64,000 nucleotides of DNA from NCBI RefSeq assembly GCF_024609765.1, contig NZ_JANFDG010000017.1:1-64000 (forward strand). Reading direction: 5' to 3'. The notes under the pieces were generated by a model. That model was given only the letters and a program-made list of their open reading frames with translations. It was not told the DNA's origin and made no database searches. The stretch is from Shinella pollutisoli. Lineage in GTDB: Bacteria > Pseudomonadota > Alphaproteobacteria > Rhizobiales > Rhizobiaceae. Shown piece after piece: positions 1 to 64,000 of the stretch (its first letter is position 1; every line of letters starts with the position of its first letter). A program made the translations under genes and the position numbers.

Positions 1-1
1 C

Positions 2-346
2 GGCGCCATCACCGGCATCGGCTGCGTGCTGCCGAAGGAGGTGATCCACATGTGCAACCTCGCCAAGGCCGCCGCCAAGGGCGACCCGGATGCGCGCGCC
101 CGTGCGCTGGAGCTGGAGGCGGCGCTCGCCGTCCTCTCCTCCTTCGACGAGGGCCCGGACCTGGTGCTCTACTTCAAGCACATGATGGTGCTGAAGGGGG
201 ACAAGGAATACACGCTGCACTTCAACGAGACGGACGTGCTCTCCGACAGCCAGCGCGGCTATGTCGAGGCGCAGCTCAGGCTGTTCGACACCTGGTATGG
301 CGAATGGAGCAAGCTGCCCGGCGCCGTCCAGGCCTGCAAGCCGTAA
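2..346 (+). CDS. DHDPS/NAL-family aldolase, C-terminal part (5' truncated)
   Basis: Open frame from the window edge encoding the last 114 residues of a protein of the dihydrodipicolinate synthase / N-acetylneuraminate lyase family. These are TIM-barrel enzymes that use a Schiff-base lysine to cleave or condense 2-oxo acids. What is visible is the helical C-terminal region (GAITGIGCVLPKEV, then FDEGPDLVLYFKHMMVLKG and YTLHFNETDVLSDSQRGYVE), which matches the usual C-terminal helices of this family. The catalytic lysine and tyrosine lie outside the window, so the substrate cannot be assigned. A strong terminator follows at 368-403, which separates it from the ureohydrolase gene. The internal CTG/ATG codons near 26-52 are not the start, because the reading frame and family homology continue to base 2. 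Confidence 0.8.
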   Translation, partial: GAITGIGCVLPKEVIHMCNLAKAAAKGDPDARARALELEAALAVLSSFDEGPDLVLYFKHMMVLKGDKEYTLHFNETDVLSDSQRGYVEAQLRLFDTWYGEWSKLPGAVQACKP

Positions 347-367
347 GCACCCGCCTCCCCGGACAGA

Positions 368-403
368 AGGCCCTTCCGCACAGCCTGTGCGGGAGGGCCT
401 TTT
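368..403 (+). terminator. Rho-independent terminator
   Basis: A 15-bp stem (368-382 with 386-400, one G-U pair) closed by a 3-nt loop and followed by TTT. It lies 22 nt after the stop codon of the DHDPS-family gene and has the form of a classical intrinsic terminator. Confidence 0.85.
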
Positions 404-417
404 CCTGTGCATTCCGG

Positions 418-443
418 GGTACGAACGCGGGCGCGTTCGTGCC
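418..443. promoter_or_regulatory. Inverted repeat upstream of the agmatinase-family gene
   Basis: Perfect 9-bp arms ACGAACGCG (421-429) and CGCGTTCGT (432-440) around a 2-nt centre. With one mismatch the arms extend to 12 bp (418-443). It lies about 100 nt before the start at 545 and just after a terminator, a position suited to an operator for the downstream gene. No regulator is identified, and a simple RNA hairpin is the alternative. Confidence 0.4.
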
Positions 444-544
444 ACATTCGCCGTGGCCCGGCTGATTCTGCGGGGCCTGCCACAGGTTCACAACCAGGGC
501 GCGGGCGGCGGGCGAACGGACCCCTGCCGCGCCGGAGGGAAGCG

Positions 545-1522
545 ATGACGACGAAAGCCTTCAACCAGCCGCTCGGCGGCAACGAGATGCCCCGTTTCGG
601 CGGTCCCGCCACCATGATGCGCCTGCCGACGCAGCCGACCACGGAAGGGCTCGACGCCTGCTTCGTCGGCATCCCCATGGACATCGGCACCTCGAACCGG
701 CCGGGCACGCGCTTCGGGCCGCGGCAGATCCGCACCGAGAGCTGCATGATCCGCCCCTACAACATGGCGACGCGCGCGGCGCCCTTCGACAGCCTGCAGG
801 TGGCCGATATCGGCGACGTGGCGATCGACACGTTCAACCTGCCGAAATGCATCGACATCATCACCGACGCCTATCGCGAGATCATCAGGGACGGCTGCAA
901 GCCGCTCACCCTCGGCGGCGACCACACGCTCTCCTACCCGATCCTGCGCGCCATGGCGGAGAAATACGGCCCCGTCGGCCTGATCCACGTCGATGCGCAC
1001 GCCGACATCAACGAGCACATGTTCGGCGAGCCGATCGCCCACGGCACCCCCTTCCGCCGCGCGGTCGAGGCCGGCGTGCTCGACACGAAGCGCTGCATCC
1101 AGATCGGCGTGCGCGGCACGGGCTACGCTGCCGACGATTTCGACTGGCCGCGCGAGCAGGGTTTCCGCGTCGTGCAGGTGGAGGAGTGCTGGCACAGGTC
1201 GCTGACGCCGCTGATGGAGGAGGTCCGCGCGCAGATGGGCGACGGGCCGGTCTACCTCACCTTCGACATCGACAGCCTCGACCCCTCCATCGCGCCGGGC
1301 ACGGGCACGCCGGAGATCGCCGGCCTCAACACCATCCAGGCGCTGGAGATCATCCGCGGCTGCTGGGGCCTGAACCTCGTCGGCTGCGACCTCGTCGAGG
1401 TCTCGCCGCCCTACGATCCCTCCGGCAACACGGCGATCACCGCCGCCAACCTGCTGTTCGAGATGCTCTGCGTGCTTCCGGGCGTCCAGCGCCGCCAGAG
1501 CAATTCCGGCGAAAGCGCATAG
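545..1522 (+). CDS. speB: Agmatinase / guanidinobutyrase-type ureohydrolase
   Basis: A 325-residue protein of the arginase/agmatinase superfamily, which hydrolyses a guanidino compound to urea and an amine at a binuclear manganese centre. The metal ligands are all visible: GGDHTLSYP, HVDAHADIN and FDIDSLDPS. The N-terminal stretch with GGNEMPRFGGPATMMRLP resembles guanidinobutyrase/guanidinopropionase-type enzymes as much as SpeB, so the substrate may be agmatine or a guanidino acid. The ATG at 545 is chosen because GGAGGGA (534-540) precedes it; the open frame upstream to 407 has no such signal. A RidA gene follows after 63 nt in the same direction. A polyamine-type ABC transporter and aminoaldehyde-type dehydrogenases lie within 10 kb, which fits amine catabolism. 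Confidence 0.88.
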   Translation: MTTKAFNQPLGGNEMPRFGGPATMMRLPTQPTTEGLDACFVGIPMDIGTSNRPGTRFGPRQIRTESCMIRPYNMATRAAPFDSLQVADIGDVAIDTFNLPKCIDIITDAYREIIRDGCKPLTLGGDHTLSYPILRAMAEKYGPVGLIHVDAHADINEHMFGEPIAHGTPFRRAVEAGVLDTKRCIQIGVRGTGYAADDFDWPREQGFRVVQVEECWHRSLTPLMEEVRAQMGDGPVYLTFDIDSLDPSIAPGTGTPEIAGLNTIQALEIIRGCWGLNLVGCDLVEVSPPYDPSGNTAITAANLLFEMLCVLPGVQRRQSNSGESA

Positions 1523-1585
1523 CGGCTTCACATCCGCAATCGCGAGAAACAAATCACCCTGTCAACCCGAAGAAGGAGAACAACC

Positions 1586-1924
1586 ATGATCAAGCGTCTG
1601 AAACCCGGCAAGCGTTTCTGCCAGGCCGTCGTCGTCAACGGCGTCGTCACCACGGCGGGCGTCACCGGCGAGGGAGCCGACACCGCCAGCCAGACCCGCC
1701 ACATCCTATCGCAGATCGATGCGCTGCTCGCCGAGGCCGGCACGTCCAAGGCGAAGCTGATCAGCGCCAGCATCTGGCTGCGCGACATCGCCCATTTCGC
1801 GCAGATGAACGACGTGTGGGACCAGTGGGTCGACCAGGACAACCTGCCGGTCCGCGCCACGGTGGAAGCGCGTCTCGCCACGCCGGAACTGCTGGTGGAA
1901 ATCCAGGTCAGCGCTCTCGTCTGA
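1586..1924 (+). CDS. RidA (YjgF/YER057c/UK114) family protein
   Basis: A 112-residue protein of the RidA family, small trimeric cytoplasmic enzymes that hydrolyse reactive enamines/imines produced by PLP enzymes or amino-acid oxidases. The arginine that binds the substrate carboxylate (LPVRATVEARL) and the conserved C-terminal glutamate (LLVEIQVSAL) are both present. The start follows AAGGAGAA at 1573-1580. It lies 63 nt after the agmatinase-family gene without a terminator between, so the two are probably co-transcribed. Its role may be to remove imine intermediates of amine breakdown. Which RidA subfamily it belongs to cannot be settled by eye. Confidence 0.88.
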   Translation: MIKRLKPGKRFCQAVVVNGVVTTAGVTGEGADTASQTRHILSQIDALLAEAGTSKAKLISASIWLRDIAHFAQMNDVWDQWVDQDNLPVRATVEARLATPELLVEIQVSALV

Positions 1925-1936
1925 CCGACGATGGAG

Positions 1937-1957
1937 CCGGCCGGGCTTCCCGGCCGG
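1937..1957. terminator. Intergenic hairpin between convergent genes
   Basis: Perfect 8-bp arms CCGGCCGG (1937-1944 and 1950-1957) with a 5-nt loop, 12 nt after the ridA stop and before the stop of the convergent small gene. It can serve as a terminator in both directions, although only a short T-containing tail follows on the + strand. Confidence 0.6.
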
Positions 1958-1963
1958 TTCTCC

Positions 1964-2146
1964 TCAGATGAGGCCGAAGACCACGGCGCTCACGAAGAGG
2001 AAGGCGGAGACGACGGCGAGGCTGCTGACGAGCGCCTGCCGCTCCGCGCGGCGGGTGCGGCGGCTGCCGAGCGTGCCGGCGCCGGCCGCATCGAGGGAAC
2101 CATGGGTGGATCGGCCGCCGAAGATTGCATTGCGCATCGCCATCAT
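1964..2146 (-). CDS. Small single-pass membrane protein, function unknown
   Basis: A 60-residue frame with a basic, glycine-rich N-terminal half (RNAIFGG, GSRRTRRAERQ) and one C-terminal hydrophobic segment (SSLAVVSAFLFVSAVVFGLI), giving an N-in tail-anchored appearance. I do not recognise the family. Two ribosome-binding patterns precede it: GAGGA placed for ATG 2146, and GAAGGG placed for the in-frame ATG at 2137, so the true start may be three codons downstream. It is convergent with ridA across a hairpin. An AT-rich stretch with promoter-like sequences lies at 2210-2290. Coding is likely because the sequence has the form of a membrane protein, but it could be a chance frame. Confidence 0.5.
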   Translation of the reverse strand: MMAMRNAIFGGRSTHGSLDAAGAGTLGSRRTRRAERQALVSSLAVVSAFLFVSAVVFGLI

Positions 2147-2229
2147 CCCTTCGTCCTCAGGCCGTTTGCCGGCCTCCCGGAAAGACGGGCCTCATGGCCC
2201 GCCCGTTCTCGAAGGAAATTTATACAGGA

Positions 2230-2257
2230 ACCCTATAAGATTGGTAGGGTATTTTTT
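2230..2257. promoter_or_regulatory. AT-rich inverted repeat with T-run
   Basis: ACCCTA (2230-2235) and TAGGGT (2245-2250) form perfect 6-bp arms around a 9-nt centre, followed on the + strand by T6 (2252-2257). The stretch is unusually AT-rich for this DNA. On the - strand it reads as a possible promoter for the small gene ending at 1964 (TTGAGA and TATAGG/TATAAA-like boxes). On the + strand it would resemble a weak terminator without a gene to terminate. Which role applies is unknown. Confidence 0.35.
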
Positions 2258-2299
2258 CTCAATTCCGCCACAAAGATGAACGGGCCTTCCGCCTGAGGC

Positions 2300-3487
2300 T
2301 CATTCGACGATCGTCGCGATGCGGAACTTCCGCTTCTCGAGCTCCGGGAAATAGGTCGCCGCATCGAAATAGCTTTCCGGCGCGTGCACCCCGGGCTTCC
2401 TCGGATGGGCGAGGATGAGCTGGGCGGCGATGGAGGCGTTCATCGAGGTGCAGGCGTCGACATAGGGCGCATAGAGCGGATCGGGCGAGACCGTCACCTC
2501 GACGCGCACGGTGCGCGCCACCCCGTCCTTGCGGCCGCGGCCGATGGCGAAATGGATCTCGTGGCTCTCCTGCGCCGGGATCTTCTCCGCGTTCCTGCGC
2601 ATGTTGCGCTCGATCACCTTGTTCAGCACGTCGAGCGGCTTCACCCTGACGCCGCCGATCGTGACCGGCTCGTCGAAATCGCCGAAGCCGGCCTTGACCA
2701 GCCCTACCCATGCCTCGTGCTCGCGGTGCGGCAGGTGCAGCTTCCAGGAGAATTCCCGGATGCCCTTCTCGCGGATGCCGTCGGCGAGCGGCACGGTGAG
2801 CTGCTCGGAATGGGGCGAATGCATGAACTCGCAGCGCCCCCAGGGCTCCGGCAGATCGAGGAACTCGCGGCCGCTCATCGGCGGGCATTCGACATGCTTT
2901 CCGTCATAGAACTGCGTGCTCGGATGGGCGTATTCGGCGAGCACCGTCGAGACGCTGTAGGGCGGCACCAGCACCGGGTTCTCCTCGCCGGTGAGCTCGG
3001 CCGCCCAGTAGAGGTTGATCCGGTCGATCTCGTCCAGCTGGTCGGCGACAGCCCGGCAGATGACGTTCGACATGCCCGGGTCGGCGCCGCAGCCGATGAC
3101 GGCGGCAACGCCCGCCGCCTTGAAACGCTCGTGCTCGGCAAGCTGCTTGACCGTATAGGTGCCGAGTCCGCCGAGGTCCATGTAGGCGACGCGGGCGGCA
3201 AGCGCCGCCGCGAAGATCGCCATCTGGAAGCCGAGCAGCGTCGGCACGCAGTTGATGCAGATATCGGCCCCGGCGATCGCCCGCTCCAGCGCCGCGGCAT
3301 CCGTCACGTCGAGATCGACGAGCGCGATGCGCGGGTCGCCGAGATCGGCCGCCAGCGCCTCCATCTTCTCCCGCGAGGCGTCGCAGAGGCGGATTTCGGC
3401 GATGTCGATAATGGTGCGGTCGGAGACGAGGTCGCGCACGATGCCCGCGCCCATGAAGCCCGCGCCGCCGAGAATAGTGATGATCAT
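2300..3487 (-). CDS. Saccharopine dehydrogenase-like NAD(P)-binding oxidoreductase
   Basis: A 395-residue protein that begins with a Rossmann dinucleotide-binding loop (ILGGAGFMGAGIV, residues 4-16) and continues through the saccharopine-dehydrogenase-like fold (ADICINCVPTLLGFQ, then IGCGADPGMSNV). Family members reduce an imine or split a secondary amine with NAD(P)H, for example saccharopine, homospermidine/carboxyspermidine or opine-like compounds. The residues visible do not fix the substrate. It is the downstream gene of a pair with the aldehyde dehydrogenase (20 nt apart), with AAAGGA before ATG 3487. In an amine-catabolic neighbourhood it could act on an imine formed between an amine and a keto acid. 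The family call is firm; the reaction is unknown. Confidence 0.82.
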   Translation of the reverse strand: MIITILGGAGFMGAGIVRDLVSDRTIIDIAEIRLCDASREKMEALAADLGDPRIALVDLDVTDAAALERAIAGADICINCVPTLLGFQMAIFAAALAARVAYMDLGGLGTYTVKQLAEHERFKAAGVAAVIGCGADPGMSNVICRAVADQLDEIDRINLYWAAELTGEENPVLVPPYSVSTVLAEYAHPSTQFYDGKHVECPPMSGREFLDLPEPWGRCEFMHSPHSEQLTVPLADGIREKGIREFSWKLHLPHREHEAWVGLVKAGFGDFDEPVTIGGVRVKPLDVLNKVIERNMRRNAEKIPAQESHEIHFAIGRGRKDGVARTVRVEVTVSPDPLYAPYVDACTSMNASIAAQLILAHPRKPGVHAPESYFDAATYFPELEKRKFRIATIVE

Positions 3488-3506
3488 CGGTCTTTCCTTT
3501 GTCTGT

Positions 3507-5012
3507 TCAGGCGTGCTTGCGCCCGCCGTCCTCGTAGAACCAGTCGTCCGGGTAGGGATACCACCAGTCCTGCACGACCGGCTTGTGGTCGATGATGACC
3601 ATCTTCGAGCGGCGGAAGGTATCGAGGCCGAGGCGGGAGAGCTCGCGGCCGAGGCCGGATTTCTTCCAGCCGCCGAAGGGCAGCGCGTCGTTGTCGATCA
3701 GCGGGTTGTTGACCCAGACCATGCCGGCCTCCAGCCGCTCGGCCGCCTCCATCGCCTCCTCCAGCGACGTGGTGAAGATCGAGGCGCCGAGGCCGAACGC
3801 GCTGTCGTTCGCCCGCGCGATCGCCTCGTCGAAATCGGCAACCCGCATGATCGCCGCGACCGGGCCGAAGCACTCCTCGCGCAGGATCGCCATGTCCGGC
3901 GTGCAGTCCGTCAGGATCGTCGGCTCGTAGAACCAGCCGACCGGCTCGCTTTCCGGGATCTTTCCGCCGGTGACGACGGTCGCACCCTTCGCCGTCGCAT
4001 CCTCCACCAGCCGCATGACCTTCGCCCGCGCCGCCTCGCTGACGAGCGGGCCGATCTCGGCGCGGGAAAGGCCGTTGCCGATCCGAAGCCGCCGCGTCTC
4101 GGCGGCGAATTTCTCGACGAAGGCGTCGTGCACGGCGTCGACCACGAAGAAACGCTCGGCCGAGGTGCAGACCTGGCCGGACATGTGGAAGGCGGCGGTG
4201 ACGGCGCCGGCGGCGGCCACGTCGAGCGGCGCATGCGCCGTCACGATCAGCGGGTCGGAGCCGCCCGCCTCGATCACCGCCGGCTTCATCTCGGCCGCTG
4301 CGGCCATCGCCACCGCACGGCCCGCCGCGACCGAGCCGGTGAAGGCGACGGCATGCGTCTTCGGCGAGGCGATGAGGGCTGCCGCAAGCTCCGCGCCGCC
4401 CGGCAGGCAGGCGATCAGCCCCTCCGGCAACGCCTCGAACACCTCCATGAACTTGAGCGTCGACAGCGTTGTGGCCGGCGCCGGCTTGACGATGCAGGCG
4501 TTGCCGGAGGCGAGCGAGGCGGCCACCGTCCAGCACATCAAGAGGATCGGGAAGTTGAACGGCATGATGTGCACGCTCACCCCCAGCGCCTCGTAGCGGG
4601 CGTGCTGGAAGGAGCCGGCCTGCGTCGTGCCGGCCACCTTGCCGGCCTCGTCGCGCGCCATCTCGGCGAAATAGCGGAAGGCGCCGGCGCAGTTCGCCAC
4701 CTCGCCGATCGCCTCCGGATAGGGTTTTCCCATCTCGCGCGACATCAGCTCGGCGCAGCGGCGCATGTCCGTCGCCTCGATGCGGGTTGCGATGCGGTGG
4801 AGGACGGTGGCGCGGCTCTTGGCGTCGAGGCGCTTCCAGGCCGTCTGCGCGGCGGTCGCCGCGTCGAGCGCCGCCTCCATCTCGGCCGGCGTCGTGTCGG
4901 CGATGGCGCCGACGGCGACGAGCCGCGCCGGATCGGTCACCGCATGGCGCCGGCCGGCGCTCGGGACATAGGCCGGGTGCCGGTAGTGCACGGGATCGGC
5001 GGGGTCGAACAT
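3507..5012 (-). CDS. NAD(P)-dependent aldehyde dehydrogenase
   Basis: A 501-residue member of the aldehyde dehydrogenase superfamily, which oxidises aldehydes to acids. The catalytic cysteine lies in SGQVCTSAERFF, the general-base glutamate in VIEAGGSDPLIV, and the late conserved block EECFGPVAAIM is present. The length is normal for the family. The sequence style is closer to succinate-semialdehyde / acyl-aldehyde dehydrogenases than to the second dehydrogenase of the region at 14189. ATG 5012 is preceded by GAAGGAAGAG. It is followed after 20 nt by the saccharopine-dehydrogenase-like gene, and a palindromic repeat separates it from the upstream cupin gene. It probably oxidises an aminoaldehyde or semialdehyde made by the other enzymes of the cluster. 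Confidence 0.9.
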   Translation of the reverse strand: MFDPADPVHYRHPAYVPSAGRRHAVTDPARLVAVGAIADTTPAEMEAALDAATAAQTAWKRLDAKSRATVLHRIATRIEATDMRRCAELMSREMGKPYPEAIGEVANCAGAFRYFAEMARDEAGKVAGTTQAGSFQHARYEALGVSVHIMPFNFPILLMCWTVAASLASGNACIVKPAPATTLSTLKFMEVFEALPEGLIACLPGGAELAAALIASPKTHAVAFTGSVAAGRAVAMAAAAEMKPAVIEAGGSDPLIVTAHAPLDVAAAGAVTAAFHMSGQVCTSAERFFVVDAVHDAFVEKFAAETRRLRIGNGLSRAEIGPLVSEAARAKVMRLVEDATAKGATVVTGGKIPESEPVGWFYEPTILTDCTPDMAILREECFGPVAAIMRVADFDEAIARANDSAFGLGASIFTTSLEEAMEAAERLEAGMVWVNNPLIDNDALPFGGWKKSGLGRELSRLGLDTFRRSKMVIIDHKPVVQDWWYPYPDDWFYEDGGRKHA

Positions 5013-5045
5013 GATACTCTTCCTTCGTTGTCGGAGGGTGGGAAA

Positions 5046-5160
5046 GCCCCCTCACCCTGCCCTCTCCCCGAGGGGAGAGGGAAAGCCGCATATGCCGCCG
5101 CCGCCTCCCCTTCTCCCCGGCGGGGAGAAGGTCGCCCGAAAGGGCCGGATGAGGGGGCGG
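5046..5160. repeat. Palindromic intergenic mosaic element (RIME-like), copy A
   Basis: Begins with CCCCCTCACCCTGCCCTCTC and contains two strong hairpins, CCTCTCCCC/GGGGAGAGG and CCTTCTCCCC/GGGGAGAAGG, followed by a CCGGATGAGGGGG end. The same modules recur in this window at about 5.97, 7.5, 10.44, 21.7 and 55.8 kb, always between genes. The form fits the mosaic elements described in rhizobia, known to me as RIME; the family assignment is by resemblance. Confidence 0.8.
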
Positions 5161-5169
5161 CCCCTTGCC

Positions 5170-5517
5170 TCACCGGATCATGTAGACCTTCTTCACCGTC
5201 TCGTGGACGGTGCATTCGCCCTTCCAGCCCTCAGGGAAGAAGGCGGCGGTGTCGGGGGTGATCTCGATCACCTCGCCGCTTTCGTGCACATAGGTGCAGC
5301 GGCCCTCCAGGAAGTGGCAGAACTCGTCGCGGGTGACGTGGCAGAACCATTTTCCGGGCGTGCATATCCACAGGCCGCATTCGGACCGGCCGTCCGGGCC
5401 CTTGTGGATGACCTTGCCGGAGGTGCGGCTCTCGCCCTCGATCATCGTCGGGATGACGCCCCAGTCCTTGAGGTCGGTCTCCTCGAGCGGCTTGCGCATC
5501 AGCGGGGTGGCGGTCAT
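5170..5517 (-). CDS. Cupin-domain protein (cupin 1 of a tandem pair)
   Basis: A 115-residue single-domain cupin. The beta-barrel motifs are seen as GLWICTPGKWFCHVTRDEFCHFLEG and later FFPEGWKGECTVHE. The same pattern (W.CTPG.W, RDEFCHF, PEGWKGECTV) characterises the small cupins related to EutQ/ureidoglycine aminohydrolase-type proteins (DUF861-like). Metal binding by the His and Glu residues of the first motif is plausible. The next gene upstream, at 5539, is a paralogue. ATG 5517 has GAAAGGA upstream. The function is unknown; it may be an isomerase, a deaminase or a binding protein for an intermediate of the amine/sugar pathway around it. Confidence 0.82.
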   Translation of the reverse strand: MTATPLMRKPLEETDLKDWGVIPTMIEGESRTSGKVIHKGPDGRSECGLWICTPGKWFCHVTRDEFCHFLEGRCTYVHESGEVIEITPDTAAFFPEGWKGECTVHETVKKVYMIR

Positions 5518-5538
5518 GGGATGTCCTTTCTCTGCCGG

Positions 5539-5901
5539 TCAGGCCAGCATGTAGATGTTGCGCATGGTCTCGATGACGGTGCATTCGCCGGTCCAGCCGG
5601 CGGGGAACATCACCGCCGTTCCGGCCTCGACCTCGATCACCTCGCCCGTATCCGAGCGGTAGACCGCCCGGCCCGCCACGAAATGGCAGAACTCGTCGCG
5701 CGGGATCGACAGCCGCCAGCGGCCGGGCGTGCAGACCCAGATGCCCGTTTCCGGCCGGTTGTCCGGTCCCTTGTGCAGGAGCCGGCCGGAGGAATGCGAC
5801 TGCCCTTCGAGGCAATCCGGCTGGTCGCCCCAGTCGACGAGGCCGGCGAAGGTGGTGGCGTTGTGGATGTGCGGCGCCGAGGATTTCAGGGTGGCGGTCA
5901 T
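5539..5901 (-). CDS. Cupin-domain protein (cupin 2 of a tandem pair)
   Basis: A 120-residue cupin that shares the complete pattern of its downstream neighbour: GIWVCTPGRW, RDEFCHFVAG, VMFPAGWTGECTV and a final IYMLA versus VYMIR. It is therefore a tandem duplicate separated by 21 nt. The ATG at 5901 is chosen because MTATLK matches the MTATPL start of the paralogue and a GAGGGGG ribosome site precedes it; an in-frame ATG farther upstream (5967) lies in repeat DNA. The two copies may form a heteromer or act on successive intermediates. No biochemical function can be read from the sequence. Confidence 0.82.
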   Translation of the reverse strand: MTATLKSSAPHIHNATTFAGLVDWGDQPDCLEGQSHSSGRLLHKGPDNRPETGIWVCTPGRWRLSIPRDEFCHFVAGRAVYRSDTGEVIEVEAGTAVMFPAGWTGECTVIETMRNIYMLA

Positions 5902-5904
5902 GGC

Positions 5905-6122
5905 GATACCCCCCTCTGGCCTGCCGGCCATCTCCCCCTCAACGGCAAGGCTATCGCATATGGGCATGGCCCCTCATCCGGCCTGCCGGCCACCTTCTCC
6001 CCGCAAGCGGGGAGAAGGAAATTTGCCGCGCCGTTTTCCCGGACCCGTACCCTCTCGTTGGGCACGTCCCCTCTCCCCGCTTGCGGGGAGAGGGTTAGGG
6101 TGAGGGGCAAAACCATATGCGA
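5905..6122. repeat. Composite mosaic repeat (half element plus copy B)
   Basis: The left part (about 5908-5937) is half of the CCCCTCTGGCCTGCCGGCCATC-type module that is complete at 40.9 kb. Next, AAGGCTATCGCATAT (5947-5961) and ATATGCGA (6115-6122) bound copy B, which contains CCTTCTCCCC/GGGGAGAAGG and CCTCTCCCC/GGGGAGAGG hairpins. The first of these ends is the same as the terminal repeat of copy D at 10.44 kb. The internal part is nearly identical to copy C at 7.5 kb. No gene is seen here. Confidence 0.8.
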
Positions 6123-6165
6123 CCGCCCTGTCTTCGAGGGGGGAGATGGATGGAGGGGGTGAGCG

Positions 6166-7461
6166 TCACGCACCGGCATAGCTCCCCGTCCGCACCAGCT
6201 CATCGAGGATGCCGGCGGCCTTTTGCGGGCCGTTGCGGGCCTGCATGTGCGCGCTGGTGGCGGCAAGCTTCGCCTTCATCGCCGGGTCGTTGATGCAGGT
6301 TTCGAGCTTCGCGGCGAGGTCGGCGTCGGTCCAGTCGTAGCGCGGCATCTTGAAGCCGTGGCCGGTCTCGTCGACGCGGGTCGCATTGTCGTGGCCGTCC
6401 CAGACATAGGGCATGATGATCGCCGGCTTGCCGAAATAGAGGCATTCCGTGAACGAGTTGTTGCCGCCGTGATGGATGACGGCGTCGACCTGCGGGATGA
6501 CGGAGGGCTGCGGGAACCAGCTGTCGATGATGACGTTGCCGGGCAGATCGCCATACTCGCCCATGTAGTCGCCGACATTGACGAGGGCGCGATAGGGCAG
6601 CTTGCCGATGGTGACGATCAGGCGCTTGAGCAGCCCCGTGTCGCCGGCCCCGAGCGAGCCGAAGGAGATGTAGATCAGCGGCTTGTCGTTGTTTGCGGCG
6701 AAGGTCGGCACCTCGTAGGGCTTCTCCTTGCGCACGCAGCCTTCGAGATACTGGAATCGCTTCGGATCGAGCGGATGCGCGCGCTCGAACTTCACCGGCT
6801 CCGGATAGAGCAGCAGGTTCATGAAGGGCGAGGCTTCGAAGAACTGGCCGATCGGATAGGCCGCCTCGCCGCATTCCGCAAGGAAGCCGTTGAAATCGTC
6901 GTGGATCGGCTTGATGACCTCGTTGAAGCGGTCGCGATAGGCCTGGTGGCAGGAAAAATCCTTCTCGCCGCAGCCGGAGAGATGCGGCGGGATCTTCGGG
7001 TCCTCGATCTCGTTCTCCGAGCAGGAGATGATGCGCACCCAGGGCTTGCCGAAGCGCTTGATCGCCGGGAAGAGGATGACGTTGTCGACGCAGATGAGGT
7101 CCGGCGAAATCTTCGCCAGCACGCCGGGCAGGTCCTTCTCCGCCCATTTGGCGCTGTCGACGATCGCCGTCCAGCAGTCCTTCACGTAGTTGTCGATCTG
7201 GTCGTAGGGCGACTTGCGGAAGTTCGGGATGTGGCCGTTGATGAAGTCCTCCCAGAACTTCGCCATCTGCTCGGGCGGCATCGGCTCGGAGAGGTTCACG
7301 GGATGCGCCTCGAAGCCGTAGCCCTCGTAGACGGAGACGAAGCCGGGGTCGGAGAGGAAGACGGCCCTGTGGCCCAGCGCCTCCACGGCCTGGGCGATGC
7401 CGACGGAGTTGAGCGCCGGGCCGAAGGCCGCTTCCGGGAAGAATGCGATGGTCTTTGACAT
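6166..7461 (-). CDS. UGT/MGT-like glycosyltransferase (paralogue 1)
   Basis: A 431-residue GT-B glycosyltransferase of the UDP-glucuronosyl/macrolide-transferase type. The donor-binding half shows SFGSLGAGDTGLLKR and the HHGG loop (VIHHGGNNSFTECLYFGKPA, then MPYVWDGHDNATR). The N-terminal acceptor half begins KTIAFFPEAAFGPALNSVG. It should transfer a sugar from a nucleotide donor to a small acceptor in the cytoplasm. The gene at 12875-14170 is a paralogue of the same length that shares most motifs, including LSGCG and DPSPW/EASPF regions. The ATG at 7461 is preceded by AGGGGAACACC; longer frames run into repeat DNA. A glycosyltransferase inside an amine-transport and oxidation cluster is unusual. 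Confidence 0.88.
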   Translation of the reverse strand: MSKTIAFFPEAAFGPALNSVGIAQAVEALGHRAVFLSDPGFVSVYEGYGFEAHPVNLSEPMPPEQMAKFWEDFINGHIPNFRKSPYDQIDNYVKDCWTAIVDSAKWAEKDLPGVLAKISPDLICVDNVILFPAIKRFGKPWVRIISCSENEIEDPKIPPHLSGCGEKDFSCHQAYRDRFNEVIKPIHDDFNGFLAECGEAAYPIGQFFEASPFMNLLLYPEPVKFERAHPLDPKRFQYLEGCVRKEKPYEVPTFAANNDKPLIYISFGSLGAGDTGLLKRLIVTIGKLPYRALVNVGDYMGEYGDLPGNVIIDSWFPQPSVIPQVDAVIHHGGNNSFTECLYFGKPAIIMPYVWDGHDNATRVDETGHGFKMPRYDWTDADLAAKLETCINDPAMKAKLAATSAHMQARNGPQKAAGILDELVRTGSYAGA

Positions 7462-7499
7462 GGTGTTCCCCTGTTTTCTCGATATCGGTGTTGCCGGCT

Positions 7500-7640
7500 G
7501 CCCCTCATCCGGCCTGCCGGCCACCTTCTCCCCGTAAACGGGGAGAAGGAAATTTGCCGCATCGCTTTCCCAACCCATGACCCTTTCGCAGGGCAAGTCC
7601 CCTCTCCCCGCTTGCGGGGAGAGGGCTAGGGTGAGGGGCG
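7500..7640. repeat. Palindromic intergenic mosaic element (RIME-like), copy C
   Basis: Starts GCCCCTCATCCGGCCTGCCG and ends AGGGCTAGGGTGAGGGGC. It has two hairpins, CTTCTCCCCGT/ACGGGGAGAAG and CCTCTCCCCGC/GCGGGGAGAGG. It is almost the same as copy B (5970-6113) over its whole length, which implies recent duplication of the element. It separates the glycosyltransferase from the ABC ATPase gene. Confidence 0.82.
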
Positions 7641-7659
7641 GAGGCGGGTATGCGGTGTC

Positions 7660-8721
7660 TCATGGTGTATCCCCCGAAAAGACCCGGCATTTGGCCGGGT
7701 CGATCTTGAGGCTCAGCGCATCGCCGATCCGCCACGTCGCGGTGCCGGCGGGCACGCGCACCTGCAGCGGCGTCCCGGCGGCGGCGGTCTGGACGTGCAG
7801 CACCCGGTCGAGGCCGTGATAGGCGATGTCGGCGACGGTGCCGGCAAGCCGCTCGCCGGGCGGGCCGACGGCGACGTTTTCCGGCCGCACGGCAAGCGTC
7901 GCCGGGCCGGGCTTCGCATCGACGAGCGCCAGCCGCAGCCCCTCCGCCTCGAAGATGCCGTCCGCGCCGACCTTGCCCTCGACGAAGTTCATGACGCCGA
8001 TGAAATTGGCGACGAAGCGGTCGGCCGGCCGCTCGTAGATCTCCTCCGGCGCGCCGACCTGCAGCAGCCTGCCGTCACGCAGGATCGCCATGCGGTCGGC
8101 CATCACCAGCGCCTCCTCCTGGTCGTGGGTGACGATGACGAAGGTGATGCCGGCCTCGTGCTGCATGCGCTTCAGCTCGAGCTGCATTTTTTCGCGCAGC
8201 TTCTTGTCGAGCGCGCCGAGCGGTTCGTCGAGCAGCAGCACCTTCGGCCGCTTGACCAGCGCGCGGGCGAGCGCCACGCGCTGCTTCTGGCCGCCGGAAA
8301 GCTGGTCGGGCTTGCGGCCCGCGAAGGGCGTGAGGTCGGTCATCGCCATGGTCTCGTCGACGCGGCGGATAATCTCCGCCTTGGCGAGCCGTTCCATTTC
8401 CAGCCCGTAGGAAAGGTTCTGCCGCACCGTCATGTGCGGGAACAGCGCGTAGGACTGGAACATCAGGTTGAGCGGGCGCTTTTCCGGCGGCAGCGGCGAG
8501 ATGTCGTTGCCGTCGAGCAGGATGCGGCCGGCGCTCGGGCTCTCGAAGCCGGCGAGCATGCGCAGGAGCGTGGTCTTGCCGCAGCCGGAGGGGCCGAGCA
8601 GCGCGAAGAACTCGTTCTCGCGGATGTCGAGGCTGACGCCATCGACGGCCGTCACCGGGCCGAAGGTCTTTGCGACCCCCTCGATGCGCAGGATCGGTGC
8701 CGGGCTGGTCGGTTCTGTCAT
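7660..8721 (-). CDS. potA: Polyamine-type ABC transporter, ATP-binding protein
   Basis: A 353-residue ABC ATPase of the spermidine/putrescine (PotA/PotG) type that energises uptake through the two permeases encoded just upstream. Walker A is GPSGCGKTT, the signature is LSGGQKQR, Walker B is VLLLDEPLGALD, and the C-terminal TOBE region (LAVRPENVAV) is present. The start at 8721 is preferred because its ATG overlaps the stop of the permease gene (ATGA at 8718-8721), giving translational coupling; an in-frame start 27 nt upstream is possible. It is the last gene of potD-potB-potC-potA on this strand. The substrate class is known for the family; the actual ligand is not proven. Confidence 0.92.
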   Translation of the reverse strand: MTEPTSPAPILRIEGVAKTFGPVTAVDGVSLDIRENEFFALLGPSGCGKTTLLRMLAGFESPSAGRILLDGNDISPLPPEKRPLNLMFQSYALFPHMTVRQNLSYGLEMERLAKAEIIRRVDETMAMTDLTPFAGRKPDQLSGGQKQRVALARALVKRPKVLLLDEPLGALDKKLREKMQLELKRMQHEAGITFVIVTHDQEEALVMADRMAILRDGRLLQVGAPEEIYERPADRFVANFIGVMNFVEGKVGADGIFEAEGLRLALVDAKPGPATLAVRPENVAVGPPGERLAGTVADIAYHGLDRVLHVQTAAAGTPLQVRVPAGTATWRIGDALSLKIDPAKCRVFSGDTP

Positions 8722-9509
8722 GGGACGTGCTGTTCCCTGTTGAGCCATTGCGAGAGCAGGAGCGCGGTGGCGCTGACGCCCATGACGAGGGTGGCGAGCG
8801 CGTTGATCTCCGGCGTGATGCCGAAGCGGATCATCGAATAGATCTGCATCGGCAGCGTCATCGAGGCGCGGCCCGTGCCCGCCGTGAAGAAGGCGATGAT
8901 GAACTCGTCCACCGAGAGCGTGAAGGCGAGCAGGCCGCCCGCGACGATCGCCGGCAAGAGCACCGGAAAGGTGATGCGCCAGAAGGTCGTCCAGCCCGAG
9001 GCGCCGAGATCGCGCGAGGCCTCGACGATGGAGAAGTCGAAATGCTTGAGCCGCGCGCGCACCACCGAGCAGACGAAGGCGAGGTCGAAGATGACGTGGC
9101 TGACGACGATCGTGTGCAGGCCCATGGCGACGGAAAGCCGCGAGAAGAAGGTCAGCAGCGCCACCGCGAGCACGATGTCGGGAATGACCATCGGCGCGAA
9201 GGCGAGCGCTTCGAGGCCGCTGCTCTTCCTGCGCCGCGTCTCCATGCCGAGCGCCAGCAGCGTGCCGAGCACGGTGGAGATGAGGGTGGCAAAGACGGCG
9301 ACGACCAGCGTGTTCCAGGCGGCGCGCAGGATGTCGGTGTTGTTGAGCAATGCGCCGTACCAGCGCGTCGAGAAGCCGGACCAGGAGGTGGGAAGCCCGC
9401 TGGCGTTGAAGGAGAGCAGCACGAGCACGGCGATCGGCAGGTAGAGGAAGCCGAAGACGAGGAGAAGGACGATCCGCCCCGGCAGCTTTTGGCGAAAGGC
9501 GGCGCTCAT
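8718..9509 (-). CDS. potC: Polyamine-type ABC transporter, permease (PotC/PotI type)
   Basis: A 263-residue inner-membrane permease with several hydrophobic segments, the first of which is IVLLLVFGFLYLPIAVLVLL. The EAA coupling loop reads VEASRDLGASGWTTFWRITF. It pairs with the PotB-type permease to form the channel and contacts the ATPase through the EAA loop. ATG 9509 overlaps the upstream permease stop by 4 nt (ATGA), and its own stop overlaps the ATPase start by 4 nt, so the three genes are translationally coupled. Length and motifs are normal for the family. Confidence 0.92.
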   Translation of the reverse strand: MSAAFRQKLPGRIVLLLVFGFLYLPIAVLVLLSFNASGLPTSWSGFSTRWYGALLNNTDILRAAWNTLVVAVFATLISTVLGTLLALGMETRRRKSSGLEALAFAPMVIPDIVLAVALLTFFSRLSVAMGLHTIVVSHVIFDLAFVCSVVRARLKHFDFSIVEASRDLGASGWTTFWRITFPVLLPAIVAGGLLAFTLSVDEFIIAFFTAGTGRASMTLPMQIYSMIRFGITPEINALATLVMGVSATALLLSQWLNREQHVP

Positions 9510-10372
9510 TCCCGCGCCTCCCCTGCCCGCTCGCCGGAAGCGTGCGCGGTGGCGCGCGCCTGCACGAGGAGGAGCACGATCATGGTGGCGATCAGCGCCG
9601 CGCCGAGGGCCGCGCCGAAGGGCCAGTCGTTGGCCGTCAGGAACTGGTCGTAGACGAGGTTGCCGACCATCTGGAAGCGCCCGCCACCGAGCAGCGCGGG
9701 CGTCACGAAATTGCCGATCGACAGCACGAAGACGAAGACGCCGCCCGCCGCCACGCCCGGCAGGGTGAGCGGCAGCGTGACGCGCAGGAACGTGCGCACC
9801 GGGCCGGCGCCGAGATCGCGCGAGGCCTCCATCAGCTCCGGGTTCAGCCGCGACAGAACCGAATAGATGGCGAGGATGACGAAGGGCAGGTAGTTGTAGA
9901 CGAGGCCGGTGATGACCGCGCCCTCGGTGTAGAGCATGGAGAGCGGCTCGCCGGTGTAGCCGAGCTTGCGCAGCAGGTTGTTGACGAGGCCCTCGCGGTT
10001 GAGCAGCACGATCCAGGCATAGGTGCGGATCAGATAGTTGCTCCAGAAGGGCAGGACGGCGAAGAACAGCAGAACCGGCTGCGTCATGCGCGGCGCGCGG
10101 CTGATCGCATAGGCGGCGGGATAGGCGATGAGGATCGCGAGCACCGACGCCGTCAGCGCGATGCGCGCGGAGTTGAGGAAGATCTTCGCATAGAGCGGGT
10201 CGGCGACGCGGGCGAAGTTCTCCAGCGTGAACGTGTATTCCACCCCGCCCCAGACGCCGCGCTCGAAGAAGGCGTAGCTCAGCACCAGCAGGCACGGCGC
10301 CACCATGAAGGCGACGAGCCAGGCGACGCCGGGTGCTGCGAGCAGGGTCGGTCTGGTGGCGTTGAAGGACAA
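9506..10372 (-). CDS. potB: Polyamine-type ABC transporter, permease (PotB/PotH type)
   Basis: A 288-residue inner-membrane permease. It begins with a hydrophobic segment (GVAWLVAFMVAPCLLVLSYA), and the EAA loop is MEASRDLGAGPVRTFLRVTL. The block LLFFAVLPFWSNYLIRTYAW is typical of PotB/PotH permeases. The next gene, the PotC type, overlaps by 4 nt. Upstream, 294 nt filled with a repeat element (copy D) separate it from the binding-protein gene, which is unusual inside a transporter operon and could reduce permease expression relative to the binding protein. Confidence 0.92.
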   Translation of the reverse strand: MSFNATRPTLLAAPGVAWLVAFMVAPCLLVLSYAFFERGVWGGVEYTFTLENFARVADPLYAKIFLNSARIALTASVLAILIAYPAAYAISRAPRMTQPVLLFFAVLPFWSNYLIRTYAWIVLLNREGLVNNLLRKLGYTGEPLSMLYTEGAVITGLVYNYLPFVILAIYSVLSRLNPELMEASRDLGAGPVRTFLRVTLPLTLPGVAAGGVFVFVLSIGNFVTPALLGGGRFQMVGNLVYDQFLTANDWPFGAALGAALIATMIVLLLVQARATAHASGERAGEARE

Positions 10373-10436
10373 TGCGAAGGCTCCGGCGGGGCCGCGTTCC
10401 GCGCCCGCCCGTTGTCAGTTAAAGGGTAAATCCCTT

Positions 10437-10647
10437 GGCGGCCCAAGGCTATCGCATATCGATACGGCGTTGCCGCTTCCCCTTCTCCCCGGCGGGAGAG
10501 GGTGGCCCGGAGGGCCGGATGAGGGGGCAAGTCCGCGGCTTCTTGCCTCCGGCGCGCCCCTCATCCCGCTGCCGCGACCTTCTCCCCGCCGGGGAGAAGG
10601 AGCAGGGGGCGCCCTCATAATTCCATATGCGATAGCCTTGGGCCGCC
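10437..10647. repeat. Intergenic element with perfect 23-bp terminal inverted repeats (copy D)
   Basis: The ends 10437-10459 and 10625-10647 are perfect 23-bp inverted repeats that include CCAAGGCTATCGCATAT. Between them lie the same hairpin modules as in copies A-C (CTTCTCCCC... and CCGGATGAGGGGG). The whole 211-bp unit can fold on itself and sits between potD and potB, so it may stop or trim the operon transcript. The ends resemble those of a non-autonomous mobile element; no transposase is present and no clear target duplication was found. Confidence 0.82.
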
Positions 10648-10666
10648 ACGGGAGGAAGGCCGCGTG

Positions 10667-11725
10667 TCAGTTCGCGGCCTTGATCTCGCTGACGATGCGC
10701 GAATAGTCCTTCTGCGCGGCGCCGAGGTCGCGCAGCAGCTCGTATTTCGTGAAGTCGGCAGGGGCCATGGCCATGTTCGGGTACTGCTCGACGAGCGCCT
10801 TGTCGAGGCTGTCCATCGCCGCCTTGTTCGGCACCTTGTAGAGGATGTTCTCCGCCGCCCAGGCATGGTTCCTGGCGTCGAGGATGAAGTCGATGAACTT
10901 CATCGCCGCTTCCTTGTTGGCCGAGCTCTTGAGCACGACGATCGTGTCGATCCAGAGGTCCGAGCCCTCCTTCGGCACGACGTACTTGATGTCCTTGTTC
11001 TCGCCGATGCCGTAGTTGCACCAGCCGTCCCAGGCGTGCACCAGCGAGGCCTCGCCGGAGACGAGCTTGGAATAGAAGGTCGTGTCGTCATAGGCGAGCA
11101 GCGTCTTCTTCGCCTCGATCAGCAGGTTCTTCACCTCCTCAAGCTTCGCCGGGTCGGTCTCGTTGACCGAATAGCCCTTGGCGAGCTCGCCCGCGGCCAT
11201 CAGCCAGCGGTCGGTGGCAAGCATCGTCGTCTTGCCCTTCAGCGCGTCGGAGGGCTGCAAGAGGTTCATCCAGCTGTCCGGCGTGCCTTCCACGAGGTCG
11301 GAGCGGTAGCAGAGGCCCGTCGTGCCCCAGGTATAGGGCACCGAGAAGGTGTTGCCGGGGTCGTAGGCGAGCGTCGTCGCCTCCGGGTAGAGATTGGCGA
11401 GGTTCGGCACGGCCGCGTGGTCGATCGGCTCGGCGAGCCCCTGCCCGTTCAGGATCTCCGCGAAGGGCGAGGAGACGAAGACGATGTCGTAGCCCTTGCC
11501 GCCGCTCGCCATCAGCTTGCCCATCACCTCCTCGTTGGTGGCGTGGTTGACCACCTCGATCTCCAGGCCCGTCGCGGCCTTGAAGGTGTCGGCGATGTCC
11601 GGGGCCATGTAGCCGTCCCAGTTGGAGATGACGAGATCGGCGGCGGATGCCGTGCCGGCCGCAAGGCTTGCGGCGAGAAGCGCCGCGGCCGCGGTGGTCG
11701 CAGCCAGTCCGTTCTTCGTTTTCAC
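10667..11725 (-). CDS. potD: Polyamine-type ABC transporter, periplasmic substrate-binding protein
   Basis: A 352-residue protein with a clear Sec signal peptide (residues 1-28, basic start, alanine-rich core, cleavage near TASA). The mature part shows the PotD/PotF pattern: DLVISNWDGYMAPDI, then VPYTWGTTGLCYRSD and VHAWDGWCNYGIGE. It binds the ligand in the periplasm and delivers it to the PotB/PotC permeases. The gene is divergent from a GntR-family regulator across 211 nt that contain an AT-rich palindrome, which suggests control by that regulator. The family is certain; a polyamine, agmatine or a conjugated amine are all possible ligands. Confidence 0.92.
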   Translation of the reverse strand: MKTKNGLAATTAAAALLAASLAAGTASAADLVISNWDGYMAPDIADTFKAATGLEIEVVNHATNEEVMGKLMASGGKGYDIVFVSSPFAEILNGQGLAEPIDHAAVPNLANLYPEATTLAYDPGNTFSVPYTWGTTGLCYRSDLVEGTPDSWMNLLQPSDALKGKTTMLATDRWLMAAGELAKGYSVNETDPAKLEEVKNLLIEAKKTLLAYDDTTFYSKLVSGEASLVHAWDGWCNYGIGENKDIKYVVPKEGSDLWIDTIVVLKSSANKEAAMKFIDFILDARNHAWAAENILYKVPNKAAMDSLDKALVEQYPNMAMAPADFTKYELLRDLGAAQKDYSRIVSEIKAAN

Positions 11726-11803
11726 GGAAGACTCCCTTGTTTCGATTGTTCCTGCCTCAGACGGGCGCGCCGGTTGTCCCGGTCTCGTTCCCTGTCGATG
11801 GCA

Positions 11804-11825
11804 GTATTATTTATAAAAAAAATAC
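11804..11825. promoter_or_regulatory. AT-rich imperfect palindrome between potD and the GntR-family gene
   Basis: A 22-bp stretch starting GTATTATTT and ending AAAAATAC. Nine of eleven paired positions are complementary, with GTATT/AATAC at the ends. It is the only long AT-rich run of the 211-nt divergent region and contains TATTAT/TATAAA hexamers usable as -10 boxes. A GntR-family operator that controls both directions is the likely role; this is inferred from position only. Confidence 0.5.
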
Positions 11826-11936
11826 GTCAATAGGCCGGGCTCGAATTTTATGCGCATCGCGGATTTCGCTATCGCCGGCCTTGCGAAACGCCTGCGCAAA
11901 GGGCAGCATGCGCGGTGATGGAGGGCCGAGGCGGCG

Positions 11937-12869
11937 ATGACCGTGGAACCGAGACGCATCAATCACCGCCATGTCGAACTGGCGCAAAAGATACTGGATG
12001 TCGCCGGCGAGCGCGGCCTTTCGCGCGGGGAGCGGTTGGCCGAGCAGGCGCTCGCCTCGCTCTGCAACGTCTCGCGCACGCCGATTCGCAAAGCGCTGCA
12101 GGTGCTTGCCGAGCGCGCGCTGGTGACGGCGGATGCCGACGGCGGCTACCTGCTCGCCGTCGACCCGGTGGCGACGGCAAGGCTGGAGGATACGCCGGAC
12201 GGACGCGGCGAAGGCGAGATCCATGCCGCGATCCTGCGCGACCTCGCCGCCGGCCGCATCGCCGAGGCGCAGACCGTCGCCGCCCTCCAGCGACGCTACG
12301 AGGCCTCGCGGCAGGCGGTACAAAATGCGCTGATGAAACTGGCGGAGGACAATCTGGCCGAGCGCGGTGCCGGACAGCAATGGCTGCTGAAGCAGTTCGC
12401 CATCGGCGGCGACGCGGCGGCGAAGAGCTACGAGTTCCGGCTTGCCACCGAGCCGCTGGCGCTGACCATGCCCGACTTCCGCCGCGACGTCCCGGCGCTG
12501 ACGGCGCTGCGCCAGTCGATGCTGATCCTCAGCGGCATGGACGAGCGGGATTTCGACCGAAAGCTCTTCGACCGCACCGACTACGACTTCCACCTGACGA
12601 TCGCCCGGGGCTGCGGCAATCCTTTCATGGCCGAGGCGCTTGTGAACCACCATCGCCGCCGCCGCGCGAGCCCGCCGGCGGGCCACGTCAACGCCTTCCG
12701 CCTGATGCAGTCGAACCTGGAGCACCTGCAGATCCTGGAGCAGATCGAGCGCGGCCAGATGGAGCTTGCCGCCGATCTGATGCGTGTGCATATACAGCTC
12801 TCCCAATCGCAGCGCCCGCGGCTTGCCGGGCGCGGCGTTCCCCCCGCCTTCAAGCTCGTCTCGCGTTAG
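11937..12869 (+). CDS. GntR-family transcriptional regulator with two winged-helix domains and an FCD domain
   Basis: A 310-residue regulator. Residues about 10-75 form a GntR-type winged helix (CNVSRTPIRKALQVLAERAL). Residues about 88-152 form a second one (YEASRQAVQNALMKLAEDNL). The C-terminal part is an FCD ligand domain with the metal-binding histidines in DYDFHLTIARG, LEHLQILEQI and MRVHIQL. GntR regulators normally carry one DNA-binding domain, so the tandem arrangement is odd. It is divergent from potD and only 5 nt before the second glycosyltransferase gene, so it probably controls both arms. The ligand may be the transported amine or a product of the pathway. The function as a regulator is firm; repression or activation is unknown. 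Confidence 0.85.
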   Translation: MTVEPRRINHRHVELAQKILDVAGERGLSRGERLAEQALASLCNVSRTPIRKALQVLAERALVTADADGGYLLAVDPVATARLEDTPDGRGEGEIHAAILRDLAAGRIAEAQTVAALQRRYEASRQAVQNALMKLAEDNLAERGAGQQWLLKQFAIGGDAAAKSYEFRLATEPLALTMPDFRRDVPALTALRQSMLILSGMDERDFDRKLFDRTDYDFHLTIARGCGNPFMAEALVNHHRRRRASPPAGHVNAFRLMQSNLEHLQILEQIERGQMELAADLMRVHIQLSQSQRPRLAGRGVPPAFKLVSR

Positions 12870-12874
12870 TCCCC

Positions 12875-14170
12875 ATGGCGTCTGCAAAGACCATCGCCCT
12901 CTTTCCCGAAGCGAGCTACGGCGCGGCGCTGAACTGCGTCGGCATCGCCCAGGAACTGCGGCGCATGGGCCACCGCCCGGTCTTCGTCTGCCATCCGGGC
13001 TTCGGCGGCGTCTTTTCCGAATACGGCTTTCCCGAATATCCGCTGGCCGACGCCGAGGCGGGCCGGCCCACCGACTGGAACGACTTCATCGAGCGCCACC
13101 AGGACGCCTTCCGCCAGTCGCCCCTCGACCAGATCGAGAGCTATGTCGAGCCCACCTGGGAGGCGATCGTCGACACGGCGATGCGGGTGGAGGAGCCGCT
13201 CCGGCAATTGCTCGCCCGGCTGAAGCCGGACGCCGTCGTGCTCGACAACGTGGTGATGTTCCCGGCGGTCGCCAATGCCGGCGCGCCCTGGGTGCGCGTC
13301 GTCTCCTGCGCCGAGACGGAGATCCCCGACGCGGACGTGCCGCCCTATCTCTCCGGCTGCGGCATGGACGAGCGCGAATGCTGGCCGGCCTTCGCCGCCC
13401 GCTACGAGAAGGCGGTGGCGCCCGCCCACCGGCGCTTTGCCGCCTTCCTCGCCGAATGCGGCGTGAAAGCCCCCGCCGCGCCGAACTTCCTCGACCCTTC
13501 GCCCTGGCTCAACCTGCTGCTCGCACCCGAGATCATCCGCCACGCGCGCCGCCGGCCGCTCGATCCGGAAAAATTCGTCTTCCTCGACGGCTGCGTGCGC
13601 AGCGAGGCGCCCTATACGCCGCCGCGCTTCGCCAGCCACAACGACGCGCCGCTGGTGCTGACGAGCTTCGGCTCGCTCGGCGCGATGGACGTGGAGATGA
13701 CGAAGCGGATGATCGCCGTCTTCGCGCGGCTGCCCTGCCGCTTCCTCGTCAATGCCGGCCACTGGCGCGAGGACTATCGCGAGGTGCCGGACAATGTCTT
13801 CATCGACAGCTGGTTCCCGCAGCCGTCCGTGGTCGAGCAGGCCGATCTCTTCATCCACCACGGCGGCAACAATTCCTTCTGCGAGGCGCTCTATTACGGC
13901 GTGCCGTCGCTGATCATGCCCTATTGCTGGGACGGCCATGACAACGCCGTGCGTGCCGACGAGACGGGCGTCGGCCGTCGCCTCGACCGCTACGGCTGGA
14001 GCGAGGCGGAGCTCGAAGGCGCGATCCGCGCGCTGCTCGGCGACGTGGCGATGCGGCAAAGGCTGAAGGCCAATGCGGAGAAGATGCGCAAGGCGGCGGG
14101 GGTGACGCGCGCGGCGGAGGAAATCGTCAAGGTCGCGGCCGGCGCGCTCAGTGCCGTGCGCGCGTCGTAA
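12875..14170 (+). CDS. UGT/MGT-like glycosyltransferase (paralogue 2)
   Basis: A 431-residue GT-B glycosyltransferase, the same length as paralogue 1 at 6166-7461. Shared landmarks include KTIALFPEASYGAALNCVGI, YLSGCG, TSFGSLGAMD, DSWFPQPSVVEQ and FIHHGGNNSFCEALYYG. The HHGG loop binds the nucleotide sugar. The ATG at 12875 lies 5 nt after the regulator stop, so the two genes are coupled; the open frame continues upstream but overlaps the regulator. An aldehyde dehydrogenase follows after 18 nt. Two such enzymes on either side of one transporter suggest that the substrate or a product is glycosylated, perhaps at two positions or with two sugars. Confidence 0.88.
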   Translation: MASAKTIALFPEASYGAALNCVGIAQELRRMGHRPVFVCHPGFGGVFSEYGFPEYPLADAEAGRPTDWNDFIERHQDAFRQSPLDQIESYVEPTWEAIVDTAMRVEEPLRQLLARLKPDAVVLDNVVMFPAVANAGAPWVRVVSCAETEIPDADVPPYLSGCGMDERECWPAFAARYEKAVAPAHRRFAAFLAECGVKAPAAPNFLDPSPWLNLLLAPEIIRHARRRPLDPEKFVFLDGCVRSEAPYTPPRFASHNDAPLVLTSFGSLGAMDVEMTKRMIAVFARLPCRFLVNAGHWREDYREVPDNVFIDSWFPQPSVVEQADLFIHHGGNNSFCEALYYGVPSLIMPYCWDGHDNAVRADETGVGRRLDRYGWSEAELEGAIRALLGDVAMRQRLKANAEKMRKAAGVTRAAEEIVKVAAGALSAVRAS

Positions 14171-14188
14171 AACATCGGGAGAAGGCGA

Positions 14189-15670
14189 ATGCGCGACAGG
14201 CTCTTCATCGACGGCAAATGGGTGGCTCCGGCCAAGGGCGGCACGTTCACGGTAATCGATCCCGCCACCGAGGCGGTCGTCCACCAGGCGCCCGCCGGCA
14301 CGGGGGAGGATATCGACGCGGCGGTCGCCGCCGCCCGCCGTGCCTTCGACGAGGGACCGTGGCGAAAAATGTCCGGCAGGGAGCGCGCCGCCGTGCTGCG
14401 CCGCGTCAGTGACCTCATCCTCGTCCGCAGGCAGGAGCTCGCCCGCCTGGAGGTGATCGACAACGGCAAGCCGCTGCCGGAGGCCGTCTGGGACATGGAG
14501 GACACGGCCGGCTGCTTTGCCTTCTATGCCGGCCTCGCCGAGGAGATGGACGACAATCCGGAAGAGGCGATCCCGCTCGCCGAGCCGCGCTTCTCCTCGA
14601 AGGTCGTGCGCGAGCCGGTCGGCGTGGCGGGGGCGATCATCCCGTGGAACTACCCGCTGCTGATGGCCTCGTGGAAGGTGGCCCCGGCGCTCGCCGCCGG
14701 CTGCACCATGGTGCTGAAGCCCTCGGAACTCACGCCGCTTACGGCATTGGAACTCGGTGCCATCGTCGCGGAGGCGGGGCTTCCGGCGGGCGTGCTCAAC
14801 ATCGTCACCGGCCTCGGGCCCGATGCCGGCCGACCGCTTTCCGAGCATCCCGGCATCGACAAGCTCGCCTTCACCGGCTCGGTGCCGACGGGCGCGAAGA
14901 TCATGGCGGCGGCGGCGCGCGACATCAAGAACGTCAGCCTGGAGCTCGGCGGCAAGTCGCCCTTCGTCGTCTTCGCCGACAGCGACATCGACAAGGCCGT
15001 CGAATGGATCATGTTCGGCATCTTCTGGAACCAGGGCCAGGTCTGCTCGGCGACCTCGCGCGTGCTGGTGGAGGAGAGCCTCTATCCGGCGCTCCTCGAA
15101 AGGCTCGTTGCCGAATCGGCGAAGATCCGCATCGGCAACGGGCTGGAGGACGGTACGCTGCTCGGTCCTCTCGTCTCGAAGGGGCAGTACGACAAGGTGC
15201 TGGCGGCGATCGAGCGCGGCAAGGCGGAAGGCGCCACGGTCGCCGGCGGCGGGCGGCGACCGGCCGGTCTCAACACCGGCTATTTCCTCGAGCCGACGAT
15301 CCTCACCGACATGCCGGAGACGAGCGCCGTCTGGACGGAGGAGATTTTTGGCCCCGTCGTCTGCGTGAAGCCTTTCCGCGACGAGGCGGAGGCGATCCGC
15401 ATGGCCAACGACAGCCGCTTCGGGCTCGCCGCCGCCGTCATGTCGAAGGACCGCGCGCGGTGCGAGCGTGTGGCGAAGGCCTTCCGCGCGGGCATCGTCT
15501 GGATCAACTGCTCGCAGCCGACCTTCACCGAGGCGCCGTGGGGCGGCTACAAGCAGTCCGGCATCGGCCGCGAGCTCGGCCGCTGGGGCCTTTCGAACTA
15601 TCTGGAGGTGAAGCAGATCACCGCCTTCGAGAGCGACGAGCCCTGGGGCTGGTACATCAAGCCGGCCTGA
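14189..15670 (+). CDS. Betaine-aldehyde / aminoaldehyde-type dehydrogenase
   Basis: A 493-residue aldehyde dehydrogenase. The cofactor and catalytic blocks are IIPWNYPLLMASWKVAPAL, VSLELGGKSPFVVF (general base) and WNQGQVCSATSR (catalytic cysteine). The C-terminal APWGGYKQSGIGRELGRWGL is also typical. The NQGQVCSATSR version is characteristic of betaine-aldehyde and omega-aminoaldehyde dehydrogenases, which act on 3-aminopropanal or 4-aminobutanal from polyamines. It lies in the regulator-led operon, 18 nt after the glycosyltransferase. It differs clearly from the other dehydrogenase at 3507, so the pathway probably contains two different aldehyde oxidation steps. Confidence 0.9.
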   Translation: MRDRLFIDGKWVAPAKGGTFTVIDPATEAVVHQAPAGTGEDIDAAVAAARRAFDEGPWRKMSGRERAAVLRRVSDLILVRRQELARLEVIDNGKPLPEAVWDMEDTAGCFAFYAGLAEEMDDNPEEAIPLAEPRFSSKVVREPVGVAGAIIPWNYPLLMASWKVAPALAAGCTMVLKPSELTPLTALELGAIVAEAGLPAGVLNIVTGLGPDAGRPLSEHPGIDKLAFTGSVPTGAKIMAAAARDIKNVSLELGGKSPFVVFADSDIDKAVEWIMFGIFWNQGQVCSATSRVLVEESLYPALLERLVAESAKIRIGNGLEDGTLLGPLVSKGQYDKVLAAIERGKAEGATVAGGGRRPAGLNTGYFLEPTILTDMPETSAVWTEEIFGPVVCVKPFRDEAEAIRMANDSRFGLAAAVMSKDRARCERVAKAFRAGIVWINCSQPTFTEAPWGGYKQSGIGRELGRWGLSNYLEVKQITAFESDEPWGWYIKPA

Positions 15671-15840
15671 GGTTGCGGCTCCGGCCGTTCTGGGCCATAA
15701 CTCCCCTCCCCACTGTCGGAGGCCAGCCGTTCTCGGAGCATCGCGGGCCGTGTGCACGTATCGCGCCACGGCATGCCTTGCTCTGCGGCCCGGTCGCGGC
15801 AAACGCAATCGCAATGCGGGTGACCGCAGAGGAGATCACC

Positions 15841-17082
15841 ATGGGCGCAACCGGATTTCTCGACACGGCCTGGCGCAAGCGGGAGTATCACCGGCAATGG
15901 CTCGGCCAAGAGGCGAACCGCCTGTTCGACTTCTTCCAGAACCGCAGCTTCAACCCGCTCGGCGGCTTCCACGAGCTCGACGCCGAGGGCCGGCCGATCA
16001 ATCCGGGCAATCCGGTGCGCGGCATCCATTCCACCGCGCGCATGGTGCATTGCTTTGCCATCGGCAGCCTGCTCGGCCGCCCCGGTTCCGACGCCATCGT
16101 CGACCACGGCATGCGCTATCTCTGGGAGAAGCACCGCGACCACGAGCGCGGCGGCTACCACTGGTCGCTCGACAATGCCGGCCTGCTCGATGCGACGAAG
16201 CAGGGCTACGGCCACGCCTTCGTGCTGCTCGCCGCCTCCTCCGCCAAGGTCGCCGGCCATCCCGACGCCGACCGCATGATCGCCGACGTCACCGAGGTCC
16301 TGGAAACCCGCTTCTGGGAGGAGGAGCACGGGGCGATCGCCGAGGAGTTCGAGGCCGACTGGACGCCGGTGCCCGGCTATCGCGGCCAGAACTCCAATAT
16401 GCATCTCACCGAGGCGCTGATGGCGGCCTACGAGGCGACCGGCGAGAAGGCCTATCTCGACAAGGCCGAGCGCATCGCCGACCTCGTCATCCGCCGCCGC
16501 GCCGGCGAGAACGGTTTCCGCGTGCCGGAGCATTTCGACGAGGACTGGGTGCTCGACAAGGACTACCGCGGCAACGAGATGTTCCGCCCCTCCGGCACCA
16601 CGCCCGGCCACTGGCTGGAATGGGCGCGGCTCGTCCTGCAGCTCCACGTGCTCGGCGGCAGGAAGCACGACTGGATGCCGGAGGCGGCAAAGGCCCTCTT
16701 CGCCCAGGCGGTCGCGCTCGGCTGGGACAAGGAGAAGGGCGGCTTCTTCTACACGCTCGACTGGGACGACGCGCCCGCCAAGCGCCAGAAGCTCTGGTGG
16801 CCGATGGCGGAGGGCGCGGGTGCCGCCGCCTTCCTCTGCGAGCACGCCCCCGGCGAATTCCACGAGACCTGGTACCGGCGGATCTGGGACGGGATCGCCC
16901 GCCATTTCCTCGACCAGGACCGCGGCGGCTGGCACGAGGAGCTGACCGAGGACCTCGTGCCGAGCTACACGCTCTTCGCCGGCAAGGGCGACATCTACCA
17001 TGCGCTCCAGGCCTGCCTCATCCCGCTCTATCCGGCGACGGGCAGCCTGACGCGGGTGATCGTCGAGGCCGGCGGCCGTTGA
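15841..17082 (+). CDS. AGE-family sugar epimerase/isomerase
   Basis: A 413-residue protein of the N-acylglucosamine 2-epimerase / mannose isomerase / YihS family, (alpha/alpha)6-barrel enzymes that interconvert aldoses and ketoses or epimerise C2 of hexoses. Family landmarks are STARMVHCFAIGSLL, GGYHWSLDNAGLLDATKQGY, GYGHAFVLLAAS, SNMHLTEALMAAYE and LWWPMAEGAGAAAF. The ATG at 15841 is preceded by GAGGAG; an ATG 30 nt upstream in frame has a weaker signal. It follows the aldehyde dehydrogenase by 170 nt without a clear terminator. A sugar-converting enzyme next to two glycosyltransferases supports a glycosylated substrate; the sugar is not predictable. Confidence 0.88.
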   Translation: MGATGFLDTAWRKREYHRQWLGQEANRLFDFFQNRSFNPLGGFHELDAEGRPINPGNPVRGIHSTARMVHCFAIGSLLGRPGSDAIVDHGMRYLWEKHRDHERGGYHWSLDNAGLLDATKQGYGHAFVLLAASSAKVAGHPDADRMIADVTEVLETRFWEEEHGAIAEEFEADWTPVPGYRGQNSNMHLTEALMAAYEATGEKAYLDKAERIADLVIRRRAGENGFRVPEHFDEDWVLDKDYRGNEMFRPSGTTPGHWLEWARLVLQLHVLGGRKHDWMPEAAKALFAQAVALGWDKEKGGFFYTLDWDDAPAKRQKLWWPMAEGAGAAAFLCEHAPGEFHETWYRRIWDGIARHFLDQDRGGWHEELTEDLVPSYTLFAGKGDIYHALQACLIPLYPATGSLTRVIVEAGGR

Positions 17083-17483
17083 GCGGCCTGCCGCAGGAGC
17101 TTTCCACGCTCGCGGTCGCCGTGGCGGTCGCGGCGTTCCTCGCCAAACATTTCCTCGCCGACTTCCTGCTCCAGACCGACTGGATGGCGGCGGGAAAGGA
17201 CCGGGCGGAGGGCTGGCTGCTGCCGCTTTCCGCCCATCTCGCCGTGCACGGGGCGATGACGGCGGCGCTCTTCCTCGCCGTCGCCCCGTCGCTCGCCTGG
17301 CTCGGGCTGGTCGACATGGCTGTTCACGGCCTCATCGACCGCATGAAGAGCGTGGCGTCGCGCCGCGCGGGGCCGGCGCCGCGTCAGACGGCCTTCTGGT
17401 GGCTGTTCGGCGCCGACCAGACGCTGCATCACCTCACCCACCTGCCCTTCGCGCTGCTGTTCGCGGCCCATCTTGCCGTTTGA
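17079..17483 (+). CDS. DUF3307 membrane protein
   Basis: A 134-residue hydrophobic protein with the DUF3307 landmarks AKHFLADFLLQTDWM, VHGLIDRMKS and ADQTLHHLTHLPFALLF and about three to four membrane segments. The start is a TTG at 17079 that overlaps the stop of the AGE-family gene by 4 nt (TTGA), so translation is probably coupled. No ATG is available near the conserved N-terminus. The function of DUF3307 is not known to me; the coupling to a sugar isomerase may be accidental. Its stop codon lies within the -35 box of the next promoter. Confidence 0.8.
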   Translation: MSGLPQELSTLAVAVAVAAFLAKHFLADFLLQTDWMAAGKDRAEGWLLPLSAHLAVHGAMTAALFLAVAPSLAWLGLVDMAVHGLIDRMKSVASRRAGPAPRQTAFWWLFGADQTLHHLTHLPFALLFAAHLAV

Positions 17484-17513
17484 CACTTTAAATCACATCG
17501 AACACTATGTGAT
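17480..17513 (+). promoter_or_regulatory. Sigma-70-like promoter with overlapping operator palindrome
   Basis: TTGACA at 17480-17485 (perfect -35) and CACTAT at 17503-17508 (-10-like) are separated by 17 nt. Overlapping them is the perfect inverted repeat ATCACAT (17492-17498) / ATGTGAT (17507-17513) with an 8-nt centre, in the position of a repressor site. It lies 117 nt before the aminotransferase start and is placed to drive the aminotransferase-ligase pair separately from the upstream operon. Confidence 0.6.
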
Positions 17514-17520
17514 CACATTT

Positions 17521-17614
17521 CAGGGCATTTCCAGCCGAAGCGAGGTCGCTTCGGCGTTGGACAATGCGGCAAAGACAGGAACTCAGAGCATTTCCGGTTC
17601 ACCGGAAATGCTCC
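17521..17614. repeat. Hairpin-rich leader / likely interspersed repeat
   Basis: Two perfect inverted repeats: CCGAAGCGA/TCGCTTCGG (17535-17543 / 17546-17554) and 13-bp arms starting GAGCATTTCCGGT (17586-17598 / 17601-17613, loop TC). The order GCATTTCCAGCCGAAG ... AGAGCATTTCCGG resembles an intergenic repeat that I recognise loosely from other alphaproteobacteria. The second hairpin ends 16 nt before the aminotransferase ATG, so it can also affect translation initiation. Confidence 0.6.
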
Positions 17615-17629
17615 AGGCGGGAGAACGGG

Positions 17630-19003
17630 ATGGAGAGGTCGGCTCTGGAAGCGCGCGCCCGCGCGCTCATCGAGGCGGAGGCGGAGGTTTTTCGCGAGAG
17701 GCGGCCGCGCTCGGCGGCGGCGCATGACGAGACCCGCTCGGGCTTCTTCGACGGCGTGCCGCAGCACTGGATGCTCGACTGGCCGACGCCCTTCCCGGTG
17801 GTGATCGAGGAGGCGCACGGCGCCGAGCTCGTCGACATCGACGGCAACCGCATCGTCGACCTCTGCCTCGGCGATACCGGCGCGATGTTCGGCCATGGCC
17901 CCGCCCCCGTGCTGGAGGCATTGAAGAACGCCGGCACGCGCGGCCTCACCACCATGCTTCCCTCCTCCGATGCGCAGGCCGTCGGCCGTCTGCTGGTCGA
18001 GCGCTTCGGCCTGCCGCGCTGGCAGCTCGCGGCGACGGCGAGCGATGCCAACCGCTTTTCCATCCGCGTCGCCCGCGCCGTCACCGGCCGGGCGAAGCTC
18101 CTCGTCTTCGACGGCTGCTACCACGGCGCGGTGGACGACACGCTGGTCGACCTCATCGACGGGAAAACCGTCTCGCGCCGCAATCTGCTCGGCCAGGTGC
18201 GCGACCTCGGCGAGCTCACCGTCTCCATTCCCTTCAACGACGAGAAAGCCCTTGCCGCCGCACTCGCCTCGCACGAGATCGCCTGCGTGCTCGCCGAGCC
18301 GGTCATGACCAATTGCGGCATGATCCCGCCCGCTCCGGGTTTCCACGACGCGCTGCGCCGGCTCACCCGCGAAGCCGGCACGCTGCTCCTCATCGACGAG
18401 ACGCACACGATCTCCACCGGCCTCGGCGGCTATACGAAGGTGCACGGCCTCGAACCCGACCTGATGGTGATGGGCAAGCCGATCGGCGGCGGCGTGCCCG
18501 TCAGCGTCTGGGGCATGACGCAGGAAATCTCCGACCGCCTGCACGTCATCCGCCGCGAGCAGAGCGGCCACGGCCATTCCGGCATCGGCACGACGCTCTC
18601 CGGCAGCGCGCTCCAGCTCGCCTGCCTGCGCGCCTGCCTCGAACACGTCATGACCGAGGAGGCCTACCGCACCATGCTCGCCCGCGCCGACCGAATCGAG
18701 GCGGGCTTCAAGGCGGCGATCGCCGATGCCGGGCTCGACTGGACGGTCAGCCGCGTCGGCGCGCGGCTCGAAGTGGTGTTTTCGCCCGAGCCGGTGAAGA
18801 ATGCCGCCGAGGCGCGCGCGGCCGCTTCCGACACGATCGAGGCGGCGCTGCACCTCTCCATGCTCAATCTCGGCTACCTGCTGACGCCGTTCCACAACAT
18901 GGTGCTCGTCAGCCCGGCGCTCACCGAGACGCAGGCGGACGGGCTGGTCGCGGCCTTCGCCGCCGTGCTCGGCCGGCTCGCCGAGCGGAGGGCCGCCGCG
19001 TGA
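17630..19003 (+). CDS. Class III PLP-dependent aminotransferase
   Basis: A 457-residue class III aminotransferase with similarity in form to glutamate-1-semialdehyde aminomutases. Visible motifs are the VFDGCYHGAVDD loop, the PLP-binding aspartate in LLIDETHT, and the Schiff-base lysine in VMGKPIGGGVP. It would move the amino group between an amine, aminoaldehyde or omega-amino acid and a keto acid. The ATG at 17630 is chosen because it follows GGCGGGAGAACGG and the repeat DNA; the longer frame from 17564 lies in the hairpin region. The stop overlaps the GTG start of the ligase gene by 4 nt. In amine catabolism this position corresponds to the step that removes the amino group after gamma-glutamylation or side-chain oxidation. 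Confidence 0.88.
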   Translation: MERSALEARARALIEAEAEVFRERRPRSAAAHDETRSGFFDGVPQHWMLDWPTPFPVVIEEAHGAELVDIDGNRIVDLCLGDTGAMFGHGPAPVLEALKNAGTRGLTTMLPSSDAQAVGRLLVERFGLPRWQLAATASDANRFSIRVARAVTGRAKLLVFDGCYHGAVDDTLVDLIDGKTVSRRNLLGQVRDLGELTVSIPFNDEKALAAALASHEIACVLAEPVMTNCGMIPPAPGFHDALRRLTREAGTLLLIDETHTISTGLGGYTKVHGLEPDLMVMGKPIGGGVPVSVWGMTQEISDRLHVIRREQSGHGHSGIGTTLSGSALQLACLRACLEHVMTEEAYRTMLARADRIEAGFKAAIADAGLDWTVSRVGARLEVVFSPEPVKNAAEARAAASDTIEAALHLSMLNLGYLLTPFHNMVLVSPALTETQADGLVAAFAAVLGRLAERRAAA

Positions 19004-20388
19004 GCCGCGACCTCGCCGCGCGGCCGGCGGCGGCCGCCGACATCGCCGAGGCCGAAGCCTTCCTCGCCGCCCATCCCGAGATTGACGCCTTCGATCTCGT
19101 GCTGATCGACCTCAACGGCATCGCCCGCGGCAAGATCGTCCGCCGCCACGAGCTCCTGCCGATCTTCCGCTCCGGCCGTCACCTGCCGGGCTCGATCCTC
19201 GGCCTCGACGTCACCGGCGAGGACGTGGACGAGACGGGCCTCGTCTGGGCCGACGGCGATGCCGACCGGCGCGCCTGGCCGGTCGCGGGCTCGCTGGTTC
19301 CGCTCCCCTGGACCTCGCCGCCGCGCGGCGAGGTACGCCTTTCCCTGTTCGAGCTCGACGGCAAGCCGATGGCGGCCGACCCGCGCCGTGCACTGGCGCG
19401 GCAGGTGGCGCTACTGGAAGCCGACGGTTTCCATCCCGTGCTCGCCTACGAACTGGAATTCTACCTGCTCGACCGCGTGCGCGGCGAGGACGGCGGCTTC
19501 CGGCCGCTCAGGCTGCCGCTTTCCGGCGAGCGGCCGAACGGCATCCAGGTCTACGGCGTCAGCGAGCTCGACCGGCTGGAGCCCTTCATCGACGCGGTCT
19601 ATCGCGGCGCGGAGGCGCAGGGCCTGCCGGTGGAGACGATGATCTCCGAATATGCCGAGGGCCAGTTCGAGCTGACGCTGCGCCACGGTACGGCGCTGCG
19701 CGCCGCCGACGACCTCGCCATGCTGAAGCGGCTGATCCGGGCGCTCGCGGTGCGCCACGGCATGATGGCCTGCTTCATGGCAAAACCCTTCGGGGAGCGC
19801 GCCGGCTCCGGCATGCATGTCCATGCGAGCCTTGCGGACGCGGCCGGCGGCAACCTGTTCGCCGATGCGGGCGAGGAGCTCTCGCCGCTGCTCCGTCAGG
19901 CCGTCGCCGGCCTGCTCGCCACCATGGAGGAATCCATGCTGGTCTTCGCGCCGCATCTCAATTCCTGGCGGCGCTTCTCCGCCCAGAGCTATGCGCCGAC
20001 GACGCCAAGCTGGGGGCGCAACAACCGCAGCGTCGCCGTGCGCATCCCCGCCGGCGCCCCGGCCGGCCGGCATCTGGAGCAGCGCGCCGCCGGCATCGAT
20101 TCCAATCCCTATCTGGTCGGCGCGACGGTGCTCGCCGGCATGCGCAAAGGCATCCTCGAAAAGGCCGATCCCGGCCCGGAGACGACGGCCTATGCGGAGA
20201 CCGGCAGCGACGCCCTGCCGCCCGACTGGCGCGGCGCCATCGAGACGGCCGCCCGCTCCTCTTTCCTGAAGGACGCGCTCGGCGCGCGGCTGCACCACGT
20301 CTTCCTCGCCTTGAAGCGGACGGAATATCGCCGCTTCAATGCGGAAGTCACGGCGCTCGAACGCTCGCTCTACGGCGAGGTCGTCTAA
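19000..20388 (+). CDS. Glutamine-synthetase-like amine ligase (PuuA/IpuC type)
   Basis: A 462-residue member of the glutamine synthetase superfamily, ATP-dependent ligases that join glutamate to ammonia or amines. It shows YELEFYLLD, SEYAEGQFELTLRHG, GSGMHVHASL and the phosphate-binding NSWRRF...NRSVAVRIP region. It is like the gamma-glutamylputrescine/isopropylamine ligases rather than a housekeeping GlnA, with no obvious adenylylation-site context. The GTG start at 19000 overlaps the aminotransferase stop (GTGA) and is therefore translationally coupled. With the aldehyde dehydrogenases and aminotransferase it fits a pathway in which an amine is protected by gamma-glutamylation. The amine is unknown. 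Confidence 0.87.
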   Translation: MSRDLAARPAAAADIAEAEAFLAAHPEIDAFDLVLIDLNGIARGKIVRRHELLPIFRSGRHLPGSILGLDVTGEDVDETGLVWADGDADRRAWPVAGSLVPLPWTSPPRGEVRLSLFELDGKPMAADPRRALARQVALLEADGFHPVLAYELEFYLLDRVRGEDGGFRPLRLPLSGERPNGIQVYGVSELDRLEPFIDAVYRGAEAQGLPVETMISEYAEGQFELTLRHGTALRAADDLAMLKRLIRALAVRHGMMACFMAKPFGERAGSGMHVHASLADAAGGNLFADAGEELSPLLRQAVAGLLATMEESMLVFAPHLNSWRRFSAQSYAPTTPSWGRNNRSVAVRIPAGAPAGRHLEQRAAGIDSNPYLVGATVLAGMRKGILEKADPGPETTAYAETGSDALPPDWRGAIETAARSSFLKDALGARLHHVFLALKRTEYRRFNAEVTALERSLYGEVV

Positions 20389-20433
20389 AAGCAATCGCGG
20401 CAAACGTGTGCGGGCGGTTTTGCGCAAGACGTT

Positions 20434-21582
20434 CTAGAGATCGCGGTGCAGGTTCTGGCGCGAGAGGTTCTTGACGTCGCGCTCGCCGCAGAGCGCCAGC
20501 GTGACGTCGAGCTCGCGGCGGATGATCTCCAGCGTCTGGCGCACGCCCGCCTTGCCGCCCGCCCCGAGGCCGTAGAGGAAAGGGCGGCCGATATGGGTGC
20601 CCTTGGCGCCGAGGCAGAGCGCCTTCAGCACGTCCTGGCCCGAGCGGATGCCGCCGTCGAGATGCACCTCGACCTTGCTGCCGACCGCATCGACGATGCG
20701 CGGCAGCATGCTGATCGACGACGGCGCGCCGTCGAGCTGGCGGCCGCCGTGGTTGGAGACGATGATGGCGTCGGCGCCGGTCGCAAGCGACATGCGCGCG
20801 TCTTCCTCGTCCAGAATGCCCTTGAGGATCAGCTTGCCGCCCCAGCGCTCGCGGATCCACTCGACGTCCTTCCAGGAGAGCTGCGGGTCGAACTGCTCGG
20901 CCGTCCAGGAGGAGAGCGAGGAGAGGTCCGTCACGCCCTTGGCATGGCCGACGATATTGCCGAAGGTGCGGCGCTTCGTGCCGAGCATGCCCATGCACCA
21001 GGCCGGCCGCGTCGCCATCTGCCAGATGTGCTTGGGCGTGAAGCGCGGCGGCGCGGAGAGCCCGTTGCGCAGGTCCTTGTGGCGCTGGCCGAGGATCTGC
21101 AGGTCGAGGGTGAGCACCAGCGCCGAGCAGCCGGCCGCCTTGGCGCGGTCGATGAGGTTGTAGACGAAGTCCTTGTCCTGCATCACGTAGAGCTGGAACC
21201 AGAACGGCTTCGTGGTGACGGAGCGCACGTCCTCGATCGAGCAGATGCTCATGGTCGAGAGCGTGAAGGGCACGCCGAATTCCTCGGCCACCTGCGCGGC
21301 CAGCATCTCGCCTTCCGGATACTGCATGCCGGTCATGCCCGTCGGCGACAGCGCCACCGGCATGGAGACCCTCTCGCCGATCATCTCGCTTGCGAGCGAC
21401 CGGTTCGTCATGTCGACGAGCACGCGCTGGCGCAGCTTGATCTTGTGGAAGTCCTCCTCGTTCGCCCGGTAGGTGCCCTCCGTCCAGGCCCCGGAATCGG
21501 CATAGTCGAAGAACATCTTCGGCACGCGGCGGCGTGCGCGCTCCTTGAGATCGGCGATCGTCAGGCACTGGGTCAACGTCAT
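20434..21582 (-). CDS. lldD: FMN-dependent alpha-hydroxy-acid dehydrogenase (LldD-like)
   Basis: A 382-residue enzyme of the FMN-dependent 2-hydroxy-acid oxidase/dehydrogenase family (L-lactate dehydrogenase, glycolate oxidase, mandelate dehydrogenase). It shows the N-terminal FFDYADSGAWTEGTYRANE, the catalytic SNHGGRQLDGAPS and the FMN-phosphate loop HLDGGIRSGQDVLKAL. It probably oxidises L-lactate or a similar 2-hydroxy acid and passes electrons to quinone or cytochrome. It is convergent with the ligase gene (45 nt between stops) and is not clearly part of that operon. The exact substrate is uncertain because family members look alike outside the active-site loop. Confidence 0.85.
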   Translation of the reverse strand: MTLTQCLTIADLKERARRRVPKMFFDYADSGAWTEGTYRANEEDFHKIKLRQRVLVDMTNRSLASEMIGERVSMPVALSPTGMTGMQYPEGEMLAAQVAEEFGVPFTLSTMSICSIEDVRSVTTKPFWFQLYVMQDKDFVYNLIDRAKAAGCSALVLTLDLQILGQRHKDLRNGLSAPPRFTPKHIWQMATRPAWCMGMLGTKRRTFGNIVGHAKGVTDLSSLSSWTAEQFDPQLSWKDVEWIRERWGGKLILKGILDEEDARMSLATGADAIIVSNHGGRQLDGAPSSISMLPRIVDAVGSKVEVHLDGGIRSGQDVLKALCLGAKGTHIGRPFLYGLGAGGKAGVRQTLEIIRRELDVTLALCGERDVKNLSRQNLHRDL

Positions 21583-21699
21583 GCTATCCTCACACTTCGG
21601 GCACGTGTCGCTGCCCGTCTTTTAAGGTCAGGTCGCATGAAATGGCAATCGCCATCTTGCCGCGCGGGGCGTGGATTTCCGTGTGAGGCGCTGCTCCTC

Positions 21700-21826
21700 A
21701 CCTGCCTGCCGGCATCCTCTCCCCGCAGGCGGGGAGAGGAAGGATGGGCGTGCCGTTTTCCGCCTTCTCCCCGTTTACGGGGAGAAGGTCCCGGCAGGGG
21801 GATGAGGGGCGAATTCCACCCTCTCA
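21700..21826. repeat. Palindromic intergenic mosaic element (RIME-like), copy E
   Basis: Contains CCTCTCCCCGC/GCGGGGAGAGG and CTTCTCCCCGT/ACGGGGAGAAG hairpins bounded by CTGCCTGCCGGCAT and GCAGGGGGATGAGGGGCG. It is the same module set as copies A-D and lies between lldD and the aldolase gene. It reaches the stop of the aldolase gene and may act as its transcription terminator. Confidence 0.75.
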
Positions 21827-22867
21827 GCCGGCGGCGTAGAACTTCGCCATTTCCGGCAGGCGCTTGACGCGGATGCCGGACGCCTTGCCGGCGGTGCGGA
21901 AGGCCTCGAAACGCTCCCGGCAGACCTCGGTCATGCGGGCGGTCGCCGGCTTCAGGTAGTTGCGCGGGTCGAAATTGTCCGGCTTCTCCTTGAAGTTCTT
22001 GCGGATCGTGCCGGTCATGGCGAGGCGCAGGTCGGTGTCGATATTGACCTTGCGCACGCCGAGCGGGATCGCCTTCTGGATCTCGGCGACCGGCACGCCC
22101 CAGGTCTGCTTCATCTCGCCGCCATAGGCGGTGAAGAGGTCCTGCAGGTCCTGCGGCACGGAGGAGGAGCCGTGCATGACGAGGTGCGTGTTCGGCAGCT
22201 TCGCGTGGATCTTGGCGATCGTCTCGATCGAGAGGATGTCGCCGTCCGGCGCGCGGGTGAACTTGTAGGCGCCGTGGCTGGTGCCGATGGCGACGGCGAG
22301 CGCGTCGACGCCGGTCTTGGTGACGAAGTCGAGCGCCTGGTCGGGGTCGGTCAGGAGGTCCTCGCGCGAGAGCTTGCCCTCGAAGCCGTGGCCGTCCTCC
22401 TTGTCGCCGGCGCCCGTCTCCAAGTTGCCGAGACATCCGAGCTCGCCCTCGACGGAGACGCCGGCGGCATGCGCGATCTTCACCACTTCGGCCGTCACGT
22501 CGACATTGTACTCGTAGCTCGCCACCGTCTTGCCGTCGGCGAGCAGCGAGCCGTCCATCATCACCGAGGTGAAGCCGTTGGTGATGGCGGAGATGCAGGT
22601 GGAGGGCTGGTCGCCGTGGTCGAGATGCAGGCAGACCGGGATGTGCGGATATTCCTCGGCCGCGCCGAGGATCAGGTGGCGCAGGAAGGCATCGCCCGCA
22701 TAGGCGCGCGCACCGCGGCTTGCCTGCAGGATCACCGGCGAATCGGTCGCATCCGCGGCCCGCATGACCGCCTGGATATATTCCAGGTTGTTGACGTTGA
22801 ATGCGGGCAGTGCGTAGTCGTTCTCCGCTGCGTGGTCGAGCAACTGCCGCATGGTGATCAATGCCAT
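21824..22867 (-). CDS. fbaA: Class II fructose-bisphosphate aldolase
   Basis: A 347-residue zinc-dependent aldolase that joins dihydroxyacetone phosphate and glyceraldehyde 3-phosphate (glycolysis, gluconeogenesis, Calvin cycle). The zinc and substrate motifs are visible: [44 protein letters not shown] and [11 protein letters not shown]. The length and the [24 protein letters not shown] start match the long class IIB/Cbb type. ATG 22867 is preceded by the strong site AAGGAGGA; an upstream in-frame ATG (22918) lacks this. No other Calvin-cycle gene is nearby, so it is more likely a general sugar-phosphate aldolase. Confidence 0.92.
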
Positions 22868-23058
22868 TCCTATCCTCCTTCGGATACATGCTATGTCGAG
22901 GCTGGCGGCACTATTCACGCATCATCCGGCATATGCAACAGGCCGCAGGGACCCCGTCCCGGGCAAAATCGATTAAATGCCGGGGCCGGGTCCGAAGTCC
23001 GTTCCAATTCAGATAAATAGGACTTTTTCCACCCGCCCGGAGGCGGGCCGCGGCGCGC

Positions 23059-25563
23059 TCAGTCCGCCTCGTCGGCATCCGGCGGCTGGAAGCCACCGCG
23101 CTCGCCGTTGACGATCTCGCGCTTGCCGACATGGTTGGCCGGGCCGACGAGGCCTTCCTTCTCCATGCGCTCGACCAGCGAGGCGGCGCGGTTGTAGCCG
23201 ATGGCGAGCCGGCGCTGGATGTAGGAGGTCGAGCACTTGCGGTCGCGCATGACGACCTTGACGGCCTTCTCGTAGAGATCGTCGCCGTCTTCCGCCGCGA
23301 TGTCGCCCTTGTCGAAGACCGCGCCGGACGCGGCGGGCTTCTCCTCCTCGTCCTCCTCCTCGTCGGCGGTGACGGTCTCCAGATAGTCCGGCCGGCCCTG
23401 CGCCTTCAGGTGCAGCACCACCTTCTCCACCTCCTCGTCGGAGACGAAGGGACCGTGCACGCGGGCGATGCGGCCGCCGCCGGCCATGTGCAGCATGTCG
23501 CCCTGGCCGAGGAGCTGCTCGGCGCCCTGCTCGCCGAGGATGGTGCGGCTGTCGATCTTCGAGGTCACCTGGAAGGAGATGCGGGTCGGGAAGTTCGCCT
23601 TGATCGTGCCGGTGATGACGTCGACGGAGGGGCGCTGCGTCGCCATGATCAGGTGGATGCCGGCCGCGCGCGCCATCTGCGCGAGGCGCTGGATCGCGCC
23701 CTCGATCTCCTTGCCGGCGACCATCATCAGGTCGGCCATCTCGTCGACGATGACGACGATATAGGCCATCGGCTCGAGGGAGAGGTCCTGCTCCTCGTGG
23801 ATCGCCTCGCCCGTCCCCTTGTCGAAGCCGGTCTGGACGCTGATCGAGATCGTCTCGCCCTTCGCGCGGGCGGCGGCCACCCGGCTGTTGTAGCCGTCGA
23901 TGTTGCGCACGCCGAGGCGCGACATCTTGCGGTAGCGGTCCTCCATCTCGCGCACCGCCCATTTCAGCGCCATGACGGCCTTCTTCGGATCGGTGACGAC
24001 GGGGGTCAGGAGGTGCGGGATGCCGTCGTAGATCGACAGTTCCAGCATCTTCGGGTCGACCATGATCAGCCGGCATTCCTCCGGACGGAAGCGGTAGAGC
24101 AGCGACAGGATCATGGTGTTGATGGCGACCGACTTGCCCGAGCCGGTGGTGCCGGCGACGAGCAGGTGCGGCATCTTCGCGAGCTCGGCGATCACCGGCT
24201 CGCCGCCGATGGTCTTGCCGAGGCAGATCGGCAGCTTGAAGCCGGTCTTCGCGAAATCCTGGCTCTCGATCATCTCGCGGAAATAGACGGTCTCGCGCGT
24301 CGCGTTCGGCAGCTCGATGCCGATGACGTTGCGGCCGGGCACGACCGCGACGCGGGCCGACAGCGCCGACATCGAGCGGGCGATGTCGTCGGCAAGGCCG
24401 ATGACGCGGGACGACTTGACGCCCGGCGCCGGCTCGAACTCGTAGAGGGTGACGACGGGGCCGGGGCGGACGTGGATGATCTCGCCGCGGACGCCGAAAT
24501 CCTCCAGCACGCTTTCGAGCAGGCCGGCATTCTGCTCGAGCTGCTCCTGCGTCAGCACGAAGCCGACGGTGCGGGGCGGCTCCTGCAGCAGCTCGCGCGG
24601 CGGATATTCGTAGGCCTCGCCGCTTGCGGCCGGCGCCGCCGTGCTGACCTGGAAGGGCCGCGAGCGGGAAAGGACGGACGGCGCGCTTTCCCGCGCCGCC
24701 GGCTCGGCGACGACGGGTGCGGGTGCTGCGGGCTGCGCCGGCTCGGCCCTGGCTTCGGGTTCGACGACGACGGCCGGCGTCTCGACCGGCGCCGGCTCGG
24801 CCGCGACGGTTTCGGCTTCCGGCTGTCGTGCCTGCGCGGGGCGGCACTCCACGACGCGGAAGAGGGCGGCGATCGACGGCGGCTCGTCCCGCCGCTCCGC
24901 CAGCGGCACGGGCCGCGGTGCGGCCGCCGGCGCCGGGGGCGCGATGCGCGCCGGGATGGCGGCGACCGCAGGAAGAGGCCGTTCCTCGGCGATCCCGTCC
25001 GGGATCAGCGTTTCCCAGAAGGCATGATCGGAAAGATGGGCGAAGCGGCCGACGGCGGTGCGGGCATCGGCGGCCGCCGGTGCCGCCGGCGCGGGTGCCG
25101 GAGGAGGCGCCGTCGGTTCGACCGCGACGGCCGGCGGCGGCGCGGCGGGGGCGGCCTGCTGCTGTATCTCGAAGCGGTGGCGGCGCTCCTCGAGGGCCGC
25201 GCGCAGACGCTGCAGCAGATCCGATTCGGAGGGCAGCGCGGGCGCGGGTTCGGCCGGCGGCGGGGCCTCGGCGACCGGCTCCTCGGCGCGGGCCGATGCC
25301 TTGTCCGGCGTGCGGGTGAAGCGCACGTTCGGCGCCATGTAGAAATGGCTCTCCCAGCTTCCGTCGGCGAACCGGCCGGGATCGTAGCCCTTCAGCACCG
25401 GCGAGCGGAAGCGCGGCCGGTAGTCGTCGTTGGCAACGGGCGGCGCCCCGGTTGCCTCGTCTTCCTGCAACGCATTGTTTTCATCGGGAAAATACGACCC
25501 GCGGCCGTCGTCGTCCTCCTCGTTCTCGAGCACGGGATAGAAGTTCGTTCTGGAAATACGCAT
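23059..25563 (-). CDS. ftsK: FtsK-type DNA translocase without membrane domain
   Basis: An 834-residue protein with the FtsK/SpoIIIE motor: Walker [17 protein letters not shown] (about residues 465-480), the Walker-B-type block [13 protein letters not shown] near 610, and a C-terminal gamma winged helix (about 760-830, [20 protein letters not shown]), which in this family reads KOPS DNA sites. The N-terminal 340 residues are a proline/alanine/glutamate-rich low-complexity linker and contain no membrane segments, although a standard FtsK begins with about four. It may be a second, soluble FtsK paralogue that aids dimer resolution or chromosome/plasmid segregation. The start at 25563 has only a modest ribosome site. 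The 47 nt to the upstream ATP-grasp gene hold no clear promoter. Confidence 0.9.
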
Positions 25564-25610
25564 GGACCTTCAACACGACGATCATTGCCGACAGGGGGTG
25601 ACGTAGATGG

Positions 25611-26609
25611 TTAGAAAAGGAAGGTTAACAATGTCTTTGGACGGCCGCGAAATCGCGTGCGGCGGACCCGTCCGGCGCTGCCCGGAATCGCGAAGCCGAG
25701 CGTCCACCTGTCGCCGAGGATGCGGTCGCGCTCGGGCGGGTCGAAGCGCTCGAAACCGCCGTCGGGATAGAGCGTCAGCTCGCCGACCCGCACCCAGTCC
25801 CTGCCGGCATAGAGATCGACGCGAAGGAAATCGAAGCCCCGGGCGATCGTTCCGGCGATGCGCAGCATCTCGTCGAGCTGCGCCGGTCGGGCAAGGTCGC
25901 CGGGATAGGCCGGCAGGTAGTCGGGGTCGCGCACCTGCAGCCTCACCCAGTCGGGCGAGTAGGTGCAGATATAGTCCTCGCCGCCGGCATTGAGCTCCAC
26001 CTCGATGTGCGAGACCACGCCGTCGAAGGTGAAGAGCCGGTAGTCCCAGGGCACGTCGCCGTCGACCAGCAGCATGGCCTCGACGATGATCCGCGGCTCG
26101 ACGCCGCCATAGGCCCATTCCCGGTTGTAGCTGGCGTGGTCGATCGCCAGCCAGGCCGGACCGGGATCGTCCCGCAGCAGCTCGGCGACGTCCTCGCGCG
26201 TGTGCAGGAAGCGGCCGTGCCCGCTCGCATGGGTCGGCTTGACGACGGCCGGCAGCGGCACGGCCTCCCAGTCGACGGCGGCGAGGTCCGTGCCGGTCCA
26301 GTAGGTGGGCACGACGTGGCGCTCGCCGACCCGCGCGGCGATGAACGCCTTGGCGCGCGCCTTGTCGACGAGCGTGACGTAGAGCGGGTTGCGGTCGTAG
26401 AGCTTGCGGGCCTGGACCTTCTCGCAGAAGGTCTTCGGATGGTCGATATCCGGCCAGACGCCCTTGATGAGGCGATATTTCAGCATCAGGTAAGGCTTGT
26501 CCGGCAGCGGCCTGATGAGGCGCCAGACGAGACGGCGGAACAGTTCCTTGAATGTCCGCTCGCGGCGGCCGGGAGCAGGGAACATCTCCTTGCGGACCTG
26601 TCTTTCCAT
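25611..26609 (-). CDS. TupA-like ATP-grasp protein (polysaccharide/teichuronopeptide-type ligase)
   Basis: A 332-residue protein of the TupA-like ATP-grasp family, whose members attach amino acids or act in surface polysaccharide synthesis. Recognisable parts are the N-terminal LMLKYRLIKGVWPDIDHPKTF with EKVQARKLYDRN, the lysine/glycine region VVKPTHASGHGRF, and the metal-binding end RVDLYAG...VGELTLYPDGGFERF. It is a soluble protein. ATG 26609 has GGAGCAG upstream. It is divergent from the flippase gene (88 nt, AT-rich) and next to a glycosyltransferase locus, which supports a role in decorating an exported polysaccharide. The acceptor and the amino acid are unknown. Confidence 0.8.
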   Translation of the reverse strand: MERQVRKEMFPAPGRRERTFKELFRRLVWRLIRPLPDKPYLMLKYRLIKGVWPDIDHPKTFCEKVQARKLYDRNPLYVTLVDKARAKAFIAARVGERHVVPTYWTGTDLAAVDWEAVPLPAVVKPTHASGHGRFLHTREDVAELLRDDPGPAWLAIDHASYNREWAYGGVEPRIIVEAMLLVDGDVPWDYRLFTFDGVVSHIEVELNAGGEDYICTYSPDWVRLQVRDPDYLPAYPGDLARPAQLDEMLRIAGTIARGFDFLRVDLYAGRDWVRVGELTLYPDGGFERFDPPERDRILGDRWTLGFAIPGSAGRVRRTRFRGRPKTLLTFLF

Positions 26610-26697
26610 TGCTGCTCCTGACCGATTTCCTTCGCCTTTCCCAACAAATGCAGCGTTTTATTTAATTCAAAGTTATCTTTTCGTGGGAAAACGGCAC

Positions 26698-28209
26698 ATG
26701 GCCAGCGTCCTCGGTTCATCCCTGCTCAATCTTGCCGCGACCTCCGTGTCGCTCGCGGCCGGCTTCCTCGTCAGCGTCATCAACGCCCGCCTGCTCGGCC
26801 CCGCCGGGTCGGGCGCGGTCGCCTATGCGCTGTGGCTGGTGATCTGCGCGGCGGCGATTGCCGACCTCGGCCTGCCGCAGACCGTGCTGCGTTATGTCGC
26901 GGCGCTTGAGGGCGCGCGCGAGGCGGCCTGGAAGCCGATGGTCCGCCGCGCCTTCTCGCTGTTCCTGCGCGGCGTCGCGCTGGTCTTCCTGCTCTTCCTC
27001 GCAAACGTCGCCTTCCACTGGGAGGCGGGCGCGGTGCCGTGGCTGTGGATCGCCGCCGCCGTGCTCTTCCTCGCCTATGCCCTGTCGGCCTTCTCCGTGG
27101 CCGCCGCGCGCGGCCGCGGCCTCTTCCGCGAGACGGCGGAGACGACGGTCGTCGGCAGCCTGCTGCAGGTGCCGGTCGTCTTCCTGGGCGCGCTTCTCCT
27201 CGGCCCCGCCGGCGCGCTCTTCGGCATGCTCGTGCGCTACCTGCCGCAGGCCTTCTGCCTGTTCCGCCACGTCGACCGCGCCGTCCCGGGCGATCCGGCG
27301 GCGCTGACGCCGGAAATGCGCCGCTACGGGCGCAGCATGTGGACGAGCGACGTGATCGACGTCGTGCTGGCGACGCGCATCGAATATGTCGTGGTCGGCT
27401 ATTTCCTCGCCGATGCCGAGATCGGCTATTTTGCGGCGGCCGTCGTCTTCGCCGGCCTCGTCGGCCAGCTGACGGTCCAGCTCTCGCCGGCCTTCCTCGT
27501 CGGGCTCGCCTCCAGGCGGACGGAGGCGGAGACGCCCGAGGCGGAGGGCGAGCTCTACCGCAACACCACGCGCCTGGCGGCGCTGCTGATCATGCCGCTC
27601 GGCATCGGCGGCGCGGCCATCGTCCCGCCGCTCGTGCCGCTCGTCTTCGGCGAGGCGTTCTCGCCCGCCGCCGGCGCGGCGGCGCTCTTCATGCTTGCCG
27701 CGGTGCCGGCCGGGCTTTCGGTGGTGCCCTGGGCCTATCTCGCCGCGCACGAGCACGGCCGCGACGTGATGCGCCTGACGCTCGTTTCCGCCCTTCTCAC
27801 CCTGGTCGCGCTCGTCGCCGTCGTGCCGGTGGCCGGCGTTCTCGGCGCCGCCGTCGTGCGCCTCGTCTCCGAGATATTCGCCTTCGGCCTCTTCGTCCGG
27901 TCCGTGCGCGTCCACGGGGGCCCGCCGCTGCCCTGGGGCGTGCTGGCGCGCACGCTCGCCGCCGCGCTCCCGTGCGGGGCCTGTGCGTTCCTCCTGAGCT
28001 GGGCGATGCCCGGTGTCGGCGGGATCCTGCTGGCGATCCTTGCGGGCGCGCTGGTCTTCGTCCTCGCCGTGCGCACGCTCGGCCTGATCGGCGTCGACGA
28101 GGCCGGGCGCCTGGCCGAGATCGTGGAAGAGCGCCTGCCGGGCGGCCTGCGCCCCCTCGCCCGCCATCTTGCGGGCCTCGTCTGCGCGGCACCCGCCCGC
28201 AGCGGCTGA
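26698..28209 (+). CDS. Polysaccharide flippase (Wzx/MATE-like)
   Basis: A 503-residue protein with about 12-14 hydrophobic segments, of the polysaccharide transport / lipid-linked oligosaccharide flippase superfamily. It starts SLLNLAATSVSLAAGFLVSV, and NARLLGPAGSGAVAYALWL resembles the first part of Wzx/RfbX proteins. It would move undecaprenyl-linked repeat units across the inner membrane. ATG 26698 is chosen at the start of the hydrophobic region; GTG 26683 is an alternative. Its stop codon directly abuts the stop of the convergent glycosyltransferase gene (28209/28210). With the ATP-grasp protein and the glycosyltransferase it forms a small surface-polysaccharide locus; no polymerase gene is visible. 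Confidence 0.82.
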   Translation: MASVLGSSLLNLAATSVSLAAGFLVSVINARLLGPAGSGAVAYALWLVICAAAIADLGLPQTVLRYVAALEGAREAAWKPMVRRAFSLFLRGVALVFLLFLANVAFHWEAGAVPWLWIAAAVLFLAYALSAFSVAAARGRGLFRETAETTVVGSLLQVPVVFLGALLLGPAGALFGMLVRYLPQAFCLFRHVDRAVPGDPAALTPEMRRYGRSMWTSDVIDVVLATRIEYVVVGYFLADAEIGYFAAAVVFAGLVGQLTVQLSPAFLVGLASRRTEAETPEAEGELYRNTTRLAALLIMPLGIGGAAIVPPLVPLVFGEAFSPAAGAAALFMLAAVPAGLSVVPWAYLAAHEHGRDVMRLTLVSALLTLVALVAVVPVAGVLGAAVVRLVSEIFAFGLFVRSVRVHGGPPLPWGVLARTLAAALPCGACAFLLSWAMPGVGGILLAILAGALVFVLAVRTLGLIGVDEAGRLAEIVEERLPGGLRPLARHLAGLVCAAPARSG

Positions 28210-29328
28210 TCAGGACGGCAGGACGGTGGCGAGCGTCCTCCGGGCGACCTCCTCCCAGGTCAGGATGTCCTCGTGATAGGCGTCGCGGTGCGGCATGGCG
28301 AGCGCGCGGTCGAGGATCGCCCGCCAGTCGTTCTCCCCGCCGAGCCGGTAGGTCACCTCGTTCCCGCGCGAGACGGGAATGATGTCGGGAAGCACGACGG
28401 GCAGCCGGCAATAGGCATATTGCAGGAGCTTGAGGCTCGACTCGGCGAGATAGACCTCGTCGCGCGCGACCCGGTAGGGCGCGAGCCCGAAATCCGCATG
28501 GCGGATATAGGCCGCCATGTCCTCGAAGCTGCGCTCGCCGTGCACCCTGACGTTGGGCAGGACGTCCCCCGCCCAGCGGATGCCGAAGAGATGGAAGGCG
28601 ATCTCCGGCGCGGCCTCGGCCATGCGCTCGACGGCATCGCGGTCGAACAGCATGTCGCCGACCGCGATGGCGTTGCGGCTTTCCGGCGGATAGGGCGAGG
28701 CCGAGGCCCGGTCGAAGATCCCGGTGTCGATGCCCTGCGGCACGAAATGCACCCTGCCGCCGGGCGGCAGCATCGCGCCGAGCCTCTCGGAGGGCACGCA
28801 GACGCTGTCGAACCGGGCGATCGCCCGGCGTTCCGCGCGCACGAGGCTGGGGGCCGCGCCGATGCTGGCGAGGAGGTCGCGGCAGAAGTAGAGCGTCTTC
28901 GCCTGCGGGTTGAGGCGGCGCACGAGCGGCAGGAAGACGACGGGCGTGCCGCTCTCGATCACCACGACGTCCGCCGCGCGGATGCGGTCGGCGACGAAGG
29001 CGGGAAGCCAGCGGCCGTAGGCGGAAAAGAGCGGTGCCGCAAGCGCGTTGACCAGCCGGTTGCCGGTGCTGAAAGCGTGGACGGGCGGGAGATAGGCGCC
29101 GGCATGGAGGCCGGGCGCGACCTCGGCATAGCGGTTGTCCTGCGCGCGGCTCAGCGCCTCCAGCCGCGCCTTCTGCTTGAAGCGGCTGAGGCGGCTGTGG
29201 CCGAGCGTCGTGAAGAAGACCCGGTGGCCGGCGGCGGCCCAGCGGGCGGAGACGAAGTGGACGCTCGCCTTGCGGAAGCCGTCGAGGAAGACGTGCGAGG
29301 TGAGGACGACGATCGTCTTCGGCCGCAT
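28210..29328 (-). CDS. GumK-like glycosyltransferase (GT70-type)
   Basis: A 372-residue GT-B glycosyltransferase that resembles GumK, the xanthan glucuronosyltransferase. Landmarks are VVLTSHVFLDGFRKASVHFV, FFTTLGHSRLSRFKQ, FCRDLLASIG, CVPSERLGAMLPPGG and the donor region DFGLAPYRVARDEVYLAESS. It should add a sugar, perhaps a uronic acid, to a lipid-linked intermediate at the inner membrane. It begins only 7 nt after the stop of phaG in the same direction and so can be read from the antiporter operon. It ends stop-to-stop with the flippase gene. The family assignment is from remembered pattern and is moderately sure. Confidence 0.78.
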   Translation of the reverse strand: MRPKTIVVLTSHVFLDGFRKASVHFVSARWAAAGHRVFFTTLGHSRLSRFKQKARLEALSRAQDNRYAEVAPGLHAGAYLPPVHAFSTGNRLVNALAAPLFSAYGRWLPAFVADRIRAADVVVIESGTPVVFLPLVRRLNPQAKTLYFCRDLLASIGAAPSLVRAERRAIARFDSVCVPSERLGAMLPPGGRVHFVPQGIDTGIFDRASASPYPPESRNAIAVGDMLFDRDAVERMAEAAPEIAFHLFGIRWAGDVLPNVRVHGERSFEDMAAYIRHADFGLAPYRVARDEVYLAESSLKLLQYAYCRLPVVLPDIIPVSRGNEVTYRLGGENDWRAILDRALAMPHRDAYHEDILTWEEVARRTLATVLPS

Positions 29329-29335
29329 GCCCGGC

Positions 29336-29728
29336 CTACGCCTTCTCGGCCTGCACGGCCGCGGACGGCGGTACCGGCGGCTCGGACGGCACGTCGGGAT
29401 TTCCCTCCGCCCGGTCGCGGTGCAGCGCGGCGCGGGCGAGCAGCATGAGCGTGACAGGCGTCGTCACGGTCACGAAGATGCCGATGAGGATCTCGTGCAC
29501 CACCGGCCGGGTGGCGAGCACGGTGAAGAAGATCATCGAGGCCATGACGATGCCGCCCGTGCCCCAGCTCGTGCCGAGGGTCGGGGCGTGGATGCGCTCG
29601 TAGAAGGTCGGCAGGCGGACGAAGCCGATCGTGCCGATCACCGTCAGGCCGGCGCCGATGATCAGGAAGACCGAGACGAGGATGGCCGCCCAGGCGGGCA
29701 GGCCGGCGGCATGATCCAGCGGCGTCAT
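29336..29728 (-). CDS. phaG: Mrp/Pha cation:proton antiporter subunit G
   Basis: A 130-residue membrane protein with about three membrane helices, matching MnhG/MrpG/PhaG (IGTIGFVRLPTFYERIHAPTLGTSWG is the typical region; longest part IGFVRLPTFYERIHAPTLG). It is part of the multi-subunit Na+/K+:H+ antiporter in the inner membrane. The C-terminal tail is charged and proline-rich (EPPVPPSAAVQAEKA). ATG 29728 overlaps the phaF stop by 4 nt. It is the last pha gene; a glycosyltransferase gene follows after 7 nt. Confidence 0.9.
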   Translation of the reverse strand: MTPLDHAAGLPAWAAILVSVFLIIGAGLTVIGTIGFVRLPTFYERIHAPTLGTSWGTGGIVMASMIFFTVLATRPVVHEILIGIFVTVTTPVTLMLLARAALHRDRAEGNPDVPSEPPVPPSAAVQAEKA

Positions 29729-30006
29729 TCGATCACCTCCCCGCGCATCAGGAACTTGGCGAGCGCCACCGTCGCCACGAAGCCGAGCATGCCGATGACC
29801 AGCGACGCCTCGAAATATACGACCTCGCCGGAGCGGATGCCGAACACCATGAGCAGCAGCATCGAGTTCACGTAGAGCGTATCGAGCGCCAGCACGCGGT
29901 CCTGCGCGCGGGGCCCGCGGAACATGCGGAAGACCGCGAGGCCCATCGCGGCCGCGAGCAGGAACTGCGCGATCGTGACCGACCAGAAGAGAATCGTGTG
30001 GCTCAT
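29725..30006 (-). CDS. phaF: Mrp/Pha antiporter subunit F
   Basis: A 93-residue protein with three membrane helices of the MnhF/MrpF/PhaF family. MFRGPRAQDRVLALDTLYVN is the characteristic block between the first and second helices. The ATG at 30006 overlaps the phaE stop by 4 nt (ATGA), and its own stop overlaps phaG in the same way. It belongs to the inner-membrane antiporter complex; MrpF is known to be needed for full activity in other bacteria. Confidence 0.9.
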   Translation of the reverse strand: MSHTILFWSVTIAQFLLAAAMGLAVFRMFRGPRAQDRVLALDTLYVNSMLLLMVFGIRSGEVVYFEASLVIGMLGFVATVALAKFLMRGEVIE

Positions 30007-30479
30007 GTGAAGATCTCCATCAGCAGCTTCTCGTAGCGGTTCTTGATCAGGTCCTGCCATTCCGCCTCCTCGACGAGGTCGAAGACGTGGATCAGCACCG
30101 TGCTGCTCAGCGAGTTGTATTCGAGCCAGGCGGTGCCGGGCGTGCTGGTGACGATGACGGCGAGGATCGCGAGCCCCGTCGGGTCCTTCAGGTCGAGGGG
30201 CACGGTGATGAAGTCGGAGCGGCGCTTGTGCCCGCCGCCGCCGAAGAGCAGCGAGACGACGGCGATGTTCGAGCGCACGATGTCGTAGAGCACGATGCCC
30301 AGGAGCTTCGGCAGGAGATGCCACTTGCGGATGCGCGGCTTGGAGGGCCGGAGCGCCGCCATGCCCCAGGAGGCGAAGACGGAGACGATGCTGCCGAGGA
30401 TGAGCTGGCCGAGCGTGAAGCCGTTGAGGGCGAGCCACATGACGACGAGCGAGAGGCTGAGCAGCGGATAGGGCAGCAT
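30003..30479 (-). CDS. phaE: Mrp/Pha antiporter subunit E
   Basis: A 158-residue MnhE/MrpE/PhaE protein: two N-terminal membrane helices (LLSLSLVVMWLALNGFTLGQ, then LGSIVSVFASWGMAAL) and a cytoplasmic part with the conserved ITVPLDLKDPTGLAILAVI and STPGTAWLEYNS. The start at 30479 lies 1 nt from the phaD stop. It is a structural subunit of the Na+/K+:H+ antiporter and has the normal length. Confidence 0.9.
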   Translation of the reverse strand: MLPYPLLSLSLVVMWLALNGFTLGQLILGSIVSVFASWGMAALRPSKPRIRKWHLLPKLLGIVLYDIVRSNIAVVSLLFGGGGHKRRSDFITVPLDLKDPTGLAILAVIVTSTPGTAWLEYNSLSSTVLIHVFDLVEEAEWQDLIKNRYEKLLMEIFT

Positions 30480-30480
30480 G

Positions 30481-32112
30481 TCAGTCGCCCTCCCCTGCCG
30501 TTGTCGTGGCGGCGGCCTCGCCGGCGCGGCGCGCGCCCGAGACGGCCTCGATGTAGCCCGCCGGGTGCTGGAGCGCGCGCACGGTCTCCTCCATGTAGGC
30601 CATGGCCGGCCCGGCCTTGACGGCGAGCATCAGCGTCAGCGCGAGCAGCACGAGCACGGGCGCCATCTCCATCACCAGCACCCGCGGCACGGTCCCCTCC
30701 ATCGAGGCCCAGAAGGTGCGGATGCCGGCGCGCGTCATCGAGATGAGGGCGGCGAGGCCGGAAAGGATCATCAGCGCGACGATCCACCAGACCGGCGCGG
30801 GGATGGTCCCGCCCGATTGCACGCCCGCGCCGATCATGCCGGACAGCATGACGAACTTGGCGACGAAGCCGGAGAGCGGCGGCAGGCCGGAGAGCAGGAT
30901 GCCGATGGCGGCGAAGCAGGTGCCGAGCACGGCGATCGTCGCCGGCATGGTGACGCCGACCTCGGTCTCCGGCTCCTCCTCGTCGGCGTCGCCGTAGGCC
31001 TCCATCGTCACGGCCAGCACCGAGGCGCCGGCGTCCTGGCCGCGCTCGACCAGCTCGATCAGCATGAAGAAGGCGCTGATCGTCAGCGTCGAAGAGACGA
31101 GGTAGAATAGCGCGCCGGCCGTGACCTCGCCGTTGCCGAGGCCGAGCACGGCGAGCAGCGTGCCGGAGGAGACGAGCACCGAATAGCTCGCCAGCCGTCC
31201 GAGCGCCTGCGAGGCGAGCACGCCGATCGTGCCGAAGAGGATGGTCGCCATGCCGCCGTAGAGCAGAACGTTGAGGCCGTGGCCGGCCGATTCCCCCTCG
31301 CCGAAGACGAGCAGCGACAGGCGCAGGATGACGTAGACGCCGACCTTGCTCATGATGGCGAAGACGCCGGCGACGGGCGCGGTTGCCGCGCTGTAGGCGC
31401 CCGGCAGCCAGAAGTTCAGCGGCCACATGCCCGCCTTGATGAGGAAGGCGACGCCGAGCACGCTGGCGCCCGCCTCGAGCAGCATGCGGCGGTCGGGGTC
31501 GAGCTCGCCGATGCGCAGCGCGAGATCGGCCATGTTCAGCGTGCCGACCGAGCCGTAGATCGTGCTGACGCCGATCAGGAAGCAGAGCGCGGCCACCAGG
31601 TTGACGGCGATGTAGTGCAGGCCGGCCTTGACGCGCATCGAGCCGGAGCCGTGCATCAGGAGGCCGTAGGAGGCGGCCAGCATCACCTCGAAGAAGACGA
31701 AGAGGTTGAAGAGGTCGCCCGTGAGGAAGGCGCCGTTGAGCCCCATCATCAGCAGCTGGAACAGGGTGTGGAAATGCGGGCCGGCCGCATGCCAGCGGGC
31801 GAGCGAGAAGACGAGCGCGGGGATCGAGAGCACCGAGGCGAGCACGAGCATCAGCGCGGAAAGCCGGTCGACGACGAGCACGATGCCGAACGGCGCCGGC
31901 CAGTTGCCGAGCAGGTAGACGCCCTGGAAGCCGGCCTCCGCGCCGGAGAAGCGCAGCAGGGTGATCGCGACGGCGGCGAGCGCCAGGCACGACAGCACGC
32001 TGACCATCGCCTTCAGCACGCGCTGCCGCTCGTCGAAGAACAGGAGGAACGCCCCCGCGACGAGCGGGATGAGGATGGGCGCGACGATGAGGTGTTGCAT
32101 CCAGCCGTTCAT
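30481..32112 (-). CDS. phaD: Mrp/Pha antiporter subunit D
   Basis: A 543-residue protein with about 14 membrane helices, homologous to MrpD and to the NuoL/M/N subunits of complex I. The core shows LFVFFEVMLAASYGLLMHG, the lysine-containing helix AFLIKAGMWPLNFWLPGAYS and the FFMLIELVERG region. These carry the proton-translocation lysines and glutamates of the family. The ATG at 32112 overlaps the phaC stop by 4 nt. The tail is rich in alanine and threonine. It transfers protons in the Mrp-type cation antiporter that supports pH and sodium/potassium homeostasis. Confidence 0.92.
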   Translation of the reverse strand: MNGWMQHLIVAPILIPLVAGAFLLFFDERQRVLKAMVSVLSCLALAAVAITLLRFSGAEAGFQGVYLLGNWPAPFGIVLVVDRLSALMLVLASVLSIPALVFSLARWHAAGPHFHTLFQLLMMGLNGAFLTGDLFNLFVFFEVMLAASYGLLMHGSGSMRVKAGLHYIAVNLVAALCFLIGVSTIYGSVGTLNMADLALRIGELDPDRRMLLEAGASVLGVAFLIKAGMWPLNFWLPGAYSAATAPVAGVFAIMSKVGVYVILRLSLLVFGEGESAGHGLNVLLYGGMATILFGTIGVLASQALGRLASYSVLVSSGTLLAVLGLGNGEVTAGALFYLVSSTLTISAFFMLIELVERGQDAGASVLAVTMEAYGDADEEEPETEVGVTMPATIAVLGTCFAAIGILLSGLPPLSGFVAKFVMLSGMIGAGVQSGGTIPAPVWWIVALMILSGLAALISMTRAGIRTFWASMEGTVPRVLVMEMAPVLVLLALTLMLAVKAGPAMAYMEETVRALQHPAGYIEAVSGARRAGEAAATTTAGEGD

Positions 32113-32447
32113 TTCGGCTGCTCCCTGCCGTCGACGTGGTCGGTGCCGGTGAGCCCGCGGGCGGCGAGCAGGACCACGAGGAAGAGCGCGGTCGTCGCGA
32201 AGCCGATGACGATCGCCGTCAGCACCAGCGATTGCGGCACGGGATCGGCGAGCGCCGCGATGTCGACGCCCTCGCCGAGCAGCGGCGCGGCGTTGGACTT
32301 CACCCCGCCGACGCCGAAGATGAACAGGTTGACGGCATAGGACATCAGCGACAGGCCGATGATGACCTGGTAGGTGCGCGGGCGCAGGATCAGCCAGACG
32401 CCGGAGCCGGTCATGATGCCGATGGCGAGTGCCAGAACGAATTCCAT
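32109..32447 (-). CDS. phaC: Mrp/Pha antiporter subunit C
   Basis: A 112-residue MrpC/MnhC/NuoK-like protein with three membrane helices. GSGVWLILRPRTYQVIIGLS and LVLTAIVIGFATTALFLVVL are the recognisable helices, with GLSLMSYAVNLFIFGVGG between. The start shares one base with the end of phaAB, and its stop overlaps phaD by 4 nt, so it is translated in a coupled series. It belongs to the antiporter core. Confidence 0.92.
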   Translation of the reverse strand: MEFVLALAIGIMTGSGVWLILRPRTYQVIIGLSLMSYAVNLFIFGVGGVKSNAAPLLGEGVDIAALADPVPQSLVLTAIVIGFATTALFLVVLLAARGLTGTDHVDGREQPK

Positions 32448-35362
32448 CAGGCTTCCTCCGCCTTCGACGCCTCGATGGCGCGCACCCTATGGGTGCGGAT
32501 GGACTGGTGGGCGAGCGCGATGAGGATCAGCACCGTCGCGCCGACGACGAGGGAGAACACCCCGAGATCGAAGAGCAGCGCGCTCGCTACCGGCGCCTTG
32601 CCGATCAGCGGCAGGTCCACGTAGCGCGCATGGCTGGTCAGGAACGGATAGCCGAGGAGCCAGGCGCCGACGCCGGTCGCGACCGCCAGGAGCAGCCCCG
32701 TCCCCATCCAGCGCAGCGGCAGCACGCGCAGCCGGTCCTCGGCCCAGCGCACGCCGCCGGCGAGATATTGCAGCAGGAAAGCGATCGCCATGGTGATGCC
32801 GGCCGCAAACCCGCCGCCCGGCAGGTCGTGGCCGCGCATGAAGATATAGACGGCGAAGGTGATCACGACCGGGAACATCCACTGCATGATGACCGAGGGC
32901 ACGAGCAGGTAGTCGCGCACCGTGTCGCCGGCCGAGCGCTCCGGGCGCTCCGCGTCGAAGGCGTTCTGGATGAGCTGCTGCTCCGGCTTCTCGATCGAGT
33001 CGGGCGCGGGGCGGAAGCGGCGCAGGAGCGCGAAGACGGTGAGCGCCACGATGCCGAGCACGCAGATCTCGCCCATCGTGTCGAAGCCGCGGAAATCGAC
33101 GAGGATGACGTTGACGACGTTGCGTCCGCCGCCCTCGGAATAGGCGCGCTCCAGGAAGTAGCTGGCGATGGCGTCCGGCACGGGCTGCTTCATGATCGCA
33201 TAGGCGAAGACGAACATGCCGATGCCGCAGCCGACGGCGAGCAGGAAATCGCGGAAGCGGCGGCCGCGGGCGGCGAGCGCCACGCTGTTGTCGACCTTCT
33301 CCGAGCGCTTCGGCAGCCAGCGCAGCCCGAGCAGGATCAGCACCGTCGTGACGATCTCGACGAGGAGCTGGGTGATGGCGAGGTCGGGCGCCGACAGCCA
33401 GACGAAGGTGATGCAGGTCGAAATCCCCGCGCCGCCGAGCAGGACGAGGGCCGCGAGCCGGTGGTACTTCGCCTGGTAGGCGGCGCCGACGGCGCAGACC
33501 GAGCCGACCAGCCAGATCGCCGCGAAGACCGGGTCGACCTCGCCGAAGGCGGGCGGGCGCGGCGAGAAGCCGGAGATGTAGAGCGGCACGACGCCGGCCA
33601 GAAGCCCCGCCGTCGCCACGAGCCGCAGTTGCGGCTGGAGGTTGCGCGTGCCGAGGCGGCTTTCGAGCCAGCGCGCCCATTTCCACGACACGGTGACGAG
33701 CACGCGCTCGAAGATGCGCTGGCCGCGCAGGTGGCGGAAGAGCGGCGGCCCGTCGTCGCACCGGGCGAGATAGTCCTTCAGGACCGCGTAGAGGGCGATG
33801 CCGCCGACGAGCGCGATGGTGCTCATGATCAGCGGCGTGTTGATGCCGTGCCAGACGGCGAGGCTGTATTCCGGCGTGCGGTCCCCGAGCACGGAGACGA
33901 CCGCCGTGTGCAGGAACGGCCCGATCGACATGCCGGGGATGATGCCGACGACGAGGCAGGCGAGCACCAGGAACTCGACGGGGAAGCGCATCCAGCGCGG
34001 CGGCTCGTGCGGTTCGGGCTTGGGCAGGTCGACGGGCGGCGGGCCGAAGAAGACGACGTGGATGAAGCGCAGCGAATAGGCCACGCTGAAGGCGCCGGCG
34101 AGCGTCGCCACATAGGGCAGGATGCGGTCGAGGAAGGAATCCGCGTGGGTCTCCACGGCCTCCGCGAAGAACATCTCCTTGGAGATGAAGCCGTTGAGGA
34201 GCGGCACGCCGGCCATGGCCGCGCTCGCCACCATGGCGAGGATCCCGGTGGCGGGAAGGTAGCGCAGGAGCCCGCTCAGCCGCCGCATGTCGCGCGTGCC
34301 GGTCTCGTGGTCGATGATGCCGGCGGCCATGAACAGCGAGCACTTGAAGGTGGCGTGGTTCATCATGTGGAAGATCGCCGCGACGGCGGCGACGGGGCTT
34401 CCGAGCGAGAGCAGCGTGGTGATGAGGCCGAGATGGCTGATCGTCGAATAGGCGAGCAGGCCCTTCAGGTCCTGCTGGAACATGGCGAAATAGGCGCCGA
34501 GCAGAAGTGTGCTGATGCCGGCGATGCCGACCAGCATGAACCATTCGTAGGTGCCCGACAGTGCCGGCCAGAGTCGGACCAGCAGGAAGACGCCGGCCTT
34601 CACCATCGTCGCCGAATGGAGATAGGCCGAGACCGGCGTCGGCGCGGCCATGGCGTTCGGCAGCCAGAAATGGAACGGCACCTGCGCGCTCTTCGTCAGC
34701 GCGCCGATGAGGATCAGCACCAGCGCGGTGAGATAGAGCGGGTGCGCCCTGATCCTGTCGCCGGCGGCCAGAACCGCGTCGAGGTCGTAGCTGCCGGCGA
34801 TGTGGCCGAGGATCAGCAGGCCGGCCAGCAGGCAGAAGCCGCCGATCCCCGTCACCGTCAGCGCCATGCGCGCGCCGTCGCGGGCGGCCGCGTTGTGGTG
34901 CCAGTAGCTGATGAGCAGGAAGGAGAAGATGCTCGTCAGCTCCCAGAACACCGAGAGCAGGATGATGTTGCCGGACAGCACGATGCCGAGCATCGAGCCC
35001 ATGAAGGCGAGCAGGAAGGAGAAGAAGCGCGGAACCGGGTCCTCCTCCGACATGTAGTAGCGCGCGTAGACGACGACGAGCAGGCCGATGCCGGTGATCA
35101 GCATCGTGAACAGCCAGGCGAGACCGTCCATGCGCAGCGTGAAGTCGAGGCCGAGCTGCGGCAGCCATTCCACCTCGAAGCGCACGGGCCCGCGCTTGAC
35201 GGCGGGGTAGAGGAAGGCCGTCATGACGAGGCCGGCGAGGGCCACCACGCCGGACATGCGCGCGGCGAGCACGCGCGAATTCGTCCTCAACAGGGCGGCC
35301 GCGGCCAGGCTCCCCAGGAAGGGGAGACAGACCAGCAGCGCCAGTAGGGTTTCACCTGTCAT
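32447..35362 (-). CDS. phaAB: Mrp/Pha antiporter subunit A with fused subunit B domain
   Basis: A 971-residue protein, the largest antiporter subunit. Residues to about 500 match NuoL/MrpA (VFWELTSIFSFLLISYWHHN, LTKSAQVPFHFWLPNAMAAP, HMMNHATFKCSLFMAAGIID). A middle region holds the MrpA C-terminal helices. The last part (about residue 790 onward, VRDYLLVPSVIMQWMFPVVI, HDLPGGGFAAGITMAIAFLL) is the MnhB/MrpB domain. Fusion of A and B is typical of the rhizobial pha systems (group 2 Mrp). It is the first gene of phaAB-C-D-E-F-G, all on the - strand and overlapping or nearly so. Upstream no promoter could be assigned with confidence. Confidence 0.93.
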   Translation of the reverse strand: MTGETLLALLVCLPFLGSLAAAALLRTNSRVLAARMSGVVALAGLVMTAFLYPAVKRGPVRFEVEWLPQLGLDFTLRMDGLAWLFTMLITGIGLLVVVYARYYMSEEDPVPRFFSFLLAFMGSMLGIVLSGNIILLSVFWELTSIFSFLLISYWHHNAAARDGARMALTVTGIGGFCLLAGLLILGHIAGSYDLDAVLAAGDRIRAHPLYLTALVLILIGALTKSAQVPFHFWLPNAMAAPTPVSAYLHSATMVKAGVFLLVRLWPALSGTYEWFMLVGIAGISTLLLGAYFAMFQQDLKGLLAYSTISHLGLITTLLSLGSPVAAVAAIFHMMNHATFKCSLFMAAGIIDHETGTRDMRRLSGLLRYLPATGILAMVASAAMAGVPLLNGFISKEMFFAEAVETHADSFLDRILPYVATLAGAFSVAYSLRFIHVVFFGPPPVDLPKPEPHEPPRWMRFPVEFLVLACLVVGIIPGMSIGPFLHTAVVSVLGDRTPEYSLAVWHGINTPLIMSTIALVGGIALYAVLKDYLARCDDGPPLFRHLRGQRIFERVLVTVSWKWARWLESRLGTRNLQPQLRLVATAGLLAGVVPLYISGFSPRPPAFGEVDPVFAAIWLVGSVCAVGAAYQAKYHRLAALVLLGGAGISTCITFVWLSAPDLAITQLLVEIVTTVLILLGLRWLPKRSEKVDNSVALAARGRRFRDFLLAVGCGIGMFVFAYAIMKQPVPDAIASYFLERAYSEGGGRNVVNVILVDFRGFDTMGEICVLGIVALTVFALLRRFRPAPDSIEKPEQQLIQNAFDAERPERSAGDTVRDYLLVPSVIMQWMFPVVITFAVYIFMRGHDLPGGGFAAGITMAIAFLLQYLAGGVRWAEDRLRVLPLRWMGTGLLLAVATGVGAWLLGYPFLTSHARYVDLPLIGKAPVASALLFDLGVFSLVVGATVLILIALAHQSIRTHRVRAIEASKAEEA

Positions 35363-35440
35363 CGTTTGATGGATCGCTTTCGAACGTCAGACTTCTGGTG
35401 CCGGGCACCGGATGCATCCCGTCCGCGAAGCCGGACGGGT

Positions 35441-35827
35441 TCAGGCCGCCGCTGCCGGTGGCGCACGGGCCCCGCCCGGCCGCTCGAAGCCCTGGCGACG
35501 CGCGACGTCGTCGAGCCGGGCGGCCGCGGCCGGTTCCCCGCGGTCCGCGACGACGGCGGTCTCCTGCGGAAGGCAGGCCGTGTCGGCAGCGCCGCCGCCT
35601 GCCGTCGCCACCTTGCCGGATGCCGCGCGCTTGCGGCATTCGCGCTCCTTGGCCGGAAGCTTGATGGCGGCGGCCTTGCGCAGGGCGTAACCCGGCGTCT
35701 GCCACGGCAGGACTGCGGCAGACTGACGCGGCAGGGCGCAGACGACGAGGAACAGGCAGGCGAAAGTGGCGCAGACGAGGCGGAACCGCCGATGGATCGG
35801 TCGATTCTGTTGGCCGGATCGCGCCAA
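35441..35827 (-). CDS. Possible small exported protein, function unknown
   Basis: A 128-residue frame starting at TTG 35827 with AAAGGGG upstream. It has a basic N-terminus and a hydrophobic core (RLVCATFACLFLVVCALPRQ) of the kind found in signal peptides, followed by a low-complexity alanine/arginine-rich part with two cysteines. I do not recognise it. The lack of an ATG, the compositional bias and the poor second half argue for caution; it may be a chance frame in the gap between phaAB and the DUF2934 gene. Confidence 0.3.
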   Translation of the reverse strand: MARSGQQNRPIHRRFRLVCATFACLFLVVCALPRQSAAVLPWQTPGYALRKAAAIKLPAKERECRKRAASGKVATAGGGAADTACLPQETAVVADRGEPAAAARLDDVARRQGFERPGGARAPPAAAA

Positions 35828-36218
35828 ATGCCGCCCCTTTCGTCCTCACGAGTCGCATTGATATTGTGTCGTCAGGACAATACGTTGGCCGGATCGGCGC
35901 TGTCCACCCGCTGGCATGAAACTTTTCCGAAAATCGCCCGCCGCAGGGCCGGAAGCCCCTCCGGCGCGCCCGCTTGGCCGCCCGGCGGCGGCGACTTGAT
36001 GCGGCGGTGCTTTGCGCGCATTCTGTGCCGAGCGATTCGCACGTGCAGACCTGCTCCGCCGGGACCGAGGGTCCGGAGCGCAAGGTGCGCGCCCGCTGGG
36101 TGCCGATGTCGAGCTGTTGCGGCTCTCCAGCCAGTCCCGTGTTCCGGTCATGTCTCCCGTGCGCTGCGGCGCAAGGGTCCGGCGCACGGCATCACCCACT
36201 CTCGAACGAGGATAGACG
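35828..36218. other. Gap with no convincing gene
   Basis: About 390 nt before the DUF2934 gene. I see no family-like reading frame, no mosaic repeat and no clear EcfG-type promoter. A moderately AT-richer patch (about 35840-35890, with TTGATATTGTGTCG) is the best place for a promoter. The rest is G+C-rich and unassigned. Confidence 0.4.
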
Positions 36219-36518
36219 ATGACGGATGCGCGAAGGGAATGGATCAGCAAGCGGGCCTACACGCTCTGGGAAGAGGCGGGCCGCCCGCACGGCCGCGACG
36301 GCGAGCACTGGCAGCAGGCCGAGCGCGAGCGCGACGAGTTCGAGCGCGTCGCCCTTGCCACGCACGAGGGCAAGAAGGCCGCCAAGCCGGTGATCGAGCT
36401 TTCGCGCGCGGCGAAGGCCGCCAAGCCGAAGAAGGCCGTGGCCGACAAGGCGACGCCCGCCAAGGCGAAGGTGAAGGCCAAGGCGCCGGTCGAAGCCGCG
36501 CGCGGCGAGCCGCACTGA
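36219..36518 (+). CDS. DUF2934 protein with lysine/alanine-rich tail
   Basis: A 99-residue protein. Residues about 5-40 match the short DUF2934 motif (WISKRAYTLWEEAGRPHGRD, then HWQQAERE). The second half (about 55-95) is rich in lysine, alanine and proline (AAKPKKAVADKATPAKAKVK), like the tails of histone H1-type proteins, and is probably disordered and positively charged. ATG 36219 follows AACGAGGATAGACG. The gene is followed after 35 nt by a DUF454 membrane protein gene. The function is unknown; the tail suggests nucleic-acid binding. Confidence 0.8.
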   Translation: MTDARREWISKRAYTLWEEAGRPHGRDGEHWQQAERERDEFERVALATHEGKKAAKPVIELSRAAKAAKPKKAVADKATPAKAKVKAKAPVEAARGEPH

Positions 36519-36553
36519 CATCCGCCGCAAGCGGCGGGAAGCGAGGACAAGCG

Positions 36554-36913
36554 TTGCGTTCCATCTACCTGCTCGCCGGCTTCGCCCTGACGGCGGTCGG
36601 CATCACCGGCATCTTTCTGCCGCTCCTGCCGACGACGCCGTTCCTGCTCGCCGCCGCCTGGTGCTTCTCCCGCTCCTCGCCGCGGCTGGAGCAGTGGCTG
36701 CTCGATCACCGCACGTTCGGGCCGCCGCTGCGCGACTGGCGCCGCGACGGCGCCATCTCGGCGCGCGCGAAGACGATCGCCATCGTGCTGATGGCGGCGA
36801 GCTTCGCGTTCTTCCTCTACCGGGCCGACCCCTCGCCGCTTCTCGCCGGCGTCGTCGCGCTGATCCTCGGCCTGTGCAGCCTGTTCATCCTCACGCGGCC
36901 GCTGCCGAAATGA
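36554..36913 (+). CDS. YbaN-family (DUF454) membrane protein
   Basis: A 119-residue inner-membrane protein of the DUF454/YbaN family. The signature is GITGIFLPLLPTTPFLLAAA, then CFSRSSPRLEQWLLDHRTFG and ARAKTIAIVLM; two further hydrophobic segments close the protein. The start is TTG 36554, which has GAGGA 6 nt upstream and lies at the normal N-terminus of the family; no ATG is available there. The function is not established to my knowledge. Confidence 0.83.
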   Translation: MRSIYLLAGFALTAVGITGIFLPLLPTTPFLLAAAWCFSRSSPRLEQWLLDHRTFGPPLRDWRRDGAISARAKTIAIVLMAASFAFFLYRADPSPLLAGVVALILGLCSLFILTRPLPK

Positions 36914-36966
36914 GCCGGGGCGATTCCAGCAGGAGCGCGTAGCGGTCTTGCCAAGAAACAGGCGTT

Positions 36967-37239
36967 CTAGCCGGCGTTTTTCGCGACGAGCTCGCGCTGC
37001 ACCTCATCCTGGAAGGCGAAGACGGCGGCGCGCAGCTCCGCCTCGCTGCGGCCGAGCCGGCGCAGCTCCTCGGCAAGCTCGCGGCACACCCGCTGCCAAT
37101 AGGTCCGCGCGGCCTCGCCGTTGAGCGAGTCGAGCTCGCTGGCGCAGCGGCGCACGTGGGCGGTGCGGCGGTCGGCCGGGAACGGCACGATGGTCTCGGG
37201 CAAAGGGCGGCGGCGCGCGGCCGGGGCATGTGAAGGCAT
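36967..37239 (-). CDS. Small DUF6074-like protein
   Basis: A 90-residue protein with an N-terminal basic/proline part, the motif ETIVPFPADRRTAHVRRCA and a helical C-terminal half (YWQRVCRELAEELRRLGRSE, then FQDEVQREL). The IVPFPADRR...A...YW pattern is like small Rhizobiales proteins known as DUF6074; the match is from memory. ATG 37239, stop TAG. It is convergent with the DUF454 gene (53 nt between stops). The function is unknown. Confidence 0.65.
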   Translation of the reverse strand: MPSHAPAARRRPLPETIVPFPADRRTAHVRRCASELDSLNGEAARTYWQRVCRELAEELRRLGRSEAELRAAVFAFQDEVQRELVAKNAG

Positions 37240-37301
37240 CGAATCGGGCTTCCTGTTCGTCCGCCCATGATTAGGAAGCCTATGGTTAACGCCGGGTTTC
37301 C

Positions 37302-38750
37302 TCAGCCGTCCGCCGCCGGCCCGTCGAGGCCGAGCTCCTCGATCAGCGTGCGCTGGCGGAGCAGGCTGCGGGCGAGATAGGCGGTCTCCTGCGCGGCTGT
37401 CGCCTGCACGCTGCCGTTATGGGCGGCGGCGCCCAGCGCGTCGAGGATGCCGGCGATCTCCTTGCTGAGCCGGTGGAGCTCGGCAAAGCGCGGATCGGCG
37501 ACGGCATCCGCAAGCCGCGCAGCCGTGACCCGGCCGATGCCGCGCGGCACGGCCGATCCGCCATCGCTGTAGCCCTCCGGCAGGTCGCCCTTGCGGTTGA
37601 CGACGCGGCGATGGCGGATGACGTCGACAATCTGGTCCACCGCCTGACAGGCGCCGGCGACGCGGGAGGGATGGTCCGTGTCGGCCGCCGCGTGCGGCAG
37701 CAGCTCCAGCCGGCCGGGATGACGGTCCGCAAGCGCGATATAGGGCACCATCGGGCCGCTCAGCGCGCCGCTCGCCTCGTCCCGGAAGAGATCGGCGTCG
37801 ATCGCCGCGTGCCGCACCCTTCCCGACGCGAGCGCCCGGTCGAGCGCCTCGGCGTCCACCACCTCGCCCCGGTCGTAGTTGACGAGCACTGCGCCGGGCC
37901 GCAGCGCGCCGAGGACGGCGTCGCCGACGAGGCCGGCATTGGCGTGGCGGCCGGTCTCGGGATCGAGCCGGCCGAGGCCGACATGGACGGAGAGCACGTC
38001 GGCCCCCTCGGCCGCGACGATCGGCGTTTCGGCGAAGACGAGGCCCTCCGCCTCGATCCAGGCGCGATGGCGCGGCCGGGCATGGACGGTGACGCGCATG
38101 CCGAAGGCGCGGGCGAGCCGCGCCACCTCGCGGCCGATATTGCCGTAGCCGAGCACGGCCATGGTCCGGCCCTCCAGCTTGGCGGTCGGATAGTCCTTGA
38201 GGTCGCGGCCGGTGTCGAAGCCGCCTTCCGACACGCGCCGGTGCAGTTCCTCCACCGACAGGTCGGGCAGGACCCTGAGGATCGCCTTCATCACCATCTG
38301 CGCGGTCGCCCGGCTGTTGATGCCGGGCGTGTTCATAAGCGGTGCTTTACCGCCCTCGCCGTTGCCGCCGCCCCAGGAGGCCGAGCCCATGTTGCCGGTG
38401 CCGGCGCCGATGCGCACGCCGCCGAGCGGGAAGACCGCGTCCTTCGGGATGAAGGTGGCGGCGGCGATCAGCGCGTCGTAGCGGCCGTCCCCGGCGGCCG
38501 CGAGGATCTCGGCCTCGGTCGAAAGATGCGGACAGTAGAAGAAATGAATGCGGCCCGTCTCCAGCCTCTCGCCCGCATGGGGGCCGTCGTGGAAGACCTC
38601 GCCCTTCTCCTCGATATGGGCCTTGACCTCGCCGTGGTCCGGCTTGCCGTCGGCGCCGAAGCGCAGGCCGACGAGATCGGCGATCAGCACCTTCCAGGCA
38701 CGGCTCTCCCCTTCCGCGCTTTCGTTCGACGCGGTTTCGCGCTCAGCCAT
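37302..38750 (-). CDS. D-isomer-specific 2-hydroxyacid dehydrogenase-like protein
   Basis: A 482-residue NAD-dependent dehydrogenase of the SerA/D-2-hydroxyacid type. The cofactor loop is VLGYGNIGREVARLARAFGM, and the catalytic arginine, glutamate and histidine positions are represented by VNYDRGEVVD and LLPHAAADT. NTPGINSRATAQMVMKAIL is the helix before the cofactor domain. The protein is much longer than the 310-400 residues usual for the family: the substrate domain has an insert with MGSASWGGGNGEGGKAP, and the C-terminus has about 90 additional helical residues. ATG 38750 has AGGAGGAT upstream. It is divergent from the CocE-type hydrolase gene (118 nt). The substrate is unknown. Confidence 0.83.
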   Translation of the reverse strand: MAERETASNESAEGESRAWKVLIADLVGLRFGADGKPDHGEVKAHIEEKGEVFHDGPHAGERLETGRIHFFYCPHLSTEAEILAAAGDGRYDALIAAATFIPKDAVFPLGGVRIGAGTGNMGSASWGGGNGEGGKAPLMNTPGINSRATAQMVMKAILRVLPDLSVEELHRRVSEGGFDTGRDLKDYPTAKLEGRTMAVLGYGNIGREVARLARAFGMRVTVHARPRHRAWIEAEGLVFAETPIVAAEGADVLSVHVGLGRLDPETGRHANAGLVGDAVLGALRPGAVLVNYDRGEVVDAEALDRALASGRVRHAAIDADLFRDEASGALSGPMVPYIALADRHPGRLELLPHAAADTDHPSRVAGACQAVDQIVDVIRHRRVVNRKGDLPEGYSDGGSAVPRGIGRVTAARLADAVADPRFAELHRLSKEIAGILDALGAAAHNGSVQATAAQETAYLARSLLRQRTLIEELGLDGPAADG

Positions 38751-38868
38751 GACGATCCTCCTCCTTCACCGCCTCCATTTCCGTAGGCGACTTTTGCGGG
38801 CAGGGCAACGCGGCAGTCTTGCTCCCTTCGGAAATAGCGCGATACAAAGGCGGCACAAGAGGATAGCC

Positions 38869-40869
38869 ATGGCCGACCGCCCCTTCACCGTCATCGAGAA
38901 CGAATGGATCACCCTTGCCGACGGCACCCGGCTTGCCGCGCGCATCTGGATGCCGGAGGGGGCGGAGGCGGACCCGGTGCCGGCCGTCCTCGAGTTCCTG
39001 CCCTATCGCAAGCGCGACGGCACGAGCCCGCGCGACGAGTCGACCTATCCGGTCTTCGCGGCGGCCGGCATCGCCGGGGTGCGCGTCGACATCCGCGGCT
39101 CGGGCGAATCCGACGGCGTGATCGACGGCGAGTACACGCCGCTGGAGCTCGCCAACGCCTGCGAGCTGATCGCCTGGATCGCCGCGCAGCCCTGGTCGAA
39201 CGGCGCGGTCGGCATGATGGGTATCTCCTGGGGCGGCTTCAACTGCCTGCAGGTGGCGGCGCTGAAGCCTCCGGCGCTGAAGGCGGTGATCTCGATCGCC
39301 TCCACCGTCGATCGCTACAACGACGACATCCACTACAAGAACGGCACGCATCTCTCCGCCCAGCTCTCCTGGGCGGCGACCATGCTCGCCTACCAGTCGC
39401 GCGCGCCCGACCCCGCGCTCGTCGGCGAGCGCTGGCGCAAGATGTGGCTCGCGCGGCTGGAGAACGAGCCGTTCTTCCTGGAGGAATGGCTCGAGCACCA
39501 GCGCCGCGACGCCTTCTGGAAGCACGGCTCGATCTGCGAGGACTTTACGGGCTTCCCCGTCCCCGCCCTCGTCATCGCCGGCTGGGCGGACGGCTATCGC
39601 AGCACGCCGCTCAAGGCCGTCGAGGGGCTGGGCGACAGGGCCAAGGCGATCGTCGGGCCCTGGATCCACAAGTACCCGCATTTCGCCTGGCCGAAGCCGC
39701 GCATGGATTTCCACGCCGAGGCCATCGACTGGTGGAACCGCTGGCTGCGCGGCGAGGACAACGGCGCGGAGAAGAAGCCGCAGGTGCGCGCCTATATCCA
39801 GGAGGCCGCGCGGCCGGCGCTGCGCCGCGAATCCGATCCCGGCTTCTGGATCGCCAAGGACAGATGGGAGGCGCCGGAGATGGCGACCTTCTACGTCGAG
39901 CAATACGGCGCGCTCGTGCCCGGCATGCCGATCGCCAGCGCGGCGGGCCACGACCGTTATCTGAAGTCGCCGCTCGACACCGGCATCATGGCCGGCGAAT
40001 GGTTCACGCTGAAGCCGGATGCGGAACTGCCGCTCGACCAGCGGCCGGACGATGCCGGCTCGCTCGTCGTCGAGACGGCGCCGCTCGCCGACGCCCTGGA
40101 CTGCCTCGGCCAGCCGGCGCTGGAGCTCGACGTGGCGACGGAGGCGCCGACCGCCAATCTCTGCGCCCGCATCGTCGACGTGCATCCCGACGGCACGGCG
40201 ACGCGCGTCACCTTCGGCGTCGTGAACCTCGCCCATCGCGACGGCAACGAGGAACCCAAGGCGATGCCCAGGGGTGGGAAGGTCCGCGTCCGCCTCGTGC
40301 TCGACGCGATGGGCTACCGTTTCCGCGCCGGGCATCGCATCCGCCTGTCGCTGTCGACGTCCTACTGGCCGATGGTGCTGCCGCCGCCCATGGATGCCGG
40401 CGTGACGATCGATCTCGCCGCGCTGGGTCTCGCCCTGCCGAAGCTCGGCGCGCATCGGGTGGTTTCCGTGCCGGAGCCGGAGAACCCCGATCCGCTGCCG
40501 AGATATGTCGAGCTCGCGCCCCCGGAGACGGCGCGCGGCGTGGAGCGCGACCTGACGAACGGCCTCACCGAATACACGATCTACGAGGACAGCGGCCTTT
40601 TCGAGCATCCCGGCACGGGCCTTGCCACGCGGGAGGTGCGCGACGAGCTCTGGTCGATTGCCGCGGACGATCCGCTGTCGATGACCGGCACGGCGACCTG
40701 GACCTGCGAGATGCAGCGGCCCGGCTGGTCCGTGCGCACGCTCTCGACCGCGAGCATCGCCTGCACGGCGACCGACTGGCTGATCTCCGCCCACGTGCGC
40801 GCCTACGAGGGCGAGACGGAGATCTTCGGGAAACGGTTCGAGAAGATGGTACCGCGGGACTTCATGTAG
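38869..40869 (+). CDS. CocE/NonD-family hydrolase (X-Pro dipeptidyl-peptidase-like)
   Basis: A 666-residue alpha/beta hydrolase of the CocE/NonD family, which contains cocaine esterase, glutaryl-7-ACA acylase and X-Pro dipeptidyl peptidases. The nucleophile is Ser120 in GMMGISWGGFN. The acidic residue and histidine lie in VIAGWADGYR and GPWIHKYPHFAW. The C-terminal jelly-roll domain begins near residue 390 and contains FRAGHRIRLSLSTSYWPMVL. No signal peptide is seen, so it is cytoplasmic. ATG 38869 is preceded by AAGAGGAT. It is followed by a mosaic repeat. The substrate, an ester or amide, is not predictable. Confidence 0.88.
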   Translation: MADRPFTVIENEWITLADGTRLAARIWMPEGAEADPVPAVLEFLPYRKRDGTSPRDESTYPVFAAAGIAGVRVDIRGSGESDGVIDGEYTPLELANACELIAWIAAQPWSNGAVGMMGISWGGFNCLQVAALKPPALKAVISIASTVDRYNDDIHYKNGTHLSAQLSWAATMLAYQSRAPDPALVGERWRKMWLARLENEPFFLEEWLEHQRRDAFWKHGSICEDFTGFPVPALVIAGWADGYRSTPLKAVEGLGDRAKAIVGPWIHKYPHFAWPKPRMDFHAEAIDWWNRWLRGEDNGAEKKPQVRAYIQEAARPALRRESDPGFWIAKDRWEAPEMATFYVEQYGALVPGMPIASAAGHDRYLKSPLDTGIMAGEWFTLKPDAELPLDQRPDDAGSLVVETAPLADALDCLGQPALELDVATEAPTANLCARIVDVHPDGTATRVTFGVVNLAHRDGNEEPKAMPRGGKVRVRLVLDAMGYRFRAGHRIRLSLSTSYWPMVLPPPMDAGVTIDLAALGLALPKLGAHRVVSVPEPENPDPLPRYVELAPPETARGVERDLTNGLTEYTIYEDSGLFEHPGTGLATREVRDELWSIAADDPLSMTGTATWTCEMQRPGWSVRTLSTASIACTATDWLISAHVRAYEGETEIFGKRFEKMVPRDFM

Positions 40870-40894
40870 ACCCGCGGAACCCGGTGGGCGTCGC

Positions 40895-41060
40895 CTCACC
40901 CCCCTCTGCCCTGCCGGGCATCTCCCCCTCAAGGGGGGAGATCGGCAAGAGGCAAAAACCTTGCTCAAACCGCAGCGTTTCAGATGGGTAGGACGACGCT
41001 CCATCCAATCTCCCCCCTTGAGGGGGAGATGGCCGGCAGGCCAGAGGGGGGTAGCGCAGC
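40895..41060. repeat. Large inverted intergenic element (type F)
   Basis: The left half (about 40900-40942, CACCCCCCTCTGCCCTGCCG ... CCCCCTCAAGGGGGGAGAT) and the right half (about 41005-41055, ATCTCCCCCCTTGAGGGGGA ... GGCCAGAGGGGGG) are inverted copies around a 60-nt centre. The module CTGGCCTGCCGGCCATCTCC also occurs alone at about 5.91 kb. It lies between the convergent CocE-type and dnaE2 genes and could terminate both. Confidence 0.8.
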
Positions 41061-41072
41061 GAGATACGTTCA

Positions 41073-44000
41073 TCAATGGAAGTCGTGCGATTTCACCCGG
41101 AGCAGGCCGCCGCCGTAGCCGCCGAGCAGGTTGCGTGGCCGGACCGGCGGCGCGCCGTCGCCGTTGCGATGGCCGATCGTGGCGAAGAGATCCGAAAGGT
41201 CGATGAGCTTTCGCGCCACGATGTGCACCACCTCGCCCTCACGCTGGAGGTGACCCTTCACGCCGATCAACGGTGCGCCGAGCACGATGCGGCGGTGGGC
41301 CTCGAACACCTTCCTCCAGACGACGACGTTGGCGATGCCCGTCTCGTCCTCGAGGGTGAGGAAGATGACGCCCTTGGCCGAGCCCGGCCGCTGGCGCACG
41401 AGGACGATGCCCGCCGTCTCCACCGGCTGCCGGTCGCGCCGCGCCGTCGCCTCCGCCGAAGTGAGGATGCGGCGGCGGTTCAGGTCCTCGCGCAGGAAGC
41501 GCACCGGATGGTCGCGCAGCGTCAGGCCGACATGGCCGTAATCCTCGACGACCTCGTGGCCTCCCGTCATGGGGGCCAGCGCCACGTCCGGCTCGTCCAG
41601 CTCGCGCGCGGCCGCGGCGGCGAAGAGCGGCAGCGGCTCGTCGCGCAGCGCCCGGATCGCCCAGAGCGCCTCGCGTCGGGAAAGGCCGAGAGACGGGCGG
41701 AAGGCGTCCGCCTCGGCAAGGTCGACAAGGGACGAGACCGGCAGGCCGGAGCGGCGCCAGAGGTCGTCCACCGAGGCGAAGGGCTCGTCCGCCCGCGCCG
41801 CCAGCATGTCTGACGCCTGCCTGTTCTTGAGGCTCTTCACCAGCCGTAGGCCGAGGCGCACGGCGAAGCGGTCCTTGTCGGCGGTCGGCTCCAGCGTGCA
41901 GTCCCAGCGGCTCCGATTGACGCAGACGGGCCGCACCTCGACCCCGTGCTCGCGTGCGTCGCGCACGATCTGCGCCGGGGCGTAGAAGCCCATCGGCTGG
42001 GAATTGAGCAAAGCGGCGCAGAAGACGTCCGGATGGTGGCATTTCACCCAGGCCGAGGCATAGGCGACGATGGCGAAGCTGTAGGCGTGGCTTTCCGGGA
42101 AGCCGTAGGAGCCGAAGCCCTCGAGCTGACGGCACATGCGCTCGGCGAATTCGGACGCGTAGCCGTTTTCGACCATGCCGTCGACCAGCTCCTGCCGGAA
42201 CTTGTCGACGCCGCCGGTCTGCTTGAAGGTCGCCATGGCGCGGCGGAGCTGGTCGGCACGCTCCGGCGTGAATTTGGCGCAGACGATCGCCACCTTCATC
42301 GCCTGCTCCTGGAACAGCGGCACGCCGAGCGTCTTGCCCAGCACGTCTTCGAGTTCCTTCGTCGGATAGTCGACCTTCTCCTGCTTCTCCCGGCGGCGCA
42401 GATAGGGATGCACCATGTCGCCCTGGATCGGGCCGGGCCGGACGATCGCCACCTGGATGACGAGGTCGTAGAATTCCTTCGGCCTGAGCCGCGGCAGCAT
42501 GGACATCTGCGCCCGGCTCTCGATCTGGAAGGTGCCGAGCGTGTCGGCCTTGGAGATCATTGCATAGGTCTCCGCATCTCCTTCCGGAATGCCGGAAAGC
42601 GTCAGGGTCTTGCCCTTGTGCTCTTCCATGAGCTCGAAGGCGCGGCGCATGCAGGACAGCATGCCGAGCGCCAGCACGTCGACCTTCATGAAGCCGAGCG
42701 ATTCGACGTCGTCCTTGTCCCATTCGATCACCTGCCGGCCGTCCATCGCGGCGGGCTCGATCGGCACGAGGTCGTCCAGCCGGTCGCGCGTCAGCACGAA
42801 GCCGCCGGGGTGCTGCGAGAGATGGCGCGGCGCATCGAGAAGCTGTTTGGCGAGCTCGAACAGCAGCCGGACGCGGCGGTCGTCGACGTTGAGGCCGAGA
42901 CCCCGGACATGGTCGACCGGCAGCTCGCGCGACCAGCCCCAGACCTGTGACGACAAGACCTTCAGCACGTCCTCCGGCATGCCGAGCGCGCGGCCGACGT
43001 CGCGCATCGCCGCGCGCGAGCGGTAGCGGATGACGGTGGCGCAGAGTGCGGCGCGCTCGCGCCCGTAGGTCTCGTAGATCCACTGGATCACCTCCTCGCG
43101 CCGCTCGTGCTCGAAATCCACGTCGATGTCGGGCGGTTCGCCGCGCTGCTCGGAGACGAAGCGCTCGAAGAGCAGGCCGTTGCCGAGCGGATTGACGGCG
43201 GTGATGCCGAGCACGTAGCAGACGGCGCTGTTGGCCGCCGAGCCGCGGCCCTGGCAGAGAATGCCAATGGTGCGGGCATGGCGCACGATGGCATTCACGG
43301 TGAGGAAGTAGGGCGCGTATTGCAGCTTGGCGATAAGCGCCAGCTCCTCGTGCAGCTTCGTCTCCACCTCGTCGGGAATGCCCTGCGGATAGCGCTCCGC
43401 CGCCCCTTCCCAGGTGTATTTCTCCAGCGCCTCCTGCGGCGTCAGCTCCGGGTGATCCCGCTCCTCGGGATACTGGTATTTCAGCTCGTCGAGCGAGAAG
43501 CGGCAGCGCTCGGCGATCTCCAGCGTGCGGTCGAGCGCTTGCCGGTAGCGTGAGAAGAGGCGGTGCATCTCCGCAGGCGCCTTGAGATAGCGGTCGGCAT
43601 GGCGCTCGCGCAGGAAGCCGGCGTCGTCGATTGCGACCTTGTGGCGGATGCAGGTGACGACGTCCTGCAGCATCCGCCGGCCGGGCTCGTGATAGAGCAC
43701 GTCGTTGGTGACGACGGTCGGGACATGGTGGCGGGCGGCGAGGTTCGACAGTTCCCAGAGCCGCAGTTGGTCGTTCGGCCGGCGGCGCAGCGTCAGCGCG
43801 AGATAGCAGCGGCCGCGGAAGGTCTCCTTCGTCCGCCGGAGATGGAAGTCCGTCGTCTCGTCCGCCTCGTCGGGCACGAGCACGGCGATGAGGCCCTCGT
43901 TCCATTCGGCGACGTCCGCCCAGTCGAGGCGGCAGGCCCCCTTGCCGCCCCGCGCCTTGCCGGTCGAGAGCAGCCGGCAGAGCCGCGCATAGGCGTCCCG

Positions 44001-44249
44001 GTCGGTCGGATAGACGAGGAGCGACTGGCCGCAGGCGAGGTCGAGCCGGCAGCCGACGACGAGGCGCACGCCCGTCACCTTCGCCGCCCGGTGCGCCTGG
44101 ACGATGCCGGCGAGGCTGTTGCGGTCGGCAATCCCGAGCGCGGCAATGCCGAGCTCGGCCGCCCGCAAGAACAGGTCCTCGGCGCTGCTCGCCCCGCGCA
44201 GGAAGGAGAAGTGGGTCGTCACCTGCAATTCGGCGTAGCGCGTCGTCAT
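41073..44249 (-). CDS. dnaE2: Error-prone DNA polymerase III alpha subunit DnaE2 (ImuC)
   Basis: A 1058-residue C-family polymerase of the DnaE2/ImuC type, the translesion polymerase of the ImuABC mutasome. The PHP domain starts [20 protein letters not shown]. The polymerase region shows [20 protein letters not shown] with the catalytic aspartates, and [18 protein letters not shown]; the OB domain is near the end ([17 protein letters not shown]). ATG 44249 overlaps the imuB stop by 4 nt, which fixes the start; longer frames overlap imuB. It is the last gene of the SOS cassette and replaces the main polymerase at damaged sites, causing mutation. Confidence 0.94.
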
Positions 44250-45769
44250 GCGAAGATCCCGTGCAGGAACCAGCGGCCCTTCCCGTTCGCCGCGGCCTCC
44301 TCCGCGCCCGAGCGGAACACCCAGAAGCGCTTTCCGGCCTCGTCCTCGACGGCGAAATAGTCGCGCACGGCGGCGCGCTCGGCATCGCGCTTCCACCATT
44401 CGCCGAAGACGCGCTCCGGCCCGTCCGCCCGTTTCACCATGCGGCGCACGCCGCGCCAGGTGAAGGCGGCCGGCGGATGATCGGGCAGGAGCGCCATGAC
44501 CTCGATCGCCTCCGGCCGGGCGAGAAGCCGGGCGGGACGCGGCCAGCGGCTCGGCCAGCCGGCGCCGTCGTCGGGTGCCAGCGGGCTGACGCGGTGGACG
44601 GAGCGTTCGGGCACGTCGCTTTCGACGGGGGCGAGGCGATAGAGCCGCCGGGCGCCGATGCGGTTGGCGATCAGGTCGACGAGGCCGGCGATGTCCGCTT
44701 CCTCCTCGCCGGGAATGAGCCCGGCCATCTGCCGGCCGCAGAGCGGCTCGGCGAGCGTCGCCGTGAGATCCATGGCCTCGATGCCGAAGCCGGGGTCGAC
44801 CGTCTCGATGCGGTCGCAGAGGAGGCGGGTCAGGCGTTTCTCGTCGCGCACGGGCAGCGCCGTGCCGACGCGGATCGCCTGCAGGCCGCTGTCGACGCGA
44901 GAAAACAGGAGATCGAGCCGGCGGGCGCCGAGCCCGTGCCGCTCGAGCCCGCGACAGAGATCGTGCACGAGCAGGCCCGCGTAGCGGGCGATGGTCTCCG
45001 CCGCGCCGATCGGCTCGCCGAAGGCGCGGCGCACCGTCACCAGCTCCGGGTCGCGCACCGGCTCGACCGGCTCGGCGACGATACCGTCGAGCTGGTCGAG
45101 CCGGAGGCCGAGCCCGGTGCCGAAACGCAGCACCAGCGGCGCGCGCGGCACGGCACGCAACGCGCCGATGCTGTCGAGGCCGAGGAGGCGGAGGCCGGCG
45201 GCGGTTGCGGGGTCGATCCGCAGCGCCGCGACCGGCAGGCCGGCGACGGTCTCGGCCTCGCCCCCGGGCGGGACGACGCGGACGGGATCGGCGAGGAAGC
45301 GGGCGGCCGCATGGGCGGCGCCGAGCGTGCCGGCGATGGCGGCGCGGGCGGTGATACCCGAGGCGGCAAGCCGGTTGACGAGGCCCGTCAGCAGCCGTTC
45401 CTCGCCGCCGTGCAGCCGGTCGGTGCCGGTCGTGTCGATGACGAGCCCGTCCGGCGGGTCGGCGGCGACGATGGGCGCGTAGTGCCCGAGGGCCCAGAGC
45501 GCGAGCCGCGTCAGGGCCGCCGCATCCGCCGCCGGCGCGGCATTCATCGTCACGAGATCGGGCACCAGCGCGTGGGCCTTGGCGAGCGGCATGCCGATGT
45601 GCACGCCGGCCTGTTCGGCGGGCCGGCTCACCGCCGTGACGATGCGGCGCGCGCCGTCGCGGCCGACGAGCACCAGCCGCGTCTCAGGCGGTGGCGCCGA
45701 GGCGCCCATCGCGCGCCGCAGGCGATCGATCGGCCAGCCCGGAAGAAAGAGCGATACGACCCTCGGCAT
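44246..45769 (-). CDS. imuB: ImuB, inactive Y-family polymerase-like mutasome hub
   Basis: A 507-residue protein related to Y-family (UmuC/DinB) polymerases. The usual catalytic N-terminal DxDAFFA motif is replaced by [10 protein letters not shown], so the first acidic residue is missing; in known ImuB proteins catalysis is lost and the protein links ImuA, DnaE2 and the sliding clamp. Y-family folds are still seen ([32 protein letters not shown]). The start at 45769 lies 86 nt inside imuA, the stop overlaps dnaE2 by 4 nt. The cassette order imuA-imuB-dnaE2 is the standard one. Confidence 0.92.
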
Positions 45770-46445
45770 CCGCCGCCTCCACTTCGAATTCCGCCGCCTC
45801 GCCCGCCCGGCAGCGCACCAGTTCCAGCCGCCAGCGCGCCCGGCCGAGGCCGGGAACGGGCAAGGGCGCCGACGGCAGCGCGGTCACCCGCCAGCGCGTC
45901 ACGGCGGCGGAGGGCTCGGCATAGGCGTCCGCCTGCCCCCGGTGGCGCCGCAGGCGCAGCGCCAGCGCCAGCGTGCCGCCCGCTTCCGCCGCGAGTTGCA
46001 GCCGGCGCGAGGCGGTCATCGACAGGCGGGCGACCTCCGCCACCACCGCGCCGAGGCCGCCGTGGCGCAGCCCCTCCTCGAAACAGGCGAGCAGGCTCTT
46101 CTCGTCGTCCGCCTCGACATAGACGACCCGGCCGGGCGCAAGGCCGGCCTGCGCCAGCGCGGGGGCGAAGAGGTCCGCGCGCGTGAGGCACCACAGCACC
46201 GGCCCGCGCGTGCGTGCGGCGACCGCCGCGGCAAACAGCGTGGCCGCCGCGGCCCCCGTCATGTCGTCCCCGCCGCCTGAGACCTCGTGCAGGCTGGCGA
46301 GCGCCAGCCCGCCGTCCGGCAGCCGTGCGTCGATCTCCGGCACGCCGAAGGAAAGCGCGGCCCGGTCGCGCGGCGCGCGGCCGTCGAGCCGCCGGATGCG
46401 GTCGCGCAGGTCGGCGACGGCGGCGCGGGCGGCGGAAGCGGACAT
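45684..46445 (-). CDS. imuA: ImuA, RecA-like mutasome protein
   Basis: A 253-residue protein of the ImuA family, which has a RecA/SulA-like core. Visible are RIRRLDGRAPRDRAALSFGV, the degenerate nucleotide-loop area LHEVSGGGDDMTGAAAATLF, and VLWCLTRADLFAPALAQAGL. It takes part in SOS-induced translesion synthesis together with ImuB and DnaE2. ATG 46445 is the first gene start downstream of the LexA-type box at 46478-46492. The 3' end overlaps imuB by 86 nt in a different frame, longer than the usual few bases. Confidence 0.9.
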   Translation of the reverse strand: MSASAARAAVADLRDRIRRLDGRAPRDRAALSFGVPEIDARLPDGGLALASLHEVSGGGDDMTGAAAATLFAAAVAARTRGPVLWCLTRADLFAPALAQAGLAPGRVVYVEADDEKSLLACFEEGLRHGGLGAVVAEVARLSMTASRRLQLAAEAGGTLALALRLRRHRGQADAYAEPSAAVTRWRVTALPSAPLPVPGLGRARWRLELVRCRAGEAAEFEVEAADAEGRIALSSGLADRSPAARDGRLGATA

Positions 46446-46477
46446 CGATCATGCGTCTCCACGGAAAAAGCAAACAT

Positions 46478-46492
46478 GTTCCCTTTTTGTTC
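46478..46492 (-). promoter_or_regulatory. SOS (LexA) box of imuA-imuB-dnaE2
   Basis: GTTC (46478-46481), 7 nt, GTTC (46489-46492) read on the + strand, that is GAAC-N7-GAAC towards imuA. This is exactly the direct-repeat LexA operator known for alphaproteobacteria. It lies 33 nt before the imuA start, so DNA damage should induce the cassette. Confidence 0.88.
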
Positions 46493-46545
46493 TCTGGCTG
46501 GAAAAGAGTCAACGCTCCTTCCGATCACAGTTTGAATCAGCCGCG

Positions 46546-46570
46546 GGAACCATCGCGGCGGTCGGAAGTT
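46546..46570 (+). promoter_or_regulatory. EcfG-type general stress promoter (one mismatch)
   Basis: GGAAC (46546-46550), 16 nt, then AGTT (46567-46570), compared with the EcfG consensus GGAAC-N16/17-CGTT known for alphaproteobacteria. It lies 39 nt before the ATG of the small membrane-anchored protein at 46610, a gene type often under EcfG control. The C-to-A change in the -10 element leaves some doubt. Confidence 0.6.
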
Positions 46571-46609
46571 CTTTCTTCCGCAATTCCCATCATTTCAGGA
46601 GACAGGGCA

Positions 46610-46918
46610 ATGGCTGACGAAAAGATCCCGGGCAAGAAGACGTCGCTCGGCATCGTGGAGACGGGCGAGAAGGTCGCGGAGGACGCCCGGCAGGCCGCGG
46701 CGGAGGCCACGGTCAGCGAGCAGATCGAGGCGCTCAAGGCGGAGATCGGCCGGCTCAAGGAATCCGCCGGGCTGCTCGCCGAGGGGACCGGGCAGCTCGC
46801 GATCACGCAGGTCCAGTCGCTGCGCGAGGAGCTGCGTCAGACCGTGGTGGCCAATCCGCTCGCCGCCCTCGCCGGTGCCGCTTTCATCGGCTATCTCTGC
46901 GGCCTGCGCCACCGCTGA
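46610..46918 (+). CDS. DUF883/ElaB-YqjD-like membrane-anchored protein (copy 1)
   Basis: A 102-residue protein with a helical, charged N-terminal part (ATVSEQIEALKAEIGRLKES, coiled-coil-like) and a C-terminal membrane anchor (NPLAALAGAAFIGYLCGLRH). This is the architecture of ElaB/YqjD/YgaM proteins (DUF883), which are tail-anchored and stress-induced in other bacteria. ATG 46610 follows TTTCAGGAGACAGGGCA. A candidate EcfG promoter lies upstream. It is divergent from imuA and convergent with ggt (8 nt). A second gene of the same type is at 52617-52940. Confidence 0.8.
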   Translation: MADEKIPGKKTSLGIVETGEKVAEDARQAAAEATVSEQIEALKAEIGRLKESAGLLAEGTGQLAITQVQSLREELRQTVVANPLAALAGAAFIGYLCGLRHR

Positions 46919-46926
46919 TCGATGCA

Positions 46927-48666
46927 TCAATAGCCGATGGCGGCGCCGGCCGTCGCCCGGCTGTCGATCGCCCCGTAATAGCGCGCCCCGCCGCCGGCTT
47001 CGATCTCCGACAGGTTCCGTCCGCCGACGAGGATGCCGGCAGCCTCCCCCCAGACCGGCCAGCCGTCGTCGACGCCGACGTCGTAGCCCATGCCGGTGAG
47101 CAGCCGGATCGTGTCGGGCGAGAGCGCGAAGGGCTCCATGAACACCTTGTCCGGCAGCCACTGGTGATGGATGCGCGGCGCGTCGATCGCCGCCTGCAGG
47201 TCCATACCGTGGTCGATGACGTTGACAATGGCCTCCAGCGTGATGGTGATGATGCGCGCGCCGCCGGGACTGCCGATCACCATGAAGGGCTGTCCGTCCT
47301 TCGAGAGGATCGTCGGGTTCATCGACGACAGCGGCGACTTGCGCGGCGCGATCGCATTGGCCTCGCCCTGGATCAGGCCGTAGAGATTGGCGACGCCCGG
47401 CTTGACGGTGAAGTCGTCCATCTCGTTGTTGAGCAGGATGCCGGTCCCCTCCGCCACCTTGCCGATGCCGAACGAGCCGTTCAGTGTATAGGTGACCGCG
47501 ACCGCGTTGCCGTCCTTGTCGATGATCGAATAATGCGTCGTCTCGGCCGCCTCGGCGAAACCGCCCGGCTTCAGGTCCTCGCTGACGCCCGCTTTGTAGG
47601 GATCGATGCGGGCGCGGATTTCCGCGGCATAGGCCTTGCTCGTCAGCTTCTCCACCGGATTGTCGACGAAGTCGGGATCGCCGAGCGCGGTGTTGCGATC
47701 GACGAAGGCGTGGCGCATGGCCTCCACCATCAGCCGCACGGTCTCGGCCGAGCCGTAGCCGAGATAGGCGATCGGATAGCCTTCGAGCACGTTGAGGATT
47801 TCGCAGATGATAAGCCCGCCGGAGGACGGCGGCGGCGAGGAGACGATCTCGTAGCCGCGGTAGCTGCAGGTGACCGGCTCCAGCTCGCGCACCCGGTACT
47901 GCTCGAAGTCCGCCTTCGCCAGGATGCCGCCGTTGGCCTCGCTTACCTTGACGATCAGGTCGGCGATCCTGCCCTTGTAGAAGGCATCCGCGCCGCCCTC
48001 GGCGATCGCCGTGAGCGAACCCGCGAGGTCGGCCTGCACCAGCCGCGTGCCCAGCTTCAGCGGCTTGCCGTCCTTGAGGAAGATCTTCGACGCCGCCGGA
48101 TCCTGCGCCAGCATGTCGTTGCCGTCGGCAAGGGCGGCGATGTCGCCCGGTTCCAGCACGAAGCCGTCCCGGGCCAGCCGGATCGCCGGCGCCAGCAGCT
48201 CGCCGCGCTCGCGCGTGCCGTATTTTTCGCGCGCCGCTTCGAGGCCGGCGACGGAGCCGGGCACGCCCACGGCGAGATAGCCGTCGGTGCTGGCGCCCGG
48301 CACGGGATTGCCGTCGGCGTCGAGATACATGGTCTTCGTCGCGGCGAGCGGCGCGCGCTCGCGGAAGTCGAGGAAGGTCGTCGTGCCGTCCCTGAGGCGG
48401 ATGGTCATGAAGCCGCCGCCGCCGAGATTGCCGGCCGTCGGGTAGACGACGGCGAGCGCGTAGCCGACCGCCACCGCCGCGTCGACGGCGTTGCCTCCGG
48501 CCTTCAGCACGTCGACGCCGACCTGCGAGGCGAGATGCTGGGCCGTCACCACCATGCCGTTCTCGCCCTCCGCCGGGGCGGGCGAGGCCGCAAGCGCGGC
48601 GGAGGCGGCAAGCGCCGTTGCCAGGGTGAGGGCGAGGGAAAGCGGTCCCGGACGCATGGGCTGCAT
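46927..48666 (-). CDS. ggt: Gamma-glutamyltranspeptidase
   Basis: A 579-residue periplasmic enzyme that cleaves gamma-glutamyl amide bonds (glutathione, gamma-glutamyl amines or peptides) and matures by self-cleavage. A signal peptide is visible at residues about 1-27 (LSLALTLATALAASAALAAS). The catalytic threonine, first residue of the small subunit, is Thr376 in TTHYSIIDKDGNAVAVTYTL. Substrate residues are seen in GILLNNEMDDF and SSMNPTIL. ATG 48666 is preceded by CAGGAGGAATCC; longer frames lack this. The length is normal. It could release glutamate from gamma-glutamyl compounds, and it might be linked to the gamma-glutamylation ligase at 19 kb, though it is 26 kb away. Confidence 0.92.
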   Translation of the reverse strand: MQPMRPGPLSLALTLATALAASAALAASPAPAEGENGMVVTAQHLASQVGVDVLKAGGNAVDAAVAVGYALAVVYPTAGNLGGGGFMTIRLRDGTTTFLDFRERAPLAATKTMYLDADGNPVPGASTDGYLAVGVPGSVAGLEAAREKYGTRERGELLAPAIRLARDGFVLEPGDIAALADGNDMLAQDPAASKIFLKDGKPLKLGTRLVQADLAGSLTAIAEGGADAFYKGRIADLIVKVSEANGGILAKADFEQYRVRELEPVTCSYRGYEIVSSPPPSSGGLIICEILNVLEGYPIAYLGYGSAETVRLMVEAMRHAFVDRNTALGDPDFVDNPVEKLTSKAYAAEIRARIDPYKAGVSEDLKPGGFAEAAETTHYSIIDKDGNAVAVTYTLNGSFGIGKVAEGTGILLNNEMDDFTVKPGVANLYGLIQGEANAIAPRKSPLSSMNPTILSKDGQPFMVIGSPGGARIITITLEAIVNVIDHGMDLQAAIDAPRIHHQWLPDKVFMEPFALSPDTIRLLTGMGYDVGVDDGWPVWGEAAGILVGGRNLSEIEAGGGARYYGAIDSRATAGAAIGY

Positions 48667-48769
48667 GGATTCCTCCTGTTCCTCCCGCGCCGCGAGCGGC
48701 GACGGCAAAAGCGGAGCATGACGCGCCGCGGGACAAATGCAAGCGCCGAAGCGGGCCACGAAGCTCAGA

Positions 48770-48783
48770 TTCCGTTAACGGAA
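48770..48783. promoter_or_regulatory. Perfect 14-bp palindrome
   Basis: TTCCGTTAACGGAA, fully self-complementary, in the divergent region between ggt (start 48666) and the MHYT-GGDEF-EAL gene (start 48856). A dimeric regulator could bind here; none is identified. Confidence 0.4.
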
Positions 48784-48855
48784 CCCCCTAATCGAACCGT
48801 AACCCCTATGCCTTAGACCGCCCGCTGGGATTCCGTCATGCGGGAGGTTGAGGGG

Positions 48856-50889
48856 ATGATGACAGTGCTCGGCTGCGTGTACAACGACCATAATCTTTTC
48901 ATGGTCGTCCTCGCCGTCCTTGTCTGCGTCCTCGGCTCGGCGGTGACGCTGCGCCTCCTGCGGCGCGGGGTGCGCGCGACGGGCATGCAGCGGTTCGGCT
49001 GGCAGTTCCTCGCCGCCGTCGCCGGCGGCGGCGGCGTCTGGGCGACCCATTTCGTCGGCATCCTCGCCTACCGTCCGTCCGCGCCCGTCTCCTTCGATCC
49101 GGTCATGACGGCCTTCTCGCTGCTGATCGCCATCGCCGGGGCGCTTGCTGCCTTCTTCCTCAGCGGCATGCGCGGCGGTGGCCGGCTGTTTCCCGCCCTC
49201 GGCGGCGCCTTCGCCGGGCTTTCCTTCTCGGCCATGCACTATACCGGCATGATGGCATACCGCGTGGTCGGCATCGTCGAATGGCGCGTCGGCTACGTCG
49301 CCGCCTCCGTCCTGTTCGTCATGCTGTGCACGGCGGCGGCGATCGGCCTCGTCTGGCGGCGCCATCTCGGCATGCGGGGTTTCTGGACGGCCGTCGCGCT
49401 CTTGGTCGCCGGTATCGCCGGGCTCCACTTCACCGGCATGACCGCACTGCGCATCGTGCCGCTCCTCCAGGAGATGCCGGAGCACGAGGTCCCGGCCTTC
49501 CTCGCCCTTGCCATGACGGTCGCCGTGGTGGCGCTGATCATCATCGGCACCGGGCTGACGAGCTACCTCATCGACAGCAACGTGCGCACGGGCTCGCAGC
49601 AGCAGCTGCGCCATCTCGCCAGCCACGACACGCTGACGGGCCTGCCCAACCGGGCCCATTTCAACGAGCACCTGAGGGATTGCCTGCACGACGCCCGGCA
49701 ATCGCAGCGGCAGTTCGCCGTCGTCGGCATCGACCTCAACCGCTTCAAGGAGATCAACGACACGCTCGGACACGCCACCGGGGACGAGGCGCTGCGCATC
49801 GTCGCGCGCCGCATGGCGCAATGCCTGGAGGACGGCGAGTTCCTGGGCCGCCTCGGCGGCGACGAGTTCTCGGGCATCAAGCCCTGCCGCACCCGGGACG
49901 AGGCCCTCGCCTTCGCGGAACGCCTCGCCGGCGTGCTCGCCCGCCCGATGCGCCTCGGCACCATGGAGATGACCGTCGGCGCCAGCATCGGCGTGGCGAT
50001 GTGGCCGGAGGACGGCCGCAGCCTCGACGAGCTCGTCAACAATGCCGACATCGCGATGTACCACGCCAAGCACGCCTCGCTGGACACGATCTGCTTCTAC
50101 GACGCGGGCATCGGCGCGGCGGTGCGCAAGCGCCGCCAGCTCGCCGACGCGCTGCGCGTGGCGCTGGAGCACGACGAGCTGGCGGTCCACTACCAGGTGC
50201 AGAAGTCGCTCGCGACCGGCGAGATCAGCGGCTACGAGGCGCTGCTGCGCTGGACGCACCCGCAGCTCGGCCCCATCCCGCCGGTCGAGTTCATCCAGGT
50301 CGCGGAGGAGAACGGGCTGATCGCCGCGCTCGGCGCCTGGGTGCTGCGCCGCGCCTGCCGGGACGCCGCCACCTGGCCGCCCTCCTACCGCATCGCGGTC
50401 AACGTGTCGGCCGTGCAGCTGATGGACGTGAACCTGCCGCAGGTCGTGCACAGCGCGCTCGTCGAGACCGGCCTGCCGGCGCACAGGCTGGAGCTCGAGC
50501 TCACGGAAACCGCGCTCGTCAAGGACAAGGGCCGCTCGCTGCACGTCATGCGGCAGATCAAGGCGCTCGGCGTCGGCATCGCGCTCGACGACTTCGGCTC
50601 CGGCTATTCCTCGCTGGACACGCTGCGCAGCTTCCCCTTCGACAAGATCAAGCTCGACCGGACCTTCGTCGAGGGCATCGGCCAGGACCGGCAGTCGAAG
50701 GCGATCGTCCGCGCCGTGCTCGCCCTCGGCAAGAGCCTCGACATCCCGATCCTCGCCGAGGGCATCGAGACGGACCAGCAGCGGGCCATCCTGCAGGAGG
50801 AGGGCTGCGACGAGGGGCAGGGCTTCCTTCTCGGCCGTCCGAGCCCGCTGACGGCGCTCGACGGAAAGGCCCGCTCCGACGCGGCCTGA
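48856..50889 (+). CDS. MHYT-GGDEF-EAL c-di-GMP signalling protein
   Basis: A 677-residue inner-membrane protein. Residues about 1-240 form seven membrane helices with the MHYT repeats (ATHFVGILAY, SAMHYTGMMAY, LHFTGMTAL), thought to bind a metal or diatomic gas. Residues about 250-410 form a GGDEF domain with the intact RLGGDEFSG loop. Residues about 425-670 form an EAL domain with YEALLRW, ALDDFGSGYSS and LAEGIETD, so both synthesis and breakdown of c-di-GMP are possible. ATG 48856 is preferred over 48838 because GGGAGG lies 8 nt upstream and the family starts with the first helix there. The gene ends in a shared hairpin with the nitrite reductase gene. Confidence 0.9.
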   Translation: MMTVLGCVYNDHNLFMVVLAVLVCVLGSAVTLRLLRRGVRATGMQRFGWQFLAAVAGGGGVWATHFVGILAYRPSAPVSFDPVMTAFSLLIAIAGALAAFFLSGMRGGGRLFPALGGAFAGLSFSAMHYTGMMAYRVVGIVEWRVGYVAASVLFVMLCTAAAIGLVWRRHLGMRGFWTAVALLVAGIAGLHFTGMTALRIVPLLQEMPEHEVPAFLALAMTVAVVALIIIGTGLTSYLIDSNVRTGSQQQLRHLASHDTLTGLPNRAHFNEHLRDCLHDARQSQRQFAVVGIDLNRFKEINDTLGHATGDEALRIVARRMAQCLEDGEFLGRLGGDEFSGIKPCRTRDEALAFAERLAGVLARPMRLGTMEMTVGASIGVAMWPEDGRSLDELVNNADIAMYHAKHASLDTICFYDAGIGAAVRKRRQLADALRVALEHDELAVHYQVQKSLATGEISGYEALLRWTHPQLGPIPPVEFIQVAEENGLIAALGAWVLRRACRDAATWPPSYRIAVNVSAVQLMDVNLPQVVHSALVETGLPAHRLELELTETALVKDKGRSLHVMRQIKALGVGIALDDFGSGYSSLDTLRSFPFDKIKLDRTFVEGIGQDRQSKAIVRAVLALGKSLDIPILAEGIETDQQRAILQEEGCDEGQGFLLGRPSPLTALDGKARSDAA

Positions 50890-50897
50890 TCACGGAC

Positions 50898-50922
50898 GGG
50901 CCCGCGGTTTCCCCGCGAGCCC
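50898..50922. terminator. Hairpin between convergent stop codons
   Basis: GGGC (50898-50901) with GCCC (50919-50922) and CGCGG (50903-50907) with CCGCG (50913-50917), loop about 5 nt. It sits in the 41 nt between the stops of the c-di-GMP gene and nirK and may terminate both. Confidence 0.5.
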
Positions 50923-50930
50923 CGCGTGCA

Positions 50931-52466
50931 TTATTCCGGGCTCTGGTCGGCGGGGCCGGCATGCATTATGGCGTCGTTCTCCGGCCCGTCGACGATCAGG
51001 TAGCCCGCAAGCCCCCGCTCGGCGCGCGACAGGGCGTGGTCGACCAGCACGTAGTGACCGCCGCGGTCGATCTTGAAGTCGACGATGGTCGCGCCGCCCG
51101 GCGGCACGGTGACGGTCTGCACGCCCGTCACCGGCGGCGTGGTGACGCTGCCCAGCGTATAGACGTGGTCGAAGATCTCGCCGATGACGTGGAAGGACGA
51201 GGTATAGTTCGGCCCGCCGACGCCGAAGAAGATGCGCACCGTCTCGCCGGCATTGGCATAGAGCGGATGCGATTTCGTCAGCGCCCCGACGGCCCCGTTG
51301 AACAGGAAGTATTCCGGCCGCTCGGAGGTGAGCTTGTCGTAGTCCATCTCCAGGTCGCCCTTCGTGCCGAAGGTCTCGACCGTGTAGAGCTCGCCCTGCA
51401 TGACGTAGAACTCGCGGTCGACCTGCGGCAGGCCGCCTTCCGGCTCGACCAGGATCAGGCCGTACATGCCGCTGGTGATGTGGTGCGCCACGCTCGGCGT
51501 CGCGCAATGGTAGACGTAGATGCCGGGCTTCAGCGCCTGGAAGGTGACGACCGTCTCGTCGCCGGGGGCCGTCTGCGTGAAGTCCGCGCCGCCGCCGGGG
51601 CCGGTCGCGGCGTGGAAATCGACCGAATGCATCATCACGCTGTCGGAGGCGTTCTTCAGGTGCACCTGGACGGTGTCGCCGACGCGCACGCGCACGAAGG
51701 GACCGGGGACCTTGCCGTTGAACGTCCAGTAGACATAGGTCGTGCCGTCGTCGAGCTTGCCCTTCAGCTCGATCGTCTCGAAATCGACGCGCACGACCTG
51801 CGTGGGCCGCGAGCCGATCGGGCCGGGCAGGTCGGCCGGATCGCGCACGATGTCGGCCGCGTCCATGTCCATCGTCTCGCGCGCGCCGGGCATGACGCGC
51901 AGCAGGCCTTCCATGCCGGCGAGCCGGTGGCCGGCGATCGAGCAGAAATAGGCGAACTCGCCCACCTTGTTCGCCGTGAAGGAGAAGGTCGAGGAGGCAT
52001 TCTTGCCGACCACGATGGAGGAGCGCGCCGCATACTGGTCGATGACCACGTCGTGCTCGGCGCCCTCGCCGTTGATGAGGTTGATCTGGACGATCTCGCC
52101 CTCGTGCACCATCAGCTCGGGATTGACCTGGCCGTCGATGTCGCCGCCGACGCCGATATAGACCATGCGGCCGGCCGCGATCCCTGTCCTCAGCGTGAAG
52201 GTCGTGGCGCTGTGATAGCTCGTGCCGAGCGCCGGGTCGCTGCGCGTCGGGGCCGCCTCCTCGCCGGAGGAGGCTTCACCGGACTGCTCGCTTGCCGGCT
52301 GCGCGCCGTGGTCGTGGGTCTGCGCCGCCGCCGGCAGCGCAAGGAACGTCATGGCCGCCAGGCCGATCGCGGCGGCGATCGCGCGTCGCGCGTGCCGGGC
52401 AGGAAACATGCAGGCGAAAAGCGCCGCCGCCGCGGCGGCAAGCGCCAATAGAACCGGATTCGTCAT
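50931..52466 (-). CDS. nirK: Copper nitrite reductase with an additional N-terminal cupredoxin domain
   Basis: A 511-residue periplasmic enzyme reducing nitrite to nitric oxide. After a long leader (two hydrophobic stretches, cleavage probably near LPAAAQ) comes a cupredoxin domain (about residues 75-195) with a complete blue-copper set (EHDVV, YFCSIAGH, AGMEG). The two NirK domains follow: type 1 ligands in MMHSVDFH, YHCATPSVAHH and TSGMYG; type 2 ligands and active-site residues in SVDFH, SFHVIGEIFDH and LVDHALS. The short YHCATPSVAHH loop is of the class II/III kind. The three-domain layout is like that of the Hyphomicrobium enzyme. ATG 52466 follows GAGGGAAGAAG. No nirV or other denitrification gene is in the window. 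Confidence 0.9.
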   Translation of the reverse strand: MTNPVLLALAAAAAALFACMFPARHARRAIAAAIGLAAMTFLALPAAAQTHDHGAQPASEQSGEASSGEEAAPTRSDPALGTSYHSATTFTLRTGIAAGRMVYIGVGGDIDGQVNPELMVHEGEIVQINLINGEGAEHDVVIDQYAARSSIVVGKNASSTFSFTANKVGEFAYFCSIAGHRLAGMEGLLRVMPGARETMDMDAADIVRDPADLPGPIGSRPTQVVRVDFETIELKGKLDDGTTYVYWTFNGKVPGPFVRVRVGDTVQVHLKNASDSVMMHSVDFHAATGPGGGADFTQTAPGDETVVTFQALKPGIYVYHCATPSVAHHITSGMYGLILVEPEGGLPQVDREFYVMQGELYTVETFGTKGDLEMDYDKLTSERPEYFLFNGAVGALTKSHPLYANAGETVRIFFGVGGPNYTSSFHVIGEIFDHVYTLGSVTTPPVTGVQTVTVPPGGATIVDFKIDRGGHYVLVDHALSRAERGLAGYLIVDGPENDAIMHAGPADQSPE

Positions 52467-52566
52467 GGACTTCTTCCCTCTCCTTGCGAATTCTGCGTTC
52501 CGTAACTTAGATCGTCTAGCACGGTTCTCCAGAGCGGAATCGCGGAAAGGCAAGAATTAGGGGGGG

Positions 52567-52592
52567 CGAATCCGGGCGGCGGGCCGGATTCG
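52567..52592 (-). terminator. Terminator-like hairpin downstream of the DUF883 gene
   Basis: Perfect 9-bp arms CGAATCCGG (52567-52575) and CCGGATTCG (52584-52592) with an 8-nt loop, 24 nt after the DUF883 stop in transcription direction. The following bases on the - strand are C-rich, then TAATTCTT, so it is a weak T-tail. Confidence 0.6.
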
Positions 52593-52616
52593 CGCGCGAT
52601 CGGGCGCGGACCGTCC

Positions 52617-52940
52617 TCAGTACCAGCGCGAACGGCGCGGCGGCTCGTTCTGCAGGGTGCCGACCAGGTAGCCGATCGCGATGCCCGCGAGACCGGCCGC
52701 CATGACGACGGCCGACAGGCCCGCCGGATGGTCGCGCGCCGTCTGCGCCACCGCGGCGCCTTCGGCTCTCACGTATCGGCGCGCCGAGCGCACGGCCGGC
52801 CGCGCGGCCTCGACGGCGTCGCCCGCGCGCTCGCGCAGGCTTTCATAGGCATCGCCGCCCCGCTCCGCCAGATCCTGCTGGATGCGGGAAATCTCGTCGC
52901 GAAGGGCGGAAATCTGGGATTGGACGTCGTTGCTTGCCAT
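52617..52940 (-). CDS. DUF883/ElaB-YqjD-like membrane-anchored protein (copy 2)
   Basis: A 107-residue tail-anchored protein. The N-terminal half is a coiled-coil-like region (SQISALRDEISRIQQDLAER, then DAYESLRERAGDAVEAARP); the C-terminus has the membrane segment LSAVVMAAGLAGIAIGYLVG and a short basic tail. It is of the same type as the protein at 46610, but the two are not close copies. ATG 52940 follows AAGGAGACCG. A perfect EcfG promoter pattern is found upstream (52969-52994), so it is probably made in the general stress response. Confidence 0.8.
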   Translation of the reverse strand: MASNDVQSQISALRDEISRIQQDLAERGGDAYESLRERAGDAVEAARPAVRSARRYVRAEGAAVAQTARDHPAGLSAVVMAAGLAGIAIGYLVGTLQNEPPRRSRWY

Positions 52941-52968
52941 TTCGGTCTCCTTGTCAGCAATGGAACCG

Positions 52969-52994
52969 AACGGTTGTCGGCCCGGCTTGGTTCC
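52969..52994 (-). promoter_or_regulatory. EcfG-type general stress promoter
   Basis: On the - strand GGAAC (52994-52990), 17 nt, CGTT (52972-52969): a full match to the alphaproteobacterial EcfG consensus. It lies 29 nt before the ATG at 52940. The -35 element is inside a small hairpin (GGCCCGG/CCGGGCC) that can also end the transcript of the upstream GlxA-type gene. Confidence 0.75.
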
Positions 52995-53014
52995 GGGCCG
53001 CCCGCATTCTTCCC

Positions 53015-54034
53015 TCAGCTCGCCTGCCGTCGGCCGTCGCGGCGGATCTGCGAGGGCGTGTCGCCGAAGGCGGCGCGGAAGCGGCGGGTGAAATGCGAGA
53101 GGCTCTCGAAGCCGGTCTCGAGCGCGATCTCGATCAGCGGCTTGTTGGTGCGCATCACCATGGTGAGCGCCGCCGCCATGCGGATGCGCATGTAGATCGC
53201 GCTCGGCGAGGCGCCCATGTCGCTCTCGAACAGCCGCTCCAGCTGCCGGCGCGAGACGCCCGTCATGGTGGCGATGCTGTCGATGGAGAGCAGGTCCTCG
53301 GTGTGCTGCTCCATCATCATGATGGCGAGGTGCACGCGGCGGTCGCGCGCCTCCAGCCCCAGCGGGTTGCGCGGCTGCAGGTCGGTCGCGTCGCGGCGGT
53401 GGCGGATCTGCAGGATCTCCAGCGCGTTGCGCTCGGCCGCCTCGCCGACGTGATGGCGCACCAGCGTTGCGGCAAGGTCGGCGACGCTGCTGCCGCCCGC
53501 GCAGGTGGCGACCTTGCCGTCGAAGCGGAAGATCTGCTCGGAGGTCGCCTCGATGTCGGGGAAGCGGGCGCGGAAGTCGCGGTGGTGCAGCCAGCTCACG
53601 CAGGCCGTATGGCCCTTGAGCAGGCCGGCCTCGGCGAGGATGAAGGAGCCGGTGCACAGGCCGATCAGGCCGACGCCCTTCTCGGCCGCCTTGCGCAGAT
53701 AGGCGCGCGCATAGCTGTCGATCGGCTCGTCCACCTTGAGCAGGCCGCCGACGACGGCGATGTAGTCGAAGCAGGACGGATCGGCGAAGGGCGCGGTCGG
53801 CGCCACCTGGATGCCGCTGCTCGACGAGATGAAGTTGCGCGTGCTGGAAAGCACGTCCCAGTCGCAGTTGACGCGGCGCGAGCGGTCCTCGCTGTCGCTG
53901 GCGAGCCTCAGCGTGTCGACGAAGAGCGCGAAGGCCGAGAGCGTGAAGCTCTTCGACAGGATGAAGCCGACGCGCAACGCCTTCGGCGCCGTCGCGCCGT
54001 TCGTCTCCCTCGAAGTCCGCACGTCCGCTCCCAT
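53015..54034 (-). CDS. GlxA-type AraC-family regulator (DJ-1/PfpI plus HTH)
   Basis: A 339-residue regulator. Residues about 18-200 form a DJ-1/PfpI-like domain (VGFILSKSFTLSAFALFVDT, GLIGLCTGSFILAEAGLL). Residues about 230-330 form the AraC DNA-binding domain (MTGVSRRQLERLFESDMG, IALETGFESLSHFTRRFRAA). Regulators of this type (GbdR, ArgR, CdhR) respond to betaine, carnitine or arginine derivatives. ATG 54034 has GAGGAGAGCC upstream. It lies near a choline-kinase-like gene (54127) on the same strand, so a quaternary amine signal is possible. The target genes are not known. Confidence 0.88.
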   Translation of the reverse strand: MGADVRTSRETNGATAPKALRVGFILSKSFTLSAFALFVDTLRLASDSEDRSRRVNCDWDVLSSTRNFISSSSGIQVAPTAPFADPSCFDYIAVVGGLLKVDEPIDSYARAYLRKAAEKGVGLIGLCTGSFILAEAGLLKGHTACVSWLHHRDFRARFPDIEATSEQIFRFDGKVATCAGGSSVADLAATLVRHHVGEAAERNALEILQIRHRRDATDLQPRNPLGLEARDRRVHLAIMMMEQHTEDLLSIDSIATMTGVSRRQLERLFESDMGASPSAIYMRIRMAAALTMVMRTNKPLIEIALETGFESLSHFTRRFRAAFGDTPSQIRRDGRRQAS

Positions 54035-54126
54035 CGGGCTCTCCTCCCCATGCCCGCAGCATGCGGGATCACGCAGCATATATCAAACTTCCGTCAGATG
54101 CTCCAATCCGTTCGGCGGTTTTCTCC

Positions 54127-55032
54127 TCACCCTTTCGCGACCGCCGCCACCGATGGCGCGAAGACCGGATCGGCCATCAGCGCGCGGCAGCGGGCGAAGC
54201 GGCCGTCGGCATAGGCGCGGAAGTCGGCGGCCGGATTGCCGTTGGCGAGCTGGATCAGGCCCCAGAGCGTCCAGAGGAGATCGCACATCGCCTTGTAGAT
54301 GACGATCCGCCCGCGCTCGGCCGGCGTCGGTTCGCCGCGAAAATAGGCGCGGATCATCTCCTCCTCCTGCGCGGCGTCGAACTCCGCCTCGACGGAGAGA
54401 TCGCCGAGATCCCACATCGGGTCGTTCATGCCGGAATATTCCCAGTCGACGATCCACATGCGCTCGCCGGTGTCGAGCAGGTTCTCGCAGAGCGGGTCGC
54501 AATGGCAGGCGACGACCGGCAGCGGCCGGGCGGCGAGCGCCGCGCGCACGGCTTCCGCCTCCTGAAGCACGTCGTGGTAGCCCTCCGACAGGGCGACGTC
54601 CTTGCCGGAGAGGATGGAAAGATAGTCGTCGATCATCGCGAAGAGCTCGAAGCGGGCGGAAAACACCGCGTCGCTGTCGTGCAGCCGGCGGAAGGCTTCG
54701 CCGGCCCGCGCCGGCGCGCCGGCGATGGTGCGGAAATTCTCCGGCGTCATCGTCGTCGCGCCGGCGATGAAGCGCGTCGCCATCAGGCCCGTCTCCGCGT
54801 CTGCATGGGCCACCTCCGGCCCCGCGCCGACGCGGGCGGCCTCGATTGCCGCGACGCGCTCGTTGCGCCGGTCGATATATTCCTCCGTGCCCTTGCCGGG
54901 CAGGCGCAGGCACCAGTCGCCGGCCTGGAAGACGAGATTGGTGAGGCCGCCGAGCCGCGTCACCGGGCCGCGATAGCCGGCAAGCACCGGGATCGTCTCC
55001 ATCGCCGCGCGCGCCCTGTCCTCGTCATTCAT
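54127..55032 (-). CDS. Choline/ethanolamine-kinase-like phosphotransferase
   Basis: A 301-residue kinase of the choline kinase/aminoglycoside phosphotransferase fold. Motifs: N-terminal GGLTNLVFQAGDWCLRLPGK, Brenner's motif ACHCDPLCENLL and the metal-binding IVDWEYSGMNDPMWDLGDL. It should phosphorylate choline, ethanolamine, thiamine or a similar alcohol in the cytoplasm. ATG 55032 is divergent from a methyltransferase gene (85 nt between starts). The GlxA-type gene downstream (93 nt) may be transcribed with it. The family is firm and choline is the most common substrate of this branch. Confidence 0.82.
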   Translation of the reverse strand: MNDEDRARAAMETIPVLAGYRGPVTRLGGLTNLVFQAGDWCLRLPGKGTEEYIDRRNERVAAIEAARVGAGPEVAHADAETGLMATRFIAGATTMTPENFRTIAGAPARAGEAFRRLHDSDAVFSARFELFAMIDDYLSILSGKDVALSEGYHDVLQEAEAVRAALAARPLPVVACHCDPLCENLLDTGERMWIVDWEYSGMNDPMWDLGDLSVEAEFDAAQEEEMIRAYFRGEPTPAERGRIVIYKAMCDLLWTLWGLIQLANGNPAADFRAYADGRFARCRALMADPVFAPSVAAVAKG

Positions 55033-55117
55033 GAAAAGCCTCCCCTTTTTGCTGCCGCCGACGGTTCCACAGATTTCGCCGTTTGGCTATCATCACGCGA
55101 AAGACGGGGAGAGCAAG

Positions 55118-55756
55118 ATGGCGGACGGGCATCACGACGGCGCACTCGGCGCGGTCTACGAGGCGAAGGATAGCAAGGAGGTGGCGGCGCTCTACGATCG
55201 CTGGGCCGAGACCTACGATGCCGACATGGCGGCGGCCGGCTACCGCCATCCCTCGATCTGCCTGGGGCTCGTCGCCCGCCACCTGCCGCGGGGCTCCGCC
55301 CCCGTGCTCGACGCCGGGGCCGGCACGGGGCTGATCGGCGAATGGCTGTCGATCCTCGGCTATCCGCATGTCGAAGGCCTCGACATCTCCGAGGGCATGC
55401 TGGCGCGGGCGGCGGAGAAGGAAGTCTATGCGGGCCTGCACCGCGCGGCGCTCGGCGAGCGGCTTCCCTTCGCCGACGGGCATTTCGCCGGCATCGTCTC
55501 GGCCGGCGTCTTCACCTCCGGCCATGTCGGGGTGGAGGGCCTGCCAGAGCTCCTGCGCATCTGCCGGCCGGGCGGCGTCATCGTGCTGACGGTGAAGAAC
55601 ACGCTCTGGCAGGAAGGCTTTGCCGCACGGCTCGACGAACTTGAGGCGGAGGGCCGGATCGTCCGCGCCGAGGAGACGGAGCCCTACGTCTCCATGCCGG
55701 GCGAGGCCGGCACCGTGCCGAGCCGCGGCGTGGTGCTGCGGCTGTCGACCCGGTAG
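55118..55756 (+). CDS. SAM-dependent class I methyltransferase
   Basis: A 212-residue methyltransferase with the Rossmann SAM-binding motif PVLDAGAGTGLIGEWL, the acidic loop VEGLDISEGMLARA and the later LLRICRPGGVIVLTV. It is a stand-alone type 11 domain. The N-terminal AALYDRWAETYDADMAAAGY is typical of small-molecule methyltransferases. ATG 55118 follows GGGGAGAGCAAG; the longer frame from 55031 covers the divergent promoter region. It is divergent from the choline-kinase-like gene, which might mean a common role in phosphocholine or methylamine chemistry, but this is only context. Confidence 0.83.
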   Translation: MADGHHDGALGAVYEAKDSKEVAALYDRWAETYDADMAAAGYRHPSICLGLVARHLPRGSAPVLDAGAGTGLIGEWLSILGYPHVEGLDISEGMLARAAEKEVYAGLHRAALGERLPFADGHFAGIVSAGVFTSGHVGVEGLPELLRICRPGGVIVLTVKNTLWQEGFAARLDELEAEGRIVRAEETEPYVSMPGEAGTVPSRGVVLRLSTR

Positions 55757-55797
55757 CCCGCGAACCAAGCCCAATCGGAATGACGGCGGCGCTTCCT

Positions 55798-55930
55798 GCG
55801 CCTTCTCCCGCCTGCGGGGAGAGGTCGCGGCAGCGGGATGAGGGGGACGCCGCAGGCGAAGATACGGTGCGTTCCACCCCCTCATCCGGCCCTTCGGGCC
55901 ACCTTCTCCCCGCTGGGGAGAAGGGGAGGA
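55798..55930. repeat. Palindromic intergenic mosaic elements (RIME-like), copy G
   Basis: Two half elements: CCTTCTCCCGC/GCGGGGAGAGG with a CAGCGGGATGAGGGGG end, then CCCCCTCATCCGGCCCTTCG with CCTTCTCCCC/GGGGAGAAGG. These are the same modules as in copies A to E, in the gap between the methyltransferase and glpV genes. No gene is seen here. Confidence 0.75.
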
Positions 55931-55966
55931 CGTGCCATATGTGCTCCTGGTCGTTGGAATGGAGAA

Positions 55967-55992
55967 GGCCGGGGCGGTTTCCCGCCCCGGCC
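55967..55992 (-). terminator. Terminator of the glp operon
   Basis: Perfect 11-bp stem GGCCGGGGCGG (55967-55977) / CCGCCCCGGCC (55982-55992) with a 4-nt loop, 24 nt after the glpV stop in the direction of transcription. The following - strand bases are TTCTCCATT, a moderately T-rich tail. Confidence 0.75.
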
Positions 55993-56016
55993 CTTCACTC
56001 GCGCTTCGAGAGGGGC

Positions 56017-57738
<1,722 letters not shown>

Positions 57739-57776
57739 AGTCATCCTCCCTGGGGTTTGCGATTGCATGCTTGGAA

Positions 57777-57796
57777 GGCCCCCCTTGCGGAGGGCC
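57777..57796 (-). other. Intercistronic hairpin between glpU and glpV
   Basis: GGCCC (57777-57781) pairs with GGGCC (57792-57796) around a 10-nt loop, with further partial pairing outside. Such a structure between a membrane-protein gene and a binding-protein gene can protect or separate the glpV transcript, as is known for other ABC operons. The stem is short. Confidence 0.35.
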
Positions 57797-57811
57797 TCCG
57801 TTCGTTTTGCC

Positions 57812-58093
57812 TCATACGTAACGGAATACGCCGACGGCGTAGACCAGCGACAAGGCAAGGGCCCACCACAGGCTGGGGCCGACGAGCCCGAGCCATGCGA
57901 GGTGAATGAAGGCGCTGCCGAGCAGCGAGATGAAGAGCCGGTCGCCGCGCGTCGTCTCGAAGCGCAGGACGCCGACGCGGGGATTGCCGCCGGGCGAAAA
58001 ATACTCCCACACGCCCATCGCGACGATGAGGGCGAGGATCGTCAGGAAGAACAGCGCCGTCGGCAATGTCCAGGCCATCCAGGAGAAGCTCAT
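57812..58093 (-). CDS. glpU: DUF2160 membrane protein of the glycerol transporter
   Basis: A 93-residue protein with three membrane helices (PTALFFLTILALIVAMGVWE, LFISLLGSAFIHLAWLGLVG, SLWWALALSLVYAVGVF) and a short basic loop (RVGVLRFETTRGD). This is the DUF2160 family, found beside rhizobial glycerol ABC genes and named GlpU there. It starts 13 nt after glpQ ends. Its role in transport is not established; it may be an additional membrane component. Confidence 0.85.
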   Translation of the reverse strand: MSFSWMAWTLPTALFFLTILALIVAMGVWEYFSPGGNPRVGVLRFETTRGDRLFISLLGSAFIHLAWLGLVGPSLWWALALSLVYAVGVFRYV

Positions 58094-58106
58094 GGGTCTT
58101 GCCTCC

Positions 58107-58925
58107 TTACACGCGGCCGAGGGCGAAGCCCTTGGCGATATAGTTGCGGACGAACCAGATCACGAGCGCGCCGGGGATGATGGTGAGCACGCCGGCCGCC
58201 GCGAGCACGCCCCAGTCCATGCCCGAGGCCGAGACCGTGCGCGTCATGGTGGCGGCAATCGGCTTGGCATCGGTCGTCGTCAGGGTGCGGGCGATGAGGA
58301 GCTCGACCCAGGAGAACATGAAGCAGAAGAAGGCGGCGACCCCGATGCCCGAGGCGATCAGCGGCATGAAGATCTTCACGAAGAACTTCGGGAAGGAATA
58401 GCCGTCGATATAGGCCGTCTCGTCGATCTCCTTCGGCACGCCCGACATGAAGCCTTCGAGGATCCAGACCGCCAGCGGCACGTTGAACAGGCAGTGGGCG
58501 ATGGCGACCGCGATATGCGTGTCGATCAGGCCGAAGGCCGAGTAGAGCTGGAAGAAGGGCAGCGCGAAGACGGCGGGCGGCGCCATGCGGTTCGTCAACA
58601 GCCAGAAGAACAGGTGCTTGTCGCCGAGGAAGCGGTATCGCGAGAAGGCATAGGCCGCCGGAAGCGCCGCCGTCACCGAGATCACCGTGTTCAGCACCAC
58701 GTAGATGATCGAGTTGATGTAGCCGGAATACCAGGCCGGGTCGGTGAAGATGACCTGATAGTTCCGGAGCGTCGGCGCCTGCGGGATCAGCGTGAAGGTC
58801 GCCGTGATCTCCGTGTTCGTCTTGAAGCTCATGTTGACGAGCCAGTAGATCGGCAGCAGCAGGAACAGGATGTAGAGGGTCGGAACGATCCAGGAGAGGT
58901 TCCGGGTCTTGGCTTGAGCGTTCAT
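58107..58925 (-). CDS. glpQ: Glycerol ABC transporter, permease (second)
   Basis: A 272-residue inner-membrane permease of the carbohydrate-type (MalG) family with six hydrophobic segments. First: WIVPTLYILFLLLPIYWLVN. The EAA loop is KEIDETAYIDGYSFPKFFVK with the following MPLIASGIGVA. It pairs with the permease encoded 15 nt upstream. GGGGAAACCG precedes ATG 58925. It carries glycerol or a related polyol according to operon context. Confidence 0.9.
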   Translation of the reverse strand: MNAQAKTRNLSWIVPTLYILFLLLPIYWLVNMSFKTNTEITATFTLIPQAPTLRNYQVIFTDPAWYSGYINSIIYVVLNTVISVTAALPAAYAFSRYRFLGDKHLFFWLLTNRMAPPAVFALPFFQLYSAFGLIDTHIAVAIAHCLFNVPLAVWILEGFMSGVPKEIDETAYIDGYSFPKFFVKIFMPLIASGIGVAAFFCFMFSWVELLIARTLTTTDAKPIAATMTRTVSASGMDWGVLAAAGVLTIIPGALVIWFVRNYIAKGFALGRV

Positions 58926-58940
58926 CGGTTTCCCCTCCCT

Positions 58941-60883
<1,943 letters not shown>

Positions 60884-60892
60884 GTCCCCTCC

Positions 60893-61960
60893 TCAGCCCG
60901 CCGTTCCGATAGCCCGGCCGGCGGCGTCGAACGCCATCAGGTGGCGCGTGTCGACATGCACGGTGATCTCGCTGTCGGGCTCGATGTCGAGGATGCCGGG
61001 CGTCAGCATGACCCAGCGGTTGCCCTCGAACTCGACGTGGACGAAGCTTTCCGAGCCGGCGATCTCGGAGATCGCCGTGCGTACCGTCAGCGCCGCCGAA
61101 TCGTCGCGTCCGGCCGGCGCCAGGTGGTGCGGATGGAAGGCGATCGTCATCGGCCCGTCGGCCATGTGCTTGAGATGCCCCGGCACCGGCAGCACCGGCT
61201 TCCCGCCGATCGCGAAGCCGTCGCCGCGCTTCTCCAGCGCGATCGTGTTCAGCGGCGGATCGGCGAAGGTGCGCGCGGTCAGAAGATCGCTCGGCCTGCG
61301 GTAGACGTCGATGGTGCGGCCGAACTGGGTGATGCGGCCCTCGCTGAGCGTCGCTGTGTTGCCGCCGAGCAGCAGCGCCTCGGAGGGCTCCGTCGTCGCA
61401 TAGACGAAGATCGCGCCGGATTCGGAAAAAATCTTCGGCAGTTCCTCGCGCAGTTCCTCGCGCAGCTTGTAGTCGAGGTTCGCGAGCGGCTCGTCGAGCA
61501 GCACGAGGCTGGCGTTCTTGACGATGGCGCGGGCGAGCGCCGTGCGCTGCTGCTGGCCGCCGGAGAGGTTGAGCGGCGTGCGGTCGAGATAGGGCGTGAG
61601 CTTCAGCAGCTCGGCCGCCTTCTTCACCGCGCGGTCGATCGCCGCCGTGTCCGCGCCCTTCACCCGCATCGGCGAGGCGATGTTCTCGTAGACGGTCAGC
61701 GCCGGATAGTTGATGAACTGCTGATAGACCATGGCGACGCTGCGGTCCTGCACGCGCAGCCCCGTCACGTCCTTGCCGTCGAACCAGACCGAGCCGGTGG
61801 TCGGCTTGTCGAGGCCGGCCATCAGCCGCATCAGCGTGGTCTTGCCCGACAGCGTCGGCCCGAGCAGCACGTTGAGCGAGCCGCGCTCCAGCACGAGGCT
61901 GGTCGGGTGGATGTGCGTCGCGCCGCCCACCGCCTTCGTGATGTCCTTCAGTTCAAGCAT
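60893..61960 (-). CDS. glpS: Glycerol ABC transporter, ATP-binding protein (first)
   Basis: A 355-residue ABC ATPase with Walker A GPTLSGKTTLMRLMAGLD, the normal signature LNLSGGQQQRTALARAI and Walker B SLVLLDEPLANLD; the C-terminal part is a TOBE-like domain. ATG 61960 has GGAGATAGGA upstream and lies 38 nt after the glpD stop; longer frames overlap glpD. It probably forms a heterodimer with GlpT, and its normal signature motif would complete the active ATP site. Confidence 0.9.
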   Translation of the reverse strand: MLELKDITKAVGGATHIHPTSLVLERGSLNVLLGPTLSGKTTLMRLMAGLDKPTTGSVWFDGKDVTGLRVQDRSVAMVYQQFINYPALTVYENIASPMRVKGADTAAIDRAVKKAAELLKLTPYLDRTPLNLSGGQQQRTALARAIVKNASLVLLDEPLANLDYKLREELREELPKIFSESGAIFVYATTEPSEALLLGGNTATLSEGRITQFGRTIDVYRRPSDLLTARTFADPPLNTIALEKRGDGFAIGGKPVLPVPGHLKHMADGPMTIAFHPHHLAPAGRDDSAALTVRTAISEIAGSESFVHVEFEGNRWVMLTPGILDIEPDSEITVHVDTRHLMAFDAAGRAIGTAG

Positions 61961-61998
61961 TCCTATCTCCAATGTTCCTCCCAGCCATCGGTGCGGCG

Positions 61999-63510
61999 CT
62001 AAGCGGAAGCCTCCGTCGTCATGAAGGTTTCCAGCGCTGCCGCTTCCGCGGCGGTAAGATGCAGGCCCCGTTTCGTGCGCCGCCACAGCACGTCCTCGGC
62101 GTGGCGCGCCCATTCCTCCCTCATCAGCCAGCGCACCTCCCGTTCGTAGAGGTCGCTGCCGAAATGCCGGCCGAGATCGGCGAGGCCCGAGGCGTCGCCG
62201 AGCAGCGCCACCGCGCGCGTGCCGTAGAGGCGCACGAGCCGGCGGGCGTGGCCGGGCGCGAGAAACGGATAGCGCTTGGAAAGCGTCCGCACCTGCGCCT
62301 CGAAATCATGGACGGGAAAGTCGCCGCCGGGAAGGTGCGAATTTTTCGTCCAGCGTTCGCCCTTGCCGCCGATCGCCGCTTCCACGTGCTCCAGCGCCGA
62401 TTCGGCAAGACGCCGGTAGGTCGTGAGCTTGCCGCCGAAGACGTTGAGCAGCGGCGCCCTGCCCTCGCCGGCGTCGAGCTTCAGCACGTAGTCGCGCGTC
62501 GCCTCCTGCGCCTTGCTGGCGCCGTCGTCGAAGAGCGGGCGCACGCCGGAATAGCACCAGACGATGTCCTCGCGCCGCACCGGCTCGGCGAAATACTCGC
62601 TCGCCGAGCGGCAGAGATAGTCGATCTCCTCCTCGCCGATGGCGGCGGTGCCGGGATCGCCGACATAGTCGCGGTCGGTGGTGCCGATCAGCGTGAACTC
62701 CTCCTGGTACGGGATCGCGAACATGATGCGGCCGTCCGGGTTCTGGAAGAAATAGGCGCGCGGGTCGGAGAACTTGCCGCTGACGACGATGTGGCTGCCC
62801 TGCACGAGGCGGACGTTGTGCACGTCGTTGAGGCCGACCACGTCGGAGAGCACGCCGTCCACCCAGGGGCCGGCGGCGTTGACCAGCATGCGGGCGCGCA
62901 CCGTGGCGCGCTCGCCGGTCTCCACGCCCTCGGTCACCATGGTCCAGTGGCCGTTCTCGCGCCTTGCGGAGACGACGCGGGTAGCGGTGCGGATGTCGGC
63001 GCCGCGGTCGGCGGCGTCGCGGGCGTTGAGGACGACGAGGCGGGCGTCGTCCACCCAGCCGTCGGAATATTCGAAGGCCTTGCGGAAGCCGGGCTTCAGC
63101 GGCCGGCCGGACGGGTCGCGCGAAAGGTCGAGCGTGCGCGTCGCCGGCAGGAGCCTGCGGCCGCCGATATGGTCGTAGAGGAAGAGACCGAGGCGGATCA
63201 GCCAGGCCGGACGCGGGCCGCCCTTCTGGAACGGCAGGACGAAGCGCATCGGGCTGATGACATGCGGCGCCATCGCCCAGAGCACCTCCCGCTCCATCAG
63301 CGCCTCGCGCACGAGCCGGAACTCGAAATGCTCCAGGTAGCGCAGGCCGCCGTGGATGAGCTTGGTCGAGGCCGAAGAGGTGCCGGCGGCGAGGTCCTTC
63401 ATCTCGGCGAGCACGACGGAATAGCCGCGTCCGGCCGCGTCGCGCGCGATGCCGCAGCCGTTGATGCCGCCGCCGATGACGAAGATGTCGTGGATCGCCT
63501 CGCCGATCAA
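61999..63510 (-). CDS. glpD: Aerobic glycerol-3-phosphate dehydrogenase
   Basis: A 503-residue FAD-dependent dehydrogenase that oxidises glycerol 3-phosphate to dihydroxyacetone phosphate and gives electrons to quinone at the inner membrane. The FAD motif HDIFVIGGGINGCGIARDAA is at the N-terminus, followed by SSASTKLIHGGLRYLEHFEF and AGPWVDGVLSD; GGKLTTYRRLAESALEH closes the FAD site. I choose TTG 63510 because GGGGAGGGG lies just before it and the resulting length agrees with GlpD (about 500 residues). ATG 63531 is in frame but that ribosome site would then be inside the gene. It leads the glpDSTPQUV operon and has a candidate operator upstream. Confidence 0.93.
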   Translation of the reverse strand: MIGEAIHDIFVIGGGINGCGIARDAAGRGYSVVLAEMKDLAAGTSSASTKLIHGGLRYLEHFEFRLVREALMEREVLWAMAPHVISPMRFVLPFQKGGPRPAWLIRLGLFLYDHIGGRRLLPATRTLDLSRDPSGRPLKPGFRKAFEYSDGWVDDARLVVLNARDAADRGADIRTATRVVSARRENGHWTMVTEGVETGERATVRARMLVNAAGPWVDGVLSDVVGLNDVHNVRLVQGSHIVVSGKFSDPRAYFFQNPDGRIMFAIPYQEEFTLIGTTDRDYVGDPGTAAIGEEEIDYLCRSASEYFAEPVRREDIVWCYSGVRPLFDDGASKAQEATRDYVLKLDAGEGRAPLLNVFGGKLTTYRRLAESALEHVEAAIGGKGERWTKNSHLPGGDFPVHDFEAQVRTLSKRYPFLAPGHARRLVRLYGTRAVALLGDASGLADLGRHFGSDLYEREVRWLMREEWARHAEDVLWRRTKRGLHLTAAEAAALETFMTTEASA

Positions 63511-63523
63511 AGTCCCCTCCCCT

Positions 63524-63556
63524 TTTCGCATTGCACAATTTGGTGCATTTGCGAAA
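63524..63556. promoter_or_regulatory. Candidate GlpR operator upstream of glpD
   Basis: Nested inverted repeat: TTTCGCA (63524-63530) with TGCGAAA (63550-63556), and inside TGCAC (63532-63536) with GTGCA (63543-63547). Half sites with TTTCG/CGAAA are typical for DeoR/GlpR-family repressors. It lies 14-46 nt before the TTG start of glpD, where binding would block transcription. Confidence 0.65.
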
Positions 63557-63615
63557 GCAGGAGGATTTAAAACGAAACTTTTCCGAATGTCAAACGAATG
63601 CAACAGAAAATCATA

Positions 63616-64000
63616 CTAAGGCGTCTCGGTCCCCGTCGCCGCCTCGATCAGCCGCACGTCGTGGCTTTCGCAGATGGCGCGCACGGCGGGTGCCGGACAG
63701 CGGTCGGTGATGAAGGTGTGGACCTGCGAGATATGGCCGATGCGCACCGGCGCGGTGCGCTCGAACTTGATCGAATCCGAAACGAGGATGACGTGGCGGG
63801 CATTGCTCATGATCGCCTGGGCGACCTTGACCTCGCGATAGTCGAAGTCGAGCAGCGTCCCGTCCGCATCGATCGCCGAGACGCCGATGACGGCGTAATC
63901 GACCTTGAACTGGCGGATGAAATCGACCGCCGCCTCGCCGACGATGCCGCCGTCGGAACCGCGCACCACACCGCCGGCGATGATCACCTCGATCGACGGC
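63616..64000 (-). CDS. glpR: DeoR-family glycerol operon repressor GlpR, C-terminal part (5' truncated)
   Basis: The last 127 residues of a DeoR-family regulator; the frame is open to the right edge. Seen are the start of the sugar-phosphate-binding (DeoRC) domain PSIEVIIAGGVVRGSDGGIV, the phosphate loop region YAVIGVSAIDADGTLLDFDY, and VILVSDSIKFERTAPVRIG. The N-terminal DNA-binding helix lies beyond the window. It precedes glpD on the same strand with 105 nt between, which contain the candidate operator. In this family glycerol 3-phosphate is the usual inducer. The GTG at 63987 is internal, not a start. Confidence 0.85.
   Translation of the reverse strand, partial: PSIEVIIAGGVVRGSDGGIVGEAAVDFIRQFKVDYAVIGVSAIDADGTLLDFDYREVKVAQAIMSNARHVILVSDSIKFERTAPVRIGHISQVHTFITDRCPAPAVRAICESHDVRLIEAATGTETP

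Follow-up and report, generated by a model that had tools for sequence, protein, structure and literature searches.

The window analysed here is a 64,000-nucleotide stretch of Shinella pollutisoli DNA, in which an earlier note had listed a transporter, a regulator, two UGT-like glycosyltransferases, two aldehyde dehydrogenases, two cupins, a saccharopine-dehydrogenase-like enzyme, a sugar isomerase, an aminotransferase and a glutamine-synthetase-like (GS-like) gene; gene by gene family assignment confirmed that each of these is present. On the reverse strand, family matches identified genes for a PotD-like binding protein (10667..11725), PotB-like (9506..10372) and PotC-like (8718..9509) permeases and a PotA-like ATPase (7660..8748), followed by UGT1, a GT1/UGT-like glycosyltransferase of 431 amino acids (6166..7461), the Cupin_3 proteins cup1 (5539..5967, with a start near 5901 likely from comparison with relatives) and cup2 (5170..5517, EutQ-like, 115 amino acids, also supported by reciprocal search), the aldehyde dehydrogenase ALDH1 (3507..5012, 478 bits for Aldedh) and, as an optional operon end, SDH, a saccharopine-dehydrogenase-like NAD(P) oxidoreductase (2300..3487, matching Pfam Sacchrp_dh_NADP and Sacchrp_dh_C). 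Divergent from these, on the forward strand, are a GntR/FCD regulator (11937..12869), a second glycosyltransferase, UGT2 (12875..14170), which is 48-50% identical to UGT1 and by sequence comparison forms a clade of its own, and an optional second aldehyde dehydrogenase, ALDH2 (14189..15670), 34% identical to ALDH1. The two arms are separated by one conserved promoter/operator-like site of 29 bp, TTGACGTATTTTTTTTATAAATAATACTG (11802..11830, reverse strand), which is present, at up to 11 mismatches, in 71 of the 75 intergenic regions compared between divergent arms (a set that includes 3 duplicates); no Rfam match to an RNA element was found in window positions 1-26000. The regulator has a winged helix and an FCD domain with Asp/His ligands, and D215, H219, H263 and H285, which we take to be the metal ligands, were at least 97% conserved across 70 sequences.

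Positions 2300-20388 had been described in the earlier note as a single island, but this is too wide and the conserved cassette is 2300-15670, because the aminotransferase and GS-like block is also found in same-genus genomes that lack the cassette, and because the conserved regulatory site occurs only once in the window. The class III aminotransferase (17564..19003, forward strand) and the GS-like gene (19000..20388, forward strand) had been proposed as pathway members, but were found together without the cassette at 5/5 same-genus loci fetched and so belong to a separate block, as do the genes 3' of the GS-like gene; a candidate agmatinase was rejected along with them. The aminotransferase was present in 9 same-genus genomes without a strong UGT1 match, and in the window over 10 kb separate it from UGT1. 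Of the 8 same-genus genomes that carry the cassette, 6 have the aminotransferase at most 13 kb away from UGT2 (5 of them within 6 kb) and the other two have it on a different contig; this counts against the bystander reading, but we read the proximity as one old insertion beside the block. The AGE-superfamily, D-mannose-isomerase-like gene (15841..17082, forward strand), previously counted as evidence of sugar handling, is probably a bystander as well, occurring at 5 of 99 distinct loci (102 less the repeats L113, L161 and L162) and at 3/5 same-genus loci without the cassette, although it may have a loose tie to the cassette, since at a single locus outside the genus (L009, L184) the two are adjacent while the genome has no aminotransferase.

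The core of the cassette was found in more than 15 named genera, and its genes are therefore clustered far beyond chance. Within the 75 distinct, fully covered UGT1 loci, a set which leans to the kin of the window, UGT1 had a cupin as neighbour in 75/75, ALDH1 in 70/75 and all four PotABCD genes in 66/75, while an even sample of the class, in which 12 other genomes bear UGT1, gave a cupin in 12/12 of these, ALDH1 in 5/12 and orthologous Pot genes in 4/12 (two of the contigs counted as without ALDH1 or Pot end within 5.3 kb upstream). The earlier expectation that the glycosyltransferases stay beside the transporter thus holds near the window, and the Pot-UGT architecture is kept in two actinobacteria, but farther out in the class the transporter is often absent. 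ALDH1 and Pot being absent from many UGT1-bearing genomes of the class sample, and both from loci L062 and L076, the UGT-cupin pair can evidently work without them. ALDH1 was present at 87 of the 99 distinct loci, SDH at 42 and ALDH2 at 40. Searching 72,556 plasmid records with ALDH1 and with cup2 gave the identical 11 records, reciprocal ALDH1 searches returned UGT1-bearing records only, and the other ALDH1 matches in 372 genomes of the class (5/5) all lay within 1 kb of UGT1. The cassette spans from the Rhizobiales to a genus of another class of Pseudomonadota, read as Pseudomonas, which keeps the architecture, and its UGT-cupin-ALDH form is kept on two haloarchaeal plasmids. With tblastn no cupin was found at the actinobacterial loci, and no Pot gene is annotated near a third actinobacterial UGT (L115). 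No description of the cassette was found in the literature searched, as judged by titles and the starts of abstracts, and such a gene set, in which unusual enzymes for attaching sugars are combined with the oxidation, and often the uptake, of a nitrogen compound, is apparently undescribed.

All four Pot subunits match PotABCD/PotFGHI models, each below the equivalog cut-off, with PotA narrowly above the cut-off of the polyamine-ATPase subfamily TIGR01187. Two published accounts give the acidic residues E36, D168, E171 and D257 as amine contacts in PotD/PotF (PMC11414716, PMC8666671). Aligned in E. coli PotD numbering, the PotD-like orthologues carry E36G, D168T and E171W in 84/84 rows and have Q327 replaced in 84/84, with D257 (84/84) and the aromatic residues retained; the T35 position is Asp in 68/84 rows, and this Asp might stand in for E36. 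As only one of the four acidic spermidine contacts is retained, a polyamine ligand is improbable, and from its sequence the protein probably binds none. With three of these contacts gone in every row, the case is also a warning that the label spermidine/putrescine importer can be given to Pot-type transporters that carry another ligand.

PuuABCDE is the gamma-glutamylputrescine pathway, and that the cassette is an ordinary operon of this type, with unrelated sugar genes nearby, would agree with the PotABCD-type transporter, the score of PotA, the presence of ALDH and the GS-like or DAO genes of some lineages, but is very improbable given the altered pocket, the UGT and cupin genes found inside the operon across lineages and the bystander status of the GS-like gene and aminotransferase of the window. 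In the window no gamma-glutamyl ligase lies in the same unit as the transporter; elsewhere other GS-like genes join the cassette at 15 of the 99 distinct loci, DAO genes at 16 and amine oxidase genes at 3. An amine-handling role is supported by the enzymes that join at these loci, but not by the two window genes first cited for it. The gene 3' of DAO at four loci (L151 and its kin) matched no Pfam family, and the PDB gave no relative for it at E below 0.2.

SDH was at least 97% conserved at 205 of 395 positions (42 sequences, duplicates included). An aldehyde dehydrogenase at locus L173 is 67% identical to ALDH2 and 32% to ALDH1 and its SDH neighbour is 65% identical to that of the window, so the SDH-ALDH2 pair also occurs without an annotated glycosyltransferase. 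Luciferase-like monooxygenases at L057, L173 and L174 prompted us to consider a route modelled on trigonelline-like ring opening, which was not supported; those of L057 and L173 are only 35% identical to each other, and none was found at the other UGT loci whose neighbours were scanned.

Both UGTs retain a PSPG-like UDP-sugar binding motif, with Q318, H331, GGNN, E339, D355 and N359, presumably donor-binding positions, in 182/182 rows of their joint alignment and W315, presumably another, in 181/182. The role of the catalytic His is known from plant and bacterial GT1 enzymes; here the Asp of the His-Asp dyad (D126) is kept and the His is absent, its position being Pro in 102/102 UGT1 rows and Ala in 79/79 UGT2 rows that have a residue there. 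The donor-site Gln is replaced by Gly in all 182 rows, D-Q instead of D-G being found only in three actinobacterial homologues aligned. Transferase activity is therefore not assured, although E10, conserved in every row having a residue there, could act as base. These replacements, together with the constant pairing of UGT and cupin, would be expected if the UGT-like proteins had lost transfer activity and instead served the cupins and ALDH1 as sensors or scaffolds that depend on UDP-sugar, but we consider this improbable as the remaining donor-binding positions, D126 and the potential base E10 are kept. Metal cupins have the metal site motif HxH...E...H, which was not found in an alignment of 36 cupins, where the invariant residues were E65 and C67, with no invariant His. 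The structure predicted for cup2 had a mean pLDDT of 95.8.

Possible partners for handling the sugar were found outside the window cassette. AmgK is an anomeric kinase whose product is a sugar alpha-1-phosphate, and an AmgK-like sugar-1-kinase, absent from the window cassette, lies between the cupins and ALDH1 at 10 of the 99 loci. A cupin lies upstream of ALDH1 at 85 distinct loci; the gap between them was 500 bp or less in 74, and 10 of the 11 wider gaps hold this kinase. It carries the RD[FY]HVDN and DFQD motifs in 10/10, scores 243 bits on the NCBIfam AmgK model (cut-off 500) and is 34-39% identical to the other AmgK-like protein of the same genome. Both haloarchaeal loci, known from two records, have after ALDH1 a ROK glucokinase-like gene on the opposite strand and a phosphohexomutase gene on the same strand. 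Judged by family, either the AmgK-like kinase or the ROK kinase with the phosphohexomutase could yield sugar-1-phosphate, which suggests a recycled glycosyl tag.

Our preferred reading, offered tentatively, is that 2300-15670 is an accessory, horizontally spread catabolic cassette by which a nitrogen compound is imported, tagged with a sugar and oxidised, the sugar being recharged via sugar-1-phosphate; we infer these steps from what is directly supported, namely gene content, linkage, the regulatory site and the altered binding-protein pocket and UGT active site. The Pot-type importer would take in a small cationic nitrogen compound, other than a polyamine, of which one charged group is recognised, UGT1 would transfer sugar from a UDP-sugar onto this substrate or its first intermediate, UGT2 would do likewise for that compound or a related one, and the cupin(s) would act directly on, or together with, the UGT product. 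A lineage-specific enzyme (DAO-type, amine-oxidase-type, GS-assisted or SDH-like) would oxidise the amine and ALDH1/ALDH2 would convert the tagged compound to a carboxylate, such a carboxylate of the pathway probably being what the GntR/FCD protein senses. The sugar would then be freed and recharged, making it a recyclable protecting tag comparable to glutamate in the gamma-glutamylputrescine route. Put forward with more reserve is the chemical detail that a His-less UGT loads the sugar as carrier or protecting group, that a non-metal cupin and ALDH process the intermediate, and that the freed sugar is returned via sugar-1-phosphate, a step for which bacteria and haloarchaea would use unrelated enzymes.

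The same genes might instead serve to import and break down a ready-made glycosylated amine, with the UGTs working in reverse or trans-glycosylating, the ALDHs and flavoenzymes oxidising the aglycone and the kinase salvaging the sugar. The Trp now at the distal acidic site of PotD (E171W) could stack on a ring, and sugar kinases and, at 2 loci, an aldose-1-epimerase join the operon. We think this rather unlikely, as there are two UGTs and no recurring glycoside hydrolase in the operon (an alpha-amylase-family neighbour was seen at one locus only, L152), as a 1-kinase, or a kinase with a hexose-phosphate mutase, points to sugar-1-phosphate made for nucleotide-sugar synthesis rather than to glycolysis, and as UGTs running in reverse would produce UDP-sugar directly, which leaves the kinase superfluous. 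Conjugation is the best-known role of UGT-like enzymes, the closest solved structures to UGT1 are those of mite UGT203A2/202A2, and in some genomes the UGT-cupin pair is all that is kept, all of which would suit the alternative raised in the earlier note, storage or detoxification of an amine or its aldehyde by glycosylation, with the glycoside as end product. This too is unlikely, since importer and oxidases lie in one divergent unit, no exporter was found within the conserved cassette, and the regulator has conserved candidate metal ligands; catabolic use fits better because of the importer, the two ALDHs and the possible sugar-1-phosphate-forming partners. If the tag model is true, glycosylation would join gamma-glutamylation as a carrier of reactive amine intermediates through catabolism, the UGTs would represent a new chemistry that needs no catalytic His, and a family of small non-metal cupins would gain a function.

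Compared with known systems, the cassette transporter has the same gene set as the PotABCD spermidine/putrescine importer, but its subunits fall below the equivalog cut-offs and the E. coli PotD residues E36, D168, E171 and Q327 are replaced throughout (84/84). With PuuABCDE the cassette has in common an importer, amine oxidation and an aldehyde dehydrogenase, joined in some lineages by a GS-like ligase and a DAO flavoenzyme, but its core is UGT-cupin-ALDH instead, the window cassette has neither ligase nor DAO, and its binding protein is not of the polyamine type. Similarity of the cassette UGTs to mite UGT203A2 (7lvy) is near full-length, and the PSPG-like donor motif and the dyad Asp are in common, but they differ from this and other GT1/UGT enzymes, such as the macrolide glycosyltransferases, in having no His in the catalytic loop and, the three actinobacterial homologues excepted, D-G where those have D-Q. 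Anabolic peptidoglycan-sugar recycling by AmgK/MurU likewise has an AmgK-like kinase with the motifs seen here in 10/10, but the cassette kinase, where present, has diverged (34-39% identity) and sits instead between the cupins and ALDH1.

Calling of open reading frames with third-position G+C, Pfam and NCBIfam placed the conserved set of genes (2300-15670, hereafter the cassette) in two divergent runs. The minus-strand run reads PotD-PotB-PotC-PotA (7660-11725), the glycosyltransferase UGT1 (6166-7461), the cupins cup1 (5539-5967) and cup2 (5170-5517), the aldehyde dehydrogenase ALDH1 (3507-5012) and the saccharopine-dehydrogenase-like SDH (2300-3487); the plus-strand run reads GntR (11937-12869), UGT2 (12875-14170) and ALDH2 (14189-15670), and 11726-11936 is the divergence region between PotD and GntR. 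The host genome is 5.2 Mb in 79 contigs. A palindromic intergenic repeat occurs twice within the operon (5969-6108 and 7500-7639, 89% identical). With a portion of the 309 candidate matches scored, at least 41 further genomic places were listed for it, which makes it a repeat dispersed through the genome.

UGT1 was searched for in public genomes (genome_contigs) and the best 80 of 237 relatives were retained, a set biased to close kin in which the closest named relatives were Rhizobium cremeum, R. daejeonense and Shinella species. With four annotated plasmid stretches (L111, L112, L113, L116) and 18 stretches from other genomes this gave 102 loci, or 99 distinct loci once L113, L161 and L162 (repeats of L002, L035 and L073) were removed. 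Within these 99, which include the best 80 of 237, at least one cupin was near UGT1 in 97 (in the other two, L030 and L073, the contig stops less than 340 bases from UGT1), ALDH1 was present in 87, all four Pot genes in 81, GntR and UGT2 in 76 each, SDH in 42 and ALDH2 in 40. For the 75 fully covered loci (those extending 7.5 kb or more upstream of UGT1 and 4.5 kb or more downstream of it) the counts were cupin 75, ALDH1 70, all four Pot 66, GntR 63, UGT2 63, SDH 31 and ALDH2 28, and so the tie between glycosyltransferase and transporter that had been proposed from the sequence holds in this part of the tree. The cassette is real, recurrent and undescribed in the literature searched; its extent is well supported, while its mechanism is what we infer.

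The earlier note had also drawn the right-hand genes (isomerase, 15841-17082; class III aminotransferase and glutamine-synthetase-like gene, 17564-20388) into one island with the cassette, but this did not survive comparison within the genus. Of 20 same-genus genomes, 17 have the aminotransferase (at least 88% identity), and 9 of these 17 lack a strong UGT1. It stands together with the GS-like gene in five cassette-free loci of the genus that were retrieved (L185-L189), and we therefore do not count either as a member, although in 6 of the 8 genomes of the genus that carry the cassette the aminotransferase lies within 13 kb of UGT2. The isomerase, probably a bystander too, is present in three of the five cassette-free loci, and in L190 and L191 the aminotransferase and GS-like gene are separate from the cassette. 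Directly to the left, at 407-1924, an agmatinase-family gene is followed by a RidA-family gene; these are probably unrelated neighbours, because neither agmatinase (50% identity threshold) nor RidA (40%) was found in any of the 99 related loci, best 80 of 237 included. A tRNA-Gly(gcc) predicted at 25048-25136 (+) lies inside an ftsK-like gene (23059-25563, -); it may be falsely predicted, or the two genes may overlap.

Reciprocal searches covered 72,556 plasmid records. UGT1 gave 11 records (10 matches in bands of at least 60% identity, and an eleventh whose identity was given as 60.0%), and ALDH1 (E <= 1e-120) and cup2 (E <= 1e-20) each returned the identical 11. PotD (E <= 1e-70) gave 12, comprising nine of the 11 together with Rhizobium etli, Streptomyces sp. 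NBC_01483 and Nonomuraea gerenzanensis. In the two actinobacteria PotA is followed by a UGT of 35-36% identity, either immediately or after a single gene on the opposite strand, with an ALDH next in N. gerenzanensis; a third actinobacterial UGT homologue (L115) had no Pot gene among nearby annotations, and no glycosyltransferase was annotated within 9 kb of the R. etli Mim1 match. That PotD relative (L175, 1-18960; 47%) sits among choline-dehydrogenase-like, molybdopterin, ETF and DMSP-lyase-like genes. SDH (E <= 1e-60) gave 7 records, five of UGT1's 11 plus Terrarubrum and Acidisoma stretches with no annotated glycosyltransferase. Across 372 class genomes, with at most four candidates scored per genome, ALDH1 (E <= 1e-165) was found in five besides the host, each time within 1 kb of UGT1.

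Distribution of the cassette is patchy. Strong UGT1 matches occurred in 8 of 20 genomes from the same genus, 1 of 16 from the same family and 2 of 24 from the same order, in 13 of 385 class-sample and 8 of 398 phylum-sample genomes (host counted in both), and in 17 of 25 genomes of one genus from another family of the phylum. In the 12 UGT1 loci of the even class sample besides the host (L145-L156, two on contigs stopping within 5.3 kb upstream) linkage of ALDH1 and Pot to UGT1 was weaker than in the kin-biased set: cupin was kept in 12, ALDH1 in 5 and Pot in 4, and thus it is the pairing of UGT with cupin that stays constant, the full cassette being one of its uses. On two haloarchaeal plasmids a UGT-cupin-ALDH set (L111, 15992-21906; L116, 15989-21815) shares about 60% identity with its bacterial counterparts, and its UGTs nest among bacterial UGT1s in the tree, which points to acquisition from bacteria. 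A Pseudomonas frederiksbergensis plasmid carries a broken UGT copy (L114, 14001-15004; three tblastn pieces) in a type VI secretion region.

E. coli PotD is described as holding spermidine via E36, D168, E171 and D257 with W34, Y37, W229 and W255 (PMC11414716, PMC8666671). All 84 rows of the PotD-like protein (81 distinct loci) carry Gly, Thr and Trp in place of E36, D168 and E171, making the link to polyamines in the earlier note improbable; Q327 is replaced by Leu/Met and Y85 by Pro/Gln, W34, Y37, S83, W229, D257 and Y293 are retained, and W255 is kept in 83. The T35 position is Asp in 68 of the 84 and may substitute for E36. On residue conservation the pocket reads as having retained one amine/ammonium contact and lost the distal one. 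Conservation of the regulator's FCD residues D215, H219, H263 and H285 is at least 97% in 70 sequences; residues of this type bind a metal and, with it, a carboxylate effector. A 29-bp site with the consensus TTGACGTATTTTTTT-(about 4 variable)-AATA-TACT was found in 71 of 75 GntR-PotD intergenic regions with at most 11 mismatches to the window copy, and about 27 bases before UGT1 in Acidocella (L057). The window contains it a single time; across the host genome the spaced half-site pattern is matched exactly at one position and with one mismatch at three others.

Amine-type genes joining the 99 loci were GS-like (15), DAO flavoenzyme (16, as 12 and 4) and amine oxidase (3, in a group adjoined by a PuuR-like HTH-cupin regulator), while L154 has an OYE-type flavoprotein, an Fe-S/ETF fusion and a GCV_T protein next to ALDH1 and two UGTs. 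As these partners vary by lineage, several nitrogen compounds or entry steps may feed one core. In four loci (L151, at 14839-15777, L153, L155, L156) a 300-313 aa protein without a Pfam match ends the operon after the DAO gene. On a Terrarubrum flagellatum plasmid (L173, 2947-12843), where no glycosyltransferase is annotated, SDH (65%) adjoins an ALDH 67% identical to ALDH2, beside a Pot-type transporter, an NtaA/DmoA-family monooxygenase, a flavin reductase and a PucR regulator. Its gene content suggests a related but different amine route, and because of this pairing SDH-ALDH2 looks like a separate sub-unit which other amine routes may share. The two cupins are both Cupin_3, the predicted model of cup2 is confident and nearly all beta, and the family alignment has no invariant His. 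As their pairing with UGT persists without ALDH1 or Pot (e.g. L147, L148, L152), cupins are its closest partner, most likely processing the glycosylated product or activating the UGT.

A clue to sugar recycling lies beside ALDH1. Among 89 loci with UGT1 and ALDH1 a cupin is upstream of ALDH1 in 87 (85 without repeats), the other two, from Acidocella, having none on that strand; in 76 of 87 (74 of 85) no more than 500 bp lie between the two, median 90. Ten of the 11 wider gaps (L015, L036, L038, L047, L049, L050, L157-L160) hold an AmgK-like kinase, and the eleventh is L154, of odd arrangement. These kinases are 43-91% identical among themselves with motifs retained, compared to 34-39% with the host's AmgK-like protein elsewhere, and L049 and L050 also have an aldose-1-epimerase. 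The product of AmgK is given as MurNAc/GlcNAc alpha-1-phosphate (PMC5371407). In Natrialba magadii and Natronorubrum aibiense ALDH1 is followed by an opposite-strand ROK protein, which in Natrialba comes nearest to a glucokinase model without reaching that model's cut-off. Beyond it, encoded on the same strand as ALDH1, is a protein annotated as phosphoglucomutase or as phosphoglucomutase/phosphomannomutase family. Sugar-1-phosphate could be formed beside ALDH1 by AmgK-like kinase or by ROK and mutase, and it is chiefly because unrelated enzymes could yield this same product that we tentatively propose that the UGT attaches sugar as a recyclable protecting tag during catabolism of a nitrogen compound. 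This proposal is less likely than not: most loci have no sugar-1-phosphate enzymes and the haloarchaea are two records. The counts from the even sample, together with the strand on which the ROK gene lies, make it and its most novel form somewhat less likely, and three rival readings slightly more so.

The two glycosyltransferases are separated by a branch with 100/100 support (61 rows). In GT1 enzymes the catalytic His is borne on a loop. In the alignment of 182 rows (103 UGT1 and 79 UGT2; the three repeated loci contribute six) the UDP-binding motif is retained, E10 is kept in every row having that residue and the dyad Asp, D126, is at least 97% conserved, but the His is replaced: the loop is mostly PEAAFGPALN in UGT1 (Pro15 in all 102 rows with the residue) and PEAS(F/Y)GAALN in UGT2 (Ala15 in 79 of 79). 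The donor-motif D-Q pair is D-G in all 182. UGT1 and UGT2 therefore likely bind a UDP-sugar, with donor sugar and catalytic base uncertain. The nearest solved structures to UGT1 (6166-7461) are spider-mite UGT203A2 and UGT202A2; mite UGT genes were horizontally acquired, and the bacterial UGT1 clade may be near their source. Both mite enzymes have His in the loop and D-Q, which UGT1 and UGT2 lack, whereas three actinobacterial homologues retain D-Q; in the two of these whose start is complete, the loop likewise has no His.
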